DNA of 64,000 nt from Kineococcus mangrovi (GTDB taxonomy: Bacteria; Actinomycetota; Actinomycetes; Actinomycetales; Kineococcaceae): the NCBI RefSeq assembly GCF_041320705.1, contig NZ_JBGGTQ010000005.1, forward strand, positions 124,001 through 188,000, in the 5' to 3' direction. Both the position numbers and the translations under genes were made by a program. Of the stretch, positions 1-64,000 are shown piece by piece. Every line of letters begins with the position of its first letter. The first letter of the stretch is position 1. Below the pieces are notes generated by a model. That model saw only the letters and a list, made by a program, of their open reading frames with translations. It searched no databases and was not told where the DNA came from.

Positions 1-1
1 G

Positions 2-1303
2 GCCCCGCTCGCCGTGCGGATGCGCCCTCGCTCGGTCGAGGAGGTCGTGGGCCAGCAGCACCTGCTGGGCCCGGGCTCGCCGCTGCGACGGCTCGCGACC
101 GACGGCGACCTCGGTCGCGCGGGGCCGGCCTCGGTCATCCTCTGGGGTCCGCCGGGGACGGGGAAGACGACGCTGGCGACCGTCATCGCCTCCTCCGGCG
201 GCCGCACCTTCGCCGAGCTGTCCGCGGTGACCGCCGGGGTCAAGGACGTCCGGACCGTCGTCGAGACCGCCCGCACCGACCGGGACCTGTACGGCCGGCA
301 GACCGTCCTGTTCCTCGACGAGATCCACCGCTTCACCAAGGCCCAGCAGGACGCCCTCCTGCCGGGGGTGGAGAACCGCTGGGTCGTCCTCGTGGCGGCC
401 ACCACGGAGAACCCCAACTTCTCCGTCGTCACCCCGCTGCTGTCCCGGTCGCTGCTGCTGACGCTGCAGCCGCTGACGGCCGAGGACGTGCGCGGCCTCG
501 TGCGCCGCGCCCTCGAGGACCCGCGCGGCCTGGCGGGGGAGGTCCGCGTCGAGGACGACGCCCTCGAGCACCTCGTGCGCGTCGCCGACGGGGACGCCCG
601 CCGCGCCCTCACCGCCCTGGAGGCCGCCGCCGGTGCCGCGATCGACGGCGCGGGGCAGGCAGGTGAGCCCGTCGTCACCCTCGCCGACGCCGAACGGGCC
701 CTGGACCGGGCCGCGGTGCGCTACGACCGGCAGGGCGACCAGCACTACGACGTGGCCAGCGCCTTCATCAAGTCGATGCGCGGCTCGGACGTCGACGCCG
801 CCCTGCACTACCTGGCCCGCATGATCGAGGCGGGGGAGGACCCGCGGTTCATCGCCCGCCGCATCGTCATCTCCGCCAGCGAGGACGTCGGGATGGCCGA
901 CCCCTCGGCCCTGCAGACCGCGGTGGCCGCGCTGCACGCCGTCGCCCAGATCGGGATGCCCGAGGCGCGGATCGTGCTGGCCCAGGCCGTCGTCCACAAC
1001 GCCACCGCGCCGAAGTCCAACGCCGCGTACGCCGGGATCAACGCCGCCATCGCCGACGTGCGCGCCGGGCTCGGCGGTCCCGTCCCGCCCCACCTGCGGG
1101 ACGCCCACTACGCCGGGGCCGGGAAGATCGGCCACGGCCAGGGGTACGTCTACACGCACGACGTGCCCGCCGGGGTCGCCCAGCAGCAGTACGCCCCCGA
1201 CGCCCTCGTCGGCAAGGACTACTACGTGCCCACCGACCGCGGGTTCGAGGCCGCCGTGCGCGAGCGCCTGGCCCGGCTGCGGCGCATCGTCAGGGGGCGC
1301 TGA
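2..1303 (+). CDS. rarA: Replication-associated recombination protein A (RarA/MgsA, WRNIP1 family), 5' truncated by window edge
   Basis: AAA+ ATPase of the RarA/Mgs1/WRNIP1 family, which acts at stalled replication forks in the cytoplasm. The frame is open to the left edge and reads PLAVRMRPR into the conserved VVGQQHLL start of the family, so only the first few codons are missing. The Walker A motif GPPGTGKTT lies about 45 residues into the visible part and Walker B (LFLDEIHRF) about 100. Typical MgsA C-terminal blocks follow ([23 protein letters not shown]). The stop overlaps the next start as TGATG, so the following gene is probably co-transcribed. Family assignment is secure; the role in this organism is inferred from homology. 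Confidence 0.95.
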
Positions 1304-1839
1304 TGCTCGCCGGGCTCCTCCGCGCCGGGGTCCGCGCCCTGGCGCGCGAGCTCCAGCGGCAGGCCGGCGCCCCGCGGACCGTCCCGCCGACCCCGGAGCA
1401 CGCCCCGGACCGTCCCCGACCGCGCCGCGGACGCGGGGCCCGCGACGCCGACCCCGGTCGCGTCCGGATCGAGTACGCGCCCCGCGCCGACGGCCGGCCC
1501 GACCCCGGCGAGGTCGTCTGGGCGTGGGTGCCCTTCGAGGAGGACGACGGCCGCGGCAAGGACCGGCCCGTCCTCGTCGTGGGGCGCGAGGGGGACCGGC
1601 TCGTCGGCTTCACGATGACGAGCAAGGACCACGTCGCCGGGGCCGGCCGCGGCGACGACGGCCGGGTCTGGGTCGACGTCGGCACCGGCGCCTGGGACCG
1701 GCAGCGCCGCCCCAGCGAGGTCCGCCTCGACCGGGTCCTGCGCGTCGCCCCGCGCGACGTGCGCCGCGAGGGCGCGGCCCTGGACCGGGCCCGGTTCGAG
1801 GAGGTCACCGACCGGGCCCGGAGCCTGCACGGCTGGTGA
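1303..1839 (+). CDS. PemK/MazF-like toxin-fold protein
   Basis: 178-residue protein translationally coupled to rarA (TGATG overlap). The N-terminal ~65 residues are Arg/Pro-rich and look disordered. From about residue 68 it has the PemK/MazF-type beta-barrel pattern: GEVVWAWVPFEED, then GKDRPVLVVG, then a segment reading GFTMTSKDH, and a C-terminal helical end. MazF-family members are usually mRNA interferases, but there is no antitoxin gene beside it and actinobacterial genomes carry many solitary proteins of this fold that are annotated only by domain. The tail converges with a GH65 gene 6 bp away. Toxic activity is not shown by the sequence. Confidence 0.75.
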   Translation: MLAGLLRAGVRALARELQRQAGAPRTVPPTPEHAPDRPRPRRGRGARDADPGRVRIEYAPRADGRPDPGEVVWAWVPFEEDDGRGKDRPVLVVGREGDRLVGFTMTSKDHVAGAGRGDDGRVWVDVGTGAWDRQRRPSEVRLDRVLRVAPRDVRREGAALDRARFEEVTDRARSLHGW

Positions 1840-1845
1840 GCCCCG

Positions 1846-4227
1846 TCAGCGGCGCCGCCGCGGGCCGCGGTGCGCCGGCTGTTCCGGTCGTGGTCGCGCC
1901 ACCACCTCCGGGTCCAGGGACGGCACGGGCAGGGTGACGGGCTCGTCGCGGGCGATCGTGAACTCCCGGCCGTGGTGGCGCAGGTGCACCGGGCCACCGT
2001 CGAGGAGGCGGTAGTCGGCCCGGTCCCCGTGCACCCGGACCTCCAGGCACGACCCCCGGTGCCGGGTGCGGAACCGCAGACCGGACAGGCCGTCCGGCAG
2101 GCGGGGGGCGAAGGACAGCTCCCCACCGCCGTCGCGCATCCCGCCGTACCCGGCCACCAGCGCCAGCCAGGCCCCCGCCAGGGAGGCGATGTGCAGCCCG
2201 TCCGCGGTCTTGCCGCGCAGGTCGTGCAGGTCCACGAAGGCGGCCTCGTGGACGTACTCGGCCGCCAGGCCCAGGTGCCCGACCTCCGCGGCCACGACGG
2301 CCTGCACCGCCGCCGACAGGGAGGAGTCGCGGACGGTCACGCCCTCGGCGTGCTCGAAGGCGTCGCGCTTCTCCTCCCAGGTGAACGCCTCCGGGCGCAG
2401 GTACAGCGCCAGGACGAGGTCGGCCTGCTTCACGACCTGCCGGCGGTAGAGGCTGAAGTAGGGGAAGGAGTCGGCCAGCGGGTACTGGTCGGGCCGGGTG
2501 CCGGCGAAGTCCCACCGCTTGCGCTGCCTGGCGCCCCCGTCCTGGGCCGGCACCCCGGTCGCCGGGTCGCGGGGCAGGTGGACGGCGTCGGCGAGCCGGG
2601 TGAACTCGGCGAGCTCGGCGTCGTCGACCCCCAGCGCCTCGGCCTGGGCCGGGAACCGCTTGGTCAGCTCCACCGCCGAGCGCAGGTTGGCCTGGGCCAT
2701 GAGGTTGGTGTAGGCGTTGTCGTCCACCAGGGCGCTGTACTCGTCCGGCCCGGTCACGCCGTCGACGTGGAACCGGCCGTCGGAGTCCTCGCGCCCCAGC
2801 ACGACCCACGTCCGCGCCGTCTCGACGACCAGGTCCACCAGGGCCTCCCGGGCGAGCTCCTCGTCGCCGGTGGCGTGCAGGTGGCGCACGGCGGCGTCGG
2901 CGACGTCCGCGCCCAGGTGCACCGCCGCGGTGCCCGCCGGCCAGTACCCCGAGCTCTCCCGCCCGGTGATCGTGCGCCAGGGGAAGCTCGCGCCCGCCAG
3001 GCCGAGCTCGCGGGCGCGCTCGCGGGCGGCGGGCAGCATGTGGTGGCGCCAGCGCAACGCCTCTGCGGCCGCCTGCGGCCACACGTGGTTGAGCACGGGC
3101 AGCACGAAGACCTCGGTGTCCCAGAAGGTGTGCCCGTCGTACCCGGTACCGGTCAGCCCCTTGGCCGGGATGCCCCGGTCGGTGCCCTGGGCGGCCGCCT
3201 GGAAGACGTGGAAGAGGGCGAACCGCGCCGCCTGCTGGAGGTCGTCGTCCCCGTCGACCTCCACGTCGGCGTGCGCCCAGAAGTCGTCGAGCACCGCCCG
3301 CTGCTCCCGGACCAGACCCTCCCAGCCCGTCCGGACCCCGTCGGCCAGCAGCCCCGCCAGCCGCGTCCCGAGGTCGTCCCGTTCGAACTGGGGAGCCCAC
3401 CCGAGCGAGACGACCTTGCGCAGGCGCAGCAGCTCCCCGGCCTCCAGGCGGGTGCGGACCGTGGTGACCACCCGGTCGGGCAGGGCGTGGCTGCGCACGT
3501 CGGCGGTCGCCGGGGCCAGCACGTCGTGCTCGACGTGCGCGGCGACGGCCAGGCCGGACCCGTCGGTCCGCTGGCGCAACCGCCCGCCGTGGTGCTCGGC
3601 CCCCGAGCCCGTGTCGGCGACCGCCTCGTGCAGGTGCTCGCTCGCCAGGACCGCCGAGCGCACCTCGACGTCCACCGGGGCCCCGTCGGCGCGGACGGTG
3701 TACTCCAGGGCGACCAGGCCGGGCCGTTCCAGCGGGACGAGCCGCTGCGAGCCCACGACGACGCGGTGCCCGGCCGGGGACGTCCAGCGCAGGTGCCGGT
3801 GCAGGGTCCCGCTGCGCAGGTCCAGCACCCGCTCGTGCTCGGTGAGCTCCCCGGTGCGCACGTCCAGCGGCTCACCGGCGACGAGCAGCTCCACCCGGGT
3901 CGGGTCCAGCACCGGCACCAGGCGCTCCTGCACGGTGGGGTAGCCGTAGCTGTACTCCGGGTAGGTCAGCGGCCACAGCTCGAAGGCCCCGCTGAGGTAG
4001 GTCCCCGGAGTGCCGTGCGGGTCGCCCTCCTCCAGCGACCCGCGCACCCCGCACCGGCCGTTGGACAGGGTGAACAGCGACTCCACCTGCGCGAGCCGCT
4101 CCGGGTCCAGCGGACCCTCGCGCACCGCCCAGGCGTGCGGGGCCGCCAGACCCCTGCCGTGCGAGTCGTGCGAGTCGTGCGGGTCGTGCGGGTCGTGCGG
4201 GTCGGGTCGGGTGCGCGCGCTGGGCAC
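1846..4227 (-). CDS. Glycoside hydrolase family 65 protein (trehalose/kojibiose/maltose phosphorylase-like)
   Basis: 793-residue cytoplasmic enzyme of GH65, which phosphorolyses (or in trehalase members hydrolyses) alpha-linked disaccharides. Domains in order: N-terminal beta-sandwich (about 30-290), alpha/alpha-barrel with the GYDGHTFWDTE signature near 362-372 and the catalytic-acid segment VTGPDEYSALVDDNAY with Glu near 496, and a C-terminal beta domain. There is no signal peptide. The GTG start is supported by GAGGA upstream. Residues about 9-24 are a run of Asp-Pro-His/Asp-Ser-His units encoded by a 9-bp tandem repeat. No beta-phosphoglucomutase partner is adjacent, so substrate and phosphorylase versus hydrolase activity remain open. 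It is divergent from alaS. Confidence 0.9.
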   Translation of the reverse strand: MPSARTRPDPHDPHDPHDSHDSHGRGLAAPHAWAVREGPLDPERLAQVESLFTLSNGRCGVRGSLEEGDPHGTPGTYLSGAFELWPLTYPEYSYGYPTVQERLVPVLDPTRVELLVAGEPLDVRTGELTEHERVLDLRSGTLHRHLRWTSPAGHRVVVGSQRLVPLERPGLVALEYTVRADGAPVDVEVRSAVLASEHLHEAVADTGSGAEHHGGRLRQRTDGSGLAVAAHVEHDVLAPATADVRSHALPDRVVTTVRTRLEAGELLRLRKVVSLGWAPQFERDDLGTRLAGLLADGVRTGWEGLVREQRAVLDDFWAHADVEVDGDDDLQQAARFALFHVFQAAAQGTDRGIPAKGLTGTGYDGHTFWDTEVFVLPVLNHVWPQAAAEALRWRHHMLPAARERARELGLAGASFPWRTITGRESSGYWPAGTAAVHLGADVADAAVRHLHATGDEELAREALVDLVVETARTWVVLGREDSDGRFHVDGVTGPDEYSALVDDNAYTNLMAQANLRSAVELTKRFPAQAEALGVDDAELAEFTRLADAVHLPRDPATGVPAQDGGARQRKRWDFAGTRPDQYPLADSFPYFSLYRRQVVKQADLVLALYLRPEAFTWEEKRDAFEHAEGVTVRDSSLSAAVQAVVAAEVGHLGLAAEYVHEAAFVDLHDLRGKTADGLHIASLAGAWLALVAGYGGMRDGGGELSFAPRLPDGLSGLRFRTRHRGSCLEVRVHGDRADYRLLDGGPVHLRHHGREFTIARDEPVTLPVPSLDPEVVARPRPEQPAHRGPRRRR
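4159..4203 (-). repeat. 9-bp tandem repeat (5 copies) in the 5' end of the GH65 gene
   Basis: Five consecutive copies of GTGCGRGTC (+ strand) encode alternating His-Asp-Pro/His-Asp-Ser on the minus strand. Copies 1-2 carry A and copies 3-5 carry G at the variable base. The unit is a multiple of three, so copy-number change would lengthen or shorten the N-terminus without breaking the frame. Confidence 0.9.
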
Positions 4228-4435
4228 GGTGGGTCCTCACTGTTCGGGGACGGGGTCCCGGAGGGGGCCGGGACGGTCATCGCAGCAGCCCCCGGCCCCG
4301 GGCGCACGTCCGGGCCCGCGCGCACCACCGCCCGCACCCGGACGGGTAGGGTCGAGGGCTGAACGCCACGGCACGACCACCCCGGCACCACCCCGGCACC
4401 AGGCGGGGCACCACCCAGAGCAGGAGGCACGTCCG

Positions 4436-7117
4436 ATGCAGACGGCAGAGATCCGTCGCCGGTGGCTCGACTTCTTCGAGCGCAAGGGCCACACCGTCGT
4501 CCCGAGCGCCTCGCTGGTCTCGACCGACCCCAGCCTCATGTTCACCGTGGCCGGGATGGTGCCGTTCATCCCCTACCTCACCGCGCAGGTCCCCGCCCCC
4601 TACCGGCGGGCCACCAGCGTGCAGAAGTGCCTGCGGACCCTCGACATCGAGGAGGTCGGCAAGACCACCCGCCACGGCACGTTCTTCCAGATGAACGGCA
4701 ACTTCTCCTTCGGCGACTACTTCAAGCGCGACGCCATCGCCTTCGCCTGGGAGCTGCTGACCACCCCCGAGTCGGGCGGCGGTCTCGGCTTCGACCCCGA
4801 GCGCCTCTGGACGACGGTCTACCTCGACGACGACGAGGCCTTCCAGCTCTGGCGGCAGACCGGGATGCCCGCCGAGCGCATCCAGCGCCGCGGGAAGAAG
4901 GACAACTACTGGAACACCGGACAGCCCGGCCCCGGCGGCCCCTGCTCGGAGATCTACTACGACCGCGGCCCCGAGTACGGCGCCGAGGGCGGCCCGGAGG
5001 CCGACGAGGACCGCTACATCGAGATCTGGAACCTCGTCTTCATGCAGTACCAGCTCTCCGCGGTGCGCTCGAAGACGGACTTCGACGTCGCCGGTGAGCT
5101 GCCCGCCAAGAACATCGACACCGGCATGGGCCTGGAGCGCGTCGCGTTCCTCAAGCAGGGCGTCGACAACATGTACGAGATCGACGAGGTCCGGCCCGTG
5201 CTGGACTACGCGGCGCTCGCGGCCGAGAAGGACTACGGCGCGAACCACGACGACGACGTCCGCATGCGCGTCGTCGCCGACCACGTCCGCAGCGCCCTCA
5301 TGCTCATCGGCGACGGGGTCACCCCCGGCAACGAGGGCGCCGGGTACGTCCTGCGCCGCCTCATCCGCCGCGCCGTGCGCGCGATGCGCCTGCTGGGCTT
5401 CGAGGACGAGGCGCTGCCGATCCTGCTGCCGGCCTCCATGGAGGTCATGAGCGCCTCCTACCCCGAGCTGCGCACCGACTTCGACCGCATCGCGAAGGTC
5501 GCCTACGCCGAGGAGCAGGCGTTCCGCCGCACCCTCGTCTCGGGCACCGCGATCTTCGAGACCGCCGTGCGCGAGACGACGTCGGCCGGTGGGTCGACGC
5601 TGTCCGGCGAGCGGGCGTTCGCCCTGCACGACACCTACGGGTTCCCGATCGACCTGACGCTGGAGATGGCGGCCGAGGCCGGCGTGGACGTCGACGAGGC
5701 CGGGTTCCGCACCCTCATGGCCGAGCAGGTCGGCCGCGCCAAGGCCGACGCCAGGGCCAAGAAGACCGGCGGGGTGGACCTGACCGTCTACCGCTCGACG
5801 CTGGAGAGCCTGCCCGCACCCGTCACCTTCACCGGGTACGAGGTCGCCTCCGGCGAGGCCCGCGTCGCCGTCGTCCTGCAGGGCGGGGTGAGCACCCCGT
5901 CCGCGCCCGTGGGCACCGACGTCGAGGTCGTCCTGGACCGCACCCCGTTCTACGCCGAGGGCGGCGGCCAGCTCGCCGACCACGGCACCCTCACCACCTC
6001 CGGCGGTGCCGTCGTCACCGTGACCGACGTGCAGCAGCCCGTGCGGGGCCTGTACGTGCACAAGGGGTCCGTCACCAGCGGCGAGCTCGTCGCCGGTGAC
6101 GCCGTCCACGCCGTCGTCGACGCCGCCCGCCGGCGCTCGGTCAGCCGCGCGCACACCGCCACCCACCTCGTCCACCAGGTCGTGCGCGAGCACCTCGGCG
6201 ACGGCGCCACCCAGGCCGGGTCGCAGAACGCGCCGGGCCGGCTGCGCTTCGACTACTCCTCCACGACCCAGGTCGCCGGTCAGGTCGTCCGCGACATCGA
6301 GGGCGTCGTCAACGAGCGCATCCACGACGACCTGCCCGTCGCCGCCGAGGTCATGGACCGCGACGCGGCCCTGAGCTCCGGCGCGATGGCCCTGTTCGGG
6401 GAGAAGTACGGCGACCGCGTGCGCGTCGTCTCCATCGGTGAGGACTGGTCCAAGGAGCTGTGCGGGGGCACGCACACGCTCTCCTCCCAGCAGGTCGGGC
6501 TCGTCACCGTCCTGTCCGAGAGCTCCATCGGCTCCGGCGCGCGCCGCATCGAGGCCCTCGTGGGCGCCGACGCGTTCGACTTCCTCACCCGCGAGCACCT
6601 CCTGGTCAACCAGCTCACCGACGTCGTCAAGGCGCGCCCGGAGGAGCTGCCCGACCGGATCGGCACGCTGCTGACCCGCCTGTCGAACGCCGAGAAGGAG
6701 ATCTCCGCGCTGCGCGCCGGGCAGGTCCTGGCCCTCGCCCCGACCATCGCGGCGAACCCGGCCGACAAGTTCGGCGTCCAGGTCGTCACCCACGACGCCG
6801 GCGCCGCCACCGCCGACGACGTGCGCACCCTCGTCCTCGACGTCCGTTCCCGCCTGGGCGAGGAACGCCCCGTCGTCGTCGCCGTCACCGGCGTCGCCAA
6901 GGACCGGCCCGTCGTCGTGGTGGCCACCAACGCCGAGGCGCGCCGCTGGGGCGTCAAGGCCGGTGAGCTGGTCCGCACCGCGGCCCAGACCCTCGGCGGG
7001 GGCGGCGGCGGCAAGGACGACCTCGCGCAGGGCGGCGGCCAGGACGTCTCGAAGGTGGGCGCGGCGCTCACCGCGATCGGCGACTTCGTCGGCGCGCGGG
7101 TCACGGGCTCGGTGTGA
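4436..7117 (+). CDS. alaS: Alanyl-tRNA synthetase
   Basis: 893-residue class II aminoacyl-tRNA synthetase that charges tRNA-Ala. The ATG is preceded by AGGAGG eight bases upstream. The catalytic core includes TSVQKCLRT, RHGTFFQMNGNFSFGDYF and GMGLERVA. The editing domain has the zinc motif HTATHLVH (HxxxH) and a later ELCGGTH cysteine block, and the C-terminal C-Ala domain ends in a Gly-rich GGGGGGKDDLAQGGG. Length is typical. A -10-like TAGGGT at 4347-4352 lies in the gap with the divergent GH65 gene. alaS followed by ruvX and mltG is the usual actinobacterial order. The frame is open further upstream, but homology begins at MQTAEIRRRWLDFF. Confidence 0.98.
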   Translation: MQTAEIRRRWLDFFERKGHTVVPSASLVSTDPSLMFTVAGMVPFIPYLTAQVPAPYRRATSVQKCLRTLDIEEVGKTTRHGTFFQMNGNFSFGDYFKRDAIAFAWELLTTPESGGGLGFDPERLWTTVYLDDDEAFQLWRQTGMPAERIQRRGKKDNYWNTGQPGPGGPCSEIYYDRGPEYGAEGGPEADEDRYIEIWNLVFMQYQLSAVRSKTDFDVAGELPAKNIDTGMGLERVAFLKQGVDNMYEIDEVRPVLDYAALAAEKDYGANHDDDVRMRVVADHVRSALMLIGDGVTPGNEGAGYVLRRLIRRAVRAMRLLGFEDEALPILLPASMEVMSASYPELRTDFDRIAKVAYAEEQAFRRTLVSGTAIFETAVRETTSAGGSTLSGERAFALHDTYGFPIDLTLEMAAEAGVDVDEAGFRTLMAEQVGRAKADARAKKTGGVDLTVYRSTLESLPAPVTFTGYEVASGEARVAVVLQGGVSTPSAPVGTDVEVVLDRTPFYAEGGGQLADHGTLTTSGGAVVTVTDVQQPVRGLYVHKGSVTSGELVAGDAVHAVVDAARRRSVSRAHTATHLVHQVVREHLGDGATQAGSQNAPGRLRFDYSSTTQVAGQVVRDIEGVVNERIHDDLPVAAEVMDRDAALSSGAMALFGEKYGDRVRVVSIGEDWSKELCGGTHTLSSQQVGLVTVLSESSIGSGARRIEALVGADAFDFLTREHLLVNQLTDVVKARPEELPDRIGTLLTRLSNAEKEISALRAGQVLALAPTIAANPADKFGVQVVTHDAGAATADDVRTLVLDVRSRLGEERPVVVAVTGVAKDRPVVVVATNAEARRWGVKAGELVRTAAQTLGGGGGGKDDLAQGGGQDVSKVGAALTAIGDFVGARVTGSV

Positions 7118-7157
7118 GGCGCCTCCCCGGGTGTGAGCAGCCGGTGGTGACCTCGCG

Positions 7158-7664
7158 GTGAGACCGGGCGTCCGACTCGCCGTCGACGTCGGCAGCGTCC
7201 GGGTGGGCCTGGCGGCGTGCGACCCTGCTGGCGTGATCGCCTCACCGCTGCGGACCCTCGTCCGCGACGCCGAGCACGACGCCGACGTGGCCGAGGTCGC
7301 CGCGGAGGCGCTCGAGCGCGACGCCGTGGAGGTCGTCGTGGGCTGGCCCCTGTCGCTGGACGGGTCCGAGGGGCCCGCGGCCTTGCGCGCGCTCGCGTAC
7401 GCCGACAAGATCAGGCGGTCCGTCCCCGGCGTGAGCGTCCGGCTCGTGGACGAACGGCTCAGCACCGTGGACGCCCACCGGGCCCTGCACGCGGCCGGGA
7501 AGAAGGAGAAGCAGTTCCGGGCGATCGTCGACCAGGCGGCCGCCGTGGTCCTGCTGCAGGCGGCGCTCGACGCGGAGCGTGCCGGGCACACCCCGGGACG
7601 GGTGGTGGAAGGACCGAGGACCGGCCGCAAACCGCGGCACCGCGGGGCCGGGCGCGGGCAGTGA
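7158..7664 (+). CDS. ruvX: RuvX/YqgF family putative pre-16S rRNA nuclease
   Basis: 168-residue RNase H-fold protein of the YqgF/RuvX family (Holliday-junction resolvase-like; linked in E. coli to 16S rRNA 5'-end maturation). It opens with RLAVDVGSVRVGLA, carrying the first catalytic Asp. VGWPLSLDGSEG is the second conserved block, and VRLVDERLSTVDA and the C-terminal DQAAAVVLLQ (final Asp) follow. The C-terminal ~20 residues are basic and not conserved. It lies 40 bp after alaS and is presumably in the same transcript. The stop codon falls in a 12-bp tandem repeat. Confidence 0.93.
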   Translation: MRPGVRLAVDVGSVRVGLAACDPAGVIASPLRTLVRDAEHDADVAEVAAEALERDAVEVVVGWPLSLDGSEGPAALRALAYADKIRRSVPGVSVRLVDERLSTVDAHRALHAAGKKEKQFRAIVDQAAAVVLLQAALDAERAGHTPGRVVEGPRTGRKPRHRGAGRGQ

Positions 7665-7704
7665 CACGGGTAGGGGCACCGGTAGTGACACCGGCAGTGA
7701 CACG
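7657..7704 (+). repeat. 12-bp imperfect tandem repeat across the ruvX stop codon
   Basis: Four consecutive 12-bp units (GGCAGTGACACG and variants such as GGTAGTGACACC) run from the last codons of ruvX into the leader of mltG. The ruvX TGA is part of the first unit. No function is evident; it looks like replication slippage. Confidence 0.8.
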
Positions 7705-7740
7705 GACGTCGAGACCCGACGCCACGGAGGGCAGGGGCTG

Positions 7741-8841
7741 ATGATGGACCTGATGGATCTTCCCGGGACGCACAGCGGGGACTCCCGCCGGCGCGGGCGG
7801 CGCCGCCGTCGCGCCCTCGTCGCCCTCGTCGTCGCGCTCGCCGTCATCGGCGGCGGCACCTGGGCGGCCTGGGGCACCCTCGGTCCCGTCGTCGCCGGCT
7901 TCACCGAGAGCGACGACTGGGAGGGGTCCGGCACCGGCTCCGTCGACGTGCGCGTCGTCGCCGGCGACAGCGGCCGCGCCATCGGTCGCACCCTCGCCGA
8001 CGCGGGCGTCGTGAAGTCCAGCAGCGCCTTCGTCACCGCCGCCCGGGCCCAGCCCGAGACGGCCGGCATCCAGCCCGGCACCTACCGCCTCAAGGAGCAC
8101 ATGTCGGCCGCCGCCGCCGTCGCGCTCCTGCTCGACCCCGCGGCCAAGGTCACGACCCGGCTCACCGTGCCCGAGGGGCTGACCGTCCCGCAGGTCCTGG
8201 CGCTGGTGGAGAAGACGACCGGCGTGCCCGCGGCCGACCTGGAAGCGGCCGTGGCCGACCCGGCCGCGTTGGGGCTGCCGGCCGCCGCGAACGGCAACGC
8301 CGAGGGGTACCTCTTCCCGGCCACGTACTCCGTCAACCCCGGGGAGAGCGCGGCGGACGTCCTCAAGGCCATGGTCACGCAGGCGAACACCGTCCTGGCG
8401 AACCTGGGCGTCCCGCCCGAGCGGGTGCACGACGTCGTCGTCGAGGCGAGCATCGCGCAGAAGGAGGCGCGCAGCGCCGAGGACATGGCCAAGGTGACCC
8501 GCGTCCTGGCCAACCGGATGGCCATCGGGATGCCGCTGCAGCTGGACTCGACCGTCAGCTACGCCGCGGGCGCGACGGGCAAGGTCACCACGACGGCCGA
8601 GCAGCGCGCCACGGACTCCCCGTACAACACGTACCTGCACCCCGGTCTGCCCGCCGGCCCCATCAGCAACCCCGGTGAGGCCGCGCTGCAGGCGGCGCTG
8701 AACCCCGCGGACGGGCCGTGGCTGTTCTTCGTGACGGTGAACCTGCAGACGGGGGAGACGCGCTTCGCGACGACCATCGCCGAGCACAACGCGAACGTGG
8801 CCCTCTTCCAGCAGTACCTGAGGGAGCACCCGGAGCAGTGA
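7741..8841 (+). CDS. mltG: Endolytic murein transglycosylase MltG (YceG-like)
   Basis: 366-residue membrane-anchored lytic transglycosylase that cleaves nascent peptidoglycan glycan strands. A short basic cytoplasmic stretch (RRRGRRRRR) precedes one transmembrane helix at about residues 21-45, followed by an extracytoplasmic domain. The YceG signature is present: GYLFPATYSV, then ASIAQKEARS with the catalytic Glu, then LQLDSTVSY and a C-terminal LFFVTVNLQTGETRFATT. I chose the ATG at 7741 because GGAGG lies about 12 bases upstream and the TM segment follows directly; the frame is open further upstream in the ruvX leader repeat. The stop overlaps the aroE start (GTGA). Confidence 0.95.
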   Translation: MMDLMDLPGTHSGDSRRRGRRRRRALVALVVALAVIGGGTWAAWGTLGPVVAGFTESDDWEGSGTGSVDVRVVAGDSGRAIGRTLADAGVVKSSSAFVTAARAQPETAGIQPGTYRLKEHMSAAAAVALLLDPAAKVTTRLTVPEGLTVPQVLALVEKTTGVPAADLEAAVADPAALGLPAAANGNAEGYLFPATYSVNPGESAADVLKAMVTQANTVLANLGVPPERVHDVVVEASIAQKEARSAEDMAKVTRVLANRMAIGMPLQLDSTVSYAAGATGKVTTTAEQRATDSPYNTYLHPGLPAGPISNPGEAALQAALNPADGPWLFFVTVNLQTGETRFATTIAEHNANVALFQQYLREHPEQ

Positions 8842-9698
8842 GGGCGGCGGTCTGCGGGTCGCCCATCGCGCACTCGCTCTCCCCGGCGCTGCACCGCGCC
8901 GCGTACGAGGCGCTCGGGCTCACCGGCTGGAGCTACGACCTCCTGGAGGTCGACGAGGAACGGCTCCCGGGCGTGATCGGGGCGCTGGACGCCACGTGGG
9001 CGGGGCTGAGCCTGACGATGCCGTTGAAGCAGGCCGTCGTCCCGCTCGTCGACGAGGTCAGCGACTTCGCCCGCGCCGTCGGGTCCGTCAACACCGTGGT
9101 CGTCACCCCGCGCCCGGACCGGCGCGACACCCCGGGCCGGCGGGGGGTCCGGTTGCGCGCCGAGAACACCGACGTCACCGGATTGGTGACGGCCCTGGCC
9201 GAGGCGGGCGCCGGGCGCATCGCCCGCGGGGTCGTCCTCGGGGGCGGTGCGACCGCGCGCTCGGCGGTCGTCGCGCTGCTGCGGGCCGGGTGCCCCCGGC
9301 CCGTCGTCGTCGTGCGCTCCCCGGACCGCGCCGCGGAGCTGCGCGGGGTCGCGGCCCGCCTCGGCGGGGAGGTCGAGGTCCGCGACTGGTCCGAGCTGCC
9401 CGTCGCGCTGACGGCGGACGTCGTCGTGTCCACCGTGCCCATCGGCGCCTCGGCGGCCACGGCCGACGAGCTGCTCGGGGCGTTCCGGCCGGTGTGGTGG
9501 CCGCTGCTGCTCGACGTCGTCTACGCGCCGTGGCCGACACCGCTGGCCCAGCGCTGGGGCGGGCCCGTCGTCGGCGGGTTCGAGATGCTCCTGCACCAGG
9601 CCGTCGCCCAGGTGGAGCTGATGACGGGCCGGGCCGGTCCCGTGGAGGCCATGCGCGCGGCCGGTCTCGCGGCGCTGGCCGACCGCGCCCGCGCCTGA
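8838..9698 (+). CDS. aroE: Shikimate dehydrogenase
   Basis: 286-residue NADP-dependent enzyme reducing 3-dehydroshikimate to shikimate in chorismate synthesis. The GTG start overlaps the mltG stop as GTGA and gives the canonical N-terminus RAAVCGSPIAHSLSPALHR (shikimate-binding SxS). SLTMPLKQAV holds the catalytic Lys; the more usual motif is TxPxK. VLGGGATARSAV is the nucleotide-binding loop, VDVVYAPWPTPL follows, and the last block is GGFEMLLHQAVAQVELM. ruvX-mltG-aroE is a conserved actinobacterial string. Here the next shikimate genes (aroK, aroB) are about 16.6 kb downstream and aroC is not in the window. Confidence 0.96.
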   Translation: MRAAVCGSPIAHSLSPALHRAAYEALGLTGWSYDLLEVDEERLPGVIGALDATWAGLSLTMPLKQAVVPLVDEVSDFARAVGSVNTVVVTPRPDRRDTPGRRGVRLRAENTDVTGLVTALAEAGAGRIARGVVLGGGATARSAVVALLRAGCPRPVVVVRSPDRAAELRGVAARLGGEVEVRDWSELPVALTADVVVSTVPIGASAATADELLGAFRPVWWPLLLDVVYAPWPTPLAQRWGGPVVGGFEMLLHQAVAQVELMTGRAGPVEAMRAAGLAALADRARA

Positions 9699-9701
9699 GG
9701 A

Positions 9702-10364
9702 TCACCTCGCGGTGAACGCCGCCCGCGCGAGGTCCAGGGTGAAGGTGACGTCCGGGGTGTCGTCGACCGCGCCGCCGCCGAGGCCGTTGCCGGCTGCGTC
9801 GTCGGAGGGGCGGGTGACCTGCGCGGTGATCCTCGCCGGCCCGGCCCCGAACGCGCTGTCGCGGGGGAAGGCCTCCCAGTCCTGGACCGACCCGCCCGGT
9901 GCGACCTCCTGCGCGCCCGGCTGGTCGCGCGTGCAGTGCCCGCTGCTCGCGCCCGCCCCGGCCCCGGACAGGCGGACCGAGGTGCTCCGCCACCGCGTCA
10001 GGTCCACCGGGCCCGGGCAGGCCCACGTCACGCTCTGGCGCGAGACGTTCGTCCACGTCAGGTGGACCCGGACCTCGTCCTGGCCGACCTCGGCCTCCGT
10101 GGCCGTCAGGGACCACTGCTCGGACGGTTCCTGCGTGAGCTGCTCGGCCGGGACGCTGCCGGCCAGCTCGTAGGTCCCCACGGCGGGCAGGTTCCTCGAC
10201 GCCTCGTCGATGGCGCGGGCGTCCCGGGCCGAGCCGACGAGGAGCGTCGCGACGTAGACGAGGACCCCCACGGCGCCGATCCCCACGACCGCGGCCACCC
10301 AGCCGAGCCAGCCGCCGGGGGTGCGGGAGGGGGAGGTGGGGGTGAGCAGGTCCTGGTCGGTCAC
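9702..10364 (-). CDS. Hypothetical single-pass membrane protein
   Basis: About 220 residues, no family recognised. The GTG at 10364 is chosen because GAGGAGG lies upstream on the minus strand; the frame is open further upstream without homology to guide it. It has a short cytoplasmic N-terminus (TDQDLLTPTSPS), one transmembrane helix at about residues 17-42, then an extracytoplasmic domain with two cysteines (ACPGP, GHCTRD) suited to a disulfide and alternating beta-like segments (VRVHLTWTNVSRQSVTW). That architecture resembles DUF4352-like exported Ig-fold proteins, but this is only a structural impression. It converges with aroE, with 3 bp between the two stops. Confidence 0.7.
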   Translation of the reverse strand: MTDQDLLTPTSPSRTPGGWLGWVAAVVGIGAVGVLVYVATLLVGSARDARAIDEASRNLPAVGTYELAGSVPAEQLTQEPSEQWSLTATEAEVGQDEVRVHLTWTNVSRQSVTWACPGPVDLTRWRSTSVRLSGAGAGASSGHCTRDQPGAQEVAPGGSVQDWEAFPRDSAFGAGPARITAQVTRPSDDAAGNGLGGGAVDDTPDVTFTLDLARAAFTAR

Positions 10365-10488
10365 GGGCCCACTGTCCCTCCTCTTCCTGGGAGCCCGCGG
10401 TCCGGGGGTTCCCGGACGGGGTCGTCGGGCGTGGTCGGTGCCGGGGTCCGCCCCGCGCACCCGTTCGGGTCACGGTGCGGTCCACCGC

Positions 10489-10515
10489 CTCAAGCGGCTC
10501 CGGGGGGCCGCCGAT
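10489..10515 (+). promoter_or_regulatory. Candidate FliA/WhiG-type promoter of pilT (CTCA-N17-GCCGAT)
   Basis: CTCA at 10489-10492 and GCCGAT at 10510-10515, 17 bases apart, about 70 bases before the pilT ATG. The same spacing and the extended CTCAAGC recur before the pilin gene and pilM. The -10 half matches the sigma-28 element GCCGATAA at 7 of 8 positions (GCCGATGA). Confidence 0.55.
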
Positions 10516-10584
10516 GAGCACTGCAGAGCGCCGGCAGACGGCCGTGCGCCCCGTCGTGCTCGAGGTCGGGCTGTGGGGAGCGAG

Positions 10585-12000
10585 ATGGACAACGCTGGTC
10601 AGGGCGGGCAGCCCGTGGAGCCGTACGTCCCGGCGAACCTCCGGCCGGCGGGGGCGGACGGCGTGCCCTCGGCGCGCCCAAACATCAGCGCCCTGCTCAA
10701 GCAGCTGGAGAGCGACCAGGCCGTCATCGCGGCCCCCGCCCAGCCCCCGGCGCCGCAGGGGTTCCAGCTCGCGCCCCCCGCGTCCGTCCAGCAGGTGCCC
10801 GTCCAGCAGGTGCCCGTCCAGCAGGTGCCCGTCCAGCACGTCCCCGCCCCGCCGTCGGTGGCCCAGCTCGCCCCCGAGGTCGAGGCCCACCAGGCACCGG
10901 CGCTCGTCACGAGCGGAGGCGACGACGTCGCGGTCCCCGTCCGCGTCAACGACGTGCTCGTCCGCGCCCTCGAACTGGGCGCCTCCGACATCCACCTCAC
11001 CTCCGGCGCCCACCCCACGGTGCGCCTGTCCGGTGAGATGACCGCGCTGGACGAGTTCCCGAAGATGGTGTCCAAGACGTTGCAGGAGGCGGTCTACGCC
11101 GTCCTCACCCAGAAGCAGCGCGAGGTGTTCGAGGCGAACCTAGAACTCGACTTCGCCTACCAGGTGCCCGGGCACTCCCGCTTCCGCGTCAACGTCTACC
11201 GCCAGCGCGAGTCCGTCGGTGTCGCCTTCCGCCGCATCCCCTTCGAGATCAAACCGTTGGAGGACCTCGGCGTCCCGCCCGTCGTCGGGTCCTTCGCCGG
11301 GCTGCAGCGCGGTTTCGTCCTCGTCACCGGCCCGACCGGTTCGGGGAAGTCGACGACGCTCGCCTCGATCGTCGACCTCGCCAACCGCACCCGCAAGGAC
11401 CACATCATGACGGTCGAGGACCCCATCGAGTTCCTCCACCGCCACAAGAGCTGCATCGTCAACCAGCGCGAGGTGGGGGAGGACACCAAGTCCTTCGCCA
11501 ACGCGCTCAAGCACGTGCTGCGCCAGGACCCCGACATCATCCTCGTCGGTGAGATGCGCGACCTGGAGACCATCTCCGTCGCCCTCACCGCCGCCGAGAC
11601 CGGTCACCTCGTGTTCGGCACCCTGCACACCCAGAGCGCCGCCTCCACCATCGACCGCGTCATCGACGTGTTCCCCCCGCACCAGCAGACCCAGATCCGC
11701 ACCCAGCTCGCCGGCGCCATCCAGGGCGTCGTCTGCCAGACGCTGTGCAAGCGCGCCGACGGCCGCGGTCGCGTCGTCGCCACCGAGGTCATGGTCGCCA
11801 CCCCCGCCATCCGCAACCTCATCCGCGAGGGCAAGACCCACCAGATCGGCTCGGCCATGCAGGCCGGCGCGCAGTACGGCATGCACACGCTCGACCAGCA
11901 CCTGGCCGACCTCGTGCGCACCCGCCAGATCACGTTCGAACACGGCCTGGAGAAGTGCTCCGCCGCCGAGGAATACCGCCGCCTGACCGGGCGCGTCTGA
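10585..12000 (+). CDS. pilT: Type IV pilus twitching-motility ATPase PilT
   Basis: 471-residue hexameric secretion-type ATPase that powers pilus retraction at the cytoplasmic membrane. Its ATG follows GGGGAG. The N-terminal ~110 residues are Pro/Gln-rich and poorly conserved, with a VPVQQ repeat at about 68-87. The conserved PilT body then begins: ASDIHLTSGAHPTVRLSGEM, Walker A GPTGSGKSTT near 250, Asp box, Walker B ILVGEMRDLETI near 320, His box GHLVFGTLHT and the PilT-specific AIRNLIREGK near 410. Those features favour PilT over the extension ATPase PilB, which is not in this window. The gene starts a long + strand pilus cluster and is followed by pilC after 13 bp. Confidence 0.96.
   Translation: MDNAGQGGQPVEPYVPANLRPAGADGVPSARPNISALLKQLESDQAVIAAPAQPPAPQGFQLAPPASVQQVPVQQVPVQQVPVQHVPAPPSVAQLAPEVEAHQAPALVTSGGDDVAVPVRVNDVLVRALELGASDIHLTSGAHPTVRLSGEMTALDEFPKMVSKTLQEAVYAVLTQKQREVFEANLELDFAYQVPGHSRFRVNVYRQRESVGVAFRRIPFEIKPLEDLGVPPVVGSFAGLQRGFVLVTGPTGSGKSTTLASIVDLANRTRKDHIMTVEDPIEFLHRHKSCIVNQREVGEDTKSFANALKHVLRQDPDIILVGEMRDLETISVALTAAETGHLVFGTLHTQSAASTIDRVIDVFPPHQQTQIRTQLAGAIQGVVCQTLCKRADGRGRVVATEVMVATPAIRNLIREGKTHQIGSAMQAGAQYGMHTLDQHLADLVRTRQITFEHGLEKCSAAEEYRRLTGRV
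10786..10845 (+). repeat. 15-bp tandem repeat (4 copies) in pilT
   Basis: Three exact copies of GTCCAGCAGGTGCCC followed by one diverged copy, encoding Val-Gln-Gln-Val-Pro units in the disordered N-terminal extension of PilT. Confidence 0.95.
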
Positions 12001-12013
12001 GAGGGAGAGCGAC

Positions 12014-13249
12014 GTGGCGACTGTGACGAAGGCGAAGACCTTCGACTACTCCGTGCGGGACAGGAGCGGCAAGCTGGTCTCGGGGACGCTGGAGGCCACG
12101 GACCAAGCCGCTGTCCTCCAACGGCTCAAGACGATGGGTCTCGTGCCCGTCAGCGTCAACGAGTCGAAGGCCGGTCAGGGCCTGCAGATGGAGATCAACC
12201 TCCCCGGCTCGGGCAAGGTCAAGATGAAGGACCTGGCCATCATGTCGCGGCAGTTCGCCACCATGGTGGCCTCGGGGCTTACGCTCATCCGGGCGCTGGG
12301 CATCCTGGCCGAGCAGACGGAGAGCAAGAAGCTCGGCCAGGTGCTGACCGAGGTCCGTGGCGAGGTCGAGGCGGGAGCAGCCCTCTCGACGTCGATGGCC
12401 AAGCGGCCGCGGGTCTTCCCCCCGCTGATGACGAACATGATCCGCGCCGGTGAGGTCGGCGGTTTCCTCGACGGGGTCCTGCTGCGCATCGCAGCGAACT
12501 ACGAGTCCGAGGTCAAGCTCCGCGGCAAGATCAAGTCGGCCATGACGTACCCGGTCGTGGTCCTCATCATGGCGGTCCTGGCGGTGTTCGGGATGCTGAT
12601 GTTCGTCGTCCCGGTCTTCAAGGAGATGTTCTCCTCGCTGGGGGGAACCCTGCCCGGCCCGACCCTGGTCCTGGTCTTCCTGAGCGAGCAGATGGTGTGG
12701 GTCGCCCCGCTCGTGGTGGTGCTGGTCGTCTCGTCCGGGTTCGTCTGGACCCGCATCAAGAACCGTGACGACGTCCGGGGGTTCGTCGACCCCTTGAAGC
12801 TGAAGATCCCGGTCTTCGGGATGCTGTTCCAGAAGGTGGCGCTCAGCCGCTTCGCCCGCAACATGAGCACGATGCTGGCGGCCGGTGTCCCCATCCTGCA
12901 AGCCCTCGACATCGTCGCCGAGACCACGGGCAACATCACCTTGACCCGGGGCATCCGGGACGTCCAGGAGAGCGTCCGCAACGGTGAGTCCCTCACCGGC
13001 CCGCTCTCCAAGCACAAGGTATTCCCGTCGATGATGGTACAGATGATGGCCGTCGGTGAGGACACCGGTGCCATCGACGCCATGCTGGAGAAGATCTCGG
13101 AGTTCTACGACGACGAGGTCGAGACCATGACCGAGAGCCTCACCGCGCTATTGGAACCACTGATGATCGCGGTGCTGGGCGGCATCATCGGCTCGATGGT
13201 CATCGCGCTGTATATGCCGATGTTCAAGATCATGGACCAGATCAAGTAG
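12014..13249 (+). CDS. pilC: Type IV pilus inner-membrane platform protein PilC (type II secretion F family)
   Basis: 411-residue polytopic membrane protein forming the assembly platform with PilM/N/O. GTG start after GAGGGAGAG. The N-terminal ~60 residues carry the usual FDYSVRDRSGKLVSGTLEA module. Two repeated T2SSF domains follow, each ending in membrane helices: MSRQFATMVASGLTLIRAL with TYPVVVLIMAVLAVFGML, and RFARNMSTMLAAGVPILQAL with LLEPLMIAVLGGIIGSMV. The final MYMP-like residues (ALYMPMFKIMDQI) are a family hallmark. A strong hairpin at 13271-13296 closes this transcript before the pilin gene. Confidence 0.96.
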   Translation: MATVTKAKTFDYSVRDRSGKLVSGTLEATDQAAVLQRLKTMGLVPVSVNESKAGQGLQMEINLPGSGKVKMKDLAIMSRQFATMVASGLTLIRALGILAEQTESKKLGQVLTEVRGEVEAGAALSTSMAKRPRVFPPLMTNMIRAGEVGGFLDGVLLRIAANYESEVKLRGKIKSAMTYPVVVLIMAVLAVFGMLMFVVPVFKEMFSSLGGTLPGPTLVLVFLSEQMVWVAPLVVVLVVSSGFVWTRIKNRDDVRGFVDPLKLKIPVFGMLFQKVALSRFARNMSTMLAAGVPILQALDIVAETTGNITLTRGIRDVQESVRNGESLTGPLSKHKVFPSMMVQMMAVGEDTGAIDAMLEKISEFYDDEVETMTESLTALLEPLMIAVLGGIIGSMVIALYMPMFKIMDQIK

Positions 13250-13270
13250 TTCCACCGCGTCGCGTCCACG

Positions 13271-13296
13271 GCCCGTGAGCACCTGTGCTCGCGGGC
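13271..13296 (+). terminator. Hairpin terminator downstream of pilC
   Basis: Inverted repeat GCCCGTGAGCAC / GTGCTCGCGGGC with only CT between the arms; one G-T pair, otherwise perfect over 12 bp. No T-run follows, as is common in high-GC actinobacteria. Confidence 0.75.
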
Positions 13297-13352
13297 TGTC
13301 GTCGTAGCCGGCCCTCGGCGTTGATCCAGGCGGGTGACGCTGTGAGGACCTG

Positions 13353-13379
13353 CTCAAGCTGGTCGTGCAGAGGACCGAA
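13353..13379 (+). promoter_or_regulatory. Candidate FliA/WhiG-type promoter of the pilin gene (CTCA-N17-ACCGAA)
   Basis: CTCA at 13353-13356 and ACCGAA at 13374-13379, spacing 17, extended as CTCAAGCTG exactly as upstream of pilM. It lies 80 bases before the pilin ATG and after the pilC terminator, so the pilin has its own promoter. Confidence 0.55.
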
Positions 13380-13459
13380 GAACTCAGTACAAGAGCCGCC
13401 CACACCGACTCGGTGCGCGACCCGCGAGCGGCTCGGGACTCACGAAAGGGAGCATCGAA

Positions 13460-13861
13460 ATGCTCGCTCGCATCCGCAAGGCCATGCAGGAGAAGGACCA
13501 GGGGTTCACCCTGATCGAGCTCCTCGTCGTCATCGTCATCATCGGCATCCTGGCGGCCATCGCCATCCCGACGTTCCTCAACCAGCGTGAGAAGGCGTGG
13601 ACCCGCGCGGCCCAGTCCGACCTGCGCAACGCCGCCACCAACATGGAGACGTACTTCGGCGACAACGGTACTTACGTGGGTGGTCCTGGCGCGGACAACG
13701 CCTTCAAGATCTCTACTGAGACGAACAACAACCCGACGGTCGTGGGCGCTTCGACGACCGGCTACTGCATCCAGATCGTCAGCAAGAAGCTCCAGGGCGC
13801 CGACGCGACCTGGAACTTCAAGAGCTCGGTCGGCAGCCCGGCCAAGGGTGCTTGCGCCTGA
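13460..13861 (+). CDS. pilA: Major type IV pilin (PilA-like prepilin)
   Basis: 133-residue prepilin. A short positively charged leader ends in Gly15, followed by the class III signal FTLIELLVVIVIIGILAAIA, with Phe16 as mature residue 1 and Glu20 as the conserved Glu5. The mature ~118-residue protein has the long N-terminal helix, LRNAATNMETYFGDNGTY, and a Cys pair (GYCIQIV and the C-terminal GACA) that would form the D-loop disulfide. ATG preceded by AAGGGAG. Monocistronic-looking: own promoter upstream, UUCG hairpin terminator immediately downstream. PilD (17880-18668) should process it. Confidence 0.95.
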   Translation: MLARIRKAMQEKDQGFTLIELLVVIVIIGILAAIAIPTFLNQREKAWTRAAQSDLRNAATNMETYFGDNGTYVGGPGADNAFKISTETNNNPTVVGASTTGYCIQIVSKKLQGADATWNFKSSVGSPAKGACA

Positions 13862-13872
13862 TCTGACAGACG

Positions 13873-13902
13873 AACGGGGGAGGTCTTCGGACCTCCCCCG
13901 TT
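13873..13902 (+). terminator. Strong hairpin with UUCG tetraloop after the pilin gene
   Basis: Perfect 13-bp stem AACGGGGGAGGTC / GACCTCCCCCGTT closed by TTCG, i.e. a C(UUCG)G tetraloop, starting 11 bases after the pilin stop. It probably stabilises the abundant pilin mRNA 3' end and attenuates read-through into the minor-pilin genes. Confidence 0.85.
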
Positions 13903-13942
13903 CTGCACGACCACCGCTGGACACCGAGGAGGAGGACGAGTC

Positions 13943-15226
13943 GTGCACACGAAGGGCGAGCAGAGCGCGGACGAGGGGTTCACCCTCGTCGAGGTCATCG
14001 TCGCCTCCGCCATCTTCCTCGCGATCGGCACCGCGGTGACGGCGGCCCTCATGGTGGCGCTGCGGACCGCGGCGACCAACGAGGGCCGGGTGCAGGCCGC
14101 CAACCTCGCGGCGCGGCAGATCGACCTCGTCCGCAGCGGGGACGTCAGCGCCCTGGCCGGCACCACCTACGACGTGCAGCGGGGATCGCTTAGGTACCGT
14201 GTGACGCAGACGGTCGATTCCCAGACGGTCGACGTCGGCGGGTCGGCCTGCGACGGCGCCTCCGGCGCCGAGGCCGTCAAGCGTGTGACGGTCATCGTGA
14301 CCTGGGACGGCATGGGGGACGCCACCCCGGTGCGGTCCGACACCTACCGCACCCTCCCCGTGACCGGTTCCAGCGCGACCAAAGGGACCTTGACCTACAA
14401 GGTTGTGGACCGCAACGGCACCCCCGCGGCCGGTGCCCCCATCGCCCTGCGCAAGGGCGGCACCCTGGTCAAGACGTCGACGACGCGCGCCGACGGGTGC
14501 GTCGTGTTCTCCAACCTGGACGCGGGGACCGACTACACCGGCACCCTCACGCAGGCGGGTTTCGTGAACAACCAGCACCTGGCCAGCGTCAGCAAGGCGA
14601 ACGTCGTCGTCGCCCGCACCGTGACCAAGGACCCCGGCTTCGTCTGGGACGGTGCGGCCTTGCTGACCGTCAGCGCGAGCGCGCCCGCAGGGTACCCGGT
14701 GCCCTCGAACGTCCCGCTGAGCCTCTTCAACTCCAACTTGACCAGCGGGTCACTCACCCTGCCCGGGTGCGGGAACACCCCGTGCGCGTCCCTGTCGACG
14801 ACGGCGTCGGGGGCGACCTGGACTGCAAGGGGCCTCTTCCCCTTCGCCTCGACCTACCAGCTGTCCTCCGGGGCGTGCGGAACCGCCTGCACCCGCGCGC
14901 AGACGTCGGTCCAGGCCACTCCCGGCCAGACCACCGTCGCCGCGGCACCCGCCTTCGGGGGAGTGGCGGCCACCGCGGGGACGCTCGTCTCCGGCGTCCT
15001 GGGGTCCAACGCCGTCCGGACGCTCACCGCGACAAACGCCGATCTCACCAGCGAGCGATACACCTTCCCGACGGCGACGGGCGGTGACGGCACACCGGCG
15101 AAGATGGCCCTGCCGCCCGGCCGGTGGTACATCGCGCAGAACCCCGGGGAGACCAACGACGCCTACCGCGTCCTCGTCACCGTCCAGCCCGGCCAGACCT
15201 ACTCCGTGGCGGTGCTCGCCCGATGA
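13943..15226 (+). CDS. Minor-pilin-like prepilin with carboxypeptidase-regulatory/Ig-like domain (PilV position)
   Basis: 427 residues, GTG start behind GAGGAGGAGG. Prepilin cleavage motif Gly12-FTLVEVIVASAIF, then a pilin-like helix to about residue 50. From about 148 (GTLTYKVVDRNGTPAAGAPI) a CNA-B/carboxypeptidase-regulatory-like fold follows, then a Ser/Thr/Gly-rich beta-strand region with four paired cysteines (PGCGNTPCAS, GACGTACT). It is far longer than ordinary PilV and would place a large exposed domain at the pilus tip or along the fibre. The stop overlaps the next gene (ATGA), so it forms an operon with the two following pseudopilins and pilD. Confidence 0.85.
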   Translation: MHTKGEQSADEGFTLVEVIVASAIFLAIGTAVTAALMVALRTAATNEGRVQAANLAARQIDLVRSGDVSALAGTTYDVQRGSLRYRVTQTVDSQTVDVGGSACDGASGAEAVKRVTVIVTWDGMGDATPVRSDTYRTLPVTGSSATKGTLTYKVVDRNGTPAAGAPIALRKGGTLVKTSTTRADGCVVFSNLDAGTDYTGTLTQAGFVNNQHLASVSKANVVVARTVTKDPGFVWDGAALLTVSASAPAGYPVPSNVPLSLFNSNLTSGSLTLPGCGNTPCASLSTTASGATWTARGLFPFASTYQLSSGACGTACTRAQTSVQATPGQTTVAAAPAFGGVAATAGTLVSGVLGSNAVRTLTATNADLTSERYTFPTATGGDGTPAKMALPPGRWYIAQNPGETNDAYRVLVTVQPGQTYSVAVLAR

Positions 15227-15975
15227 TGCGTGCTCTCAACGCCCGGTTCGCCGGCGTCCGCGACCGTCTCGCCGGTCGGTCCGACGCGGGAGTGACCCTC
15301 GTCGAGCTCCTCGTCGTGATGGTCGTCACGAGTGTCATGGCCACCGCCGTCATGATCACCGTCCTCCAGGCGCTGCGCGCGACGCGCTCGGCCGACGGGC
15401 GGCAGGACCGGGCGGCCCAGGCGCGGATCGCCCTGGACGGGGCGACGACGGTCCTGCGGACCGCATCGCTGTACACCAACAGCGACGGCGTCGACGTACC
15501 GGCCTTCGACCGCATCACCCCGACGGAGGTCGTCTTCCGAGGCAACCTCTCCAACATCGCCACCACCTCGGGGGCCGCCGACGCTGCACCGACCCTCTTC
15601 CGCATCACGCTCGACACGAGCGACCCACAGGACAGCAAGCTCGTCGAGCAGCGGTGGAAGAGCACGACCCGTGACCGCTCGGGCAACTGGGTGTACCCGT
15701 CGAGCGTCACGTCCACGCGCGTCCTCGCCCACCGGGCCCAGGCCGTCGACGGTGCCGTCTTCACGCCCTTTGCCGCCGCGGACGTCACGACCGTCATCGA
15801 CGCCGAGCAGATCAGCTCCACCGTCCCGCGCGCTGCGGACCGCTCGGTGACGCCGGCCGGTCTCAAGTCGGTCGTCGGGATCCGCGTTTCGCTCGCCGTG
15901 ACACCCCCTGTGGGTGAGACGGGTGACGCGGCAACCTTCAGCAACTACGTCGACTTCGTCAGCAAGGTGGGGTGA
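15223..15975 (+). CDS. Minor-pilin-like prepilin (PilW/PilJ type)
   Basis: 250 residues. The ATG at 15223 overlaps the preceding stop (ATGATG). The prepilin motif is Gly23-VTLVELLVVMVVTSVMATAV with the Glu5 equivalent at 28, a relaxed version of GFTLIE. The rest is a pilin-like globular region, SADGRQDRAAQARIALDGA onward, ending in ISLAV-type strands and NYVDFVSKVG. Minor pilins of this class initiate pilus assembly in complex with PilV/PilX-like partners. It sits between the PilV-like and PilX-like genes, three bases before the latter. Confidence 0.85.
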   Translation: MMRALNARFAGVRDRLAGRSDAGVTLVELLVVMVVTSVMATAVMITVLQALRATRSADGRQDRAAQARIALDGATTVLRTASLYTNSDGVDVPAFDRITPTEVVFRGNLSNIATTSGAADAAPTLFRITLDTSDPQDSKLVEQRWKSTTRDRSGNWVYPSSVTSTRVLAHRAQAVDGAVFTPFAAADVTTVIDAEQISSTVPRAADRSVTPAGLKSVVGIRVSLAVTPPVGETGDAATFSNYVDFVSKVG

Positions 15976-15978
15976 CAC

Positions 15979-17883
15979 GTGCGCCGGTTCTCCCTGCGCG
16001 ACGACAGCGGGTACGCACTCGCGTTCGTCATGATCGCGATGCTGGTCATCGCCATCACGGTCGCGACGACCATCACGATCGCCATCGCCAACACGAAGCC
16101 CGCTCGCGCCACGGCGAACTCCCAGGCCGCGCTGTCGGCCGCCCAAGCGGGCGTCGACGATTTCGTCATGCGCCTGAACGCCTGCGACACGTACTGGCGC
16201 GACGCCTGGAACGTCCAGAACGGCATCGTCCCCGCCGGCGGCCGGGTCTGCGGCACGAGCACGGACAGCCCCGCCCTCACGGGTGGCTACGGGACGACTC
16301 CGGGGACGGACGCCGCGGGAGCCGGTCGCTTCCGGTACCGGCTCGTCTCCATCCCCGACCCGTCCCTCTCCTCCGGCGGCATCCGCCTGGAGGTGACGGG
16401 GGAGTACAAGGAGGAGACCCGCCGCATCACGGTCGACCTGCGCAAGGAGGGGTTCCTGCGCTACATCTACTACACGGACAAGGAGTCCTCGTCCCCGACG
16501 ATCATGGAGTCGCGGTACGGGCAGCGGACCATCACCCTGGATCGCCAAGGCTCGAACACGGCCTTCGGGACGAGTACCGCGAGCGGCAGCAGCTACATCT
16601 CCAGGCTCGAGTACTCGGGTATCGGCAACGCCTCCCTGTGCGGGAACTACTACTACTTCGACGGCTCCGGTTCTGTCCGTCGTGCTGCCAGCGACAGCAG
16701 CACAAACTTCTCGGCCAAGACCCTGCCCGAGACCGCGACCGCCTACTGGAACTCAGGCGCCTACGCGGGGCAGTGGACGATCAACCGGAGCTGCGAGATC
16801 CAGTTCGGCCCGAACGACGCCATCCGCGGCAAGCTCTACTCCAAGGATGCCCTGTACCTGGGTGGCAACAGCTCCAGCAAGCCGCGGTTCGACGGGGAGG
16901 CCCTCTCGTTCTGGCAGCCGAGCTACTCGCCCGCTCCGCGCCCCAACGCGCCGTGGCGGGACTCCTCCTCGGCTTCCGGGTACGACCCCGACGGTCAGGC
17001 ACCGGCCACCACGACGCAGGCCGTCGACCTGCCCCCGACGAACGACCAGCTCAAGCAGGTCGCCACGTCCGGCGGCTGCGTCTACAGCGGACCCACCAAG
17101 ATCGTCATGCGTGCGGACGGCAGGTACGACGTCACGAGTCCGCGGACCACCACGAGTTCCGTCTCCTGCGGTTCTGGCCTGGCAACGGGTACGCGCACGG
17201 TGACGGGTCCGGCCAACGGCGTCATCTACGTCGACTCCTGGAACGGCGGCTGCACCGACCCGACGGCATCGGGAGCGGCGTCCCAGAAGCTCTTCGGCCT
17301 CTACCCCGTCACGGGGGACATCACGCGGTACACCTGCCGCGACGGGGACGCCTTCGTCGAGGGCACGGTCAAGGGCCGGTACACGATCGCCAGCGCCAAC
17401 CGCGTCATCGTGACCAACAACGTGCGGTACGCGGCCGGCCAGAGCGCCTCCGGGACGGACGTCCTCGGTCTGATCTCCGGCTCCGGCAACGTCGAGGTCT
17501 ACCACCCCGTCGGGTGCACCAACGGCGCCGGCGCCAGTGCGGGCACCTGCGTGAACGACGCCCCGGACTTCGGCCTGGGGTCGGCGACCCAGTTCGCCAA
17601 CCTGAGCGGGTCGATCACCGACCCCGTCATCCACGCGGCACTGCTATCCGTCGGCGGGTCCTTCACCGTGCAGAACTACGACAAGGGCCAGGCCCTGGGG
17701 ACGCTGTCCGTGTTCGGCGGCATCTACCAGCGGCAGCGCGGGGCGGTGGCCCTGTCGGGGTCGACCGGTTACATCAAAGACTACGTGTACGACGCGAAGC
17801 TGGTGTCGGCCCCGCCGCCGTCGTTCATCCAGCCGGCATCGGACCCCTGGTTGGTGGCTTCCTTCAGCGAGGATCAGCGGTGA
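15979..17883 (+). CDS. Large PilX-like pilus assembly protein
   Basis: 634 residues, GTG start 3 bases after the preceding stop. The N-terminus DDSGYALAFVMIAMLVIAITV is a prepilin-like segment (Gly11 then a hydrophobic helix) without Glu5, as in PilX-type proteins. A very long periplasmic/surface region follows, rich in Gly, Ser, Thr and Tyr with predicted beta structure. It has scattered Cys residues and segments such as VIYVDSWNGGC and DTVKGRYTIA-like repeats that resemble the polymer-like DUF7305 tail seen in actinobacterial and deltaproteobacterial PilX proteins (from memory). Length is far beyond classical PilX (~200 aa). The stop overlaps the pilD start (GTGA). Confidence 0.8.
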   Translation: MRRFSLRDDSGYALAFVMIAMLVIAITVATTITIAIANTKPARATANSQAALSAAQAGVDDFVMRLNACDTYWRDAWNVQNGIVPAGGRVCGTSTDSPALTGGYGTTPGTDAAGAGRFRYRLVSIPDPSLSSGGIRLEVTGEYKEETRRITVDLRKEGFLRYIYYTDKESSSPTIMESRYGQRTITLDRQGSNTAFGTSTASGSSYISRLEYSGIGNASLCGNYYYFDGSGSVRRAASDSSTNFSAKTLPETATAYWNSGAYAGQWTINRSCEIQFGPNDAIRGKLYSKDALYLGGNSSSKPRFDGEALSFWQPSYSPAPRPNAPWRDSSSASGYDPDGQAPATTTQAVDLPPTNDQLKQVATSGGCVYSGPTKIVMRADGRYDVTSPRTTTSSVSCGSGLATGTRTVTGPANGVIYVDSWNGGCTDPTASGAASQKLFGLYPVTGDITRYTCRDGDAFVEGTVKGRYTIASANRVIVTNNVRYAAGQSASGTDVLGLISGSGNVEVYHPVGCTNGAGASAGTCVNDAPDFGLGSATQFANLSGSITDPVIHAALLSVGGSFTVQNYDKGQALGTLSVFGGIYQRQRGAVALSGSTGYIKDYVYDAKLVSAPPPSFIQPASDPWLVASFSEDQR

Positions 17884-18668
17884 TCCTCCTGGTCACCCTG
17901 TCCGCTCTCCTCGGTCTCGCCGTCGGGTCGTTCCTCAACGTCGTCGTGCACCGCGTTCCCGCAGGACGAAGCGTGGTGAGACCGTCGAGCCGGTGTCCAG
18001 GATGTGACCGGGGGATCCTGCGCCGCGACAACGTCCCCGTCCTGTCGTGGCTGGTGCTGCGCGGCAGGTGCAGGCACTGCGGGACGGGTATCTCCGTGCG
18101 CTACCCCGTCGTGGAGCTCCTCACGGGCCTGCTCTTCGCGGCGGTGGCTTGGCAGGTCGGCCTCTCGTGGGCCTTGCCGGCCTACCTCTACCTCACGGCC
18201 ATCGCCGTCGCCCTGTCGGCGATCGACCTCGACGTCCACCGGCTTCCCGACGCCATCGTGCTGCCCTCGTACCTCGTCACCTCGGTCCTCCTTCTCGTCG
18301 CAAGTCTGGGAACCGGCGACTGGTACGCGCTGGTACGTGCGCTGGTCGGCGGCGTCGCCCTCCTGGCCGTCTACTTCGCGCTGTTCGTGGTCAGACCGGG
18401 GGGGATGGGGTTCGGCGACGTGAAGCTGGCCGGTGTCCTCGGACTGTACCTGGGCTGGCTCGGCTGGTCCGAACTCCTCGTCGGCGCCTTCCTCGCCTTC
18501 CTCGTCGGAGGTGTGGTCAGCATCGGCCTGGTCGCCTTCGGGCGCGCGGGGCGGAGATCCCGCATCCCGTTCGGCCCGTTCATGCTCCTGGGTGCTGTGA
18601 CGGCGGTCTTCGCCGGCGCTGCGCTCGGGCAGTGGTACGTCGGGCTGTTCGGCCTGACCGCCGCCTGA
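17880..18668 (+). CDS. pilD: Type IV prepilin peptidase / N-methyltransferase PilD
   Basis: 262-residue polytopic membrane aspartyl protease that cleaves prepilin leaders and methylates the new N-terminus. GTG start overlaps the preceding stop. It keeps the cytoplasmic zinc domain with two CxxC pairs (C39/C42 and C64/C67) and the GSFLNVVVHRVP block. Catalytic aspartates lie in SAIDLDVHRLPD (about 115-122) and in the GxGD motif GFGDVKLAG near 176-180. About eight hydrophobic helices. It follows its likely substrates directly and precedes the pilM promoter. A prepilin peptidase beside aroE also occurs in mycobacteria (Rv2551c region, from memory). Confidence 0.95.
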   Translation: MILLVTLSALLGLAVGSFLNVVVHRVPAGRSVVRPSSRCPGCDRGILRRDNVPVLSWLVLRGRCRHCGTGISVRYPVVELLTGLLFAAVAWQVGLSWALPAYLYLTAIAVALSAIDLDVHRLPDAIVLPSYLVTSVLLLVASLGTGDWYALVRALVGGVALLAVYFALFVVRPGGMGFGDVKLAGVLGLYLGWLGWSELLVGAFLAFLVGGVVSIGLVAFGRAGRRSRIPFGPFMLLGAVTAVFAGAALGQWYVGLFGLTAA

Positions 18669-18697
18669 AACGACCTCATTCACCACCCACACGAGGT

Positions 18698-18724
18698 CTC
18701 AAGCTGCCCTCATGGGCTACCGAT
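18698..18724 (+). promoter_or_regulatory. Candidate FliA/WhiG-type promoter of pilMNO (CTCA-N17-ACCGAT)
   Basis: CTCA at 18698-18701 and ACCGAT at 18719-18724, spacing 17; extended match CTCAAGCTG with the pilin promoter. The pilM GTG is 56 bases downstream. Confidence 0.55.
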
Positions 18725-18780
18725 CATCACCACAGACCATGCTGGCCCGGCGAATGCCGGCTGAACCTGAAGGGGGCGAC

Positions 18781-19824
18781 GTGCCTGGACGCAACGCCAT
18801 CGGCCTGGACATCGGGACGTCGGGTGTTCGCGCCGCCGAGCTGTCCTACGGCAAGAACGGCATCACGCTCGAGAAGTTCGGCCAGGTCGCCCTGCCCGAG
18901 GGTGCCGTGCGTGACGGAGAAGTCGTCGACCGCGCTGTCGTGGCCGACGCTCTGCGCACCTTGTGGAAGGCTAGCGGTTTCAAGGGCAAGGACGTCGCCC
19001 TGGGGGTGGCGAACCAGCGCGTCGTGGTGCGTCAGGTCGACCTCCCGTGGTTGCCGGCCAAGGAGTTGAAGGCGGCCTTGCCGCTGCAGGTCCAGGACTA
19101 CCTGCCCATGCCTGTCGCCGACTGCATCCTGGACTTCCACCCGGTCACCGAACTCCAGGAGGACGGCGGCCGGAAGCTGCGGGGGCTGCTGGTCGCTGCT
19201 GCCCGTGACATGGTGATGGCCAATGTCGACGCCGTGCGCGCAGCAGGTCTGCGAGCGAGGTCGGTCGACCTCACGTCCTTCGCCGTCCTCCGCGCCGTCG
19301 GTCAGGTGCACGGTGACGTCGCCACCGAGGCGCTCGTCGACATCGGCGCCCGGGTGAGCAACCTCGTCGTCCACTCGGCCGGCGCCCCCCGGTTCGTGCG
19401 CGTCCTCCTCTCCGGGGGCCAGGACGTGACCGACGCCATCGCCGAGCGCCTCGGCCTGCCCGGGAACGTCGCCGAAGCCGTCAAGCGGCGGACCGAGGAC
19501 GTCTCGGACGCGGAGCAGGACCTCGCGCGGTCCGCCGTCGACCTGATGGTCGAGGTGTTCGTCGACGAGATCCGTTCGTCCCTCGACTACTACGGCGCCG
19601 CCAACCCGCAGTTCCGCATCGAACGCCTCGTCCTCACCGGTGGCGGCTCCCTGCTCGAGGGGATCGCCGAGCGCCTCCAGGCCGCCAGTCGCGTGCCTGT
19701 CGTGTGGGGCGACGCGATCGCTCCCCTGCACGTGGGGAACACCGGGCTCGACGAGTCCCAGCTCGCCAGCATCCAGACTCTCGCCGCCGTCCCGGTCGGC
19801 CTCGCGCTCGGAGCGATCTCATGA
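18781..19824 (+). CDS. pilM: Type IV pilus biogenesis protein PilM (actin-like ATPase)
   Basis: 347-residue cytoplasmic FtsA/MreB-fold protein that docks to the PilN N-terminus and couples PilT/PilB to the platform. GTG start after AAGGGGG. Phosphate-1 motif AIGLDIGTSGVRAAEL at the N-terminus, LPLQVQDYLPMP (typical PilM), a second phosphate block ALVDIGARVSNLVVHS and the adenosine motif LVLTGGGSLLEGIAERL. The stop overlaps pilN (ATGA), giving the standard pilM-N-O order. Confidence 0.95.
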   Translation: MPGRNAIGLDIGTSGVRAAELSYGKNGITLEKFGQVALPEGAVRDGEVVDRAVVADALRTLWKASGFKGKDVALGVANQRVVVRQVDLPWLPAKELKAALPLQVQDYLPMPVADCILDFHPVTELQEDGGRKLRGLLVAAARDMVMANVDAVRAAGLRARSVDLTSFAVLRAVGQVHGDVATEALVDIGARVSNLVVHSAGAPRFVRVLLSGGQDVTDAIAERLGLPGNVAEAVKRRTEDVSDAEQDLARSAVDLMVEVFVDEIRSSLDYYGAANPQFRIERLVLTGGGSLLEGIAERLQAASRVPVVWGDAIAPLHVGNTGLDESQLASIQTLAAVPVGLALGAIS

Positions 19825-20471
19825 GTTTCCAGACCCTCGAGGCGGTGGCTACCCGCCACGACACGGCGCGCGTCGACCTCCTGCCGCCCGAGATCGGACA
19901 GGCACGCGCCCTGCGGAAGCTGCAGGTGGGCCTGGGGTGCGGTGTCGTGGCGGTCGCCGTCGCAGCCGCCGCCGCGGCCCTGGTCACCCAGGGACACGTC
20001 GACGCCGCGCAGGACGCACTGGCCGCCGAGCGGGCCCGGACCCCGGCCCTCCAGCAGGAGCAGGCCGAGTACGCCGAGGTGCCGGCGGTGCTGGCGGAGG
20101 TGGCGCTCGTGGAGTCCGCCCGCGACCAGGCGCAGGCCCACGACGTGAAGCTCTACAGCCTGATGGACCAGGTGGCGGCCACCGCGCCGGCTGACCTGTC
20201 CCTCACCACCTTGACCTTCACCGTCACCGCGGGCGAGGCCGGGACCGCCGCGGCGACCGCCGGCGTGGCGACCTCCGATTCGCCCGGGACCGTCGACGTC
20301 GTCGGGGTCACGAAGAGCGAGAGCCAGGTGGCGTCGTTCATGGAGTCCCTCGACGCCCTCGACGGCATCGACGGCACGACTCTCGCCAGCACCGCCCGGG
20401 ACGAGTCCGGGGTCATCACGTTCACGCTGTCCGGTGCCCTGACGCCGGCCGCCCTCGCGCACGGCTCCTGA
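19821..20471 (+). CDS. pilN: Type IV pilus inner-membrane alignment protein PilN
   Basis: 216 residues; the ATG overlaps the pilM stop. The N-terminus contains RVDLLPPEIGQAR, the PilM-binding INLLP-like motif of PilN. One transmembrane helix follows (about 39-58, very Ala/Val-rich), then a coiled-coil-like Ala/Glu-rich segment and a small alpha/beta domain ending in GVTKSESQVASFMESLDAL. The family partner PilO is the next gene. Assignment rests on motif, topology and position more than on strong sequence identity. Confidence 0.88.
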   Translation: MSFQTLEAVATRHDTARVDLLPPEIGQARALRKLQVGLGCGVVAVAVAAAAAALVTQGHVDAAQDALAAERARTPALQQEQAEYAEVPAVLAEVALVESARDQAQAHDVKLYSLMDQVAATAPADLSLTTLTFTVTAGEAGTAAATAGVATSDSPGTVDVVGVTKSESQVASFMESLDALDGIDGTTLASTARDESGVITFTLSGALTPAALAHGS

Positions 20472-20493
20472 GCGGACCCGGAGGAGAGTTCCC

Positions 20494-21198
20494 ATGAGCA
20501 TCTCGAAGAGCAAGACCTGGGCCGCCGGGGCCGCTGTGCTGTCCCTCCTGGTCCTCGTGGCCACCTGGTTCCTGGTCATCGGTCCCAAGCGGGCCGAGGC
20601 CGCGGACCTCGCCACCGACACCTCGGCCGCACAGGCGCAGAACGAGCAGATCGCCCAGCAGACGGAACTCCTCAAGGCGCAGTTCGCCACGCTGCCGCAG
20701 GAGAGGGCAGCCCTCGCAGAGATCCGGTCCCAGTTCCCGTCGGCCGCCGATGTGCCCGCTCTGCTGCGCACCTTGGAGTCGTTCGCGGGTGCCACGGGGG
20801 TCACCATCACCGCGATCCAGCCCGGGGCCATCGCCCCCTACTCGCCCACCGGCGCCGATGCCAGCACAGCTGTGGCCCCCGCAGCGACCCCCGGTGGCCT
20901 GTCGGCCATCCCCCTCACGCTGACCGTCTCGGGGACCTTCGCACAGACCGAACTGTTCGTGAAGCAAGCGCAGGCCGACATGAAGCGGTACTTCCTGCTC
21001 GACACGGTCGCGCTGTCCACCGACCAGAACGCCGGCGCGTCCGGGGCGACCTCCTCGGTGACGAGCACGATCGGCGGGAAGGTCTTCGTCCTGCCCGACA
21101 CCGCTGCCAGCGCCGCACCCGTCGGTGACGGCGCCTCGACCACTGTCACCTCCAACGCTCAGACGCCGGTCGCCGGCGACTCGGCCCCGACGAACTGA
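20494..21198 (+). CDS. pilO: Type IV pilus inner-membrane alignment protein PilO
   Basis: 234 residues, ATG preceded by GGAGGAGAG. Short cytoplasmic N-terminus, one TM helix (about 8-30), a coiled coil (AQNEQIAQQTELLKAQF), then the PilO ferredoxin-like core: QFPSAADVPALLRTLESFA, GVTITAIQPG, and LTLTVSGTFAQTELFVKQAQ. The C-terminal ~40 residues are low-complexity Ser/Thr/Ala. It would heterodimerise with PilN to link the platform to outer components. Confidence 0.9.
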   Translation: MSISKSKTWAAGAAVLSLLVLVATWFLVIGPKRAEAADLATDTSAAQAQNEQIAQQTELLKAQFATLPQERAALAEIRSQFPSAADVPALLRTLESFAGATGVTITAIQPGAIAPYSPTGADASTAVAPAATPGGLSAIPLTLTVSGTFAQTELFVKQAQADMKRYFLLDTVALSTDQNAGASGATSSVTSTIGGKVFVLPDTAASAAPVGDGASTTVTSNAQTPVAGDSAPTN

Positions 21199-21209
21199 GG
21201 GACGACGCC

Positions 21210-22280
21210 ATGAGTTCCCCGAACCCCTCCGAAGAGCCCACCGCGGTGGTCGACGGCGCTCCCGACGCAGCGGGAGGTGCCCGGCACCTCGATCCCAGGA
21301 CGCTGCGCACCGCCCTCGCCGCCCTGGCCGGGATTGCCGTCATCGGTGGCGGAGCGCTCGGTTTCGCCTGGCTGGGAACGGCCCCCAGCGGGGCTGCTGC
21401 GGTCACCGTCGGCACAGTGCCGCTCCCCGCCGTCACGAGCGCGCCGTCCGGAACCGCGACGAACTCCGCGTTCAGCGTCGCCGGCCGGGACATCTTCGCG
21501 CCCACGGTGGCGCCGCGTGACGGGGTCAGCAGCTCCGGGCTGACCGTCGAGGACGCCCCCGACACCGTCGACGCCGTCGTCACCGGGAACCCCACCGCGC
21601 AGACCGCCGGGGGCACCGGGTCGCTCACCTCCTCGGGTTCTGTGGCCTCGACCGGTACTGGTGCTGCCACGGTGAAGCCGTCGGCGTCGACCAGCGGGAC
21701 ACCCACGGGGAGCCCGTCGTCGAGCGCTACCCCGCTGCCCACCACCTCTCCCGTCAGCACCGCCCCCTCCGCGTCCACCGCCCCGGGCTGGGAGGTCGCC
21801 GCGTACACCTACACCGGCGTCCCCGCCGAGGGGAAGACCGGCAACTTCGTCGTCGCGACCACCAGTGGTCACGGCGGTTACACCACGACGCTCCTCGACG
21901 GCCAGAAGCTCTACCCCGCCGCCATCACCTTCCGAGGCGACGTCGGCGGGTCGGCGTGGATCTCCTCCGACCGAGGGGTCCCGCAGGGCTGGCTCGTCCC
22001 CTCCGGGCAGGACGTCCCGGCCGCTGCGCTCGGGAAGACGACGGGCACCGTGCGCGTCGTCGGCCTGCTCAACGACTCCGTGTACTTCGTCCAGGTTGAT
22101 CGCAGGCCCTCCCTGAAGGTGAAGGTCGGTGACGCGATCGAGGGGACCCCCTTCACGTTGGAGAAACCCCTGCTGGCCGGAGTCACCCTCCCCACCGAAG
22201 CCGTGGTGTTCAAGGACGGCAGCGGGGTCTCCTACTACGGCGCCGGCGGCGCCGGTGAGACCGACGGTGTCAGTTTCTGA
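21210..22280 (+). CDS. Hypothetical membrane-anchored protein in the PilP position of the pilus operon
   Basis: 356 residues, not assigned to a named family. Cytoplasmic N-terminus (~33 aa), one TM helix (about 34-57), then a ~120-residue Ser/Thr/Gly/Pro-rich linker. The C-terminal domain is folded from about residue 192: GWEVAAYTYTGVPAEGKTGNFVVATTS, then GTVRVVGLLNDSVYFVQVD, LKVKVGDAIEGTPFTLEK and TEAVVFKDGSGVSYYG. The last blocks resemble the small beta domain of PilP/GspC (a secretin-coupling fold in diderms), fitting its place after pilO. In a monoderm it may instead organise the wall channel. Eleven bases separate it from pilO. Confidence 0.75.
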   Translation: MSSPNPSEEPTAVVDGAPDAAGGARHLDPRTLRTALAALAGIAVIGGGALGFAWLGTAPSGAAAVTVGTVPLPAVTSAPSGTATNSAFSVAGRDIFAPTVAPRDGVSSSGLTVEDAPDTVDAVVTGNPTAQTAGGTGSLTSSGSVASTGTGAATVKPSASTSGTPTGSPSSSATPLPTTSPVSTAPSASTAPGWEVAAYTYTGVPAEGKTGNFVVATTSGHGGYTTTLLDGQKLYPAAITFRGDVGGSAWISSDRGVPQGWLVPSGQDVPAAALGKTTGTVRVVGLLNDSVYFVQVDRRPSLKVKVGDAIEGTPFTLEKPLLAGVTLPTEAVVFKDGSGVSYYGAGGAGETDGVSF

Positions 22281-22329
22281 GGCTCCGGCCTCGTCGCTCC
22301 TCCCACGACCGGCAGCCTGGAGGCTCCAG

Positions 22330-23730
22330 ATGTCCCACCCCACCCACCGGCGCGCGACCCGCGCCGTCGTGGCGACCGCGCTGGCCGCCGCGTCCGTCGC
22401 CGTGGCTGTCCTTCCTGCCCAGGCGACCCCGATCCGTGCTCACCAGACGTACGGTGCGGACCGCTACCTCACCTCGCTGGTGCTGGAGGACGGCGCTTTC
22501 GACACGGCGTTCCTCGTCACCGGCGAGGACTTCCCCGACGGTCTGGCCGCGGGGGCGGTGGCCGGCTCGCTGGGCGCGAACGTCTACCTGTCGCCGCGGG
22601 GGCAGGTCACCCCGGAGATCCGTCAGCGCCTGGGGTACTACCGCAACATCGTGGTCATGGGCAGCGAGACCGCCCTCAGCGCCGACGTGTGGACGTGGCT
22701 GCAGCAGAACACCCGCGCGCACCTGCACCGGGTCGCCGGCGCGGACCGGTACGGCACGGCGGCCGAGCTCGCGACCTGGGCTCACCCCCAAGGTGCGGAC
22801 CATGTCATCGTAGTGACCGGCACGAACTACGCCGATGCGCTGTCGGGCGCTGCGGCCGGGGCGAAGACCGACGCCCCGGTGCTGCTGGTCCGTCCGGACG
22901 GAGTTCCCGAGCAGACCGCCGCAGCCCTGACGGCGCTCAAGCCGGGCCGTGTCACGGTCCTCGGTTCCGAGGCCGCCGTCCCGCGGGCCGTCTACGACAG
23001 CCTGGCCCAGCTCGCGCCCGCCGCGACCTTCCAGCGCCTGGCCGGTGCCGACCGCTACGCCACCGCCGTGGAGGTCGCGAAGGCGTTCTTCACGCCCGGC
23101 GACACCCAGCGCGCGGTGCTCGTCTCCGGTGCCAGCTGGGCCGACGGCGTGACCGCGGGTGCCTACGCCGGTCGTCGTGGTGCCCCGCTCCTGCTGACCC
23201 CGGCCACGTGCGTTCCCCAGGTGGTCAACCTGGAGATCGAGGCGCTGGGCGTCGTCTCGCTCGACGCGGTGGGGGGCCCCACGGTCCTGTCCGAGGACGC
23301 CCGCAAGCGGACGTCCTGCGAAGCCGGGCCGAAGACCTACCTGGACGAGCTGGCGGCACCGACGGGCAACGCCCGTTTCCTGTCCGACCACGCCACCATC
23401 GACGGTGTGTTCTACCCGCGGTCGATCTCCTACGACACCGACCCCCGTAACTCTGAGTACCGCACGTGGGGCCTCACCGGGAGGTACTCCCGCTTCACCG
23501 CCACGGTGGGACTGGGTGACACCAACCAGTCGGGGCTGCGATCGACGGTCGCCGTCTACGGCGACGAGAAGCAGCTCGCCTCCGTCGCGGTGGCCGCAGG
23601 TTCGCCGGCGGTGCTGGACGTCGACGTCTCGGGTGTCCAGAACCTGAAGGTCGTGACGACCTCGTCGGACCGGACGGTGCAGGTGAGCACGGACAACAAC
23701 GTCGTCCTCGGGGACGCGGCCCTGCGCTGA
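22330..23730 (+). CDS. Secreted cell-wall-binding repeat (CWB2) protein with C-terminal NPCBM-like domain
   Basis: 466 residues. Sec signal peptide (RRATRAVVATALAAASVAVA ... AQA, cleaved near residue 32). Three CWB2 repeats follow, with the marker sequences YGADRYLTS, VAGADRYGTA and LAGADRYATA and their VLVTG/VVTGTNYADALS/VLVSGASWADGV companions. The C-terminal ~120 residues (IDGVFYPRSISYDT, GRYSRFTATVGLGDT, LDVDVSGVQNLKVV) look like an NPCBM/NEW2 carbohydrate-binding domain. CWB2 domains bind wall polymers non-covalently. The ATG start is 49 bases after the previous gene with no clear separate promoter, so it may be a pilus-operon surface protein. Confidence 0.9.
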   Translation: MSHPTHRRATRAVVATALAAASVAVAVLPAQATPIRAHQTYGADRYLTSLVLEDGAFDTAFLVTGEDFPDGLAAGAVAGSLGANVYLSPRGQVTPEIRQRLGYYRNIVVMGSETALSADVWTWLQQNTRAHLHRVAGADRYGTAAELATWAHPQGADHVIVVTGTNYADALSGAAAGAKTDAPVLLVRPDGVPEQTAAALTALKPGRVTVLGSEAAVPRAVYDSLAQLAPAATFQRLAGADRYATAVEVAKAFFTPGDTQRAVLVSGASWADGVTAGAYAGRRGAPLLLTPATCVPQVVNLEIEALGVVSLDAVGGPTVLSEDARKRTSCEAGPKTYLDELAAPTGNARFLSDHATIDGVFYPRSISYDTDPRNSEYRTWGLTGRYSRFTATVGLGDTNQSGLRSTVAVYGDEKQLASVAVAAGSPAVLDVDVSGVQNLKVVTTSSDRTVQVSTDNNVVLGDAALR

Positions 23731-23876
23731 GGTGCCGGCACTCGAAGTCGCAACTCCCGTGTCGGAGGGCGTGCGGGCCATCGACGACGGTGCCGGACGC
23801 ACGGTCGCGAGGAAAGGGTGGCCGCAGGCTGGACCGGCGAGGGGCAATGGAAGCGCCGGTGCTGCCGTCTGTGCAG

Positions 23877-23909
23877 CAGGGCCCGCACCACGTCGGGGTG
23901 CGGGCCCTG
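23877..23909 (+). terminator. Hairpin terminator closing the pilus locus
   Basis: Perfect 13-bp stem CAGGGCCCGCACC / GGTGCGGGCCCTG with a 7-base loop, 147 bases after the CWB2 gene, followed by TTGCTGT. Confidence 0.8.
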
Positions 23910-24180
23910 TTGCTGTCCGGGGCGTCTGGTCGAACCGGCCCAGCTGCTGCGCGGCGCCTCGACCCGCAGGAGGGGCTCGCACCACGTTCGTCGCCTGCGG
24001 CAGGCAGAGCTCGCTTCAACTGTTCCCTCCGGTTCCACGGTGACGCCGACAGAACCGTCGGTCCGGATCCCGCACTGCTGTCAGATCCCACACTGCTGTC
24101 AACGGTCCAGCAGCCGCAGTCGGCGCAGCCGGGTCGCCTCCACGATGTCCAATGATGTCCAGGATGATGAGAGCTGAACT
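23910..24180. other. Intergenic stretch without a recognisable gene; contains an 18-bp direct repeat
   Basis: Between the pilus-locus terminator and the next gene I see no credible coding region. Positions 24066-24083 and 24084-24101 are a tandem pair of 18 bp differing at one base (GATCCCGCACTGCTGTCA and GATCCCACACTGCTGTCA). No clear promoter is visible before 24181. Confidence 0.6.
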
Positions 24181-25410
24181 ATGGGCTGGATAGAGACGTA
24201 CGAGTTGTCGGCGGCCGATGCCGAGCGGTTTCTACAACGGCGGATCGGGCAGCACCCGCTGCTGCTGCAGGAGCTGGCGACCTGGGTGCGCGACACCGGC
24301 GGCCCGCGCCAGGAGCTGGATGGCACCTTGGCCAGCTTGGTGCCGTTGTGGTCCTGGTGCGTGCGGTTCCTGGACGCCGGCACCCCCGGGGTGCCCAACA
24401 CCGTCCGGGACTTCATCTGGCTGGATGACGGGAAGCCGGACGGATACGACGAGTTCCTCCGCTACTACGTCGCTGAGGCGCTGGAGGCGTACGTCAGCCT
24501 GGTCGTGCAGCGGGTGCTGCCCGCGGCCCGGTGGGAGGTGCTCAAGCGGGGCCGGCGTGATGGTCTGCGGCACCGCCCGGTCCTAAGCACCGACAATCGT
24601 CCCCTGCTGTTCTCGTTAGGCTCGGCCATGGATGCGGTGGTCCTCGGAGGGTGGCCGTTGGGAACTCGCAGCGACGGCTACCTGCTGGAGTTTGTGCGCA
24701 CCCAGCTGCAGGAGGTCGTCGGCCCGGTGGTGGATGTGCCGCCGGTGGTGGAGTTCCTTCCCGAGCCGGGGCGGGTGACGCCTGCGCGTCCGTACCCGCC
24801 GTTCGTGCCCGGGGGTGGGGAGGTCCTGGCCGCTGGGGAGCGTCCGCACCCGCGACCGGCCGGGGCCGAGGATGCGCCGCCGGTCCCGCACGAGCTGCGT
24901 TCCGCGGACGCGATGACGCTGGGCATCCCCCCGCAGGCCCTGGCCGAGGAGGAGGACGACGCGGGCACCGAGGACGAGGTGTACTACGGGCCGAGGAACC
25001 CCGGACGAGGCGGCCGCGACGCTTCGGACACCCGGGGAGACGACGACGACGGTGACGACGGTGATGGCGGTGACGAGGATGACGACGATCCCGACTACCC
25101 GGAGAACTGGCAGCCGTTGCCGACCCGGGGGTTGCACGCGGCGCTGACGGCGTTGGGGTTCGTGTGTCAGACCCACCAGGGGGGTGCTCCGCGGCTGGAC
25201 CGGGGGGAGCACCAGTACCTGTACGACGGGCAGGAGGCGGCGATGCTGATCGAGACGACCACCGCGGGCGGCAAGCTGCGGATGTTGTCGGTGCAGTTCC
25301 TGGAGGACTACGCCCAGCCGTGTGCTGAGACTCCTACCGGGCGGTGGCTGGTGCAGCAGCTCACCGTGCTGGCCGGTGCCCGGAGCGCGATGCTGCTGCC
25401 GGATCTGTGA
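24181..25410 (+). CDS. Hypothetical protein with acidic low-complexity linker
   Basis: 409 residues, no family recognised and no signal peptide or TM helix. The N-terminal ~185 residues look helical and folded (AADAERFLQRRIGQHPLLLQ, YYVAEALEAYVSLVVQRVLP). A Pro-rich stretch follows, then an extremely acidic linker (DDDDGDDGDGGDEDDDD, about 285-303). A small C-terminal alpha/beta domain completes it (LHAALTALGFVCQTHQGG, YLYDGQEAAMLIETTTAGG, MLSVQFLEDYAQP). The Shine-Dalgarno is weak. Codon usage is slightly less GC-extreme than the neighbours (more TTG, GTG, TAC/GAT mixtures), consistent with acquisition. Two-domain layout with a charged tether suggests a regulator or nucleic-acid-associated protein, but no function can be assigned. 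Confidence 0.7.
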   Translation: MGWIETYELSAADAERFLQRRIGQHPLLLQELATWVRDTGGPRQELDGTLASLVPLWSWCVRFLDAGTPGVPNTVRDFIWLDDGKPDGYDEFLRYYVAEALEAYVSLVVQRVLPAARWEVLKRGRRDGLRHRPVLSTDNRPLLFSLGSAMDAVVLGGWPLGTRSDGYLLEFVRTQLQEVVGPVVDVPPVVEFLPEPGRVTPARPYPPFVPGGGEVLAAGERPHPRPAGAEDAPPVPHELRSADAMTLGIPPQALAEEEDDAGTEDEVYYGPRNPGRGGRDASDTRGDDDDGDDGDGGDEDDDDPDYPENWQPLPTRGLHAALTALGFVCQTHQGGAPRLDRGEHQYLYDGQEAAMLIETTTAGGKLRMLSVQFLEDYAQPCAETPTGRWLVQQLTVLAGARSAMLLPDL

Positions 25411-25797
25411 CCGGCGCCGCTGGTGCCGGGGCCGGTCCACGACGGCGGCATCGACGGTCATCGACGGGGTTGGTGGTCGCGCTGCCTGGTGCCGGACAGG
25501 GGGTCATCACGGGGGATTGCCCGAGCTCTCATCAGCCGCGGCCGAAGACTGTCGGCAGAGCTCCGCTGTCACCACCTCGCGAGCGCTTCCACGGGACGAC
25601 GGGAATCGAGTGCGTCTTCGTCGGGTGGACTCGCCGAGACGCAGACGGACGTCGGGCAGCCCGTCGAAGGTAGGGAATCCGCTCCCCAGCCCTCGGCTGT
25701 CCGGGTGAACCCGCCCCAGGCGCCTCGGAACCTGGAGGAGGTCGAGCATGCTGCTGTGAGCCGTTCCAGGCCACAACAACTCGCGATAGGAATTTCC
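25411..25797. other. Intergenic stretch, no gene seen
   Basis: 387 bases between the acidic hypothetical gene and the small secreted protein. All frames lack coding character and recognisable homology. The last 20 bases carry AGGA as ribosome-binding site for the next gene. Nothing else is supported. Confidence 0.6.
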
Positions 25798-26181
25798 ATG
25801 ATCACACGAAGCCGGGTCACCACGAGTATCATCGGGGCGGCGGTCCTCTCCGCCTCCGTCATCGTGGGGGCAGGTACGGCGCAGGCCGCATCTCCTGCCG
25901 CTACCGCCTTCCGCACCTGCTTGAACTCCTACGGCACTGCGTACAACTACGCGCTGAAGGCGGGCAAGGACGATGTCGCCCGGGCCATCGACCTGACCGG
26001 GCTCGCGAACTGCAACTACGAACTGTCGCAGCGCTCCGACATCACGGACACCCAGGAGATCAACGCGATCAACAACTACAACCGCTACGCCGCGGCGGCC
26101 AAGCAGGCCATCACCAAGGCGGGGTTGAAGGAGACGCAGAAGATCCTCACCAAGTACGCTCTCAAGGGCCTGCGTCTGTGA
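25798..26181 (+). CDS. Small secreted protein of unknown function
   Basis: 127 residues with a clear Sec signal peptide (MITRSRVTTSIIGAAVLSAS ... GTAQA, cleavage near residue 30). The mature ~97-residue protein is mostly helical, basic, and has two cysteines (FRTCLNSYG, LANCNYELS) that could pair. Asn/Tyr/Ala-rich segments (YGTAYNYALKAGKDD, NAINNYNRYAAAAKQ) are distinctive. ATG preceded by AGGA. A hairpin at 26257-26284 terminates it, so it is probably monocistronic. No family recognised; the style resembles small exported actinobacterial proteins of unknown role. Confidence 0.75.
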   Translation: MITRSRVTTSIIGAAVLSASVIVGAGTAQAASPAATAFRTCLNSYGTAYNYALKAGKDDVARAIDLTGLANCNYELSQRSDITDTQEINAINNYNRYAAAAKQAITKAGLKETQKILTKYALKGLRL

Positions 26182-26256
26182 GGTCGCGGCCGGGTTGGCC
26201 TGCTGCCTCTCGTGGTCGGTGGCGTCGACGCGCGGTAGGAGGGAGAGGTCACACCG

Positions 26257-26284
26257 GGCCCGCGCCCCACCCGGGGTGCGGGCC
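26257..26284 (+). terminator. Hairpin terminator after the small secreted protein gene
   Basis: GGCCCGCGCCCC / GGGGTGCGGGCC, 12-bp stem with one G-T pair and ACCC loop, followed by TTCGTCGT. Confidence 0.75.
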
Positions 26285-26345
26285 TTCGTCGTCCCCGCCC
26301 CTAGGATCGGACGGCCCGCCGCACCCGTCCCCCAGGAGCTCGTCC

Positions 26346-26879
26346 GTGATTGTCATCGTCGGCTTCATGGGCGCGGGCAAGACGACCGTGGGCCGCCTCC
26401 TCGCCGGTCGACTCGGCCTGCCGTTCGTCGACACCGACCACGTGATCGAGGACCGCGAGCGCCGGTCCATCCCGCGGATCTTCAAGACCGAGGGCGAGAG
26501 CGCGTTCCGCGACGTCGAGCAGGCCGTCGTCGCCGACGTCCTGTCCGGCCCCGAGGCCGTGGTGTCCCTGGGCGGTGGCGCGTGCGGCCGGGAGGCCACG
26601 CGGGCGGTGCTGCGGGACCACACCGTCGTCCACCTCGACGTCTCCCTCGAGCAGGCCCGGTGCCGGACCGCCGGTGACGGCAACCGGCCCGTGCTGCAGC
26701 GCCCGGACCTGGCCGAGCTGCACGCGGCGCGCCGGGCGGTCTTCTACGCCCTGGCGGACGTCGAGGTCGACACCGACGGCCGCGCGGCCCGGCCCGTCGC
26801 GGACGAGGTGCTGGCCGCGCTACCCCACATCCACGACGCACCGGCCGGTGCGCCCGACGACCTCGCGGAGGACCGATGA
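26346..26879 (+). CDS. aroK: Shikimate kinase
   Basis: 177-residue P-loop kinase that phosphorylates shikimate at O3. GTG start after CAGGAG. Walker [16 protein letters not shown] at the N-terminus, shikimate-binding Asp in [21 protein letters not shown] (Arg of FRxxE), SLGGGAC glycine-rich substrate loop, and the lid RPVLQRPD. The C-terminal ~20 residues are unconserved. Stop overlaps aroB (ATGA). aroK-aroB-efp-nusB is the conserved actinobacterial order. Confidence 0.96.
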
Positions 26880-27964
26880 CCACGACCGACACCGCACGCA
26901 TCACCGTCGAGGGCGAGGCGCCCTACGACGTCCTCATCGGCCGCGGCCTGCTGGGGGAGCTGCGCGGCCTGCTCGGCTCGAAGGTCGCCAAGGTGCTCGT
27001 CGTGCACCCGCGGGCGCTGCGCTCGACGGGCGAGGCCGTGCGCGACGACCTCGTCGCCCAGGGGCTGGAGGCCGTGCTGGCCGAGGTGCCCGACGGGGAG
27101 GAGGCCAAGTCAGCGGAGGTCGCCGCGTTCTGTTGGACCGTCCTGGGGCAGTCGGACTTCACCCGCAGCGACGCCGTCGTCGGCGTCGGTGGGGGAGCGG
27201 TGACCGACCTCGCGGGGTTCGTCGCGGCGACGTGGTTGCGCGGCGTCCGGGTCGTTCAGGTCCCCACGACGTTGCTGGCGATGGTCGACGCCGCGGTGGG
27301 GGGCAAGACGGGCATCAACACCGCCGAGGGCAAGAACCTCGTCGGCTCCTTCCACCCGCCGGCCGGTGTCCTGTGCGACCTCGACGCCCTCGACACCCTG
27401 CCGCCGCACGACCTGCGCGCGGGCCTCGCCGAGGTCGTGAAGTGCGGGTTCATCGCCGACCCGCGGATCCTCGAGCTCGTGGAGGCGGACGTCGCCGCGG
27501 CCACCGACCCGCGCTCGCCGGTGCTGGCCGAGCTCGTCGAGCGCGCGGTGCGGGTCAAGGCGCGCGTGGTCGCCGAGGACCTCAAGGAGTCCGACCTGCG
27601 GGAGATCCTCAACTACGGCCACACCTTCGCCCACGCGGTCGAACTGGTCGAGCGCTACCAGTGGCGGCACGGGGCGGCCGTCAGCGTCGGCCTCTGCTAC
27701 GTCGCCGAGCTGGCGCGCATGGCGGGCCGGTTGTCGGACGCGGACGCCGACCGGCACCGCGACGTCCTGCGCTCGCTCGGCCTGCCGACGACCTACCGGG
27801 GTGACCGGTGGCCGCAGCTGCTGGACGCGATGAAGCGGGACAAGAAGACCCGCGGGTCCCTGCTGCGCTTCGTCGTCCTCGACGGGATCGGACGACCGTC
27901 TCGGCTGGAGGGCCCGGACCCGGCGATGCTGCAGGCGGCCTACGCGGAGATCAGCGCCGAGTGA
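26876..27964 (+). CDS. aroB: 3-dehydroquinate synthase
   Basis: 362-residue NAD- and divalent-metal-dependent enzyme converting DAHP to 3-dehydroquinate. ATG overlaps the aroK stop. Signature blocks: [23 protein letters not shown] (NAD-binding glycines), [46 protein letters not shown], and the metal ligands in [11 protein letters not shown]. Translational coupling with aroK indicates a shared operon. Confidence 0.97.
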
Positions 27965-27973
27965 GGGCTCACC

Positions 27974-28612
27974 TCACCCGCAGGGGGTCTCGCTGACGCC
28001 CTGCGCGGGTGAGGCGTACCGCACGACACCACCGGCGACGGACACCCCCCGCAGGCAGTACCCGCCGCTGGTGGCCGCCACGACCGAGACCCGGCTGACC
28101 GTGCTCGTCGTCCCGAGCGCGTCGACCGTCGTGGCGTACGTGCCGTAGAACCGCTCGTACGAGGTCTGCGCGGCGCTGACCTCCTCCAGGTCGGCGGTGA
28201 CGGCGGCGATCTCCTTGCGCTGCACTTGCTCCATCAGCACCGGGTAGCCGTACTTCCCGCCGATGGCCAGAGCCACCAGGACGGCGGCCCACGTCGTCAC
28301 CGTCTTCACCGGGTGCCGGCCCGCGCGGTGCGGGACCGCTTCGGTGCGGGGCACCTGGAACGGTGAGGCGTTGCCGGGGTTGAAGGTCGGCCGCGACGGG
28401 TTCGCCGGTCCGTAGAAGTCTCCCGCCGGCGGGGGGACCACGGCCGGCCGGGGAACGGGAACCGGGGGAGGCGGTGCGGGTGCTCCCGTCCGCTGCGCGT
28501 CGCCGGCGAGGGGTTCGTCGGGTTCGGGAACCTCTGCCCGGTGCCGCGGCCGGGTCGGACGTGCCGGATCGGGCAGCGGCGTCGGGCCGGCGTCGGTGCA
28601 GGGTTCGGTCAC
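27974..28612 (-). CDS. Pilin-like membrane protein lacking a prepilin signal
   Basis: About 212 residues; the GTG at 28612 is chosen because CCGAGGAGGA precedes it. A ~95-residue Pro-rich cytoplasmic N-terminus leads to one TM helix (TTWAAVLVALAIGGKYGYPV). The C-terminal domain mirrors the globular part of the pilin at 13460-13861: helix VTADLEEVSAAQTSYERFYG, then GTY, a strand region, GGYC and a terminal ETPCG, so the YC...C disulfide spacing is kept. There is no GFTLxE cleavage site, so PilD processing is unlikely. A CTCC-N17-GCCGAT promoter-like element precedes it. It follows the related gene at 28696-29076 on the same strand. Confidence 0.75.
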   Translation of the reverse strand: MTEPCTDAGPTPLPDPARPTRPRHRAEVPEPDEPLAGDAQRTGAPAPPPPVPVPRPAVVPPPAGDFYGPANPSRPTFNPGNASPFQVPRTEAVPHRAGRHPVKTVTTWAAVLVALAIGGKYGYPVLMEQVQRKEIAAVTADLEEVSAAQTSYERFYGTYATTVDALGTTSTVSRVSVVAATSGGYCLRGVSVAGGVVRYASPAQGVSETPCG

Positions 28613-28640
28613 GGTGTCCTCCTCGGGGCTCACCCGGGTC

Positions 28641-28667
28641 ATCGGCGCCCGCGGACCGGGGGTGGAG
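28641..28667 (-). promoter_or_regulatory. Candidate FliA/WhiG-type promoter (CTCC-N17-GCCGAT) of the pilin-like gene
   Basis: On the minus strand CTCC (28667-28664) and GCCGAT (28646-28641) are 17 bases apart, about 30 bases before the GTG start. One mismatch to the CTCA of the three pil-cluster sites; same spacing. Confidence 0.4.
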
Positions 28668-28695
28668 GGGACTCACCCTCGTGGAGCACCGGGCG

Positions 28696-29076
28696 TCAGC
28701 GGCAGGCGGTGGAGCCGAACCCCCGGGTGGGGGAGAAGAACAGCGCGGTCCGCGTCGGCTCGTCGTAGGCGCCGGCGCAGAACGTGTCCGGACCCGCGCT
28801 GACGATGGCGACGTCCGTGCGCGCCGAGACCCGGAGGTCGAGCAGCGAGGCCGAGTAGGTCCCGTGGTCGTCCTTCCAGGCCACCTGCGCCGTCGCCACG
28901 CGCTGGAGGTCCTCGTGCAGGTCCCGCTCGGCGCTGGACCGGCGACCGTCGAGGAGCAGGGTGACGGCGACGGCCAGTGCGAGAGCGGCCGCGACCCCCG
29001 CGGCCAGGACCGTCGTCCGACGGCCCCGTCCCCGTGGGGTGGGGGCGGCCGTGTCCGGCGCTGCCTGACGGCTCAC
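28696..29076 (-). CDS. Pilin-like membrane protein lacking a prepilin signal (second copy)
   Basis: 126 residues, GTG start with GAGGAGAGGGGG upstream. Basic N-terminus (~23 aa), TM helix (TVLAAGVAAALALAVAVTLLL), then a ~80-residue domain laid out like a pilin head: DLHEDLQRVATAQVAWKDDH, GTY, short strands, DTFCAG and a C-terminal GSTACR, giving one potential disulfide. It lacks the Gly/Phe/Glu5 prepilin signature. The 84-base gap to the following gene contains that gene's own promoter-like element. Its start region is tandemly duplicated (29068-29137), and a CTCA-N17-CCCGAT element lies upstream. Confidence 0.75.
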   Translation of the reverse strand: MSRQAAPDTAAPTPRGRGRRTTVLAAGVAAALALAVAVTLLLDGRRSSAERDLHEDLQRVATAQVAWKDDHGTYSASLLDLRVSARTDVAIVSAGPDTFCAGAYDEPTRTALFFSPTRGFGSTACR

Positions 29077-29137
29077 GGGCGACCCCCTCTCCTCGGACGG
29101 CTCACGGGCGACCCCCTCTCCTCGGACGGCTCACGAG
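29068..29137 (-). repeat. 29-bp tandem duplication of the start/RBS region of the pilin-like gene
   Basis: Copies at 29068-29096 and 29097-29125 are identical, and a partial third copy runs 29126-29137. Each carries a GTG-AGC-CGT start; the full copies also carry the GGAGAGGGGG ribosome-binding site. Because 29 is not a multiple of 3, each upstream GTG opens a 10-codon frame whose TGA overlaps the next GTG (GTGA). Confidence 0.95.
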
Positions 29138-29151
29138 CGTGTCCACCAGTG

Positions 29152-29178
29152 ATCGGGCGCACCGGCGCGTGCGCTGAG
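29152..29178 (-). promoter_or_regulatory. Candidate FliA/WhiG-type promoter (CTCA-N17-CCCGAT) of the second pilin-like gene
   Basis: Minus strand CTCA (29178-29175) and CCCGAT (29157-29152), spacing 17. A start about 7 bases downstream would give a ~70-base leader containing both duplicated mini-ORF starts. Confidence 0.45.
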
Positions 29179-29179
29179 C

Positions 29180-29392
29180 CGCTGCGCGCGGGTCCACCCG
29201 TGTGCGCGGGCGGCTCCTCCGTCCGGCGCAACGACCGGGCGCGCGCGGCGCGCTGACGGTGACGGCCACCCCGCCCGGTCGCCACGCCGGTGCGCCGGGG
29301 TGGTCGCGCGGCCTCGGTAAGATGCCACAGGCCCACCCGCCGCCCGGACCCGGGCGGCGGGAGTGAAGACGAGAGACGGACTGAGAGACGAC
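29180..29392 (+). promoter_or_regulatory. efp upstream region with a -10-like TAAGAT
   Basis: TAAGAT at 29318-29323 is a plausible -10 for efp, 70 bases before its GTG; no convincing -35 is visible. The rest of the gap holds nothing else I can support. Confidence 0.35.
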
Positions 29393-29956
29393 GTGGCATC
29401 GACGAACGACCTGAAGAACGGCACCGTGCTGAACCTCGACGGCAACCTCTGGTCGGTGGTCGAGTTCCAGCACGTGAAGCCCGGCAAGGGCGGTGCCTTC
29501 GTCCGCACGAAGCTGAAGAACGTCCTGTCCGGCAAGGTCGTCGACCGCACCTTCAACGCGGGCAGCAAGGTCGACACCGCGACGGTCGACAAGCGCGACA
29601 TGCAGTACCTGTACAAGGACGGCGAGGACTTCGTCTTCATGGACTCCGCCACCTACGACCAGCTGCACGTCAGCGCGGCGACCGTCGGTGACGCGGCCAA
29701 CTACATGCTCGAGAGCACCGAGGCGATCGTCGCGACGCACGACGGTACCCCCCTCTACGTCGAGCTCCCGACGTCCGTCGTCCTGGAGATCACGTACACC
29801 GAGCCCGGTCTGCAGGGTGACCGCTCCACCGGCGGCACCAAGCCCGCCACCGTCCAGACCGGGTACGAGATCCAGGTCCCGCTGTTCCTCGAGACCGGCA
29901 CGAAGGTCAAGGTCGACACCCGCACGGGCGACTACCTCGGCCGCGTCAACGACTGA
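29393..29956 (+). CDS. efp: Translation elongation factor P
   Basis: 187-residue three-domain beta-barrel protein that binds stalled ribosomes at polyproline. GTG start gives [20 protein letters not shown]. The tip loop reads [16 protein letters not shown] with a Lys at about position 33; no EpmA/EpmB-type modification genes are nearby. Domain III ends in [20 protein letters not shown] and [11 protein letters not shown]. Stop overlaps nusB (TGATG). The organism's many Pro-rich proteins (PilT N-terminus, the 27974 gene) are plausible clients. Confidence 0.97.
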
Positions 29957-30366
29957 TGGCCGCTCGCCGCAAGGCGCGCAAGCGCGCGCTGGAGGTCCTC
30001 TTCGAGGCCGACCAGCGCCGCCTCGCCCCCCTAGACGTCCTGCGGGACAAGATCCAGCGGGCCGACCCGCCCGTCGGTGAGTACGCCGTCACCCTCGTCG
30101 AGGGGGTCGTCGCGCAGCAGGCCCGCATCGACGAGGTCCTGTCGACGTACTCGATGGGCTGGACCCTGGACCGCATGCCGGCCGTCGACCGTGCGTTGCT
30201 GCGCCTGGGCGTGTGGGAGATCCTGCACGCCTCCGACGTCCCCGACCACGTCGCGGTCAGCGAGGCCGTCGAGATCGCGCAGGAGCTGTCGACCGACGAG
30301 TCGCCGAAGTTCGTCAACGGGCTGCTCGCACGGATCGCGGAGCTCAAGGAGACGCTCTCCGCCTGA
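29956..30366 (+). CDS. nusB: Transcription antitermination factor NusB
   Basis: 136-residue all-helical protein that with NusE (S10) binds boxA of rRNA leaders. N-terminal RRKARKRALEVLFEADQR, then WTLDRMPAVDRALLRLGVWEIL and the C-terminal VSEAVEIAQELSTDESPKFVNGLL block, all typical. Starts on the efp stop (TGATG). The gene converges on the AbiEi-like gene with a 51-bp palindrome between them. Confidence 0.96.
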   Translation: MAARRKARKRALEVLFEADQRRLAPLDVLRDKIQRADPPVGEYAVTLVEGVVAQQARIDEVLSTYSMGWTLDRMPAVDRALLRLGVWEILHASDVPDHVAVSEAVEIAQELSTDESPKFVNGLLARIAELKETLSA

Positions 30367-30404
30367 CGTCGCGCGACCTCGTTGCCTCCCGGGGGTCACC
30401 TGAG

Positions 30405-30455
30405 GCCTCGTTGCCTCCCGGAGGCCGATCATCGGCCCCCGGGAGGCAACGAGGC
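30405..30455. terminator. 51-bp near-perfect palindrome between nusB and the AbiEi-like gene
   Basis: Arms of 25 bp (GCCTCGTTGCCTCCCGG continuing into GGCCGAT and its complement) with a single central C and one mismatch. It can act as a bidirectional terminator for the two convergent genes. A half copy (CCTCGTTGCCTCCCGGG) precedes it at about 30377-30393, and a related palindrome lies on the other side of the gene at 31503-31551. Confidence 0.8.
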
Positions 30456-30456
30456 G

Positions 30457-31392
30457 TCAGCTGGCTCGTTCCTCCGCGGCGCGCAGCGTCGCTCCGAGCT
30501 GGTTCAGAAAGCCCGCCGGGTCGGCCGTGACGTCGGCCGGGGCGATCGACACCAGCAGGACGCCCGCCGCGGCGTAGCGTCGTTGCTTCGCCTGCGTCCG
30601 GCGCAGGTCTGCGGGTGTGGAGTGCCACCGGATCCCGTCGACCTCGAGCGCCACCCGGTGCCTGGGCCACCAGGCGTCGGCCTCGCCGACCACCTCGCCG
30701 GCGATGACGACGTCTTCGTTCCACAGCGGCTGCGGCAGAGCGGATCTGCTGATCACCGCGCGCGCCTCGGCCTCCGCTGAGCTGCGCACGCCCGCGGACA
30801 CCTCCGCGAGAGCCTGCCGTGCCTTCGCGCTGCGCTGGGTCGGGCCGGCGAACACCTCGTCCCGCAACTCCCGCAGGGTGCAGCGCCGCTGGTGGAGGGT
30901 GGCTCCGAAGATCTCGCGGATCCGGTCGAGATCGGCTCCGTGCCGTGCAGCGTCGGCGGCGGCCCGGGCCGGGCCGACCACGGGCAGGCCGCGCCGTCGG
31001 GCGACCCGGGGTTCGCGCTGGGTCCGTTCGATCGTCACGAACCCCGAGGAGAGCCGTTTCCGTGTCCACGGGATCAGGACGAGGACCTGGTCGTCGACGG
31101 CGAGACGGTTCCCCGCGATGCCCAGCAGGTCCAGGGCGTGGACCCCGCTGAGGGCGGCACCGTCCCCCGCGTAGGCCAGGGCAGCCCGGCGCGACTGCGC
31201 TCGCCCCAGTGGTCCCCGGTGACTGGCGACCACCCCGGGCAGGACGCTCCGCCACGGGCCCGCGTGGGCCCAGCGGGTGATGGTCCGCCGGGGCATCCCC
31301 GCAGCGATGAGCTCGGCGTGCGTGGCGATGCCGTCACCGCGCCGCATCAGGGCGTCGACATCGGCCGGGTCGAAGGATCGTCGTCGGGGCAT
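30457..31392 (-). CDS. AbiEi-type N-terminal domain / DUF559 endonuclease-like protein
   Basis: 311 residues. The N-terminus (DALMRRGDGIATHAELIAAG, RTITRWAHAGPWRSVLPGVV) is the winged-helix 'AbiEi antitoxin N-terminal' type. The middle is ALDLLGI...RLSSGFVTIERTQREP. The C-terminus is a DUF559/very-short-patch-repair-like nuclease fold (EADAWWPRHRVALEVDGIRWH, then TQAKQRRYAAAGVLLVSIAPADV) with the expected acidic residues. Such proteins are abundant and usually solitary in actinobacteria; no AbiEii toxin is adjacent, so an antitoxin role is unproven. It sits between nusB and bldD, flanked on both sides by palindromic repeats, which suggests insertion. Confidence 0.85.
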   Translation of the reverse strand: MPRRRSFDPADVDALMRRGDGIATHAELIAAGMPRRTITRWAHAGPWRSVLPGVVASHRGPLGRAQSRRAALAYAGDGAALSGVHALDLLGIAGNRLAVDDQVLVLIPWTRKRLSSGFVTIERTQREPRVARRRGLPVVGPARAAADAARHGADLDRIREIFGATLHQRRCTLRELRDEVFAGPTQRSAKARQALAEVSAGVRSSAEAEARAVISRSALPQPLWNEDVVIAGEVVGEADAWWPRHRVALEVDGIRWHSTPADLRRTQAKQRRYAAAGVLLVSIAPADVTADPAGFLNQLGATLRAAEERAS

Positions 31393-31502
31393 GGCGTGCA
31401 GGGTGCGCGGCTGCGGAGCGAGGTGCGCCGCGGATGAGATGTGCTGTGGACAGGGCCCCGTTCACTACGGCCTGTGGAGACCTCGGTGACGTGTGCGGCA
31501 AC

Positions 31503-31650
31503 GCCTCGTTGCCTCCTCGGGGCCGATCATCGTCCTGGGGGAGGCAACGAGCTCACCGGGTGTCCTGGGGGAGGCAACGAGCTCACCGGGTGTCCTGGGG
31601 GAGGCAACGAGCTCACCGGGTGTCCTGGGGGAGGCAACGAGCCCTCCCCG
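31503..31650. repeat. Palindrome followed by four 30-bp tandem repeats
   Basis: 31503-31551 is a diverged copy of the 30405 palindrome (CTCGTTGCCTCC ... GGAGGCAACGAG). Its right arm is then amplified as a 30-bp unit beginning TGTCCTGGGGGAGGCAACGA at 31531, 31561, 31591 and 31621; the last is truncated after ~22 bases. There is no unique spacer, so it is not a CRISPR. It lies between the AbiEi-like gene start and the bldD terminator. Confidence 0.92.
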
Positions 31651-31674
31651 GCGACGGAGCCCCGGGACGCAGAA

Positions 31675-31703
31675 CGGCCCGGCCCCCGCGAGGGGCCGGG
31701 CCG
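31675..31703 (-). terminator. Hairpin terminator of bldD
   Basis: Perfect 12-bp stem CGGCCCGGCCCC / GGGGCCGGGCCG with a 5-base loop, 18 bases beyond the bldD stop. Confidence 0.8.
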
Positions 31704-31720
31704 GTGGGGCGTCCGGAGGG

Positions 31721-32215
31721 TCAGCCGTGCTCGACGGCGCGGCGGGCGTCGGCGTTCAGCACGCCCCAGGCGATGAACTCGTCGCACAGCGTCGTCGCGG
31801 GGACGTCGTAGATGACGGCGAGGGTGCGCAGGTCGTCGGCGCGGATCGACAGGACCCGGCCGTTGTAGTCGCCGCGCTGGGACTGGATGGTCTTCGCGTA
31901 GCGGTCCAGGGGGCCGGCCTTCTCGGCGGGCACCTCCTGGAGGCGCTCGAGGTCCAGCACGAGCCGCGGCGGCGGCTCGGAGCTGCCCTGCGGGGCGCCT
32001 TCGGGGAGCAGGGCGGAGACGGGGACCCCGTAGAAGTCCGCCAGTTCAGCCAGTCGCTGGACGGTCACCGCACGGTCGCCGCGTTCGTAGGAGCCCACGA
32101 CGACGGCCTTCCACCGTCCCTCGGACTTCTCTTCGACGCCGTGCAGGGACAGCCCCTGTTGGGTACGGATGGCGCGAAGGCGCGATCCGAGTGCGCGGGA
32201 GTAGTCCGATGCCAT
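31721..32215 (-). CDS. bldD: Developmental transcription regulator BldD (c-di-GMP-binding)
   Basis: 164-residue regulator starting MASDYSRALGSRLRAIRTQQ. The N-terminal XRE-type helix-turn-helix (about 8-70) includes SLHGVEEKSEGRWKAVVVGSYERGDR. The C-terminal domain carries the cyclic-di-GMP signature RGD-X8-RxxD, here R114-G-D116 and R125-A-D-D128, the same numbering as in Streptomyces BldD. In Streptomyces, c-di-GMP drives BldD dimerisation and repression of development genes. A TTGACG/GACGAT promoter places the likely transcription start at or next to the ATG, and no Shine-Dalgarno is visible, so the mRNA is probably leaderless. A BldD-box-like sequence lies in the promoter spacer. The frame is open 26 codons further upstream, but homology starts here. 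Confidence 0.95.
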   Translation of the reverse strand: MASDYSRALGSRLRAIRTQQGLSLHGVEEKSEGRWKAVVVGSYERGDRAVTVQRLAELADFYGVPVSALLPEGAPQGSSEPPPRLVLDLERLQEVPAEKAGPLDRYAKTIQSQRGDYNGRVLSIRADDLRTLAVIYDVPATTLCDEFIAWGVLNADARRAVEHG

Positions 32216-32221
32216 ACGAGA

Positions 32222-32251
32222 ATCGTCACGGAGCGTGAACGTCTTCGTCAA
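32222..32251 (-). promoter_or_regulatory. bldD promoter with embedded BldD-box-like operator
   Basis: Minus strand -35 TTGACG (32251-32246), 18-base spacer, -10 GACGAT (32227-32222), with ATG 7 bases on. The palindrome TCACGGAGCGTGA at 32226-32238 overlaps the spacer and -10 and matches the reported BldD box TNACNC(A/T)GNGTNA with one mismatch, suggesting autorepression. Confidence 0.6.
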
Positions 32252-32312
32252 GCTGACCTGCCGTTTCGCACACCGTTTCCGGGGTATCACCACTCTCTCG
32301 GCACCGAAACCG

Positions 32313-32325
32313 TTACTCCGTGTGA
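32313..32325. promoter_or_regulatory. Second BldD-box-like sequence
   Basis: TTACTCCGTGTGA fits TNACNC(A/T)GNGTNA at all fixed positions except the central A/T. An overlapping inverted repeat TGTGAG-N8-CTCACA spans 32321-32340. Located between bldD and the pyrR leader, so it could affect either gene. Confidence 0.45.
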
Positions 32326-32405
32326 GCGTTTGATCTCACAACGACACGCGGCGGCCACCGTCGGTCGGCACCGTGCCCCCGGGCGGGGGGACCAGCCTGC
32401 TCCTG

Positions 32406-32411
32406 TAGGGT
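32406..32411 (+). promoter_or_regulatory. Possible -10 element (TAGGGT) of the pyr operon
   Basis: TGTAGGGT about 55 bases upstream of the PyrR-binding element; no clear -35. Weak, placed by position only. Confidence 0.35.
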
Positions 32412-32464
32412 CGGGCGTGACCACCGCGGCACGCCCAGGCTCCGTGCGGGCCCGGTGAAGACGT

Positions 32465-32500
32465 CCTTTAAGGATCCGTCCCGTGAGGCGGGGAAGGAGG
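32465..32500 (+). promoter_or_regulatory. PyrR-binding RNA element overlapping the pyrR ribosome-binding site
   Basis: Contains CCTTTAA, then GTCCCGTGAGGCGGGGAAGG, matching the conserved PyrR anti-antiterminator pattern (UUUAA ... GUCCNGNGAGGC...AAGG). The 3' part merges with the AAGGAGG Shine-Dalgarno of pyrR (32494-32500), and no terminator hairpin follows. Translational repression by UMP-PyrR is therefore more likely than Bacillus-type attenuation. Confidence 0.8.
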
Positions 32501-32506
32501 TCAGCA

Positions 32507-33079
32507 GTGAACGCTGTCCCTGAACGGCAGGACTCCCGGGTGCTCCTCGAGGCCCCGGACATCGCCCGCGCCGTGACGCGCATCGCGCACGAGCTGCTGG
32601 AGACCAACAAGGGCCCGGACGACCTCGTCCTGCTCGGCATCCCGACGAGGGGAGTGCCGCTGGCCCGCCGGCTCGCGGCCCGGCTCGCCGAGGTCGAGGG
32701 GACGACCGTCCCGACGGGCTCGCTCGACGTCACCATGTACCGCGACGACCTGCGCCGGCACCCGACCCGCGCGCTGCTGCCGACGGAGCTGCCGGCCGGG
32801 GGCGTCGACGACAAGGTCGTGGTCCTCGTCGACGACGTCCTGTGCTCCGGGCGCACCATCCGGTCCGCCCTCGACGCGATCAACGACCTCGGCCGCCCGC
32901 GTGCCGTCCGGCTCGCCGTCCTCGTCGACCGCGGGCACCGCGAGCTGCCCATCCGGGCCGACCACGTCGGCAAGAACCTGCCGACCTCGGCGGCGGAGCG
33001 GGTCAGCGTCCAGCTCACCGAGCTCGACGGCCGCGACGCCGTCCTCATCACCGGCGGGACCACGGGCGGGGGCGAGTGA
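32507..33079 (+). CDS. pyrR: Pyrimidine operon regulator PyrR / uracil phosphoribosyltransferase
   Basis: 190 residues. GTG at 32507 preceded at 6 bases by AAGGAGG. Type I phosphoribosyltransferase fold with the PRPP loop [21 protein letters not shown]-terminal [38 protein letters not shown] and the PyrR-typical [16 protein letters not shown] and [18 protein letters not shown]. It binds the leader element just upstream in response to UMP/UTP and so controls its own operon. Stop overlaps pyrB (TGATG). Confidence 0.96.
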
Positions 33080-34038
33080 TGCGGCACCTGCTGTCCGCGG
33101 CCGACCTGGACCGCGACGCCGCCGTGCGCGTCCTGGACGTCGCCGAGGAGATGGCCGCCACCCAGCGGCGGGAGATCAAGAAGCTGCCCACCCTGCGCGG
33201 GCGCACGGTCGTCAACCTCTTCTTCGAGGACTCCACCCGCACGCGCACGTCCTTCGAGGCGGCCGCCAAGCGCCTCAGCGCCGACGTCATCAACTTCTCG
33301 GCCAAGGGCTCCAGCGTCTCCAAGGGCGAGAGCCTGAAGGACACCGCGCTGACCCTGGAGGCCATGGGCGCCGACGCCGTCGTCGTCCGGCACGGCTCCT
33401 CCGGCGCGCCGCACCGCCTCGCCCACGCCGGCTGGACGCGCGGGGCCGTCGTCAACGCCGGCGACGGCACGCACGAGCACCCCACCCAGGCCCTGCTCGA
33501 CGCGTACACGATGCGCCGCCACCTGCGCGGCGGCCGCGGTGACCTCGCGGGCGCGAACGTCGTCGTCGTCGGCGACGTGCTGCACTCGCGCGTCGCGCGC
33601 TCGAACGTCCTGCTCCTGCACACCCTCGGCGCGCACGTCACGCTCGTGGCGCCGCCGACCCTGCTGCCGGTCGGGGTCGAGACCTGGCCGTGCGCGACGT
33701 CGCACGACCTGGACGCGACGCTGCTGCAGGGCGAACCGGACGCGGTCATGATGCTGCGCGTGCAGGCCGAGCGGATGGACGCCTCGAAGGGTTCGTTCTT
33801 CCCCTCCGCGCGCGAGTACAGCCGCCGGTACGGCCTGGGGCGCGAGCGGCTCGGCGTGCTGCCGGACGACACGATCGTCATGCACCCCGGCCCGATGAAC
33901 CGCGGCCTGGAGATCTCCGCGGAGGCCGCCGACTCGGTGCGCTCCACGATCGTCGAGCAGGTCGGCAACGGCGTCGCCGTGCGGATGGCCGTGCTCTACC
34001 TGCTGCTGGCCGGCGAGCTCCCGGGAGGGGACGCGTGA
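33079..34038 (+). CDS. pyrB: Aspartate carbamoyltransferase catalytic subunit
   Basis: 319-residue cytoplasmic enzyme forming carbamoyl-aspartate. Carbamoyl-phosphate loop [62 protein letters not shown] and [12 protein letters not shown] are all in place. No pyrI regulatory subunit is present, as usual in actinobacteria. Overlaps pyrC by GTGA. Confidence 0.98.
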
Positions 34039-35321
34039 AGACCCTGATCCAGAACGTCACGCTCGGGAGCGGGCAGACCGACCTCCTGCTCGCCGACGGG
34101 GTCGTGGCCGCCGTCGGACCGGGGCTGTCCGCGGAGGCCGCGACCGTCCTCGACGCCAGCGGGCTGCGGGCCCTGCCCGGTCTGGTCGACCTGCACACCC
34201 ACCTGCGCGAACCGGGCCGCGAGGACGCCGAGACCGTCGAGTCCGGCACCCGCAGCGCCGCCCGCGGCGGGTACACCTCCGTCTTCGCCATGGCCAACAC
34301 CCTCCCCGTCGCCGACACCGCCGGCGTCGTGGAGCAGGTCCAGCGGCTCGGGGAGGAGGCCGGCTGGGTCGACGTGCGCCCCGTCGGAGCCGTCACCGTG
34401 GGCCTGGCCGGGCAGCAGCTCGCCGAGCTCGGGGCCATGGCCGACTCCCGCGCCGCCGTCCGCGTCTTCTCCGACGACGGGCACTGCGTCTCCGACGCGG
34501 TCCTCATGCGGCGGGCGCTGGAGTACGTCAAGGCCTTCGACGGCGTCATCGCCCAGCACGCCCAGGAGCCGCGGCTCACCGAGGGCGCGCAGATGAACGA
34601 GGGCGTCGTCTCGGCCGTCCTCGGTCTGCGCGGGTGGCCCTCGGTCGCCGAGGAGGCGGTCATCGCCCGCGACGTCCTGCTCGCCGACCACGTCGGCTCG
34701 CGCCTGCACGTGTGCCACCTCTCGACCCGCGGGTCCGTCGAGATCGTCCGCTGGGCCAAGCAGCGCGGGGTCCAGGTGACCGCGGAGGTCACCCCGCACC
34801 ACCTGCTCCTCACCGACGAGCTGGTCCGCGGCTACGACCCGGTCTACAAGGTGAACCCGCCGCTGCGCACCCAGGCCGACGTCGAGGCCGTCCGCGAGGG
34901 CCTGGCCGACGGGACGATCGACGTCGTCGCCACCGACCACGCCCCGCACCCGGTCGAGGCCAAGGACTGCGAGTGGTCGGCCGCCGCGATGGGCATGACC
35001 GGGCTGGAGACGGCGCTGTCCGTCGTCCAGCACGCGATGGTCGACACCGGCCTCATGGGCTGGGACACGCTCGTGGACCGGATGTCCAGCGCCCCGGCCC
35101 GCATCGGCCGCCTCGCCGGGCACGGCCTGCCGCTGGAGGTGGGCAACCCGGCCAACCTCGTGCTCGTCGACACCGCCGCGCGGTGGACGGTCGACCCGGC
35201 GGCGATGGCCACGGCCGGGCGGAACTCCCCGTTCCGCGGAACGGAGCTGCCCGGGAAGGTCGTCGCGACGTTCCTGCACGGGCGGCCCACCGTCCTCGAC
35301 TCCGAGCTGGTGACGCCGTGA
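34035..35321 (+). CDS. pyrC: Dihydroorotase
   Basis: 428-residue zinc amidohydrolase closing carbamoyl-aspartate to dihydroorotate. Metal ligands in [12 protein letters not shown] near the N-terminus, QHAQEP and HVCHLST in the middle, and the catalytic Asp in VVATDHAPH. Type I (long) dihydroorotase. Starts GTG on the pyrB stop and its own stop overlaps the next gene (GTGA). Confidence 0.98.
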
Positions 35322-35848
35322 AGTGGGTCGCGGTCATCCTGCTGGTCCTCGCCCTGCTCCTGCTGTGGCGCATGATGTTCATGGGCTACCGGAGCCGGGC
35401 GCTGCGGCAGAAGAAGGAGTTCCCCCGCCCCCTGGGCAGCCGGGACTGGAAGGGCCTGCGCGACGCCGTCGACGGGGTCTACGTCTCCACGACGGACGCC
35501 GAGAACGCCCTCGACCGCATCGCGGCGCACGGGCTGGGGACGCGTAGCGCGGTCTCGGTGGGGTTCGTCGCCGAGGGCGTGGGCCTGCTGCGGCAGGGCG
35601 CCCGGTCCTTCGTGGTCCCGACCGCCGACATCGTCGGCGTGGGGCACGGGCCGGGGATGGTCGGCAAGTGGATGGGACGGGAGAAGGGTCTCGTCGTGCT
35701 GCGCTGGAAGCTGGGCGAGCGCGTCGTGGACACAGGGATCAAACCGCGGCACCCCGCCGAGGGCGCCAGGTTCGCGGAGCAGGTGGAGGAACTCGTGCGC
35801 ACGAAGGACCAGCAGAAGCCCACGGACGGATCGGGAGGTGCCCGGTGA
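35318..35848 (+). CDS. Membrane-anchored PH-like domain protein of the pyr operon
   Basis: 176 residues: one N-terminal TM helix ([20 protein letters not shown]) followed by a cytoplasmic domain with PH-like beta strands ([57 protein letters not shown]) and an acidic/Gln tail. The equivalent gene occupies the same place between pyrC and carA in mycobacteria (Rv1382, 'export protein') and other actinobacteria, so it is a conserved but uncharacterised operon member. Overlaps both neighbours by GTGA. Confidence 0.88.
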
Positions 35849-37055
35849 CGACCACGACCCGCACCCCGGCCGTGCTCGTCCTGGAGGACGGGCGCACGTT
35901 CACCGGCGAGGCCTACGGCCGCGTCGGCACCACCGTCGGCGAGGCCGTGTTCTCCACCGGCATGACCGGCTACCAGGAGACGCTGACCGACCCCAGCTAC
36001 CACCGCCAGGTCGTCGTCATGACGGCCCCGCACGTCGGGAACACCGGCTACAACGACGAGGACCAGGAGTCGGCCCGCATCTGGGTCGCCGGGTACGTCG
36101 TGCGCGACCCCGCCCGCGTGCCGTCGAACTGGCGCTCGCGGCGCTCGCTGGCCGACGAGCTCGACGCGCAGGGCGTCGTGGGGATCTCCGGCGTGGACAC
36201 CCGCGCCCTGACCCGGCACCTGCGCGAGCGCGGCGCGATGAAGGTCGGCGTGTTCTCCGGCGAGGCCGCCGCCCGCCCGGCCGCCGACCTGCTCGAGCAG
36301 GTCCAGAACGCCCCCGCCATGGTGGGCACCGACCTCGCCTCCCTCGTCAGCACCGACGAGCCCTACGTCGTCCCCGCGGTGGGGGAGCGCAGGTTCTCCG
36401 TCACCGCGGTCGACCTGGGCATCAAGTCGATGACGCCGCACCGGCTCGCCGAGCGCGGGGTGGAGGTCACCGTCGTGCCCTCGACCGCGACGCTGGAGCA
36501 GGTCCTGAGCTCCGGCCCGGGCGGCGGCGCCCCCGACGGCGTGTTCTTCTCCAACGGCCCCGGCGACCCGGCCGCGGCCACGCACGAGATCGAGGTGCTG
36601 CAAGGCGTGCTGGAGCAGCGGATCCCCTTCTTCGGGATCTGCTACGGCAACCAGCTGCTCGGTCGCGCGCTCGGGTTCGGCACGTACAAGCTCAAGTACG
36701 GCCACCGCGGCATCAACCAGCCGGTCATGGACCTGGCCACCCGCAAGGTCGAGGTCACCGCGCACAACCACGGGTTCGCCGTCGAGGGCACCGCGGGGGA
36801 GGTGCGCGACACCCCCTACGGCCGCGCCGAGGTCAGCCACGTCGGGCTCAACGACGGGGTCGTGGAGGGGTTGCGCTGCCTCGACGCGCCGGCGTTCTCC
36901 GTCCAGTACCACCCCGAGGCCGCGGCCGGCCCGCACGACGCCTCCTACCTGTTCGACCGGTTCGTCGACCTCATGACCGGCACTCCCGCCGCGCAGCTCG
37001 TCGACGACCAGGGCGAGACCGACACGACCGAGCCGACCGTTGAGAAGGACGCCTG

Positions 37056-37056
<1 letters not shown>
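35845..37056 (+). CDS. carA: Carbamoyl-phosphate synthase small (glutamine amidotransferase) subunit
   Basis: 403 residues. N-terminal CPSase-S domain ([36 protein letters not shown]) and C-terminal class I GATase with the nucleophile in [16 protein letters not shown] and the His/Glu pair in [11 protein letters not shown]. Supplies ammonia to CarB. Short unconserved tail. GTG start on the preceding stop; TGATG junction with carB. Confidence 0.98.
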
Positions 37057-40369
<3,313 letters not shown>

Positions 40370-40373
<4 letters not shown>

Positions 40374-41209
40374 GGTTCGGCGCCCGGCTCGCCGCGGCGG
40401 TCACCGCGCACGGTCCGCTGTGCGCGGGGATCGACCCGCACACCCCGCTGCTCGCGGCGTGGGGGTTGCCCGACGACGCGGCCGGGGTCGAGCGGTTCGG
40501 CCGGACCGTCGTGGAGGCCCTCGCCGGGCACGTCGCGGCCGTGAAGCCGCAGGCGGCGTTCTTCGAGCGGCACGGCTCCCGCGGGGTCGCGGCCCTCGAA
40601 CGGGTCGTCGCCGACGCCCGGGCCGCGGGGCTGCTGACGATCGTCGACGCCAAGCGCGGCGACATCGGCTCGACGATGGCCGGGTACGCGGACGCGTTCG
40701 TCGGCGACTCCCCGCTGGCCGGGGACGCCGTGACCGTCTCGCCCTACCTGGGGTTCGGGTCGCTGCGGCCGCTGCTCGACCTCGCCGCCCGGCACGGGCG
40801 GGGTGTGTTCGTCCTCGCGCTGACGTCGAACCCCGAGGGCGCCGCGGTCCAGCACGCCGTGGGCGCCGACGGTCGGTCGGTCGCCCGCGCGGTGGCCGAG
40901 GCCGCGGCCGTCGAGAACGCCGGCGCGGCCCCGCACGGGGACGTCGGGCTCGTCGTGGGAGCGACGGTGGGGTCCGCGGTCACCGATCTCGGCATCGACC
41001 TCGACGCCGTCAACGGGCCCCTGCTCGCCCCCGGGGTGGGGGCCCAGGGCGCGACCGCGCACGACCTGCGCCGGGTGTTCGGCGACGCCCGCCGGCTCGT
41101 GCTGGCCGCCAGCTCCCGGGAGGTGCTGACCGCGGGGCCCTCGACCGCGGCGCTGCGCGACGCGGCCCGCCGTTCGGCGGACGCCGTGGCCACCGCGCTC
41201 GCCGGGTGA
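40370..41209 (+). CDS. pyrF: Orotidine 5'-phosphate decarboxylase (type 2)
   Basis: 279-residue TIM-barrel enzyme giving UMP. Catalytic motif [16 protein letters not shown], substrate loops [14 protein letters not shown] and [11 protein letters not shown], and the C-terminal [11 protein letters not shown]. This is the longer actinobacterial/myxobacterial subfamily. It is the last clear pyr-operon member; mihF, which often follows, is displaced to 49357. Confidence 0.97.
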
Positions 41210-41271
41210 GGCGTCCGGGCGGTGCCTACGATGGCTGACGTGCTGTCCCGCGTCCCCACCCCGGCCCGTCG

Positions 41272-41553
41272 ATGCCCTCGCGCATGATCGCCCGCGGGCT
41301 CGCCGCGCTGACCGTGACCGCCGTCGAGGTGGGGCACGACGAGCTCGAGGCGCGCCGGCAGGTCGGGGCCTTCCTGCAGAACCTCGCGATCGACCCCGTC
41401 GTCGTGCTGCAGGAGGCCGTCGACGCCGTCGCCGAGCTCGCCCCCGCCGAGATGCGCGAGGCCAGCGGGGAGCGGCAGCTCCTCGCCGCCCTCGAGGCGC
41501 GGTCGTGGCTGGAGCGGATGAGCCTCGACAGCGCGCGCGGCGTCCCGCTCTGA
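41272..41553 (+). CDS. Small hypothetical protein downstream of pyrF
   Basis: 93 residues (or 89 from the ATG at 41284); no family recognised. Helical, amphipathic and acidic (AVEVGHDELEARRQVGAFLQ, VLQEAVDAVAELAPAEMREA). A -10-like TACGAT at 41227-41232 lies 40 bases upstream, so it may be transcribed on its own. The coding call rests on consistent third-position G/C and the sensible composition; no Shine-Dalgarno is obvious. Confidence 0.5.
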   Translation: MPSRMIARGLAALTVTAVEVGHDELEARRQVGAFLQNLAIDPVVVLQEAVDAVAELAPAEMREASGERQLLAALEARSWLERMSLDSARGVPL

Positions 41554-41596
41554 GGGGTTCCTGTCGCCGGCGGCCTCGCCGTGCGGCCGGTCGCGC

Positions 41597-41986
41597 TCAG
41601 TCCCGGGAGTCCCCGAGATCCACGTGGTCCGTGGACCACGGACCGACGGCTGTGCCGATGAGGACGGTGTCCTGCTCGGCGCCGTCGAAGTGCACCGCGC
41701 CGGCCGGCACGTGCAGGAAACTGCCGGTGGGGTGGCGCACCGCGGTGTCCCGGTCGAAGACGTCGCCGTACCCCAGGCGCAGTTCGCCGCGAGCGACGAC
41801 CAGGTGCGCGTCGGCGGTGTGCGCGTGCGGTCGGTCCCAGACCCCGGCCGGGATGAAGAAGGCGTAGGTGAAGGTCTTCCCCGGCTCCCGGGTGCCGACC
41901 AGCGTGGCCGACCGGGTGCCGTCCGGGTTGGTCCGTTCCCAGGCGATGTCGTCGACGGTCGTGGCGAACGCAGTCGTGGTGCTCAC
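41597..41986 (-). CDS. Cupin-domain protein
   Basis: 129 residues, a single double-stranded beta-helix. The two cupin motifs are recognisable: AGVWDRPHAHTADAHLVVARGEL (metal-binding His pair and Glu-equivalent region) and PTGSFLHVPAGAVHFDGAEQ. Small stand-alone cupins of this type bind metals or small ligands; substrate unknown. It converges on the small gene downstream of pyrF. Confidence 0.85.
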   Translation of the reverse strand: MSTTTAFATTVDDIAWERTNPDGTRSATLVGTREPGKTFTYAFFIPAGVWDRPHAHTADAHLVVARGELRLGYGDVFDRDTAVRHPTGSFLHVPAGAVHFDGAEQDTVLIGTAVGPWSTDHVDLGDSRD

Positions 41987-42279
41987 GACCGCACTGCAGG
42001 ACGCGGCGACGTGGGACCGTCACGGCACCGGTGCCGGTGGCGACGCAGCTCGACCGGCCGAGCGTCCGTGGGCCACGTGCCGCTGCACCTCGGACGACCT
42101 GGCTCTTCGGGTGTCCGGGTGGGTGGTTCACCCCGCCCGGCGCCGACGTCGTCGCCGGGGTCGGTTCCCTCAGCGGCCGGCAGAACCCGAGTGCGGTGGT
42201 CGCCGACGTCGCGGAACCGGTGCGCCAGGCGTCGGGTCTTCTCGACGACCGGGGTTGACAGCCTCGGTGCCGTCGTTGC
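41987..42279. other. Non-coding or decayed stretch
   Basis: No intact gene or clear regulatory site seen upstream of the cupin gene. It probably includes the degraded 3' end of the adjacent pseudogene. Confidence 0.5.
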
Positions 42280-42856
42280 CGGGCCGGGCCGTCGTCGAAG
42301 CAGACCAGGACCTCGGTCAGGGTCCGCACGGTGGTGGTGGCCGGGGAGTTCCCGGCTGCGGCGTCGTCGAGGAACCGCAGGACGGCTTCAGCCTCGACGG
42401 CGGGCGTGGAGCGGGAGAACTGCTCGCCGGCCTCGGCGCGCGTCAGTTCGATGACCACCAGGTCGCGGCCGATCGCCCGGACGATCACCGCGACCTGCTC
42501 ACGCCGGCTGGTCCGGGCCGGACCGGTCGGCAGAGCGCTGAGCGCGGTGGGGTCCTGGCCGCGCAGAGCGGCCGTGGCCACGTCGGCGATGTCGCGCTCG
42601 TGGAAGAGGCGGTCAGGGTGTCGGGTTGGTGCAGCGACGCCCCACCCCAGGGCGTCGGTGGCCAGCACCAGGGGAAGGTCTCGACCCCCTGCGGGAACCG
42701 ACCTGGTCGGGGACGGCGCTTGGAGGCCCGCTCCGGCACCCCCGCAGCGGAGAGGTTCGCCACCACGCGAGAACCGACACCCCCGCTGGCGCCCGTGACG
42801 AGGGTCGGCTTGCTGGCGCTGGTGGTCTCGGGGCTGGTGATGTCGTCGAGGGCCAT
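42280..42856 (-). pseudogene. Decayed NmrA-like NAD(P)-binding protein gene
   Basis: The start is intact: AAGGAG, then ATG at 42856 and a Rossmann N-terminus (SKPTLVTGASGGVGSRVVAN, AAGVPERASKRRP). After ~55 codons the frame is lost. A different frame then gives the C-terminal half of the same family (HERDIADVATAALRGQD, REQVAVIVRAIGRDL, EAEAVLRFLDDAA, TVRTLTEV). Roughly 70-80 residues that normally lie between the two parts are missing, so there is both a deletion and a frameshift. End coordinate is approximate. Confidence 0.7.
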
Positions 42857-43363
42857 GACTCTCCTTCTCGGGCACGGTGCTTCGTGCGCCAGGGGGCCGA
42901 TGGCCGACGAGGCGTTCCGACGCCGCACCTCGCCCTCACTGACAGCACCCTGTTCCGGACCGTCCATCGCGGCGCGTCACCCGAGTGGACCGTCCCCGGA
43001 CCCGTTCGACGTCCGCAGGCAGCGGTGGCGAAGACCGCCCAGTCGGCGACTGGCCCTCGGGCCGCGAGGTGGTCTGCTCCGCACCCGCGCCCGCGAGAAC
43101 CCCGCGCACCGCGCTGGAGGTGCAGGTCTCGCGGTTGCGGGTGCTCGGGAGATCACGGCGTTCCACCTCGATGAGGGGCGGACGCAGCTCGACCGCTCGT
43201 TCCCCGGTGCCCCGCACCTGACGTCGGTCGCGCGAGAAGACAGGTCGTCCGACCTGCCCGCAGATCCGAGAGCCGACAATCTGCCCACATCGGAGCTGAT
43301 GAATGAGGCAATCCTCAGCAGGAACCGCGCATGTAACAACTTTGTGACAAGACTGAAGCGGTC
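42857..43363. other. Intergenic stretch, possibly with a sigma-factor/SnoaL-like remnant
   Basis: No intact gene. On the + strand around 43100-43230 a short segment (AREITAFHLDEG ... RSFPGAPHL) recalls the C-terminal end of SnoaL-tailed ECF sigma factors, but it is interrupted and too short to call. The local base composition drops after about 43230. Confidence 0.35.
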
Positions 43364-43392
43364 TTGGTGATCACCCGGTCATGTCCTAGCGT
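43364..43392 (+). promoter_or_regulatory. Promoter of the peptide ABC-transporter operon
   Basis: TTGGTG (43364-43369), 17-base spacer, TAGCGT (43387-43392), about 60 bases before the first gene. Confidence 0.55.
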
Positions 43393-43451
43393 CAGCCCTC
43401 GCACGCACTGAAGCAGGACCTTCCGAACCGTACGCCAGAACGAGGACGTCG

Positions 43452-45185
43452 ATGTCGCCGAAGACGCAGCCCGCAGTGCCCCCGCAGGACCCCGCGCAGG
43501 AACCCCTGCGCGTCCGCCCCACCCGGCGGGCGTTCACCCTCGCCTCCGTGTCCGCCGCGGGTCTGGCCACGCTGTCGGCGTGCGCGCAGAGCCAGCGCGA
43601 CGAGGGGGGTTCGGGGGACTCCGGCGGTGGCAGCGGCCGGGACACGTTCGTCTTCGGCGGGTCCGCCGACCCCGATTCCCTGGACCCCGTCTTCGCCTCC
43701 GACGGTGAGACGTTCCGCGTGACCCGGCAGATCTTCGAGGGGCTCGTCGCCACCGAACCGGGCACGACCGACCTCGCCCCGTCGCTGGCCACGCAGTGGG
43801 AGGCCTCCGACGACGGCCTGACCTACACGTTCACGCTCCAGGACGGGGTGACGTTCTCCAACGGCGTACCGTTCGACGCCGCGGCCGTCGTCGCGAACTT
43901 CGAGCGCTGGTACGCCCTGCGCGGCATCGCGCAGGGCGAGGACCTCGCGTACTACTACCGGTCCATCTTCCGCGGGTTCAGGACGAACGACGACCCCGCG
44001 CTCGGGGAGTCCCTGTACGCGGGCTCGACGGCGAACCCCGACGGCACCGTCACGGTGAACCTGACGCGCCCGTTCGCCGGGTTCCTGGCGTCCCTGACCC
44101 TGCCTGCGTTCGCCATGCAGGAGACCGGGGCGGTCCAGGCGGGTGGCGGCAACGGCGCCGACGGCTCGGACCCGCGCCAGAGCGCCTACGCCACCTCCGG
44201 ACCGGTCGGCACCGGGCCGTTCACGTTCAGCGCGTGGGAACGCGGTCAGCAGGTCACCCTCAAGCGCAACGAGGAGTACTGGGGCGAGAAGGCGAAGGTC
44301 GCCACGGCCGTCGTCCGCGTCATCGGTGACGGCACGGCGCGCCGGCAGGCGCTGCAGAACGGCGACATCGACGGGTACGACCTCGTCGCCCCCGCCGACG
44401 TCGAGACGCTGGAGTCGTCCGACTTCCAGATCCAGAACCGGCCCGCGTTCAACATCCTCTACCTCGGGATCAACCAGGCCTACGCCCCGCTGGGCGACCC
44501 CAGGGTGCGCCAGGCGATCGCCCACGCCATCGACAAGGAGGCGCTCATCACGAACGCCCTCCCCTCGGGCACGAAACCGGCGACGCAGTTCATGCCGGAC
44601 AACGTCACCGGCTGGAACGAGGGCGTCACGACGTACGAGTACGACGTGGACAGGGCCCGGCAGCTGCTCGCCGAGGCCGGTCAGACCGGCATCAACGTGC
44701 CGTTCAACTACCCGACCGGGGTCTCCCGGCCCTACATGCCGAACCCCGAGACCATCTACAACGCGATCAACCAGCAGCTGACCGCCGCGGGCATCACCAC
44801 GACCCCGGTCGCCGAGCAGTGGACGCCGAACTACCTCGGGACCGTCCAGGGCACGACCCAGCACGGCCTGCACCTGCTGGGGTGGACGGGCGACTACAAC
44901 GACCCGGACAACTTCATCGGGGTGTTCTTCGGTGCGCCGACGAACGAGTGGGGTTTCACCGACCAGGGGTTGTTCGAGGCCCTGGCCAACGCCCGCACCG
45001 TGACGAGCGAGTCCGAGCAGGAGAGCACCTACCAGGACATCAACGAGCAGATCATGACGCTCCTGCCGGGCATCCCGATCGCGAGCCCGGTCCCCTCGCT
45101 CGCCTTCGCCCCCGGCGTCGAGGGGTACACCGCCAGCCCCGTGCAGGACGAGGTGTGGAACACCGTCTCCGTGTCCGACTCCTGA
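43452..45185 (+). CDS. Peptide/nickel ABC transporter substrate-binding lipoprotein (SBP family 5)
   Basis: 577 residues. Signal region VRPTRRAFTLASVSAAGLATLSAC: twin Arg, hydrophobic stretch and lipobox LSAC, so it is probably a Tat- or Sec-exported lipoprotein anchored by Cys51. The mature part is SBP_bac_5: GTTDLAPSLATQWEASDDGLTYTF, FNILYLGINQAYAPLGDPRVRQA, AIDKEALI and GWTGDYNDPDNF. It would deliver oligopeptides or a similar solute to the permeases encoded just downstream. First gene of a five-gene operon with its own promoter. Confidence 0.95.
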   Translation: MSPKTQPAVPPQDPAQEPLRVRPTRRAFTLASVSAAGLATLSACAQSQRDEGGSGDSGGGSGRDTFVFGGSADPDSLDPVFASDGETFRVTRQIFEGLVATEPGTTDLAPSLATQWEASDDGLTYTFTLQDGVTFSNGVPFDAAAVVANFERWYALRGIAQGEDLAYYYRSIFRGFRTNDDPALGESLYAGSTANPDGTVTVNLTRPFAGFLASLTLPAFAMQETGAVQAGGGNGADGSDPRQSAYATSGPVGTGPFTFSAWERGQQVTLKRNEEYWGEKAKVATAVVRVIGDGTARRQALQNGDIDGYDLVAPADVETLESSDFQIQNRPAFNILYLGINQAYAPLGDPRVRQAIAHAIDKEALITNALPSGTKPATQFMPDNVTGWNEGVTTYEYDVDRARQLLAEAGQTGINVPFNYPTGVSRPYMPNPETIYNAINQQLTAAGITTTPVAEQWTPNYLGTVQGTTQHGLHLLGWTGDYNDPDNFIGVFFGAPTNEWGFTDQGLFEALANARTVTSESEQESTYQDINEQIMTLLPGIPIASPVPSLAFAPGVEGYTASPVQDEVWNTVSVSDS

Positions 45186-45198
45186 TGGGACCGGCCGC

Positions 45199-45250
45199 GC
45201 CGCGCCGGGCGGCGCCGTGCTGACGCCGCGCCGGGCGGCGCCGTGCTGAC
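45199..45250 (+). repeat. 26-bp perfect tandem duplication at the start of the permease gene
   Basis: GCCGCGCCGGGCGGCGCCGT plus GCTGAC is repeated exactly at 45199-45224 and 45225-45250. Each copy contains GTG-CTG-AC. The first GTG (45217) is out of frame and opens an 11-codon-scale frame ending in TGA (45247-45249), which overlaps the real start. Confidence 0.95.
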
Positions 45251-46247
45251 GCTCGTCGTGCGCCGCCTCGGACTGCTCGTGGTCGTCCTGTTCGGGTTGT
45301 CGCTGCTGCTGTTCGCCTGGGTCCGGGCCCTTCCGGGGGACCCGGCCCGGGCGCTGCTGGGCGAGAAGGCCACCCCGGCCGGCATCGCCGCGATCAACGA
45401 GCGGTACGGGTTCGACCAGCCGGTCTGGCAGCAGTACGTCACCTACCTCGGCCGGCTGCTGCGAGGCGACTTCGGCGCCTCGATCAACACCGGGGAACCG
45501 GTGGTGCGGACGTTCGCCGAACGGTTCCCCGCGACGATCGAACTGGCCGTCGCGGCGTTGCTGCTGGCGATCGTGGTGGGGATCCCGCTGGGGTACGTCG
45601 CGGCCCGCCGCCGCGGTGGCTGGCTGGACAACCTCGTCGTCGGCGGGTCGCTGCTCGGCGTCGTCGTCCCGGTGTTCTTCCTCGCCGTCATCCTCAAGTA
45701 CGTCCTGGCCATCGAGCTCGGGTGGTTCCCCACCTCGGGCCGGCAGGACGCGCGCATCGACGCCACCCACGTCACGAACTTCTACGTGCTGGACGGGCTG
45801 CTGACGCGCGAGTGGGACGCCAGCTGGGACGCGCTCGTCCACCTCGTGCTGCCCGCCCTGGCCCTGGGGTCGATCCCGCTGGCCATCATCGTGCGCATCA
45901 CCCGGGCCTCGGTGCTCGACGTCCTGGGCGACGACCACGTGCGCACCGCCCAGGCCAAGGGCCTGCCGCGCGCGATCGTCAGCCGCCGGCACGTCCTGCG
46001 CAACGCGCTGCTGCCGGTCTCCACCACGCTGGGCCTGCAGGCCGGGGCGCTGCTGTCCGGGGCGGTCCTGACCGAGACGGTGTTCTCCATCAACGGCATC
46101 GGCAGCTACCTGTTCGACGCCGTGACCCAGCTCGACTACCCGGTGCTGCAGGGGTTCATCCTCTTCATCGCCGTCGTGTACGCGCTCGTGAACCTCGTGG
46201 TGGACGTCAGCTACGGGTTCATCGACCCGAGGGTGAGGGTGTCGTGA
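45243..46247 (+). CDS. ABC transporter permease, DppB/OppB family
   Basis: 334-residue integral membrane protein. N-terminal helix (LTLVVRRLGLLVVVLFGLSLLLF), VRALPGDPARALLG, then the binding-protein-dependent permease domain with about five further helices and an EAA-like loop (HVRTAQAKGLPRAIVSRRHVLRNA). The family-typical ending LNFI-like LDYPVLQGFILFIAV and YGFIDPRVRVS is present. The GTG start lies in the second copy of a 26-bp duplication. Overlaps the next permease by GTGA. Confidence 0.95.
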   Translation: MLTLVVRRLGLLVVVLFGLSLLLFAWVRALPGDPARALLGEKATPAGIAAINERYGFDQPVWQQYVTYLGRLLRGDFGASINTGEPVVRTFAERFPATIELAVAALLLAIVVGIPLGYVAARRRGGWLDNLVVGGSLLGVVVPVFFLAVILKYVLAIELGWFPTSGRQDARIDATHVTNFYVLDGLLTREWDASWDALVHLVLPALALGSIPLAIIVRITRASVLDVLGDDHVRTAQAKGLPRAIVSRRHVLRNALLPVSTTLGLQAGALLSGAVLTETVFSINGIGSYLFDAVTQLDYPVLQGFILFIAVVYALVNLVVDVSYGFIDPRVRVS

Positions 46248-47179
46248 CCGCACTGGACGCGTTGCCGCCGACCGGACCCGGTTCGCCCGACGCGACGGGC
46301 GAGACGACGGGGCAGGCCGGGACCGGTCCCTGGCGCTCGGCCTGGCGGCGGTTGCGCCGCAACCCCGCCGGGATCGTGGGCGCCGTCATCGTCCTGCTCT
46401 TCGTCGTGGTCGCCGTCGCCGCCCCGCTGCTGGCGCCGTACCGGCCGGCCACCTCGGAGTGGTTCGGGCAGGTGACGCCCACCTCGGTGCCCGGTCCGAG
46501 CGCCGAGCACCCCCTGGGCCTGGACTCCTTCGGCTCGGACCTGCTGACGCAGCTGCTGTACGGCGCGCGCTCCTCCCTCGTCATCGGGGTCGTCTCCACC
46601 GGGGTCGGCCTCGCGGCCGGGGCCTTCCTGGGGGTCCTCGCCGGCGGGATCGGCGGGAAGGTCGACACCGTCGTCATGCGGGTCGTCGACGTGCTGCTGT
46701 CCATCCCCGGCCTGCTGCTGGCGGTCTCGGTCGCCGCGGTGCTCGGGCGCAGCGGGCTGGCCATCATGCTGGCCATCTCCGCGGCCCAGGTCCCGATCTT
46801 CGCGCGGCTGCTGCGGGCCTCGCTGCTGGCCCAGCGGGGCCAGGACTACGTCGTCGCGCTGCGCTCGCTCGGGCTGCGCCGGCGCAGCATCGTCGTGGGG
46901 CACATGCTGCCCAACTCCCTGGGGCCGGTGCTCGTGCAGGCCACGCTCACGCTGGCCACCGCCGTCATCGAGGTCGCCGCGCTCAGCTTCCTGGGCCTGG
47001 GCGACCCGAACCCCGCCGTCGCCGAGTGGGGACGCATGCTCGTCACCGCCCAGGCCCGGCTCGACCAGGCGCCGCACCTGGCGCTGTACCCCGGTCTGGC
47101 CATCGCCGTCACCGCGCTGGGGTTCACCCTGCTCGGCGAGGCGCTGCGCGAGGCCCTGGACCCCAGGAGTTCGCGATGA
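46244..47179 (+). CDS. ABC transporter permease, DppC/OppC family
   Basis: 311 residues with a ~35-residue cytoplasmic tail, first helix RRNPAGIVGAVIVLLFVVVA, the OppC N-terminal signature HPLGLDSFGSDLLTQLLYGARSSL and an EAA loop QDYVVALRSLGLRRRSIVVGHMLPN. It ends LYPGLAIAVTALGFTLLGEALREALDPR. Partner of the preceding permease; ATGA overlap with the ATPase gene. Confidence 0.95.
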   Translation: MTALDALPPTGPGSPDATGETTGQAGTGPWRSAWRRLRRNPAGIVGAVIVLLFVVVAVAAPLLAPYRPATSEWFGQVTPTSVPGPSAEHPLGLDSFGSDLLTQLLYGARSSLVIGVVSTGVGLAAGAFLGVLAGGIGGKVDTVVMRVVDVLLSIPGLLLAVSVAAVLGRSGLAIMLAISAAQVPIFARLLRASLLAQRGQDYVVALRSLGLRRRSIVVGHMLPNSLGPVLVQATLTLATAVIEVAALSFLGLGDPNPAVAEWGRMLVTAQARLDQAPHLALYPGLAIAVTALGFTLLGEALREALDPRSSR

Positions 47180-48165
47180 CGCTGCTCGAGGTCGACGACC
47201 TGCGGGTGACGTTCTCCCGCAAGGGCTCACCCGACTTCACCGCAGTCGACGGGGTCTCCTTCGACGTCGAGGCCGGTGAGGTCGTCGGCCTGGTCGGGGA
47301 GTCCGGCTGCGGGAAGTCCGTCACGTCGCTCGCGGTCATGGGGCTGCTGCCCCGGCGCTCGGCCCGCGTCAGCGGGTCCGTCCGCTTCGACGGCACCGAC
47401 CTGCTGACGGCCTCGCCCGCCCAGCTCGCCCGCCGCCGCGGCAAGGACCTCGCGATGGTCTTCCAGGACCCCATGACCTCGCTCAACCCCGTCCTGACGC
47501 TGGGCCGGCAGCTCACCGAGGTGCTGCGCGCGCACACCGGCCTGGACCGGGCGGCGGCGAGGAAGGAGGCCGTGGAGCTGCTCGGCCGCGTCGGCATCCC
47601 CGACCCGCGCCGGCGGGTGGGGGAGTACCCGCACCAGCTCTCCGGCGGGATGCGCCAGCGCGTCCTCATCGCCATCGCCCTGGCCTGCTCGCCGCGGCTC
47701 ATCATCGCCGACGAGCCGACGACGGCCCTGGACGTGACGATCCAGGCGCAGGTGCTGGACCTGCTGACGGGGCTGGTCCGGGAGTCGGGCACGGCGATGG
47801 TCCTCATCACCCACGACCTCGGCGTCGTGGCGGGCACGTGCGACCGGGTCAACGTGCTGTACGCGGGCAAGGTCGTCGAGCAGGCCCCGCGCGCCGAGCT
47901 GTTCGCCCGGCCGCGGCACCGGTACACCGAGGGGCTGCTGGCCGCCGTCCCCCGGGTCGACGCCCCCGAGGGCGTGGCCCTGCGGCCCGTGCCCGGCTCG
48001 GTCCAGGACCGGCTGCCGTGGGACGTGGGCTGCGCCTTCGCCCCCCGCTGCGGCGTGGCCGACGACGCCTGCCGCACCGGGGCGATCGGCCTGGACGCGG
48101 CCGGTGGCCCCGTCGCGCACTCCGCCCGCTGCGTCCACCCCGCCGAGCTGGAGGTCTCACGATGA
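47176..48165 (+). CDS. ABC transporter ATP-binding protein, DppD/OppD family
   Basis: 329 residues. Walker [16 protein letters not shown]-loop [17 protein letters not shown] signature LSGGMRQRV, Walker [13 protein letters not shown] and the switch His in LITHDLG. The C-terminal oligopeptide-transporter extension has the Cys cluster ([15 protein letters not shown] ... ARCVHP) that binds an Fe-S cluster in some homologues. Overlaps the next ATPase gene by ATGA. Confidence 0.96.
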
Positions 48166-49244
48166 CCGTGCCCGCGCCGTCGCCCCCGGGGACGGGGGAC
48201 GCGCTGCTGTCCGTGCGCGACCTGCAGGTCCCCTACCCGATCCGCTCGGGGATCCTGCAGCGCCGCGTCGGGGCCGTGAGGGCCGTCGACGGGGTCTCGC
48301 TCGACGTCGCCCGCGGCACGACCTACGGCCTCGTGGGGGAGTCCGGCTGCGGGAAGTCGACGCTGGGCCGGGCCGTGCTGCGCCTGGAGGAACCCACCGG
48401 CGGGTCCGTGCACCTCGACGGCCGCGACGTCCTCGCCCTCGGCGCCGAGGAGCTGCGCCGGGAGCGCCGGCGCATGCAGATGGTCTTCCAGGACCCCCTG
48501 GCCAGCCTCGACCCGCGCCAGAGCGTCGAGAGCGCCCTGACCGAGCCCCTGGCCGTGCACCGCGCCCCGGGTGGCCCCCCGGCCTGGCGCACCCGCGTGC
48601 GCGGGCTGCTGGACCGGGTCGGGCTCCCCGCCGGGGCGGGCGCGAAGTACCCGCACGAGTTCTCCGGGGGTCAGCGCCAGCGCGTCGGGATCGCCCGCGC
48701 CCTCGTCCTGGACCCCGCGCTGCTCGTGGCCGACGAACCGGTCTCGGCCCTCGACGTGTCCGTCCAGGCCCAGGTCCTCGTCCTGCTCGAGGAGCTGCAG
48801 CGCGACCTCGGGCTGACGTACCTCGTCATCGCGCACGACCTCGCGGTCGTCAAGCACGTCTCGACGACGGTCGGGGTCATGTACCTCGGCGGACTCGTCG
48901 AGGAGGGCCCCAGCGCGGACCTGTACGACCGCCCGCTGCACCCCTACACCCGGGCGCTGCTGTCCGCCGCGCCCGTGCCCGACCCCGTCGCGGAGGCCGC
49001 GCGCGAGCGGATCCGCCTCGTCGGGGACCTGCCCAGCCCGGCCGACCCGCCCTCGGGCTGCCGGTTCCGGACGCGCTGCCCGTGGGTGCAGGGGACCCGC
49101 TGCCACGACGAGCGCCCGCAGCTGCGCGTGCCGGCCGGGCACCCCCCGCAGCACCGGGTGGCCTGCCACTTCGCCGAGCAGATCGAGGCGGGGGAGCTGA
49201 CGGCGCACCACGGGGCCGACCCCGTCGTGCTCGGCCCCGCGTGA
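48162..49244 (+). CDS. ABC transporter ATP-binding protein, DppF/OppF family
   Basis: 360 residues. Walker [17 protein letters not shown]-loop [14 protein letters not shown], signature [15 protein letters not shown], Walker [13 protein letters not shown], switch His VIAHDLA, and a C-terminal cysteine motif ([15 protein letters not shown] ... ACHF). Heterodimer partner of the preceding ATPase. Last gene of the importer operon. Confidence 0.96.
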
Positions 49245-49272
49245 TCGCGGCCCCGCCGTGGCCGGCCCGCCG

Positions 49273-49302
49273 TTGCAGGCCCGTGACCTGGGTGGATAGG
49301 TT
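49273..49302 (+). promoter_or_regulatory. Promoter of mihF-gmk-rpoZ-coaBC
   Basis: TTGCAG (49273-49278), 18-base spacer, TAGGTT (49297-49302), 55 bases before the mihF GTG. It gives this cluster independent transcription after its separation from the pyr operon. Confidence 0.55.
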
Positions 49303-49356
49303 CACCCGGACCACCGGGGCACCCGTCCTGGGAGCGCTACGACCCGAGGTGATGAA

Positions 49357-49689
49357 GTGGCTCTGCCTCCCCTGACCGCCGAACAGCGCGCCGCCGCCCT
49401 GGAGAAGGCCGCGGCGGCCCGCCGCGAGCGGGCCGAGGTCAAGCACCGCCTCAAGTACACCGGCGGCAGCCTGGAGGAGGTCATCGAGGAGGGCCAGGAG
49501 AACGAGGTCCTCGGCAAGATGAAGGTCTCCGCCCTGCTGGAGTCCCTGCCGAACGTGGGCAAGGTCCGCGCCAAGCAGATCATGGCGGAGATCGGCATCT
49601 CGGAGTCGCGGCGCGTGCGCGGCCTGGGCGCCCACCAGATCGCCGCCCTCGTCGAGCGCTTCGGCTCCGCCGCCGGGAGCGCGTCCTGA
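49357..49689 (+). CDS. mihF: Integration host factor, actinobacterial type (mIHF)
   Basis: 110-residue nucleoid-associated DNA-binding protein. The sequence [20 protein letters not shown], then [20 protein letters not shown] and the helix-two-turn-helix end [18 protein letters not shown], is diagnostic. Mycobacterial/Streptomyces mIHF bends DNA and is needed for phage L5 integration and chromosome compaction. GTG start preceded by GAGGTGAT. gmk follows after 5 bases. In many actinobacteria this gene directly follows pyrF; here a transporter operon intervenes. Confidence 0.96.
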
Positions 49690-49694
49690 ACGCT

Positions 49695-50276
49695 GTGCAG
49701 TCCCCGCACCACCGCCTGACCGTCCTCGCCGGTCCCACCGCCGTCGGGAAGGGCACCGTCTCGGCCGACCTGCGGGCCCGGTACCCCGACATCTGGATCT
49801 CCGTCTCGGCCACCACGAGGGCGCAGCGGCCCGGCGAGGTCGACGGCGTGCACTACCACTTCGTCTCCGAGGAGACGTTCGACGGCTACGTCCGCGACGG
49901 CGAGCTCCTGGAGTGGGCCCGCGTCCACGGCCGGCACCGCTACGGCACCCCGCGCGGGCCGGTCGCGCAGGTGCTGGCCTCGGGCCGCCCGGCGCTGCTG
50001 GAGATCGACCTCGCCGGTGCCCGGCAGGTCCGGCAGGCCACGCGGGGCACCGACCTGGAGGCCGGGTTCGTCTTCCTCGCCCCGCCGAGCTGGGACGAGC
50101 TGGTCCGCCGCCTCGTGGGCCGGGGCACCGAGACCGAGCAGGAGCGCGAGCGCCGGCTGGAGACCGCGCGCGTCGAGCTGGCCGCCGAACCGGAGTTCGA
50201 CGTGACCATCTACAACGACGACGTGCACCGGGCCACGGACGAGCTCGTAAGATGGATGGGTCTGCCGGTCAGCTGA
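49695..50276 (+). CDS. gmk: Guanylate kinase
   Basis: 193-residue kinase converting GMP to GDP. P-loop [18 protein letters not shown] (usual GPSGVGKGT, here Thr-Ala), GMP-binding [21 protein letters not shown], and [16 protein letters not shown]. The lid-region [20 protein letters not shown] and the final [17 protein letters not shown] complete it. GTG start; GGGAG upstream in the mihF 3' end. Confidence 0.96.
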
Positions 50277-50306
50277 CCGGCTCTTTCGACGCGAGGAGAA
50301 CTGATC

Positions 50307-50570
50307 GTGGCTGGAACCGTCGCGGCGCCCGAGGGCATCACCAACCCGCCCATCGACGACCTGCTGACGGTCGCCGACTCCAAGTACGCCCTGGTGATCT
50401 ACGCGGCCAAGCGCGCCCGTCAGATCAACGCGTACTACTCCCAGCTGGGCGAGGGCCTGCTGGAGTACGTCGGCCCGCTGGTGGAGACCCACGTGCAGGA
50501 GAAGTCCCTGTCCGTGGCCATGCGCGAGATCAACGAGGGGCTGCTGACCTCGGAGCCCATCGAGCAGTGA
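50307..50570 (+). CDS. rpoZ: RNA polymerase omega subunit
   Basis: 87 residues, GTG start after GAGGAG. Central block [26 protein letters not shown] is the omega signature; the C-terminal [13 protein letters not shown] also fits. Omega helps fold and stabilise beta-prime. The stop overlaps coaBC (GTGA). Confidence 0.97.
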
Positions 50571-51832
50571 GCGACGTCCCCGCCCCCGGCTCCCGGGCGC
50601 CCCGCGTGGTCCTGGGGGTCGCGGGCGGGATCGCCGCCTACAAGGCGGCGCTGCTCCTGCGGGAGCTGAGCGAGAGCGGGCACGACGTCACCGTCGTGCC
50701 CACCGCCGCCTCCGAGCGCTTCGTGGGCCGCGCCACGTGGGAGGCGCTGTCCGGCAAGCCGGTCGCCACCGACGTCTGGACGCACGCCGACGAGGTGCCG
50801 CACGTCCGGCTCGGTCGGCACGCCGACCTCGTCGTCGTGGCCCCCGCCACCGCGGACCTGCTGGCCCGCGCCGCGCACGGCCTGGCCGACGACCTGCTGA
50901 CCAACGTCCTGCTGACCGCGACGTGCCCGGTGCTGCTCGCCCCGGCGATGCACACGGAGATGTGGCTCAACCCGGCGGTGCAGGCCAACGTGGCGCTGCT
51001 GCGCTCGCGGGGGGTGACCGTCCTGGACCCCGCCTCCGGTCGCCTCACGGGCGCCGACTCCGGCCCCGGGCGGCTGCCCGAGCCCGCCGACGTGGCCGCC
51101 GCGTGCCGCCGTCTGCTGGGGTCCGGGTCCCGTCCGCGCGACCTGGCCGGCCGTCGCGTCGTCGTCTCCGCCGGTGGCACCCGCGAACCCCTGGACCCGG
51201 TCCGCTTCCTCGGCAACCGCTCCTCGGGGCGCCAGGGGGTCGCGCTGGCCGCCGCCGCGGCCGCCCGCGGGGCGCACGTCACGCTCGTCGCCGCGCACGT
51301 CGAGGTGCCCGCGCCGGCCGCCGTCGACGTCGTGCCCGTCCAGACCGCCGCCGAGCTGGCCGAGGCGGTGCACTCGCGCGCCGCCGCGGCGGACGTCGTG
51401 GTCATGGCCGCGGCCGTCGCCGACTTCCGCCCGTCGGCGCGGGCGAGCGCCAAGATCAAGAAGTCCGACGACCCCTCGCGCGACCCGGTCGTCGTCCTCG
51501 AGCGCACCCCCGACGTCCTCGCCGGGCTCGTCGCCGACCGGGCCCGGTCCGGGGCGGGGACGGTCCTCGTCGGGTTCGCCGCCGAGACCGGGGACGAGAC
51601 GGGCTCGGTCCTGGACCACGGCCGCGCCAAGCTGGCGCGCAAGGGCTGCGACCTGCTGGTGCTCAACGAGGTCGGGGAGGGCAAGGGCTTCGCGGCCCCG
51701 ACGAACGCCGTCGTGGTCCTGGGCCGCGACGGCAGCGAGCGCGAGGTCGCCGAGACCAGCAAGGACGTGGTGGCCGATGCGGTGTGGGACGCCGTGGTGC
51801 CTATGCTTCCCCCACACGTCCCGACCCCCTGA
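50567..51832 (+). CDS. coaBC: Bifunctional phosphopantothenoylcysteine decarboxylase / phosphopantothenate-cysteine ligase
   Basis: 421-residue coenzyme A enzyme. N-terminal CoaC flavodoxin-like domain: [20 protein letters not shown], catalytic His in [20 protein letters not shown], and APAMHTEMW where the classical PxMNxxMW Asn is His (as I recall for actinobacteria). C-terminal Coa[21 protein letters not shown] and [25 protein letters not shown] and the dimer loop [15 protein letters not shown] start overlaps the rpoZ stop. metK follows after 27 bases. Confidence 0.97.
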
Positions 51833-51859
51833 TCCACCCCCGCTGACGACTGGAGCCCC

Positions 51860-53055
<1,196 letters not shown>

Positions 53056-53059
<4 letters not shown>

Positions 53060-55107
53060 GCACCGAGGGACGGGCCCGGCCCGGGCCCGACGGGCCGGGC
53101 CCGACGAGCGCTCGTGCGAAGGGGGCGCGGCGGACGAAGGCGCCCGAGGACGTCACGACGACCGACCCGATCGCCCGGGTCCTCGTCGGTTCCGCGCTGC
53201 CGCACCTGGACCGGCCCTTCGACTACCTCGTCCCGGCCTCGATGGAGCACACGGCCGAACCGGGCCGGCTGGTGCGCGTGCCGTTCGCGGGCACCGACGC
53301 CGAGGGGTACGTCCTGGAGCGGCTGGCCAGCACCGACCACACCGGCCGGATGGCCCGGCTGCGCCGCGTCGTCTCGGGCCTGCCCGTGCTGCCCGGTGCG
53401 ACGCTGGAGCTGTGCCGGCAGGTCGCGGCGGAGTACGGCGGCACGCTGTCCGACGTCGTGCGCCTGGCCGTGCCCGGCCGGCACGCCGGGGCCGAGGAGA
53501 AGGTGCTGCGGGCCGCGCCCGTGCGGCACGACCCCGTCGCGCTGGGCCCGGACCTGCTCGGCTGGGAGCACCACCGGGCCGGGCCGGCGTTCCTGGCCCA
53601 CGTCCGCGACGGTTCCTCACCGCGGGCGGTGGCGACGTTCGCGCCCGGCAGCGACCCGTTCGCCCTGCTCGCGCTCGCCGCCCGCGCCGCGCTGGCCTCC
53701 GGGCGCACCGCCCTGCTCGTGGTCCCGGACCACCGCGACCTGGACCGGCTCGGCGCCGCGCTGGAGCGCGTGGTGCCGGAGGGGCACGTCCGGCTGGAGG
53801 CCGACCTCGGCCCGGCGGCCCGCTACCGCTCCTTCCTGCAGGCGCTGACCGGGCGGGCCCGCGTCGTCGCCGGCACCCGCGCCGCCGTCTTCGCGCCATT
53901 GCCGAACCTCGGGCTCGTCGCGGTCCTGGAGGACGGGGACGACTCCCACGCCGAGCAGCGCGCGCCCTACCCGCACGTGCGCGAGGTCGCCGTCCTGCGC
54001 GCCGAGCAGGCCGGTGCCGCGGCCCTGTTCGCGGGCTGGACCCGCACCGCCGAGACGCAGCTGCTCCTGGAGTCCGGGTGGGCCCGGCCTGTGCTGGCCA
54101 CCCGCGACACCGTCCGGGCCAGGGCCCCGCGCATCGCCGTCGCCGGCACGTCCGGCCCCGACGCGCAGGACCCGCTGGCCGCCGCGGCCCGCCTGCCCAG
54201 CGACGGCTGGCGGGTCCTGCGCGACGCCGTCCGCCGCGGGCCGGTCCTCGTCCAGGTGCCCCGCACCGGGTACGTCCCGACGCTGGCCTGCCAGACGTGC
54301 CGGGAGCCGGCCCGCTGCACGTCGTGCCACGGCCCGCTCGCCGTCCCGGACGCGGGGGAGCGCGCCGCGTGCCGCTGGTGCGGGCGGCCCGCCACCGACT
54401 GGACGTGCGGGCACTGCGGCGACAGCCGGTTCCGCGCCGTGGTCACCGGGGCCCGGCGCACCGCCGAGGAGCTCGGCCGCGCGTTCCCCGGCGTCGACGT
54501 CCGCACCTCCGGGGGGTCGCACGTCCTGGACGTCGTCCCCGGCGGGCCCTCGCTGGTCATCGCCACCCCCGGTGCCGAACCCGTGGCACCGGGCGGCTAC
54601 GCGGCCGCGATGCTGCTGGACGGGTGGGCGCTGCTGGCCCGGCCGGACCTGCGCGCGGCCGAGGAGGCGTACCGCCGCTGGACGGCCGCGGCCGCCCTCG
54701 TGCAGCCCGCCTCGGCCGGCGGGGCCGTCGTCCTCGTCGCCGACCCGCAGGCCGCGCCCGCGCAGGCCCTCGTGCGCTGGGACCCGGCCGGGTTCGCCGA
54801 GCGCGAGCTGGCCCAGCGCCGCGAGCTCGACCTGCCGCCGGCCGCCCGGTTCGCCGGGCTCATCGGCCCCGCCGCGGACGTGGAGGAGTTCGTCGCCGCC
54901 CTGCCGGCCCTGCCCGGCGTGCGGGTCCTGGGGCCGCTGCCCGTGCCGGACCGGCCCGGCCAGGCGCCCGCCGTGCGCAGCGTGGTGCGCGTCCCGCGGG
55001 AGCGCTCGGCCGAGCTCGCCACCGCGGTCAAGACCGTCACGGCCGGGCGCAGCGTCCGCAAGCTGCCGCTCGTGCGGGTGCGGGTGGACCCGCTGCAGAT
55101 CGGTTGA
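53056..55107 (+). CDS. priA: Primosomal protein N' (PriA), helicase-degenerate actinobacterial type; start uncertain
   Basis: The conserved body begins [20 protein letters not shown] (from 53167), a region typical of the PriA 3'-end-binding domain. It continues to a zinc-ribbon region with CxxC pairs ([33 protein letters not shown]). The helicase motifs are eroded: no GxTGSGKT Walker A, and [15 protein letters not shown] replaces the DEEH block, as known for actinobacterial PriA, which is thought to lack helicase activity. No ATG, GTG or TTG is in frame between the last upstream stop (52990-52992) and ATG 53242, which lies inside the conserved domain. The CTG at 53056, overlapping the metK stop as CTGA, is the best start and gives 683 aa. 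Confidence 0.8.
53071..53103 (+). terminator. GC-rich hairpin after metK
   Basis: Perfect 12-bp stem CGGGCCCGGCCC / GGGCCGGGCCCG with a 9-base loop. It would terminate or attenuate metK transcription, but lies inside the possible 5' end of priA. Confidence 0.6.
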
Positions 55108-55144
55108 GAGCGCGAAGCTCCCCCGGCGGGTGGAGGCTTTCGGG

Positions 55145-56155
55145 ATGGAGTTCCGACACCTCGGCCGTTCCGGCCTCAAGATCAGCGAGATCACCTACGG
55201 CAACTGGCTGACCCACGGGTCCCAGGTGGAGAACGAGGCGGCGCTCGCGTGCGTGCGCGCGGCCCTCGACGTCGGCATCTCGACCTTCGACACCGCCGAC
55301 GTCTACGCCAACACCGCCGCCGAGACCGTCCTGGGGGAAGCGCTCAAGGGACAGCGACGGGAGTCCCTGGAGATCCTCACCAAGGTCTTCGGGCCGATCG
55401 GTCCCAAGGGGCACAACGACACCGGCCTGTCGCGCAAGCACGTCCTGGAGGCGTGCGAGGGGTCGCTGCGCCGGCTCGGCACCGACCACATCGACCTCTA
55501 CCAGGCGCACCGCTACGACTACGCGACGCCGCTGGAGGAGACGATGCAGGCGTTCGCCGACCTCGTGCGGTCCGGCAAGGTGCTCTACGTCGGCGTCAGC
55601 GAGTGGACCGCCGAGCAGCTGCGCGCCGGGGCCGAGCTGGCGAAGGACCTCGGCATCTCCCTCGTCTCCAACCAGCCGCAGTACTCGATGCTGTGGCGCG
55701 TCATCGAGGGCGAGGTCGTCCCCACCTCCCAGGAGCTGGGCGTCAGCCAGGTCGTGTGGTCGCCCATCGCCCAGGGCGTCCTCACGGGCAAGTACACCCC
55801 CGGTGGTGAGCTGCCCGCCGGGTCCCGCGCCACCGACGACAAGGGCGGCGCGAACATGATCCAGCGCTGGATGCGGGACGACGTCCTCTCCCGCGTCCAG
55901 GACCTCAAGCCGATCGCCTCGGACCTGAACCTGTCGATGGCGCAGCTGGCCGTGGCCTGGGTCCTGCAGAACGAGAACGTCGCCACGGCGATCATCGGGG
56001 CGTCCCGGCCCGAGCAGGTGCACGACAACGCCGCCGCCGCGGGCGTGACGATCCCGGCCGACGCGCTCGAACGCATCGACGCCGTCCTCGGCGACGTCGT
56101 CGAGCGCGACCCGGCCAAGACCCACGAGTCCTCGCCCAAGCAGCGCGAGGTCTGA
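55145..56155 (+). CDS. Aldo/keto reductase (Kv-beta/YghZ-like family)
   Basis: 336-residue TIM-barrel NADPH oxidoreductase. Starts MEFRHLGRSGLKISEITYGN after GTGGAGG. Catalytic tetrad segments are visible: FDTADVYANTAAETVLGEAL (Asp, Tyr), ILTKVF (Lys) and DLYQAHRYD (His). C-terminal IIGASRPEQVHDNAAAAGV cofactor-binding block. Closest in style to potassium-channel beta-subunit-like reductases; substrate unknown. Followed at once by a perfect inverted repeat. Confidence 0.93.
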   Translation: MEFRHLGRSGLKISEITYGNWLTHGSQVENEAALACVRAALDVGISTFDTADVYANTAAETVLGEALKGQRRESLEILTKVFGPIGPKGHNDTGLSRKHVLEACEGSLRRLGTDHIDLYQAHRYDYATPLEETMQAFADLVRSGKVLYVGVSEWTAEQLRAGAELAKDLGISLVSNQPQYSMLWRVIEGEVVPTSQELGVSQVVWSPIAQGVLTGKYTPGGELPAGSRATDDKGGANMIQRWMRDDVLSRVQDLKPIASDLNLSMAQLAVAWVLQNENVATAIIGASRPEQVHDNAAAAGVTIPADALERIDAVLGDVVERDPAKTHESSPKQREV

Positions 56156-56157
56156 TC

Positions 56158-56206
56158 GCACGCGGTGACCTCGTGCGCGGTGGAGGAGCACGAGGTCACC
56201 GCGTGC
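56158..56206. terminator. Perfect 19-bp inverted repeat after the aldo/keto reductase gene
   Basis: GCACGCGGTGACCTCGTGC and its exact complement separated by 11 bases, starting 2 bases after the stop codon. Partial GGTCACCCCGTGACGG follows at about 56224. Likely bidirectional terminator for the convergent DUF6458-like gene. Confidence 0.75.
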
Positions 56207-56245
56207 GCGGTGGTGGGGCGAGGGGTCACCCCGTGACGGAACGGG

Positions 56246-56545
56246 TCAGGACTCCCCGGCCGGTCGCGCGACGGCGTGGAACGCGCGGGTGTCCCACGGC
56301 GCCACCGAGGGGGAGACCCGGGCGGCGGTCGAGGTGCGGGCGGGGCCGGGCTGCGGTCCGGACCCCGTCCCCGGCGCGCGGGTCCGGGTCCGCCGGCCCA
56401 CGACCTCCAGCAGCGTCGAGGCCAGCGCCACGAGCATGAGGATCCACCCCACGACCGCCAGGTCGAGCACCGGGAGGTCGACGTGGACGGCGAAGGCCAG
56501 CACGGCGCCGACGGTGAACGCGAAGCTGTGGTTCGTGAGGTGCAC
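56246..56545 (-). CDS. DUF6458-like small membrane protein
   Basis: 99 residues with two predicted TM helices in the first ~48 residues ([40 protein letters not shown]). The pattern G.xLAFAV...VDL..VGWILM is that of the DUF6458 family, common in actinobacteria and of unknown role. The C-terminal half is Arg/Ala/Pro-rich and unconserved. GTG start. Divergent from def. Confidence 0.7.
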
Positions 56546-56748
56546 CAGCCGAGCCTCGACCCCGACCGGCCGTTCCGGGCCCCGGCCTCACCCGCCCGTC
56601 CGAGCCGGGTCGCCCCGCGGGGCCAGCAGCGGGACGCACCGCCAGCGGCCTCCTACGCAGCGTGACGTTCGCCGCCACCGTCGACGGGGCGGTGCCGTCG
56701 CGGACGTAGGATCGGGCGCGCACACCGCACCTCGATCCAGGGAGCTCC

Positions 56749-57294
56749 GTGGCGATCCAGCCGATCCGACTCTTCGGGGACCCGGTCCTGCGCCAGCGCG
56801 CGGCCGAGGTCACCACCTTCGACAAGGAGCTGCGCCAGCTCGTCAAGGACCTCGAGGAGACGATGCTCGCCGCCCCCGGCGCCGGGCTGGCCGCGCCCCA
56901 GCTCGGGGTCTCGCTGCGCGTGTTCACCTACCACGCCGACGGCGAGCTCGGGCACCTCGTCAACCCCGTGCTCGACCTGTCCGAGGAGTGCCAGGAGGGC
57001 GACGAGGGGTGCCTGTCGTTCCCCGGGATCATCGCCGACACCCGCCGCTCGCTGCACGTCGTGGCCAAGGGCTTCGACATGCACGGCGAACCGGTGACCA
57101 TCTCCGGCTCGGAGTTCAAGGCCCGCGCCATCCAGCACGAGACCGACCACCTCGACGGCGTCCTGTTCATCGACCGCCTCGACAAGGCTCAGCGCAAGCT
57201 CGCGCTCAAGGCCGTCCGCGAGGCCGAGTGGATGGGGCTGGAGGCCCCGCAGGTGAAGGTGTCCCCGCACGCCACCTTCGGACAGGCGAGGTAG
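56749..57294 (+). CDS. def: Peptide deformylase
   Basis: 181-residue metalloenzyme removing the N-formyl group from nascent proteins. All three motifs: [18 protein letters not shown] (metal Cys) and QHETDHLDG (HExxH metal-binding type). GTG start. -10-like TAGGAT lies upstream at about 56707. The stop overlaps fmt (TAGTG), pairing the enzymes that add and remove the formyl group. Confidence 0.97.
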
Positions 57295-58214
57295 TGCGCC
57301 TCGTCGTCGCCGGCACCCCCGACGTCGCCCTCGCCTCCCTCGACGCGCTGCTGGCCAGCCGCCACGAGGTCGTCGCGGTCCTGACCCGCCCGGACGCCGC
57401 CGCCGGTCGCGGCCGCAAGCAAGCCGCCTCGCCCGTCGCGCAGCGCGCCCGCGAGGTCGGCCTGCCCGTCCTGCAACCGGCCCGCCCGCGCGGTGAGGAG
57501 TTCCTCGCCGAACTGCGCTCGTACGCCCCCGACGCGTGCCCCGTCGTCGCCTACGGCGCGCTCGTGCCCGCCGAGGCGCTCGCGGTCCCGCGACTGGGCT
57601 GGCTGAACCTGCACTTCTCGCTGCTGCCGGCATGGCGCGGTGCGGCCCCCGTGCAGCGGGCCGTCATGGCCGGTGACGACGTCACCGGGGCCTGCGTCTT
57701 CCAGCTCGAGGAGGGGCTGGACACCGGCCCCGTCCACGCCTCGCTGCGCGAACCCGTCGGGGCGCGCGACACCGCCGGTGACCTGCTGGGCCGCCTCGCC
57801 GTCTCGGGCGCGCGCCTGCTCGTCGACGTGCTGGATGCGCTCGAGGACGGCACCGCCGTGGCGCGGCCGCAGGAGGGCGAGGCGACCCTCGCGCCGAAGA
57901 TCGACGTGGAGGAGGCGCAGGTGGACTGGACCGCGAGCGCGGCGCACGTCGACCGCCTCGTGCGCGGCTGCACGCCCGACCCCGGCGCGTGGACGACGTT
58001 CCGCGGCGAGCGGGTCAAGCTCGGGCCGGTCGTGCCGCTCGAGGGGCCGGACCTTGCCCCGGGGGGCGTGCTCGTGGAGAGGAAGCGCGTGCTCGTGGGG
58101 ACCGGGGCGGGCGTCGTCGCGCTCGGCACCGTGCAGGCCGCGGGGAAGAAGGCGATGGGCGCGTCCGACTGGGCGCGCGGGACCCGGCCTGGGCCGGGGG
58201 AGGAGTTCGCGTGA
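57294..58214 (+). CDS. fmt: Methionyl-tRNA formyltransferase
   Basis: 306 residues. Formyltransferase core: [20 protein letters not shown], catalytic N-H in [21 protein letters not shown], the Asp loop [21 protein letters not shown], and a C-terminal OB domain ([37 protein letters not shown]). Uses 10-formyl-THF to formylate Met-tRNAi. GTG start shares bases with the def stop; GTGA overlap with rsmB. Confidence 0.97.
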
Positions 58215-59674
58215 CCGGTCCGTCCGTCCCCGGGGTCCGCACCCCCCGTCGCGGGGTGAAGCAGGACCGCTTCACCCGCGTCGACCCGGCGCGCGCCGTG
58301 GCGTTCGAGGTGCTGCGCGCCGTTGCCACCCAGGACGCCTACGCCAACCTCGTCCTGCCGAAGCTGCTGCGCGAGAAGCGGTTGGGCGGCCGTGACGCCG
58401 CCTTCGCCACCGAGCTGGCCTACGGCGTCCTGCGCGGTCGCGGCACGTACGACGCGCTGCTGGCCACCCTCGTGGACCGGCCGCTGGCCGACCTCGACGA
58501 CGGGGTCCTGGACGTCCTGCGGATGGGGTTGCACCAGCTGCTGGGGATGCGGGTGCCCGACCACGCGGCCGTCGCCACGTCCGTGGCGCTCGCGCGCACG
58601 CACGTCGGCGGGGGGCCGTCCGGTCTCGTCAACGCCGTGCTGCGCAAGGCCTCCGGCCGCGAGCTGGAGGAGTGGGCGGCGCAGGTCGCCCCCGGGGACT
58701 CCGACGACGACCTCGCCGTGCGGCACTCCCACCCGCAGTGGGTCGTGCGCAGCCTGCGGGAGGCGTTGCGCGCGCACGGCCACGACACCGGCGAGCTCGT
58801 CGACCTGCTCGTGGCCGACAACACGCCCGCCCACGTCGCGCTCGCCGCGCTGCCCGGGTTGAGCACCGTCGACGACCTCGTCGGCCGCGACGCCCACGTC
58901 GAGGTCGGCACGGGGCGCTGGTCCCCGACGGCCGCGCACGTCGTCCACGGCGACCCCGGCCGCCTCGCCGCCGTCCGCGCCGGGCGCGCCCGCGTCCAGG
59001 ACGAGGGGTCCCAGCTCGTGGCCCTCGTCCTCGCCGCCGCCGACGTCGAGGGCCGCGACGAGCGCTGGCTCGACCTGTGCGCCGGGCCGGGCGGCAAGGC
59101 CGCGCTGCTGGCCGCCACCGCCGCCGGACGCGGAGCCGCGCTGACCGCCGTCGAGGTCGCCCCGCACCGCGCCGACCTCGTCCGGCAGGCCCTGGCCCCC
59201 GTCGAGGCCGTCGCCGCCGGGACCGTCCAGGTCCGCGTCGGGGACGGCCGCGAGGTCGGCGCCGTCGAACCCGCCGGCTACGACCGCGTCCTCGTCGACG
59301 CCCCCTGCACCGGCCTCGGCGCCCTGCGGCGGCGCCCGGAGGCCCGCTGGCGCCGCACCCCCGCCGACCTCGCCGGCCTGGCGCCGCTGCAGCGCGAGCT
59401 GCTCGGCTCCGCGCTCGACGCCGTCCGTCCCGGCGGGGTCGTGGCCTACGCGACGTGCTCGCCCGTGCTGTCCGAGACCCGCCTGGTCGTCGACGACGCG
59501 CTCAAGGCGGCCGCCAAGCGCGGTGTCGCGGCCGAGCGCATCGACACCCCCGCCGTCCTGGAGCGGGTCGTCCCCGGGCTACCGGGCGCCGCGGCCGGGC
59601 TCGGGGTGCAGCTGTGGCCGCACACCCACGGCACCGACGCCATGCACGTGGCCCTGGTCCGCCGGACGGGGTGA
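58211..59674 (+). CDS. rsmB: 16S rRNA (cytosine-967-C5)-methyltransferase RsmB (Fmu/Sun)
   Basis: 487 residues: N-terminal NusB-like RNA-binding domain ([34 protein letters not shown]) and a C-terminal SAM methyltransferase. The AdoMet loop is [16 protein letters not shown]. The catalytic cysteines are in [21 protein letters not shown] and the second motif [17 protein letters not shown] start on the fmt stop. In the usual actinobacterial order it precedes rpe; here three unrelated units lie between. Confidence 0.96.
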
Positions 59675-59711
59675 GGCACGGGCCGGGCGCGGCGCCGGTA
59701 GCGTCGGTGGC

Positions 59712-60488
59712 GTGAACTCCGCCGAGAAGGCCGCGCGACTGCGCCAGCTGCACGAAGACCCCGAGCTCCTCGTCCTCGTCAACGTCTGGGACGCCGTGTC
59801 GGCGACCGTCGTGGCGGGCGAACCGCAGACCAGGGCCCTGGCCACGGCCGGGCACTCCATCGCCGCCACCTTCGGGTACGGCGACGGTGAGCAGATCCCC
59901 CTCGACCTCGCCCTGAGCCTCGTCGAGCGCATCGTCGTCGCGGCCGGGGACCTGCCCGTGTCCGCCGACCTCGACGGCGGGTTCGGGAACGCCGGCGAGA
60001 CCGTCCGCAAGGCCATCGGCGTCGGCGTCGTGGGCGCCAACGTCGAGGACCGGCTGCGCCCGCTGGCCGAGTCCGTCGCGAACGTCGAGGCGGTCGTGGC
60101 GGCCGGTGAGGCCGAGGGCGTGCCGTTCGTGCTCAACGCCCGCACCGACGCGTTCGTGCGCGGTGGCGACCGTCCCCGCGACGTCGTCCTGGCCGACGCC
60201 GTCGAGCGCGGCCGGGCCTACCTGGCCGCCGGCGCCACGACCGTCTTCGCGCCCGGTCCCCTCGACGAGGAGGCGGTGGCCCACCTCGTCGACGCGTTCG
60301 GCCCGCAGAAGCTGTCCGTCATCGGCCTGCCCGGCGTCCCGCCGCAGCAGCGCCTCGCAGAGCTCGGCGTCGCCCGCATCACGTACGGGCCGCTGACGCA
60401 GCGCGTCGCGCTGACCGCGCTGCAGGACGCCGCCCGCGGCATCTACGCCGGCGGCGGCGTCCCGGAGGGGACCCGGCCGCTGAACTAG
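59712..60488 (+). CDS. Isocitrate lyase/PEP mutase superfamily protein
   Basis: 258-residue TIM barrel. The GTG start fits the domain boundary. ICL/PEPM features: LVNVWDAVSATVVAG, AATFGYGDGEQIPLDLAL, substrate/metal residues in LPVSADLDGGFGN, VGANVEDRLRPLAES, and VLNARTDAFVRGG. Members of this branch include oxaloacetate decarboxylase and phosphonopyruvate or 2-methylisocitrate-type lyases; specificity cannot be read here. Follows rsmB by 37 bases. Confidence 0.9.
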   Translation: MNSAEKAARLRQLHEDPELLVLVNVWDAVSATVVAGEPQTRALATAGHSIAATFGYGDGEQIPLDLALSLVERIVVAAGDLPVSADLDGGFGNAGETVRKAIGVGVVGANVEDRLRPLAESVANVEAVVAAGEAEGVPFVLNARTDAFVRGGDRPRDVVLADAVERGRAYLAAGATTVFAPGPLDEEAVAHLVDAFGPQKLSVIGLPGVPPQQRLAELGVARITYGPLTQRVALTALQDAARGIYAGGGVPEGTRPLN

Positions 60489-60557
60489 TGACGGCGGGGG
60501 TGACTCAGGTCCTCGATCGGGGGATCTGGTCACGATCCGGCCGGCGGGTGGGCGAGG

Positions 60558-61607
60558 ATGCGGTCCGTGACCTGGATCGAGGACCTCGCCCGCCGCGCCG
60601 ACGCCGTGCTGCCCGACTACGTGTCGGCGTACTACCACTCCAACGCCGGTGACGGCTCCTGCGACCGCGAGGGCATCGCGGACTGGAACGCCTTCCGCCT
60701 GCGGCCCGCGGTGCTGCACGACGCCTCCGCCCAGGACACCACGACCGAGGTCCTCGGCACCCGGGTCGCCGCCCCCGTCCTCGTCGCGCCGATGGCGCAG
60801 CAGGTCGGAGCACGCCCCGAGGGCGAGGTCCTGACGGCCCAGGGGGCCGCCAAGGCCGGGACGCTGCTCGGTGTCTCCACCAACACCGGTGCCCGCTTCG
60901 ACGACATCGCCGCCCAGGGCGCCCCCTGGTGGTACCAGGTCTACGTCGCCCGCGACCGCGAGGCCACGCGGCTGCTCGTCGAGCGGGCCGCCGCCGCCGG
61001 TGCCCGCGCCCTCATCCTCACCGTCGACACCACCCCCATCGGGCGGGAGATCCCGGCGATCGACCCGCGCAACTGGCCCGCCGGCCCGCGCAGGAACCGC
61101 ACCGCCAACCTCACCGCGGCCGAGCTCGAACGGTTCGGCGCCGACACCGACATGGCGCTCGACCTCACCCCCGACACCATCGGCTGGCTCGCCGAGGTCT
61201 CCGGCCTGCCCGTGCTCTGCAAGGGTGTGCTCACCGCCCGCGACGCGCGCCGCTGCGTCGACGGCGGCGCGGAAGGGATCATCGTGTCCACCCACGGCGG
61301 TCGCCGCCTGGGCAACTCCGTCACCTCCGCGTACGCGCTGCCGGAGATCCTCGCCGAGGTCGGGGCCGAGGTGGAGGTCCACGTCGACTCCGGCGTCCGC
61401 GGCGGGGCGCAGGCCGCCGTGGCGCTCGCGCTCGGCGCCCGGGCCGTGCACGTCGGCCGCCCCGTCATGTGGGGGCTCGCGGCCGACGGCGCGGACGGGG
61501 TCGCCGACGTGCTCACGCGCTACCAGGCCGAGCTGACGACGACGTTGCGGCAGATGGGGATCGGGTCGGTCCGGGACCTGCGGCCCAGCGACGTCGTGGT
61601 CCGCTGA
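60558..61607 (+). CDS. FMN-dependent alpha-hydroxy-acid oxidizing protein
   Basis: 349-residue TIM-barrel flavoenzyme. FMN/substrate blocks: APVLVAPMAQQVGARPEGE, WWYQVYVARDREA, ILTVDTTPIGREI, LCKGVLTARDARR (active-site Lys), IIVSTHGGRRLGNS (active-site His, normally SNHGGRQLD) and HVDSGVRGGAQAAVALALGARAVHVGRPVMWGLA with the phosphate-binding Arg. The family oxidises lactate, glycolate, mandelate and similar acids. It is somewhat shorter at the N-terminus than lactate oxidases and could be of the MftD-like type. Converges with the toxin gene 6 bases downstream. Confidence 0.92.
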   Translation: MRSVTWIEDLARRADAVLPDYVSAYYHSNAGDGSCDREGIADWNAFRLRPAVLHDASAQDTTTEVLGTRVAAPVLVAPMAQQVGARPEGEVLTAQGAAKAGTLLGVSTNTGARFDDIAAQGAPWWYQVYVARDREATRLLVERAAAAGARALILTVDTTPIGREIPAIDPRNWPAGPRRNRTANLTAAELERFGADTDMALDLTPDTIGWLAEVSGLPVLCKGVLTARDARRCVDGGAEGIIVSTHGGRRLGNSVTSAYALPEILAEVGAEVEVHVDSGVRGGAQAAVALALGARAVHVGRPVMWGLAADGADGVADVLTRYQAELTTTLRQMGIGSVRDLRPSDVVVR

Positions 61608-61613
61608 GGCGCC

Positions 61614-62009
61614 TCACCCCAGGCGGCGGACGAGGGAGTCCAGCCGCGCCGCGATCTGCGCGACGTCGTCGAGGGTGCCGTCGGCGACGTCGCGGGTGAG
61701 CGCCGTCCCGGCCGGCACCGGCGCCGCGCCGACACCGGTGCCGTTGAGGTGCAGCATCGCCATGGCGGACAGGATCGCCGTGCGCTCGTTGCCGTCGACG
61801 AGGGGGCGCGTGCGCACGAGGGAGTGCAGCAGCGCGGCGGCCTTGCGGGACAGGTCGGGGTAGGCGTCCCGGCCGAGCACCTGCAGCTGCGGCCGCTGCA
61901 CGGCCAGGGCCAGCAGACCCGCGTCCCGGACGTCGAAAGGGCCGTCGGGGAAGATCGCGGTGAAGCGGACGACGTCACCGACCGTGAGGTAGCGGACGGG
62001 CAGGATCAC
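61614..62009 (-). CDS. Doc/Fic-like death-on-curing toxin homologue with altered catalytic motif
   Basis: 131 residues of the Doc family: [19 protein letters not shown] at the N-terminus, then [37 protein letters not shown]. The Fic motif H-P-F-x-D-G-N-K-R appears as R-P-L-V-D-G-N-E-R: the catalytic His is Arg and the Lys is Glu, so AMPylation or phosphorylation activity may be lost or changed. GTG start overlaps the antitoxin stop (GTGA), the normal coupling for a toxin-antitoxin pair. Confidence 0.85.
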
Positions 62010-62257
62010 GCCCGGCGGGTGCTCACGAGGTCGGGGCCGTCCAGGTCGTGGGCGAGGGAGTCGAAGAGCTCGCGGTTCTGCGCGTAGACGGCGCGGGCGA
62101 TGTCCTGCACGTCGGCGCGGTCGGCCTCGTCGGCCTGCTCCAGCAGCCGCTCGAACAGCCGCTGCCGCGAGAGGCCCGGGTGCCGCGCCTGCAGGCGCTC
62201 CAGCATCGACCGGTGCGCGTCGTCCAGGCGCAGGGTGAAGGCGGACGTCGTCGACAT
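62006..62257 (-). CDS. Antitoxin, ribbon-helix-helix-like
   Basis: 83 residues starting [20 protein letters not shown]. The first strand (AFTLRL) and two following helices ([27 protein letters not shown]) fit a CopG/RHH DNA-binding module. The acidic C-terminus ([20 protein letters not shown]) would neutralise the partner toxin. No Shine-Dalgarno precedes ATG 62257; a TACCGT -10 six bases upstream suggests a leaderless transcript. Autoregulation through the palindrome at 62261-62289 is likely. Confidence 0.82.
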
Positions 62258-62260
62258 GAC

Positions 62261-62289
62261 GTCACGGTACACCAGTGGTGCACGGTGAC
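62261..62289. promoter_or_regulatory. Probable toxin-antitoxin operator/promoter palindrome
   Basis: GTCACGGTACACCA-G-TGGTGCACGGTGAC: 14-bp arms with two mismatches around a central G, ending 4 bases from the antitoxin ATG and containing the minus-strand TACCGT -10. It fits an RHH-antitoxin autorepression site. Confidence 0.65.
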
Positions 62290-62338
62290 GTCATCACCCG
62301 TTCCGGTGGTGTCCGGGCCAGCCAGTACGGTCGGGGAC

Positions 62339-63010
62339 GTGCGCAGCGACCGAGGACCCCAGGTCAACCCCAGCATCCTGTCCGCCGACTTCGCGAACCT
62401 GCAGGCCGAGCTGGCCCGCATCGCCACGGCCGACGCCGCCCACGTCGACGTCATGGACGGCCACTTCGTCCCCAACCTCACCCTCGGTCTGCCCGTCGTC
62501 GAAGCGCTGCAGCGGGTCAGCCCGGTGCCGCTGGACTGCCACCTCATGATCGAGGACCCCGACCGCTGGGCCCCGGCGTACGCCGAGGCCGGCGCGGCGG
62601 GCGTCACCTTCCACGCCGAGGCCGCGCGGGCCCCCGTGAAGCTGGCCCGCGACATCCGCGCCGCCGGGGGCCGGGCGGGCATCGCCCTGCGTCCGGCCAC
62701 CCCCGTCGAGCCGTTCCTGGACCTGCTGCCGGAGTTCGACATGCTCCTCGTCATGACCGTCGAGCCCGGCTTCGGCGGCCAGGGGTTCCTCGACGTGACG
62801 CTGCCGAAGATCCGCCGGGCGCGCGCGGCCATCGGTGACCTCGACGTGCGCCTGCAGGTCGACGGCGGGGTCTCGACCGCGACCGTCGAGCGCGCGGCCG
62901 AGGCGGGCGCGGACGTCTTCGTCGCCGGGTCGGCCGTCTACGGCGCCGACGACGCGGCCGCGGCCATCGGCGAGCTGCGCGACCTCGCGGCGAGGGCCTG
63001 CGCCCACTGA
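62339..63010 (+). CDS. rpe: Ribulose-phosphate 3-epimerase
   Basis: 223-residue TIM barrel of the pentose-phosphate pathway. [19 protein letters not shown], metal/catalytic Asp in [42 protein letters not shown], and [12 protein letters not shown]. The GTG at 62339 gives a typical N-terminus; a TACGGT -10-like element lies 7 bases before it, so a leaderless transcript is possible. Divergent from the toxin-antitoxin pair, with whose operator it shares the intergenic region. Confidence 0.95.
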
Positions 63011-63094
63011 CCCGCGCCCACCGAGGTCGTCCCGGGCCGTGGGACGGGCCGTCGCGTGGCACACTGACGCCCACGAGCAAGACCGCACGACACG

Positions 63095-63218
63095 CGTGCT
63101 CCGGGGTCGGTGGAAGTCCGAACCGGCGGTGACAGTCCGCGAGCCCCCACCTCGGTGGGTGGTCGACCCGGTGGAACTCCGGGGCCGACGGTGAGAGTCC
63201 GGATGGGAGGCAGCGCGC
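63095..63218 (+). promoter_or_regulatory. FMN riboswitch (RFN element)
   Basis: All conserved segments are readable in order: GGGGTCGGTGGAAGTCCG, AACCGGCGGTGACAGTCCGC, GAGCCCCC, GTGGAACTCCGGGGCCGACG and GTGAGAGTCCGGATGGGAGG. The FMN-sensing RNA controls riboflavin genes, here the riboflavin synthase gene that follows. Confidence 0.95.
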
Positions 63219-63540
63219 GGCGTCGTCGCCGTGCGCCGTCGCGCCCCGTCCGGGGCCCGTCGTCGTGCGCCGACCTCGCCCCGTCGGCGGTCCCGCAGGC
63301 ACCTCGCGGTGCCGCCGGGACCTCCTCCTCCCCTCGCCCTCCCCGGGGTCCGCCCGGACGCCCTGGGAGGAGGGGACCGTGGACCACCCGAACGCCGTGC
63401 CACCCGTGCCACCCGTGCCCCCCGTGCCGGGCCCCGTGCGCGCCGACGTCCGCCCCAGCGACCGCGCCGGTCCCCTCAGCGCTGAGGAGCAGGCCGCACG
63501 AGGACCGCAGGACCACAGGACAGTTCGAGGAGGCAGGGTC
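63219..63540 (+). promoter_or_regulatory. Riboswitch expression platform / ribE leader
   Basis: Contains a pyrimidine run CCTCCTCCTCCCC (63321-63333) able to pair with GGGAGGAGGGG (63365-63375), which is itself a strong Shine-Dalgarno 3-8 bases before a GTG at 63379. That GTG is in frame with ribE and would add 54 residues containing VPPVPPVPPVPG. A second ribosome-binding site GAGGAGG (63527-63533) precedes the conventional ribE start. The layout fits FMN-controlled exposure of a ribosome-binding site, though which start is used is unclear. Confidence 0.6.
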
Positions 63541-64000
63541 GTGTTCACCGGGATCGTGGAGGAGATCGGCGAGGTCGTCGCCGTGGAGTTCGGTGCGGAG
63601 TCGGCGCGGTTGACCGTGCGCGGTCCCGTCGTCGTCTCCGACGCCGTGCACGGGGCGTCCATCGCCGTCGACGGGGTCTGCCTGACCGTCGTCGACCAGC
63701 CCGAACCGGGCGCCTTCACCGTGGACGTCATGCAGGAGTCGTTGCGCCGCAGCTCGCTGCACGACGTCGCTGCGGGGCGGAAGGTGAACCTGGAGCGCGC
63801 GATGGCCGCGCACGGGCGACTGGGCGGGCACATCGTCCAGGGCCACGTCGACGGCACCGGCACCATCGCGCGGCGGACACCGGGGGAGGCGTGGGAGGTC
63901 GTGCGCGTCGAGGTCCCGGCCGGCCTGGCCCGCTACGTCGTGGAGAAGGGGTCCATCACCGTCGACGGCACCTCGCTGACCGTCTCGGCCGTCAGCGAGC
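63541..64000 (+). CDS. ribE: Riboflavin synthase alpha chain, 3' truncated by window edge
   Basis: The first 153 codons are present. Starts MFTGIVEEIGEVVAVEFGAE, the canonical N-terminus. Lumazine-binding repeat 1 has GASIAVDGVCLTVVDQ and ESLRRSSLHDV, then the hinge VNLERAMAAHGRLGGHIVQGHVDGTG. Repeat 2 begins EVVRVEVPAGLARYVVEKGSITVDGTSLTVSAVSE before the edge. Dismutates two 6,7-dimethyl-8-ribityllumazine molecules to riboflavin. GTG preceded by GAGGAGG; upstream FMN riboswitch. Confidence 0.95.
   Translation, partial: MFTGIVEEIGEVVAVEFGAESARLTVRGPVVVSDAVHGASIAVDGVCLTVVDQPEPGAFTVDVMQESLRRSSLHDVAAGRKVNLERAMAAHGRLGGHIVQGHVDGTGTIARRTPGEAWEVVRVEVPAGLARYVVEKGSITVDGTSLTVSAVSE

Follow-up and report, generated by a model that had tools for sequence, protein, structure and literature searches.

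The type IV pilus locus of this Kineococcus genome raises the question of whether its transcription units are read from one class of promoter and, if so, by which sigma factor and in company with which other genes. The original prediction was that pilT, pilA and pilM have a common upstream signature, CTCA-N17-NCCGAW, of sigma-28 (FliA/WhiG) type, and it pointed to a form CTCA(N15-17)GCCGAA that reportedly serves the FliA-family factors of Actinoplanes; the string GCCGA was found in neither of the two Actinoplanes papers searched for it. A pattern scan of both strands of the window (the whole 64-kb stretch analysed) returned four exact sites, with called gene starts 56-80 nt downstream of all four (Table 1). 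Three of them, at 10489, 13353 and 18698, are the predicted pil-locus sites with their equal spacing. The two sites proposed on the minus strand also stand, as an exact match at 29152-29178 and as a CTCC variant at 28641-28667, but not with the upper coordinates proposed for them, 28664 and 29175, which fall on the inner side of the CTC[A/C] box, the complete sites running to 28667 and 29178. The variant is weak by itself, since CTC[CGT]-N17-GCCGAT matches the window four times. Taken alone, moreover, the window is only suggestive, because 2 of 100 shuffles reach four sites (mean 0.81).

Table 1. Predicted promoters and genes of the pilus locus, the two pilin-domain genes and PilB
Feature	Position	Strand	Description
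BldM-like box	10458..10468	+	CACCCGTTCGG, resembling part of the BldM Group I palindrome of Streptomyces; lies 31 nt upstream of pilT promoter
Predicted WhiG/sigma-28-type promoter of pilT-pilC	10489..10515	+	CTCAAG-N16-CCGAT
pilT, PilT/PilU-family ATPase	10573..12000	+	TIGR01420, 486 bits (cut-off 319.1)
pilC (T2SSF)	12014..13249	+	family model
Predicted promoter of pilA and minor-pilin genes	13353..13379	+	CTCAAG-N16-CCGAA
pilA pilin	13460..13861	+	PF07963; GFTLIE prepilin motif
Minor pilin	13943..15226	+	PF07963, 21.6 bits (cut-off 21.2)
Minor pilin	15223..15975	+	PF07963
Large protein between minor pilins and pilD	15979..17883	+	gene call; possibly PilX-like, from its position
pilD prepilin peptidase	17880..18668	+	PF06750, PF01478
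Predicted promoter of pilM-pilN-pilO	18698..18724	+	CTCAAG-N16-CCGAT
pilM	18781..19824	+	TIGR01175, 190.6 bits
pilN	19821..20471	+	PF05137
pilO	20494..21198	+	PF04350
Second pilin-domain protein	27974..28612	-	homology to first; longest ORF to 28642
Weaker candidate promoter, second pilin-domain gene	28641..28667	-	CTCC-N17-GCCGAT
Membrane-anchored protein, predicted type IV pilin fold	28696..29076	-	no Pfam match
Predicted promoter, first pilin-domain gene	29152..29178	-	CTCAGC-N16-CCGAT
PilB	C3:434297-435967, away from pil locus		585.7 bits, below curated cut-off of 675.65; MshEN domain

The genome-wide scan proposed with the original prediction places these sites in a wider system, with 67 matches to CTCA-N17-NCCGAW against 4 for a reversed-pattern control. 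The narrower form CTCAAG-N16-CCGAW occurs at 28 sites against 2, and when 13 gap lengths are allowed 28 of the 42 matches fall at one single spacing; 26 of the 28 lie upstream of genes (25 by the gene caller and one more by reading). Across the genus the CTCAAG motif is present in 11/11 genomes (281 sites, control 5). By comparison, the 39 CTCA sites lacking AAG are mostly not promoters, 13 preceding a gene, 20 falling within one and 6 lying in other places. A chance or base-composition artefact would agree with this last figure and with the modest significance in the window, but it is contradicted already by the genome and genus controls and by conservation of the site among orthologues, and we consider it scarcely credible. 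The shared signature is genuine and belongs to a genome-wide system, and spacing, reversed-pattern control, placement and conservation all support a sigma-28 reading: as in a WhiG/FliA regulon, the motif has two boxes, a GCCGAT-type -10 and one preferred spacing. ATG or GTG codons peak 8 and 9 nt past the site (10 and 21 sites in 100; mean 2.6 per offset), as expected for leaderless starts at real promoters; a further excess, not accounted for, stands at offset 3 (9 of 100). One site, C4:280544, was discarded as a promoter and taken as coding sequence, since a called gene contains it and G002 and G005 have the same 27-mer.

Conservation was followed through eight pil loci. An exact site occupies the equivalent place before pilT in five; it stands directly before pilA in four, the other four having an exact site before the next gene; and in seven pilM is the gene called after the site, while in the eighth the site lies 1.09 kb before pilN and pilM itself was not recovered. 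In the four loci picked by PilM and not by site, the pilM site was present in 4/4, and the exact pilT and pilA sites in 1/4 and 2/4. The pilM site, exact or as CTTAAG (three loci), also occurs in 5/5 further actinobacterial loci, with patterns relaxed after the exact one and with two of the loci (L071 and L072) closely related. Clustering of 109 sites from the own genome, parts of G001, G002 and G005 (21/21, 27/29 and 24/30 sites) and four named Kineococcus loci, leaving out G003, G004 and G006-G010, gave orthologous genes with the site in common; for three genomes the clusters begin from sites, so that site-less orthologues go uncounted there, and the two PilT paralogues were merged.

A second element occurs near some of these promoters. 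The sequence TCACCCGNNCGG, the 12-nt part of the BldM-type palindrome TCACCCGnnCGGGTGA that was scanned, has 98 matches genome-wide against 9 for its control and abuts some of the -35 boxes, so some regulator probably acts nearby. It matches part of the Group I consensus TCACcCgnncGgGTGA of Streptomyces BldM, as given in PMC4125116, and is a candidate box known from its sequence; compared with the BldM and BldM-WhiI boxes of Streptomyces, to which it is likened on a partial palindrome, it is spread over the genome and is not confined to this regulon. Such enrichment could be taken to mean that the CTCA sites are themselves operators of a transcription factor and not sigma-factor promoters. We hold this to be very improbable, given two boxes with a preferred spacing, a GCCGAT -10 like that of the flagellar consensus GCCGATAA (PMC8325347), start codons phased 8-9 nt after the -10, and co-occurrence of the motif with a sigma factor. 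As a full explanation the BldM box was rejected, few of the 98 boxes lying beside these promoters when the lists were compared by eye.

PilB, PilT, PilC, PilD, PilM, PilN, PilO and a pilin are all encoded, which completes the type IVa pilus set; no promoter site was found upstream of pilB. The TIGR01420 match agrees with the earlier naming of the gene at 10573 as pilT, although its start may lie a few codons further in. The two minus-strand genes had been called pilin-like, and for the 28696-29076 protein a predicted fold with a long N-terminal helix and a beta-sheet head, as in pilins, favours that call, though a relaxed prepilin peptidase motif (GFTLxE type) had no match in either protein. 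The second gene probably begins at the GTG that follows GAGGAGGACACC; this Shine-Dalgarno-led GTG further in, which is similar in G001, ruled out a leaderless start. Among the seven genus genomes with a profile match, the exact site precedes the first gene in G000, G002, G004 and G009 and was not found before it in G001, G003 and G010. The second gene has the CTCC form also in G004, a CTCG form in G002 and no convincing site in G001.

Beyond the pili, the predicted targets comprise a second pilT, flagellar operons, chemoreceptors and GGDEF/EAL enzymes, in addition to pilT, pilA and pilM. The suspected link to flagella and chemotaxis is borne out by sites upstream of FliI, FliQ, FlhA and three MCPs (family models) together with FlgB and FlbD (named by reading). 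The FliI site falls inside the preceding gene, and one MCP site reads CTCAAC. New regulon members had also been foreseen, and both the second pilT and c-di-GMP enzymes carry sites (CTCAAG at L007 and L038, CTCAGG at L006 and L017), as probably does fliA itself. Thirty-eight sites were called as upstream of genes. Family models were applied to the downstream proteins of 35 of them, seven of these proteins having no Pfam match; two more were named by reading, and C15:7889 was left out. Among the 29 other sites, annotation covered L001 and the FliI site. The flgN, fliS and flagellin sites have spacing 16, the last with TTCA, and may reflect a second promoter specificity besides spacing 17.

Which factor reads these promoters? 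The genome encodes one WhiG and one FliA-like factor. The former scores 438.4 bits against the equivalog model NF004935 (cut-off 343), in likeness to Streptomyces WhiG, and its best match is to the chains 6pfj/6pfv of Streptomyces WhiG; the latter, at 187.2 bits, falls just below the TIGR02479 cut-off of 189.6. WhiG is above cut-off, and the FliA-like gene present, in 11/11 genus genomes, and the two factors are close in specificity. In a survey of 118 genomes, with the own genome left out of the WhiG class and five with partial or sub-cut-off WhiG (39 vs 5) kept out of both classes, the motif gave 413 matches against 71 in 50 other WhiG genomes and 250 against 151 (ratio 1.66) in 62 without WhiG. 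The mild excess in the latter comes partly from the fragmented G054 (14 vs 2), whose WhiG may be missing only from its assembly. Two WhiG-positive families of one genome each (f8, f13) had no motif excess.

The FliA-like gene has fliW, flgK, flagellin, fliD and, named by reading, flgL and flgN as neighbours, and CTCAAG-N16/17-CCGAG-N9-GTG precedes it in 11/11 genus genomes; this promoter is probably leaderless and suggests a WhiG-to-FliA cascade. The same gene neighbourhood, its conservation throughout the genus and the motif on flagellar operons would also suit a FliA-like factor that reads all these promoters, like canonical sigma-28, and possibly its own by autoregulation, leaving WhiG with other targets. 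We judge this unlikely: in the six genomes that have a FliA-like factor and lack WhiG the motif is not clearly in excess (10 vs 6), whereas the 39 with WhiG and no FliA-like factor among the matches listed give 328 against 54, the FliA-like class being taken from matches listed down to about 97 bits, so that weaker ones may be missed. The motif tracks WhiG more than the flagellar-cluster FliA, which makes WhiG the likelier reader. RsiG had no match among the loci examined, which are part of the genome.

The motif with its spacing and placement, its conservation and its co-occurrence with WhiG are computed features, and on them we propose, with a probability of roughly 70%, that the sites are WhiG/FliA-class (sigma-28) promoters of consensus CTCAAG-N15-GCCGAT, read by WhiG and joining pili, flagella, chemotaxis and c-di-GMP in one programme. 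RNA polymerase with WhiG would be the most likely reader. It would turn on the pilus locus as three presumed transcription units, the membrane-anchored pilin-domain proteins and, in the same programme, the second pilT, flagellar operons, chemoreceptors and GGDEF/EAL c-di-GMP enzymes, as well as the fliA-like gene of the flagellar cluster as a possible second-tier sigma factor. The phenotype may be the 'dispersal programme' of the original prediction, and c-di-GMP may control WhiG.

Control of pili by sigma factors of the WhiG/FliA family has been published before, for Rubrobacter and for Actinoplanes zoospores, according to the accessible part of PMC8325347. There, the RsiG-(c-di-GMP)-WhiG regulon of Rubrobacter radiotolerans, a non-sporulating unicellular actinobacterium, has three WhiG-class promoters within its type IV pilus cluster, which probably serve three transcription units, and five others before DGC/PDE genes, with a -35 of TAAA and a -10 of GCCGATAA. 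Our predicted promoters likewise fall on pilus units and c-di-GMP enzyme genes, but their -35 is CTCAAG, and they add flagella and chemoreceptors, targets not described for Rubrobacter in that part of the report. In Actinoplanes missouriensis zoospores, the same text relates, the genes for flagella and for type IV pili are both under WhiG-like flagellar sigma factors; that filamentous, sporangium-forming organism has three FliA-family factors (PMC13293333), whereas Kineococcus encodes a single WhiG and a single FliA-like factor. In Streptomyces, whose members are non-motile, WhiG switches on whiH and whiI, regulators of sporulation (PMC4255298); the host here is a motile soil coccus. A full-text search, which left most subscription papers outside its scope, found no published analysis of such a regulon in Kineococcus.

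Tentatively, and with somewhat less than even confidence, we suggest that Kineococcus has kept a pre-sporulation role of WhiG, a planktonic and surface-exploration regulon of pili, flagella, chemotaxis and c-di-GMP with WhiG above FliA. FliA would stand below WhiG, linked to it by a leaderless message and by promoters shorter by one base; the pilus and c-di-GMP core would be common with Rubrobacter, the pilM promoter being traceable in other actinobacterial lineages; and Streptomyces would later have re-used the same sigma factor, perhaps with the BldM-type box, for spores. The predicted promoters extend the Rubrobacter result to a second actinobacterial branch, and the role of WhiG in motile cells becomes directly testable through a concrete predicted regulon of about two dozen individually testable promoters and a predicted WhiG-to-FliA step, in which PilT-family ATPases would be transcribed with motility genes and the PilB-type ATPase with its MshEN domain would not.

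The four exact CTCA-N17-NCCGAW sites and the CTCC variant of the original prediction lie in the window where it had placed them (see table). Judged from the window alone the excess of the motif is modest, with four exact matches against a shuffle mean of 0.81 and at least four in 2 of 100 shuffles; it is settled by the whole-genome count: the scan proposed with that prediction found 67 sites, where the reversed pattern had 4. When CTCAAG...CCGAW was searched with any of 13 gap lengths, a single length accounted for 28 of the 42 matches, the length one base below it for 6 and the rest together for 8, and the reversed pattern gave 20 matches across the same lengths. The shorter form CTCA...GCCGAT, followed over 11 gap lengths (n=88), gave 22 matches at N17, 16 at N16, 11 at N13, 11 at N19 and 10 at N22, and the last three counts indicate that it has more background.

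Coordinates of the features discussed (window positions unless a contig is named)
Feature	Position	Strand	Remark
Exact site, pilT	10489-10515	+	
Exact site, pilA	13353-13379	+	
Exact site, pilM	18698-18724	+	
Exact site, first pilin-domain gene	29152-29178	-	
CTCC variant	28641-28667	-	
First pilin-domain gene	28696-29076	-	
Second pilin-domain gene	27974-28612	-	
TCACCCGNNCGG	10458-10468		resembles part of Streptomyces BldM Group I palindrome
CWB2/NPCBM protein gene	22330-23730	+	shortly after pilM operon
bldD homologue	31721-32215	-	PF21179
FMN riboswitch	63092-63218	+	RF00050, 85.7 bits
pilB (L188)	G000:C3:434297-435967	-	MshEN domain

A site was taken as upstream when it lay in a gap and no more than 300 nt ahead of a gene, with genes from a simple purpose-made gene caller. 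By this measure 25 of the 28 CTCAAG sites are upstream, one more was found by reading, and the other two lie in genes, one of them 152 nt before fliI. Among the 39 CTCA sites without AAG, 13 are upstream, 20 within genes and 6 elsewhere (Fisher p 4e-6), the non-coding share of the window being about 10 percent by the same caller. The extended -35 CTCAAG is therefore the best promoter mark. One amidase gene (L059) has predicted tandem CTCAAG promoters 151 nt apart.

Among 100 sites of four genomes, which include orthologues and so are not independent, ATG or GTG follows the site by 9 nt in 21 cases, by 8 nt in 10 and by 7 nt in 8, where the background averages 2.6 per offset (offsets 12 to 119); a further excess lies at offset 3 (9 of 100). 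The genome under study has a start codon 7-9 nt after 12 of its 28 sites, against about 2.3 per 3-nt bin. The 9-nt distance is kept for an EAL gene in four of four genomes, and for the second pilT in all three genomes where the site was found. Since the start codon falls at the expected transcription start, a leaderless message is predicted. Leaderless genes are common in actinobacteria, so the start-codon peak is valuable for placing the promoter and not as an oddity.

Further regulon members had been anticipated, and candidates were indeed recognised, with sites before flagellar, chemoreceptor and GGDEF/EAL genes and a second pilT. Family models identified PilT (at 10573 in the window and at the unlinked L019), PilM, the pilin PilA, FlhA, FliI and FliQ, together with three chemoreceptors, four GGDEF/EAL genes, PAS proteins, an amidase with an LGFP repeat, a MarR-like regulator and several lyase- or hydrolase-like proteins; FlgB and FlbD were named by reading, and seven scanned downstream proteins gave no Pfam match. 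CTCA is not followed by AAG at two of these GGDEF/EAL genes (L006, L017) and at one of the chemoreceptors (L014). Other non-CTCAAG sites, preceding an aldehyde dehydrogenase, a DeoR regulator, an ABC transporter and a carbonic anhydrase, may be false positives. L048 and its orthologues in L082 and L131 encode a short secreted-looking peptide (66-80 aa; L048 copy without Pfam match), and three of the four genomes compared have a predicted promoter of this kind before its gene. L011 and its orthologues in L077, L109 and L129 encode a protein of 137-161 aa (L011 copy without Pfam or NCBIfam match), possibly a new regulator, with a predicted promoter in four of four.

By PilM identity (71-77 percent) the closest relatives with a name are species of Kineococcus, which is taken here as the genus, and the CTCAAG motif is present in 11 of 11 genus genomes, with 281 sites against 5 for the reversed pattern. 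Across eight pil loci an exact site precedes pilT in five, pilA in four (the next gene in the other four) and pilM in seven; in the eighth it lies 1.09 kb before pilN, and a motif look-up did not recover a pilM frame there. Four of these loci, picked by PilM and not by site, gave one of four for pilT, two of four for pilA (two for the next gene) and four of four for pilM. Outside the genus the element precedes pilM in all five actinobacterial loci compared (a tenth listed locus, of another phylum, was left out), as CTCAAG-N16-CCGAT in L069 and L073 and, under a relaxed pattern, as CTTAAG-N16-CCGAA in L070, L071 and L072. Shortly after the pilM operon lies a gene whose product combines an NPCBM domain with three cell-wall-binding (CWB2) stretches, and a similar-looking gene was found by reading at that place in L066, L067 and L074.

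Two sigma factors could read these sites: a single WhiG (L031), scoring 438 bits with a cut-off of 343, and a single FliA-like factor encoded in the flagellar cluster, scoring 187.2 bits where the TIGR02479 cut-off is 189.6. Each is present in 11 of 11 genus genomes. In a class survey WhiG exceeded the cut-off in 51 of 118 genomes. Motif against reversed counts were 413 and 71 in the 50 WhiG genomes other than our own, 39 and 5 in five genomes with a partial or sub-cut-off WhiG, and 250 and 151 in 62 genomes without WhiG; the difference between WhiG and no-WhiG genomes holds by family (Mann-Whitney p 2e-4). With FliA-like status taken from the matches listed, at least about 97 bits, so that weaker FliA-like proteins may be missed, the counts were 85 and 17 with both factors (11 genomes), 328 and 54 with WhiG alone (39) and 10 and 6 with the FliA-like factor alone (6). 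WhiG is therefore the more likely reader, without certainty. Upstream of the fliA-like gene itself stands, in 11 of 11 genomes, CTCAAG-N16 (2) or N17 (9)-CCGAG, then nine bases, then its GTG, a site missed by the CCGAW pattern because its final base is G. Sites whose gap is one base below that of the main class precede flgN and fliS (CTCA-N16-GCCGAT) and flagellin (TTCA-N16-GCCGAT), and may form a second tier of a WhiG-to-FliA cascade.

The two minus-strand proteins had been called pilin-like; for the first this is upheld by its predicted structure, a long helix and beta-sheet head with Thermus PilA4 as best match. They are homologues of one another, and a Cellulomonas MAG (L073) has a further homologue at the corresponding aroB-efp position, with a CTCAGG-N16-CCGAT site upstream. 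A profile search links them to PilA (the window's own pilA at E 6.5e-8), with matches in 18 of 149 genomes of the order, several being true pilins that carry motifs of the GFTLIE type. Within the genus seven genomes match, and the exact site precedes the first gene in four (G000, G002, G004, G009) and is absent there in G001, G003, G010 and in G180 of another genus. Among ten matched genomes of other families, G194, G135 and G130 have CTCAAG-N14-GCCGAT, one base shorter, before a pilin gene; in G215 a site of that form lies after the pilin. No prepilin peptidase motif was found in either protein, and both, as annotated, would therefore stay in the membrane. At the corresponding position L066 and L067 lack these genes, which are thus not essential to the system.

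PilB is encoded among densely packed genes, a long way from the pilus locus, and the patterns tried gave no promoter of this class there. It has an MshEN domain, which in MshE binds c-di-GMP. With GGDEF/EAL genes in the predicted regulon and a bldD homologue near the pilus locus, c-di-GMP could act at several levels. TCACCCGNNCGG occurs 98 times in the genome against 9 for the reversed pattern, and directly adjoins the -35 of some of these predicted promoters.

WhiG-class promoters in a pil cluster and before DGC/PDE genes are described for Rubrobacter, from promoter search and start mapping, in a study that cites Actinoplanes as a related case (PMC8325347), and a passage from 2013 states that what WhiG does in simple motile actinobacteria was still to be analysed (PMC4255298). 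Our results extend this known kind of regulon to a genus of motile bacteria, in which one predicted regulon takes in genes for flagella, pili, chemotaxis and c-di-GMP.
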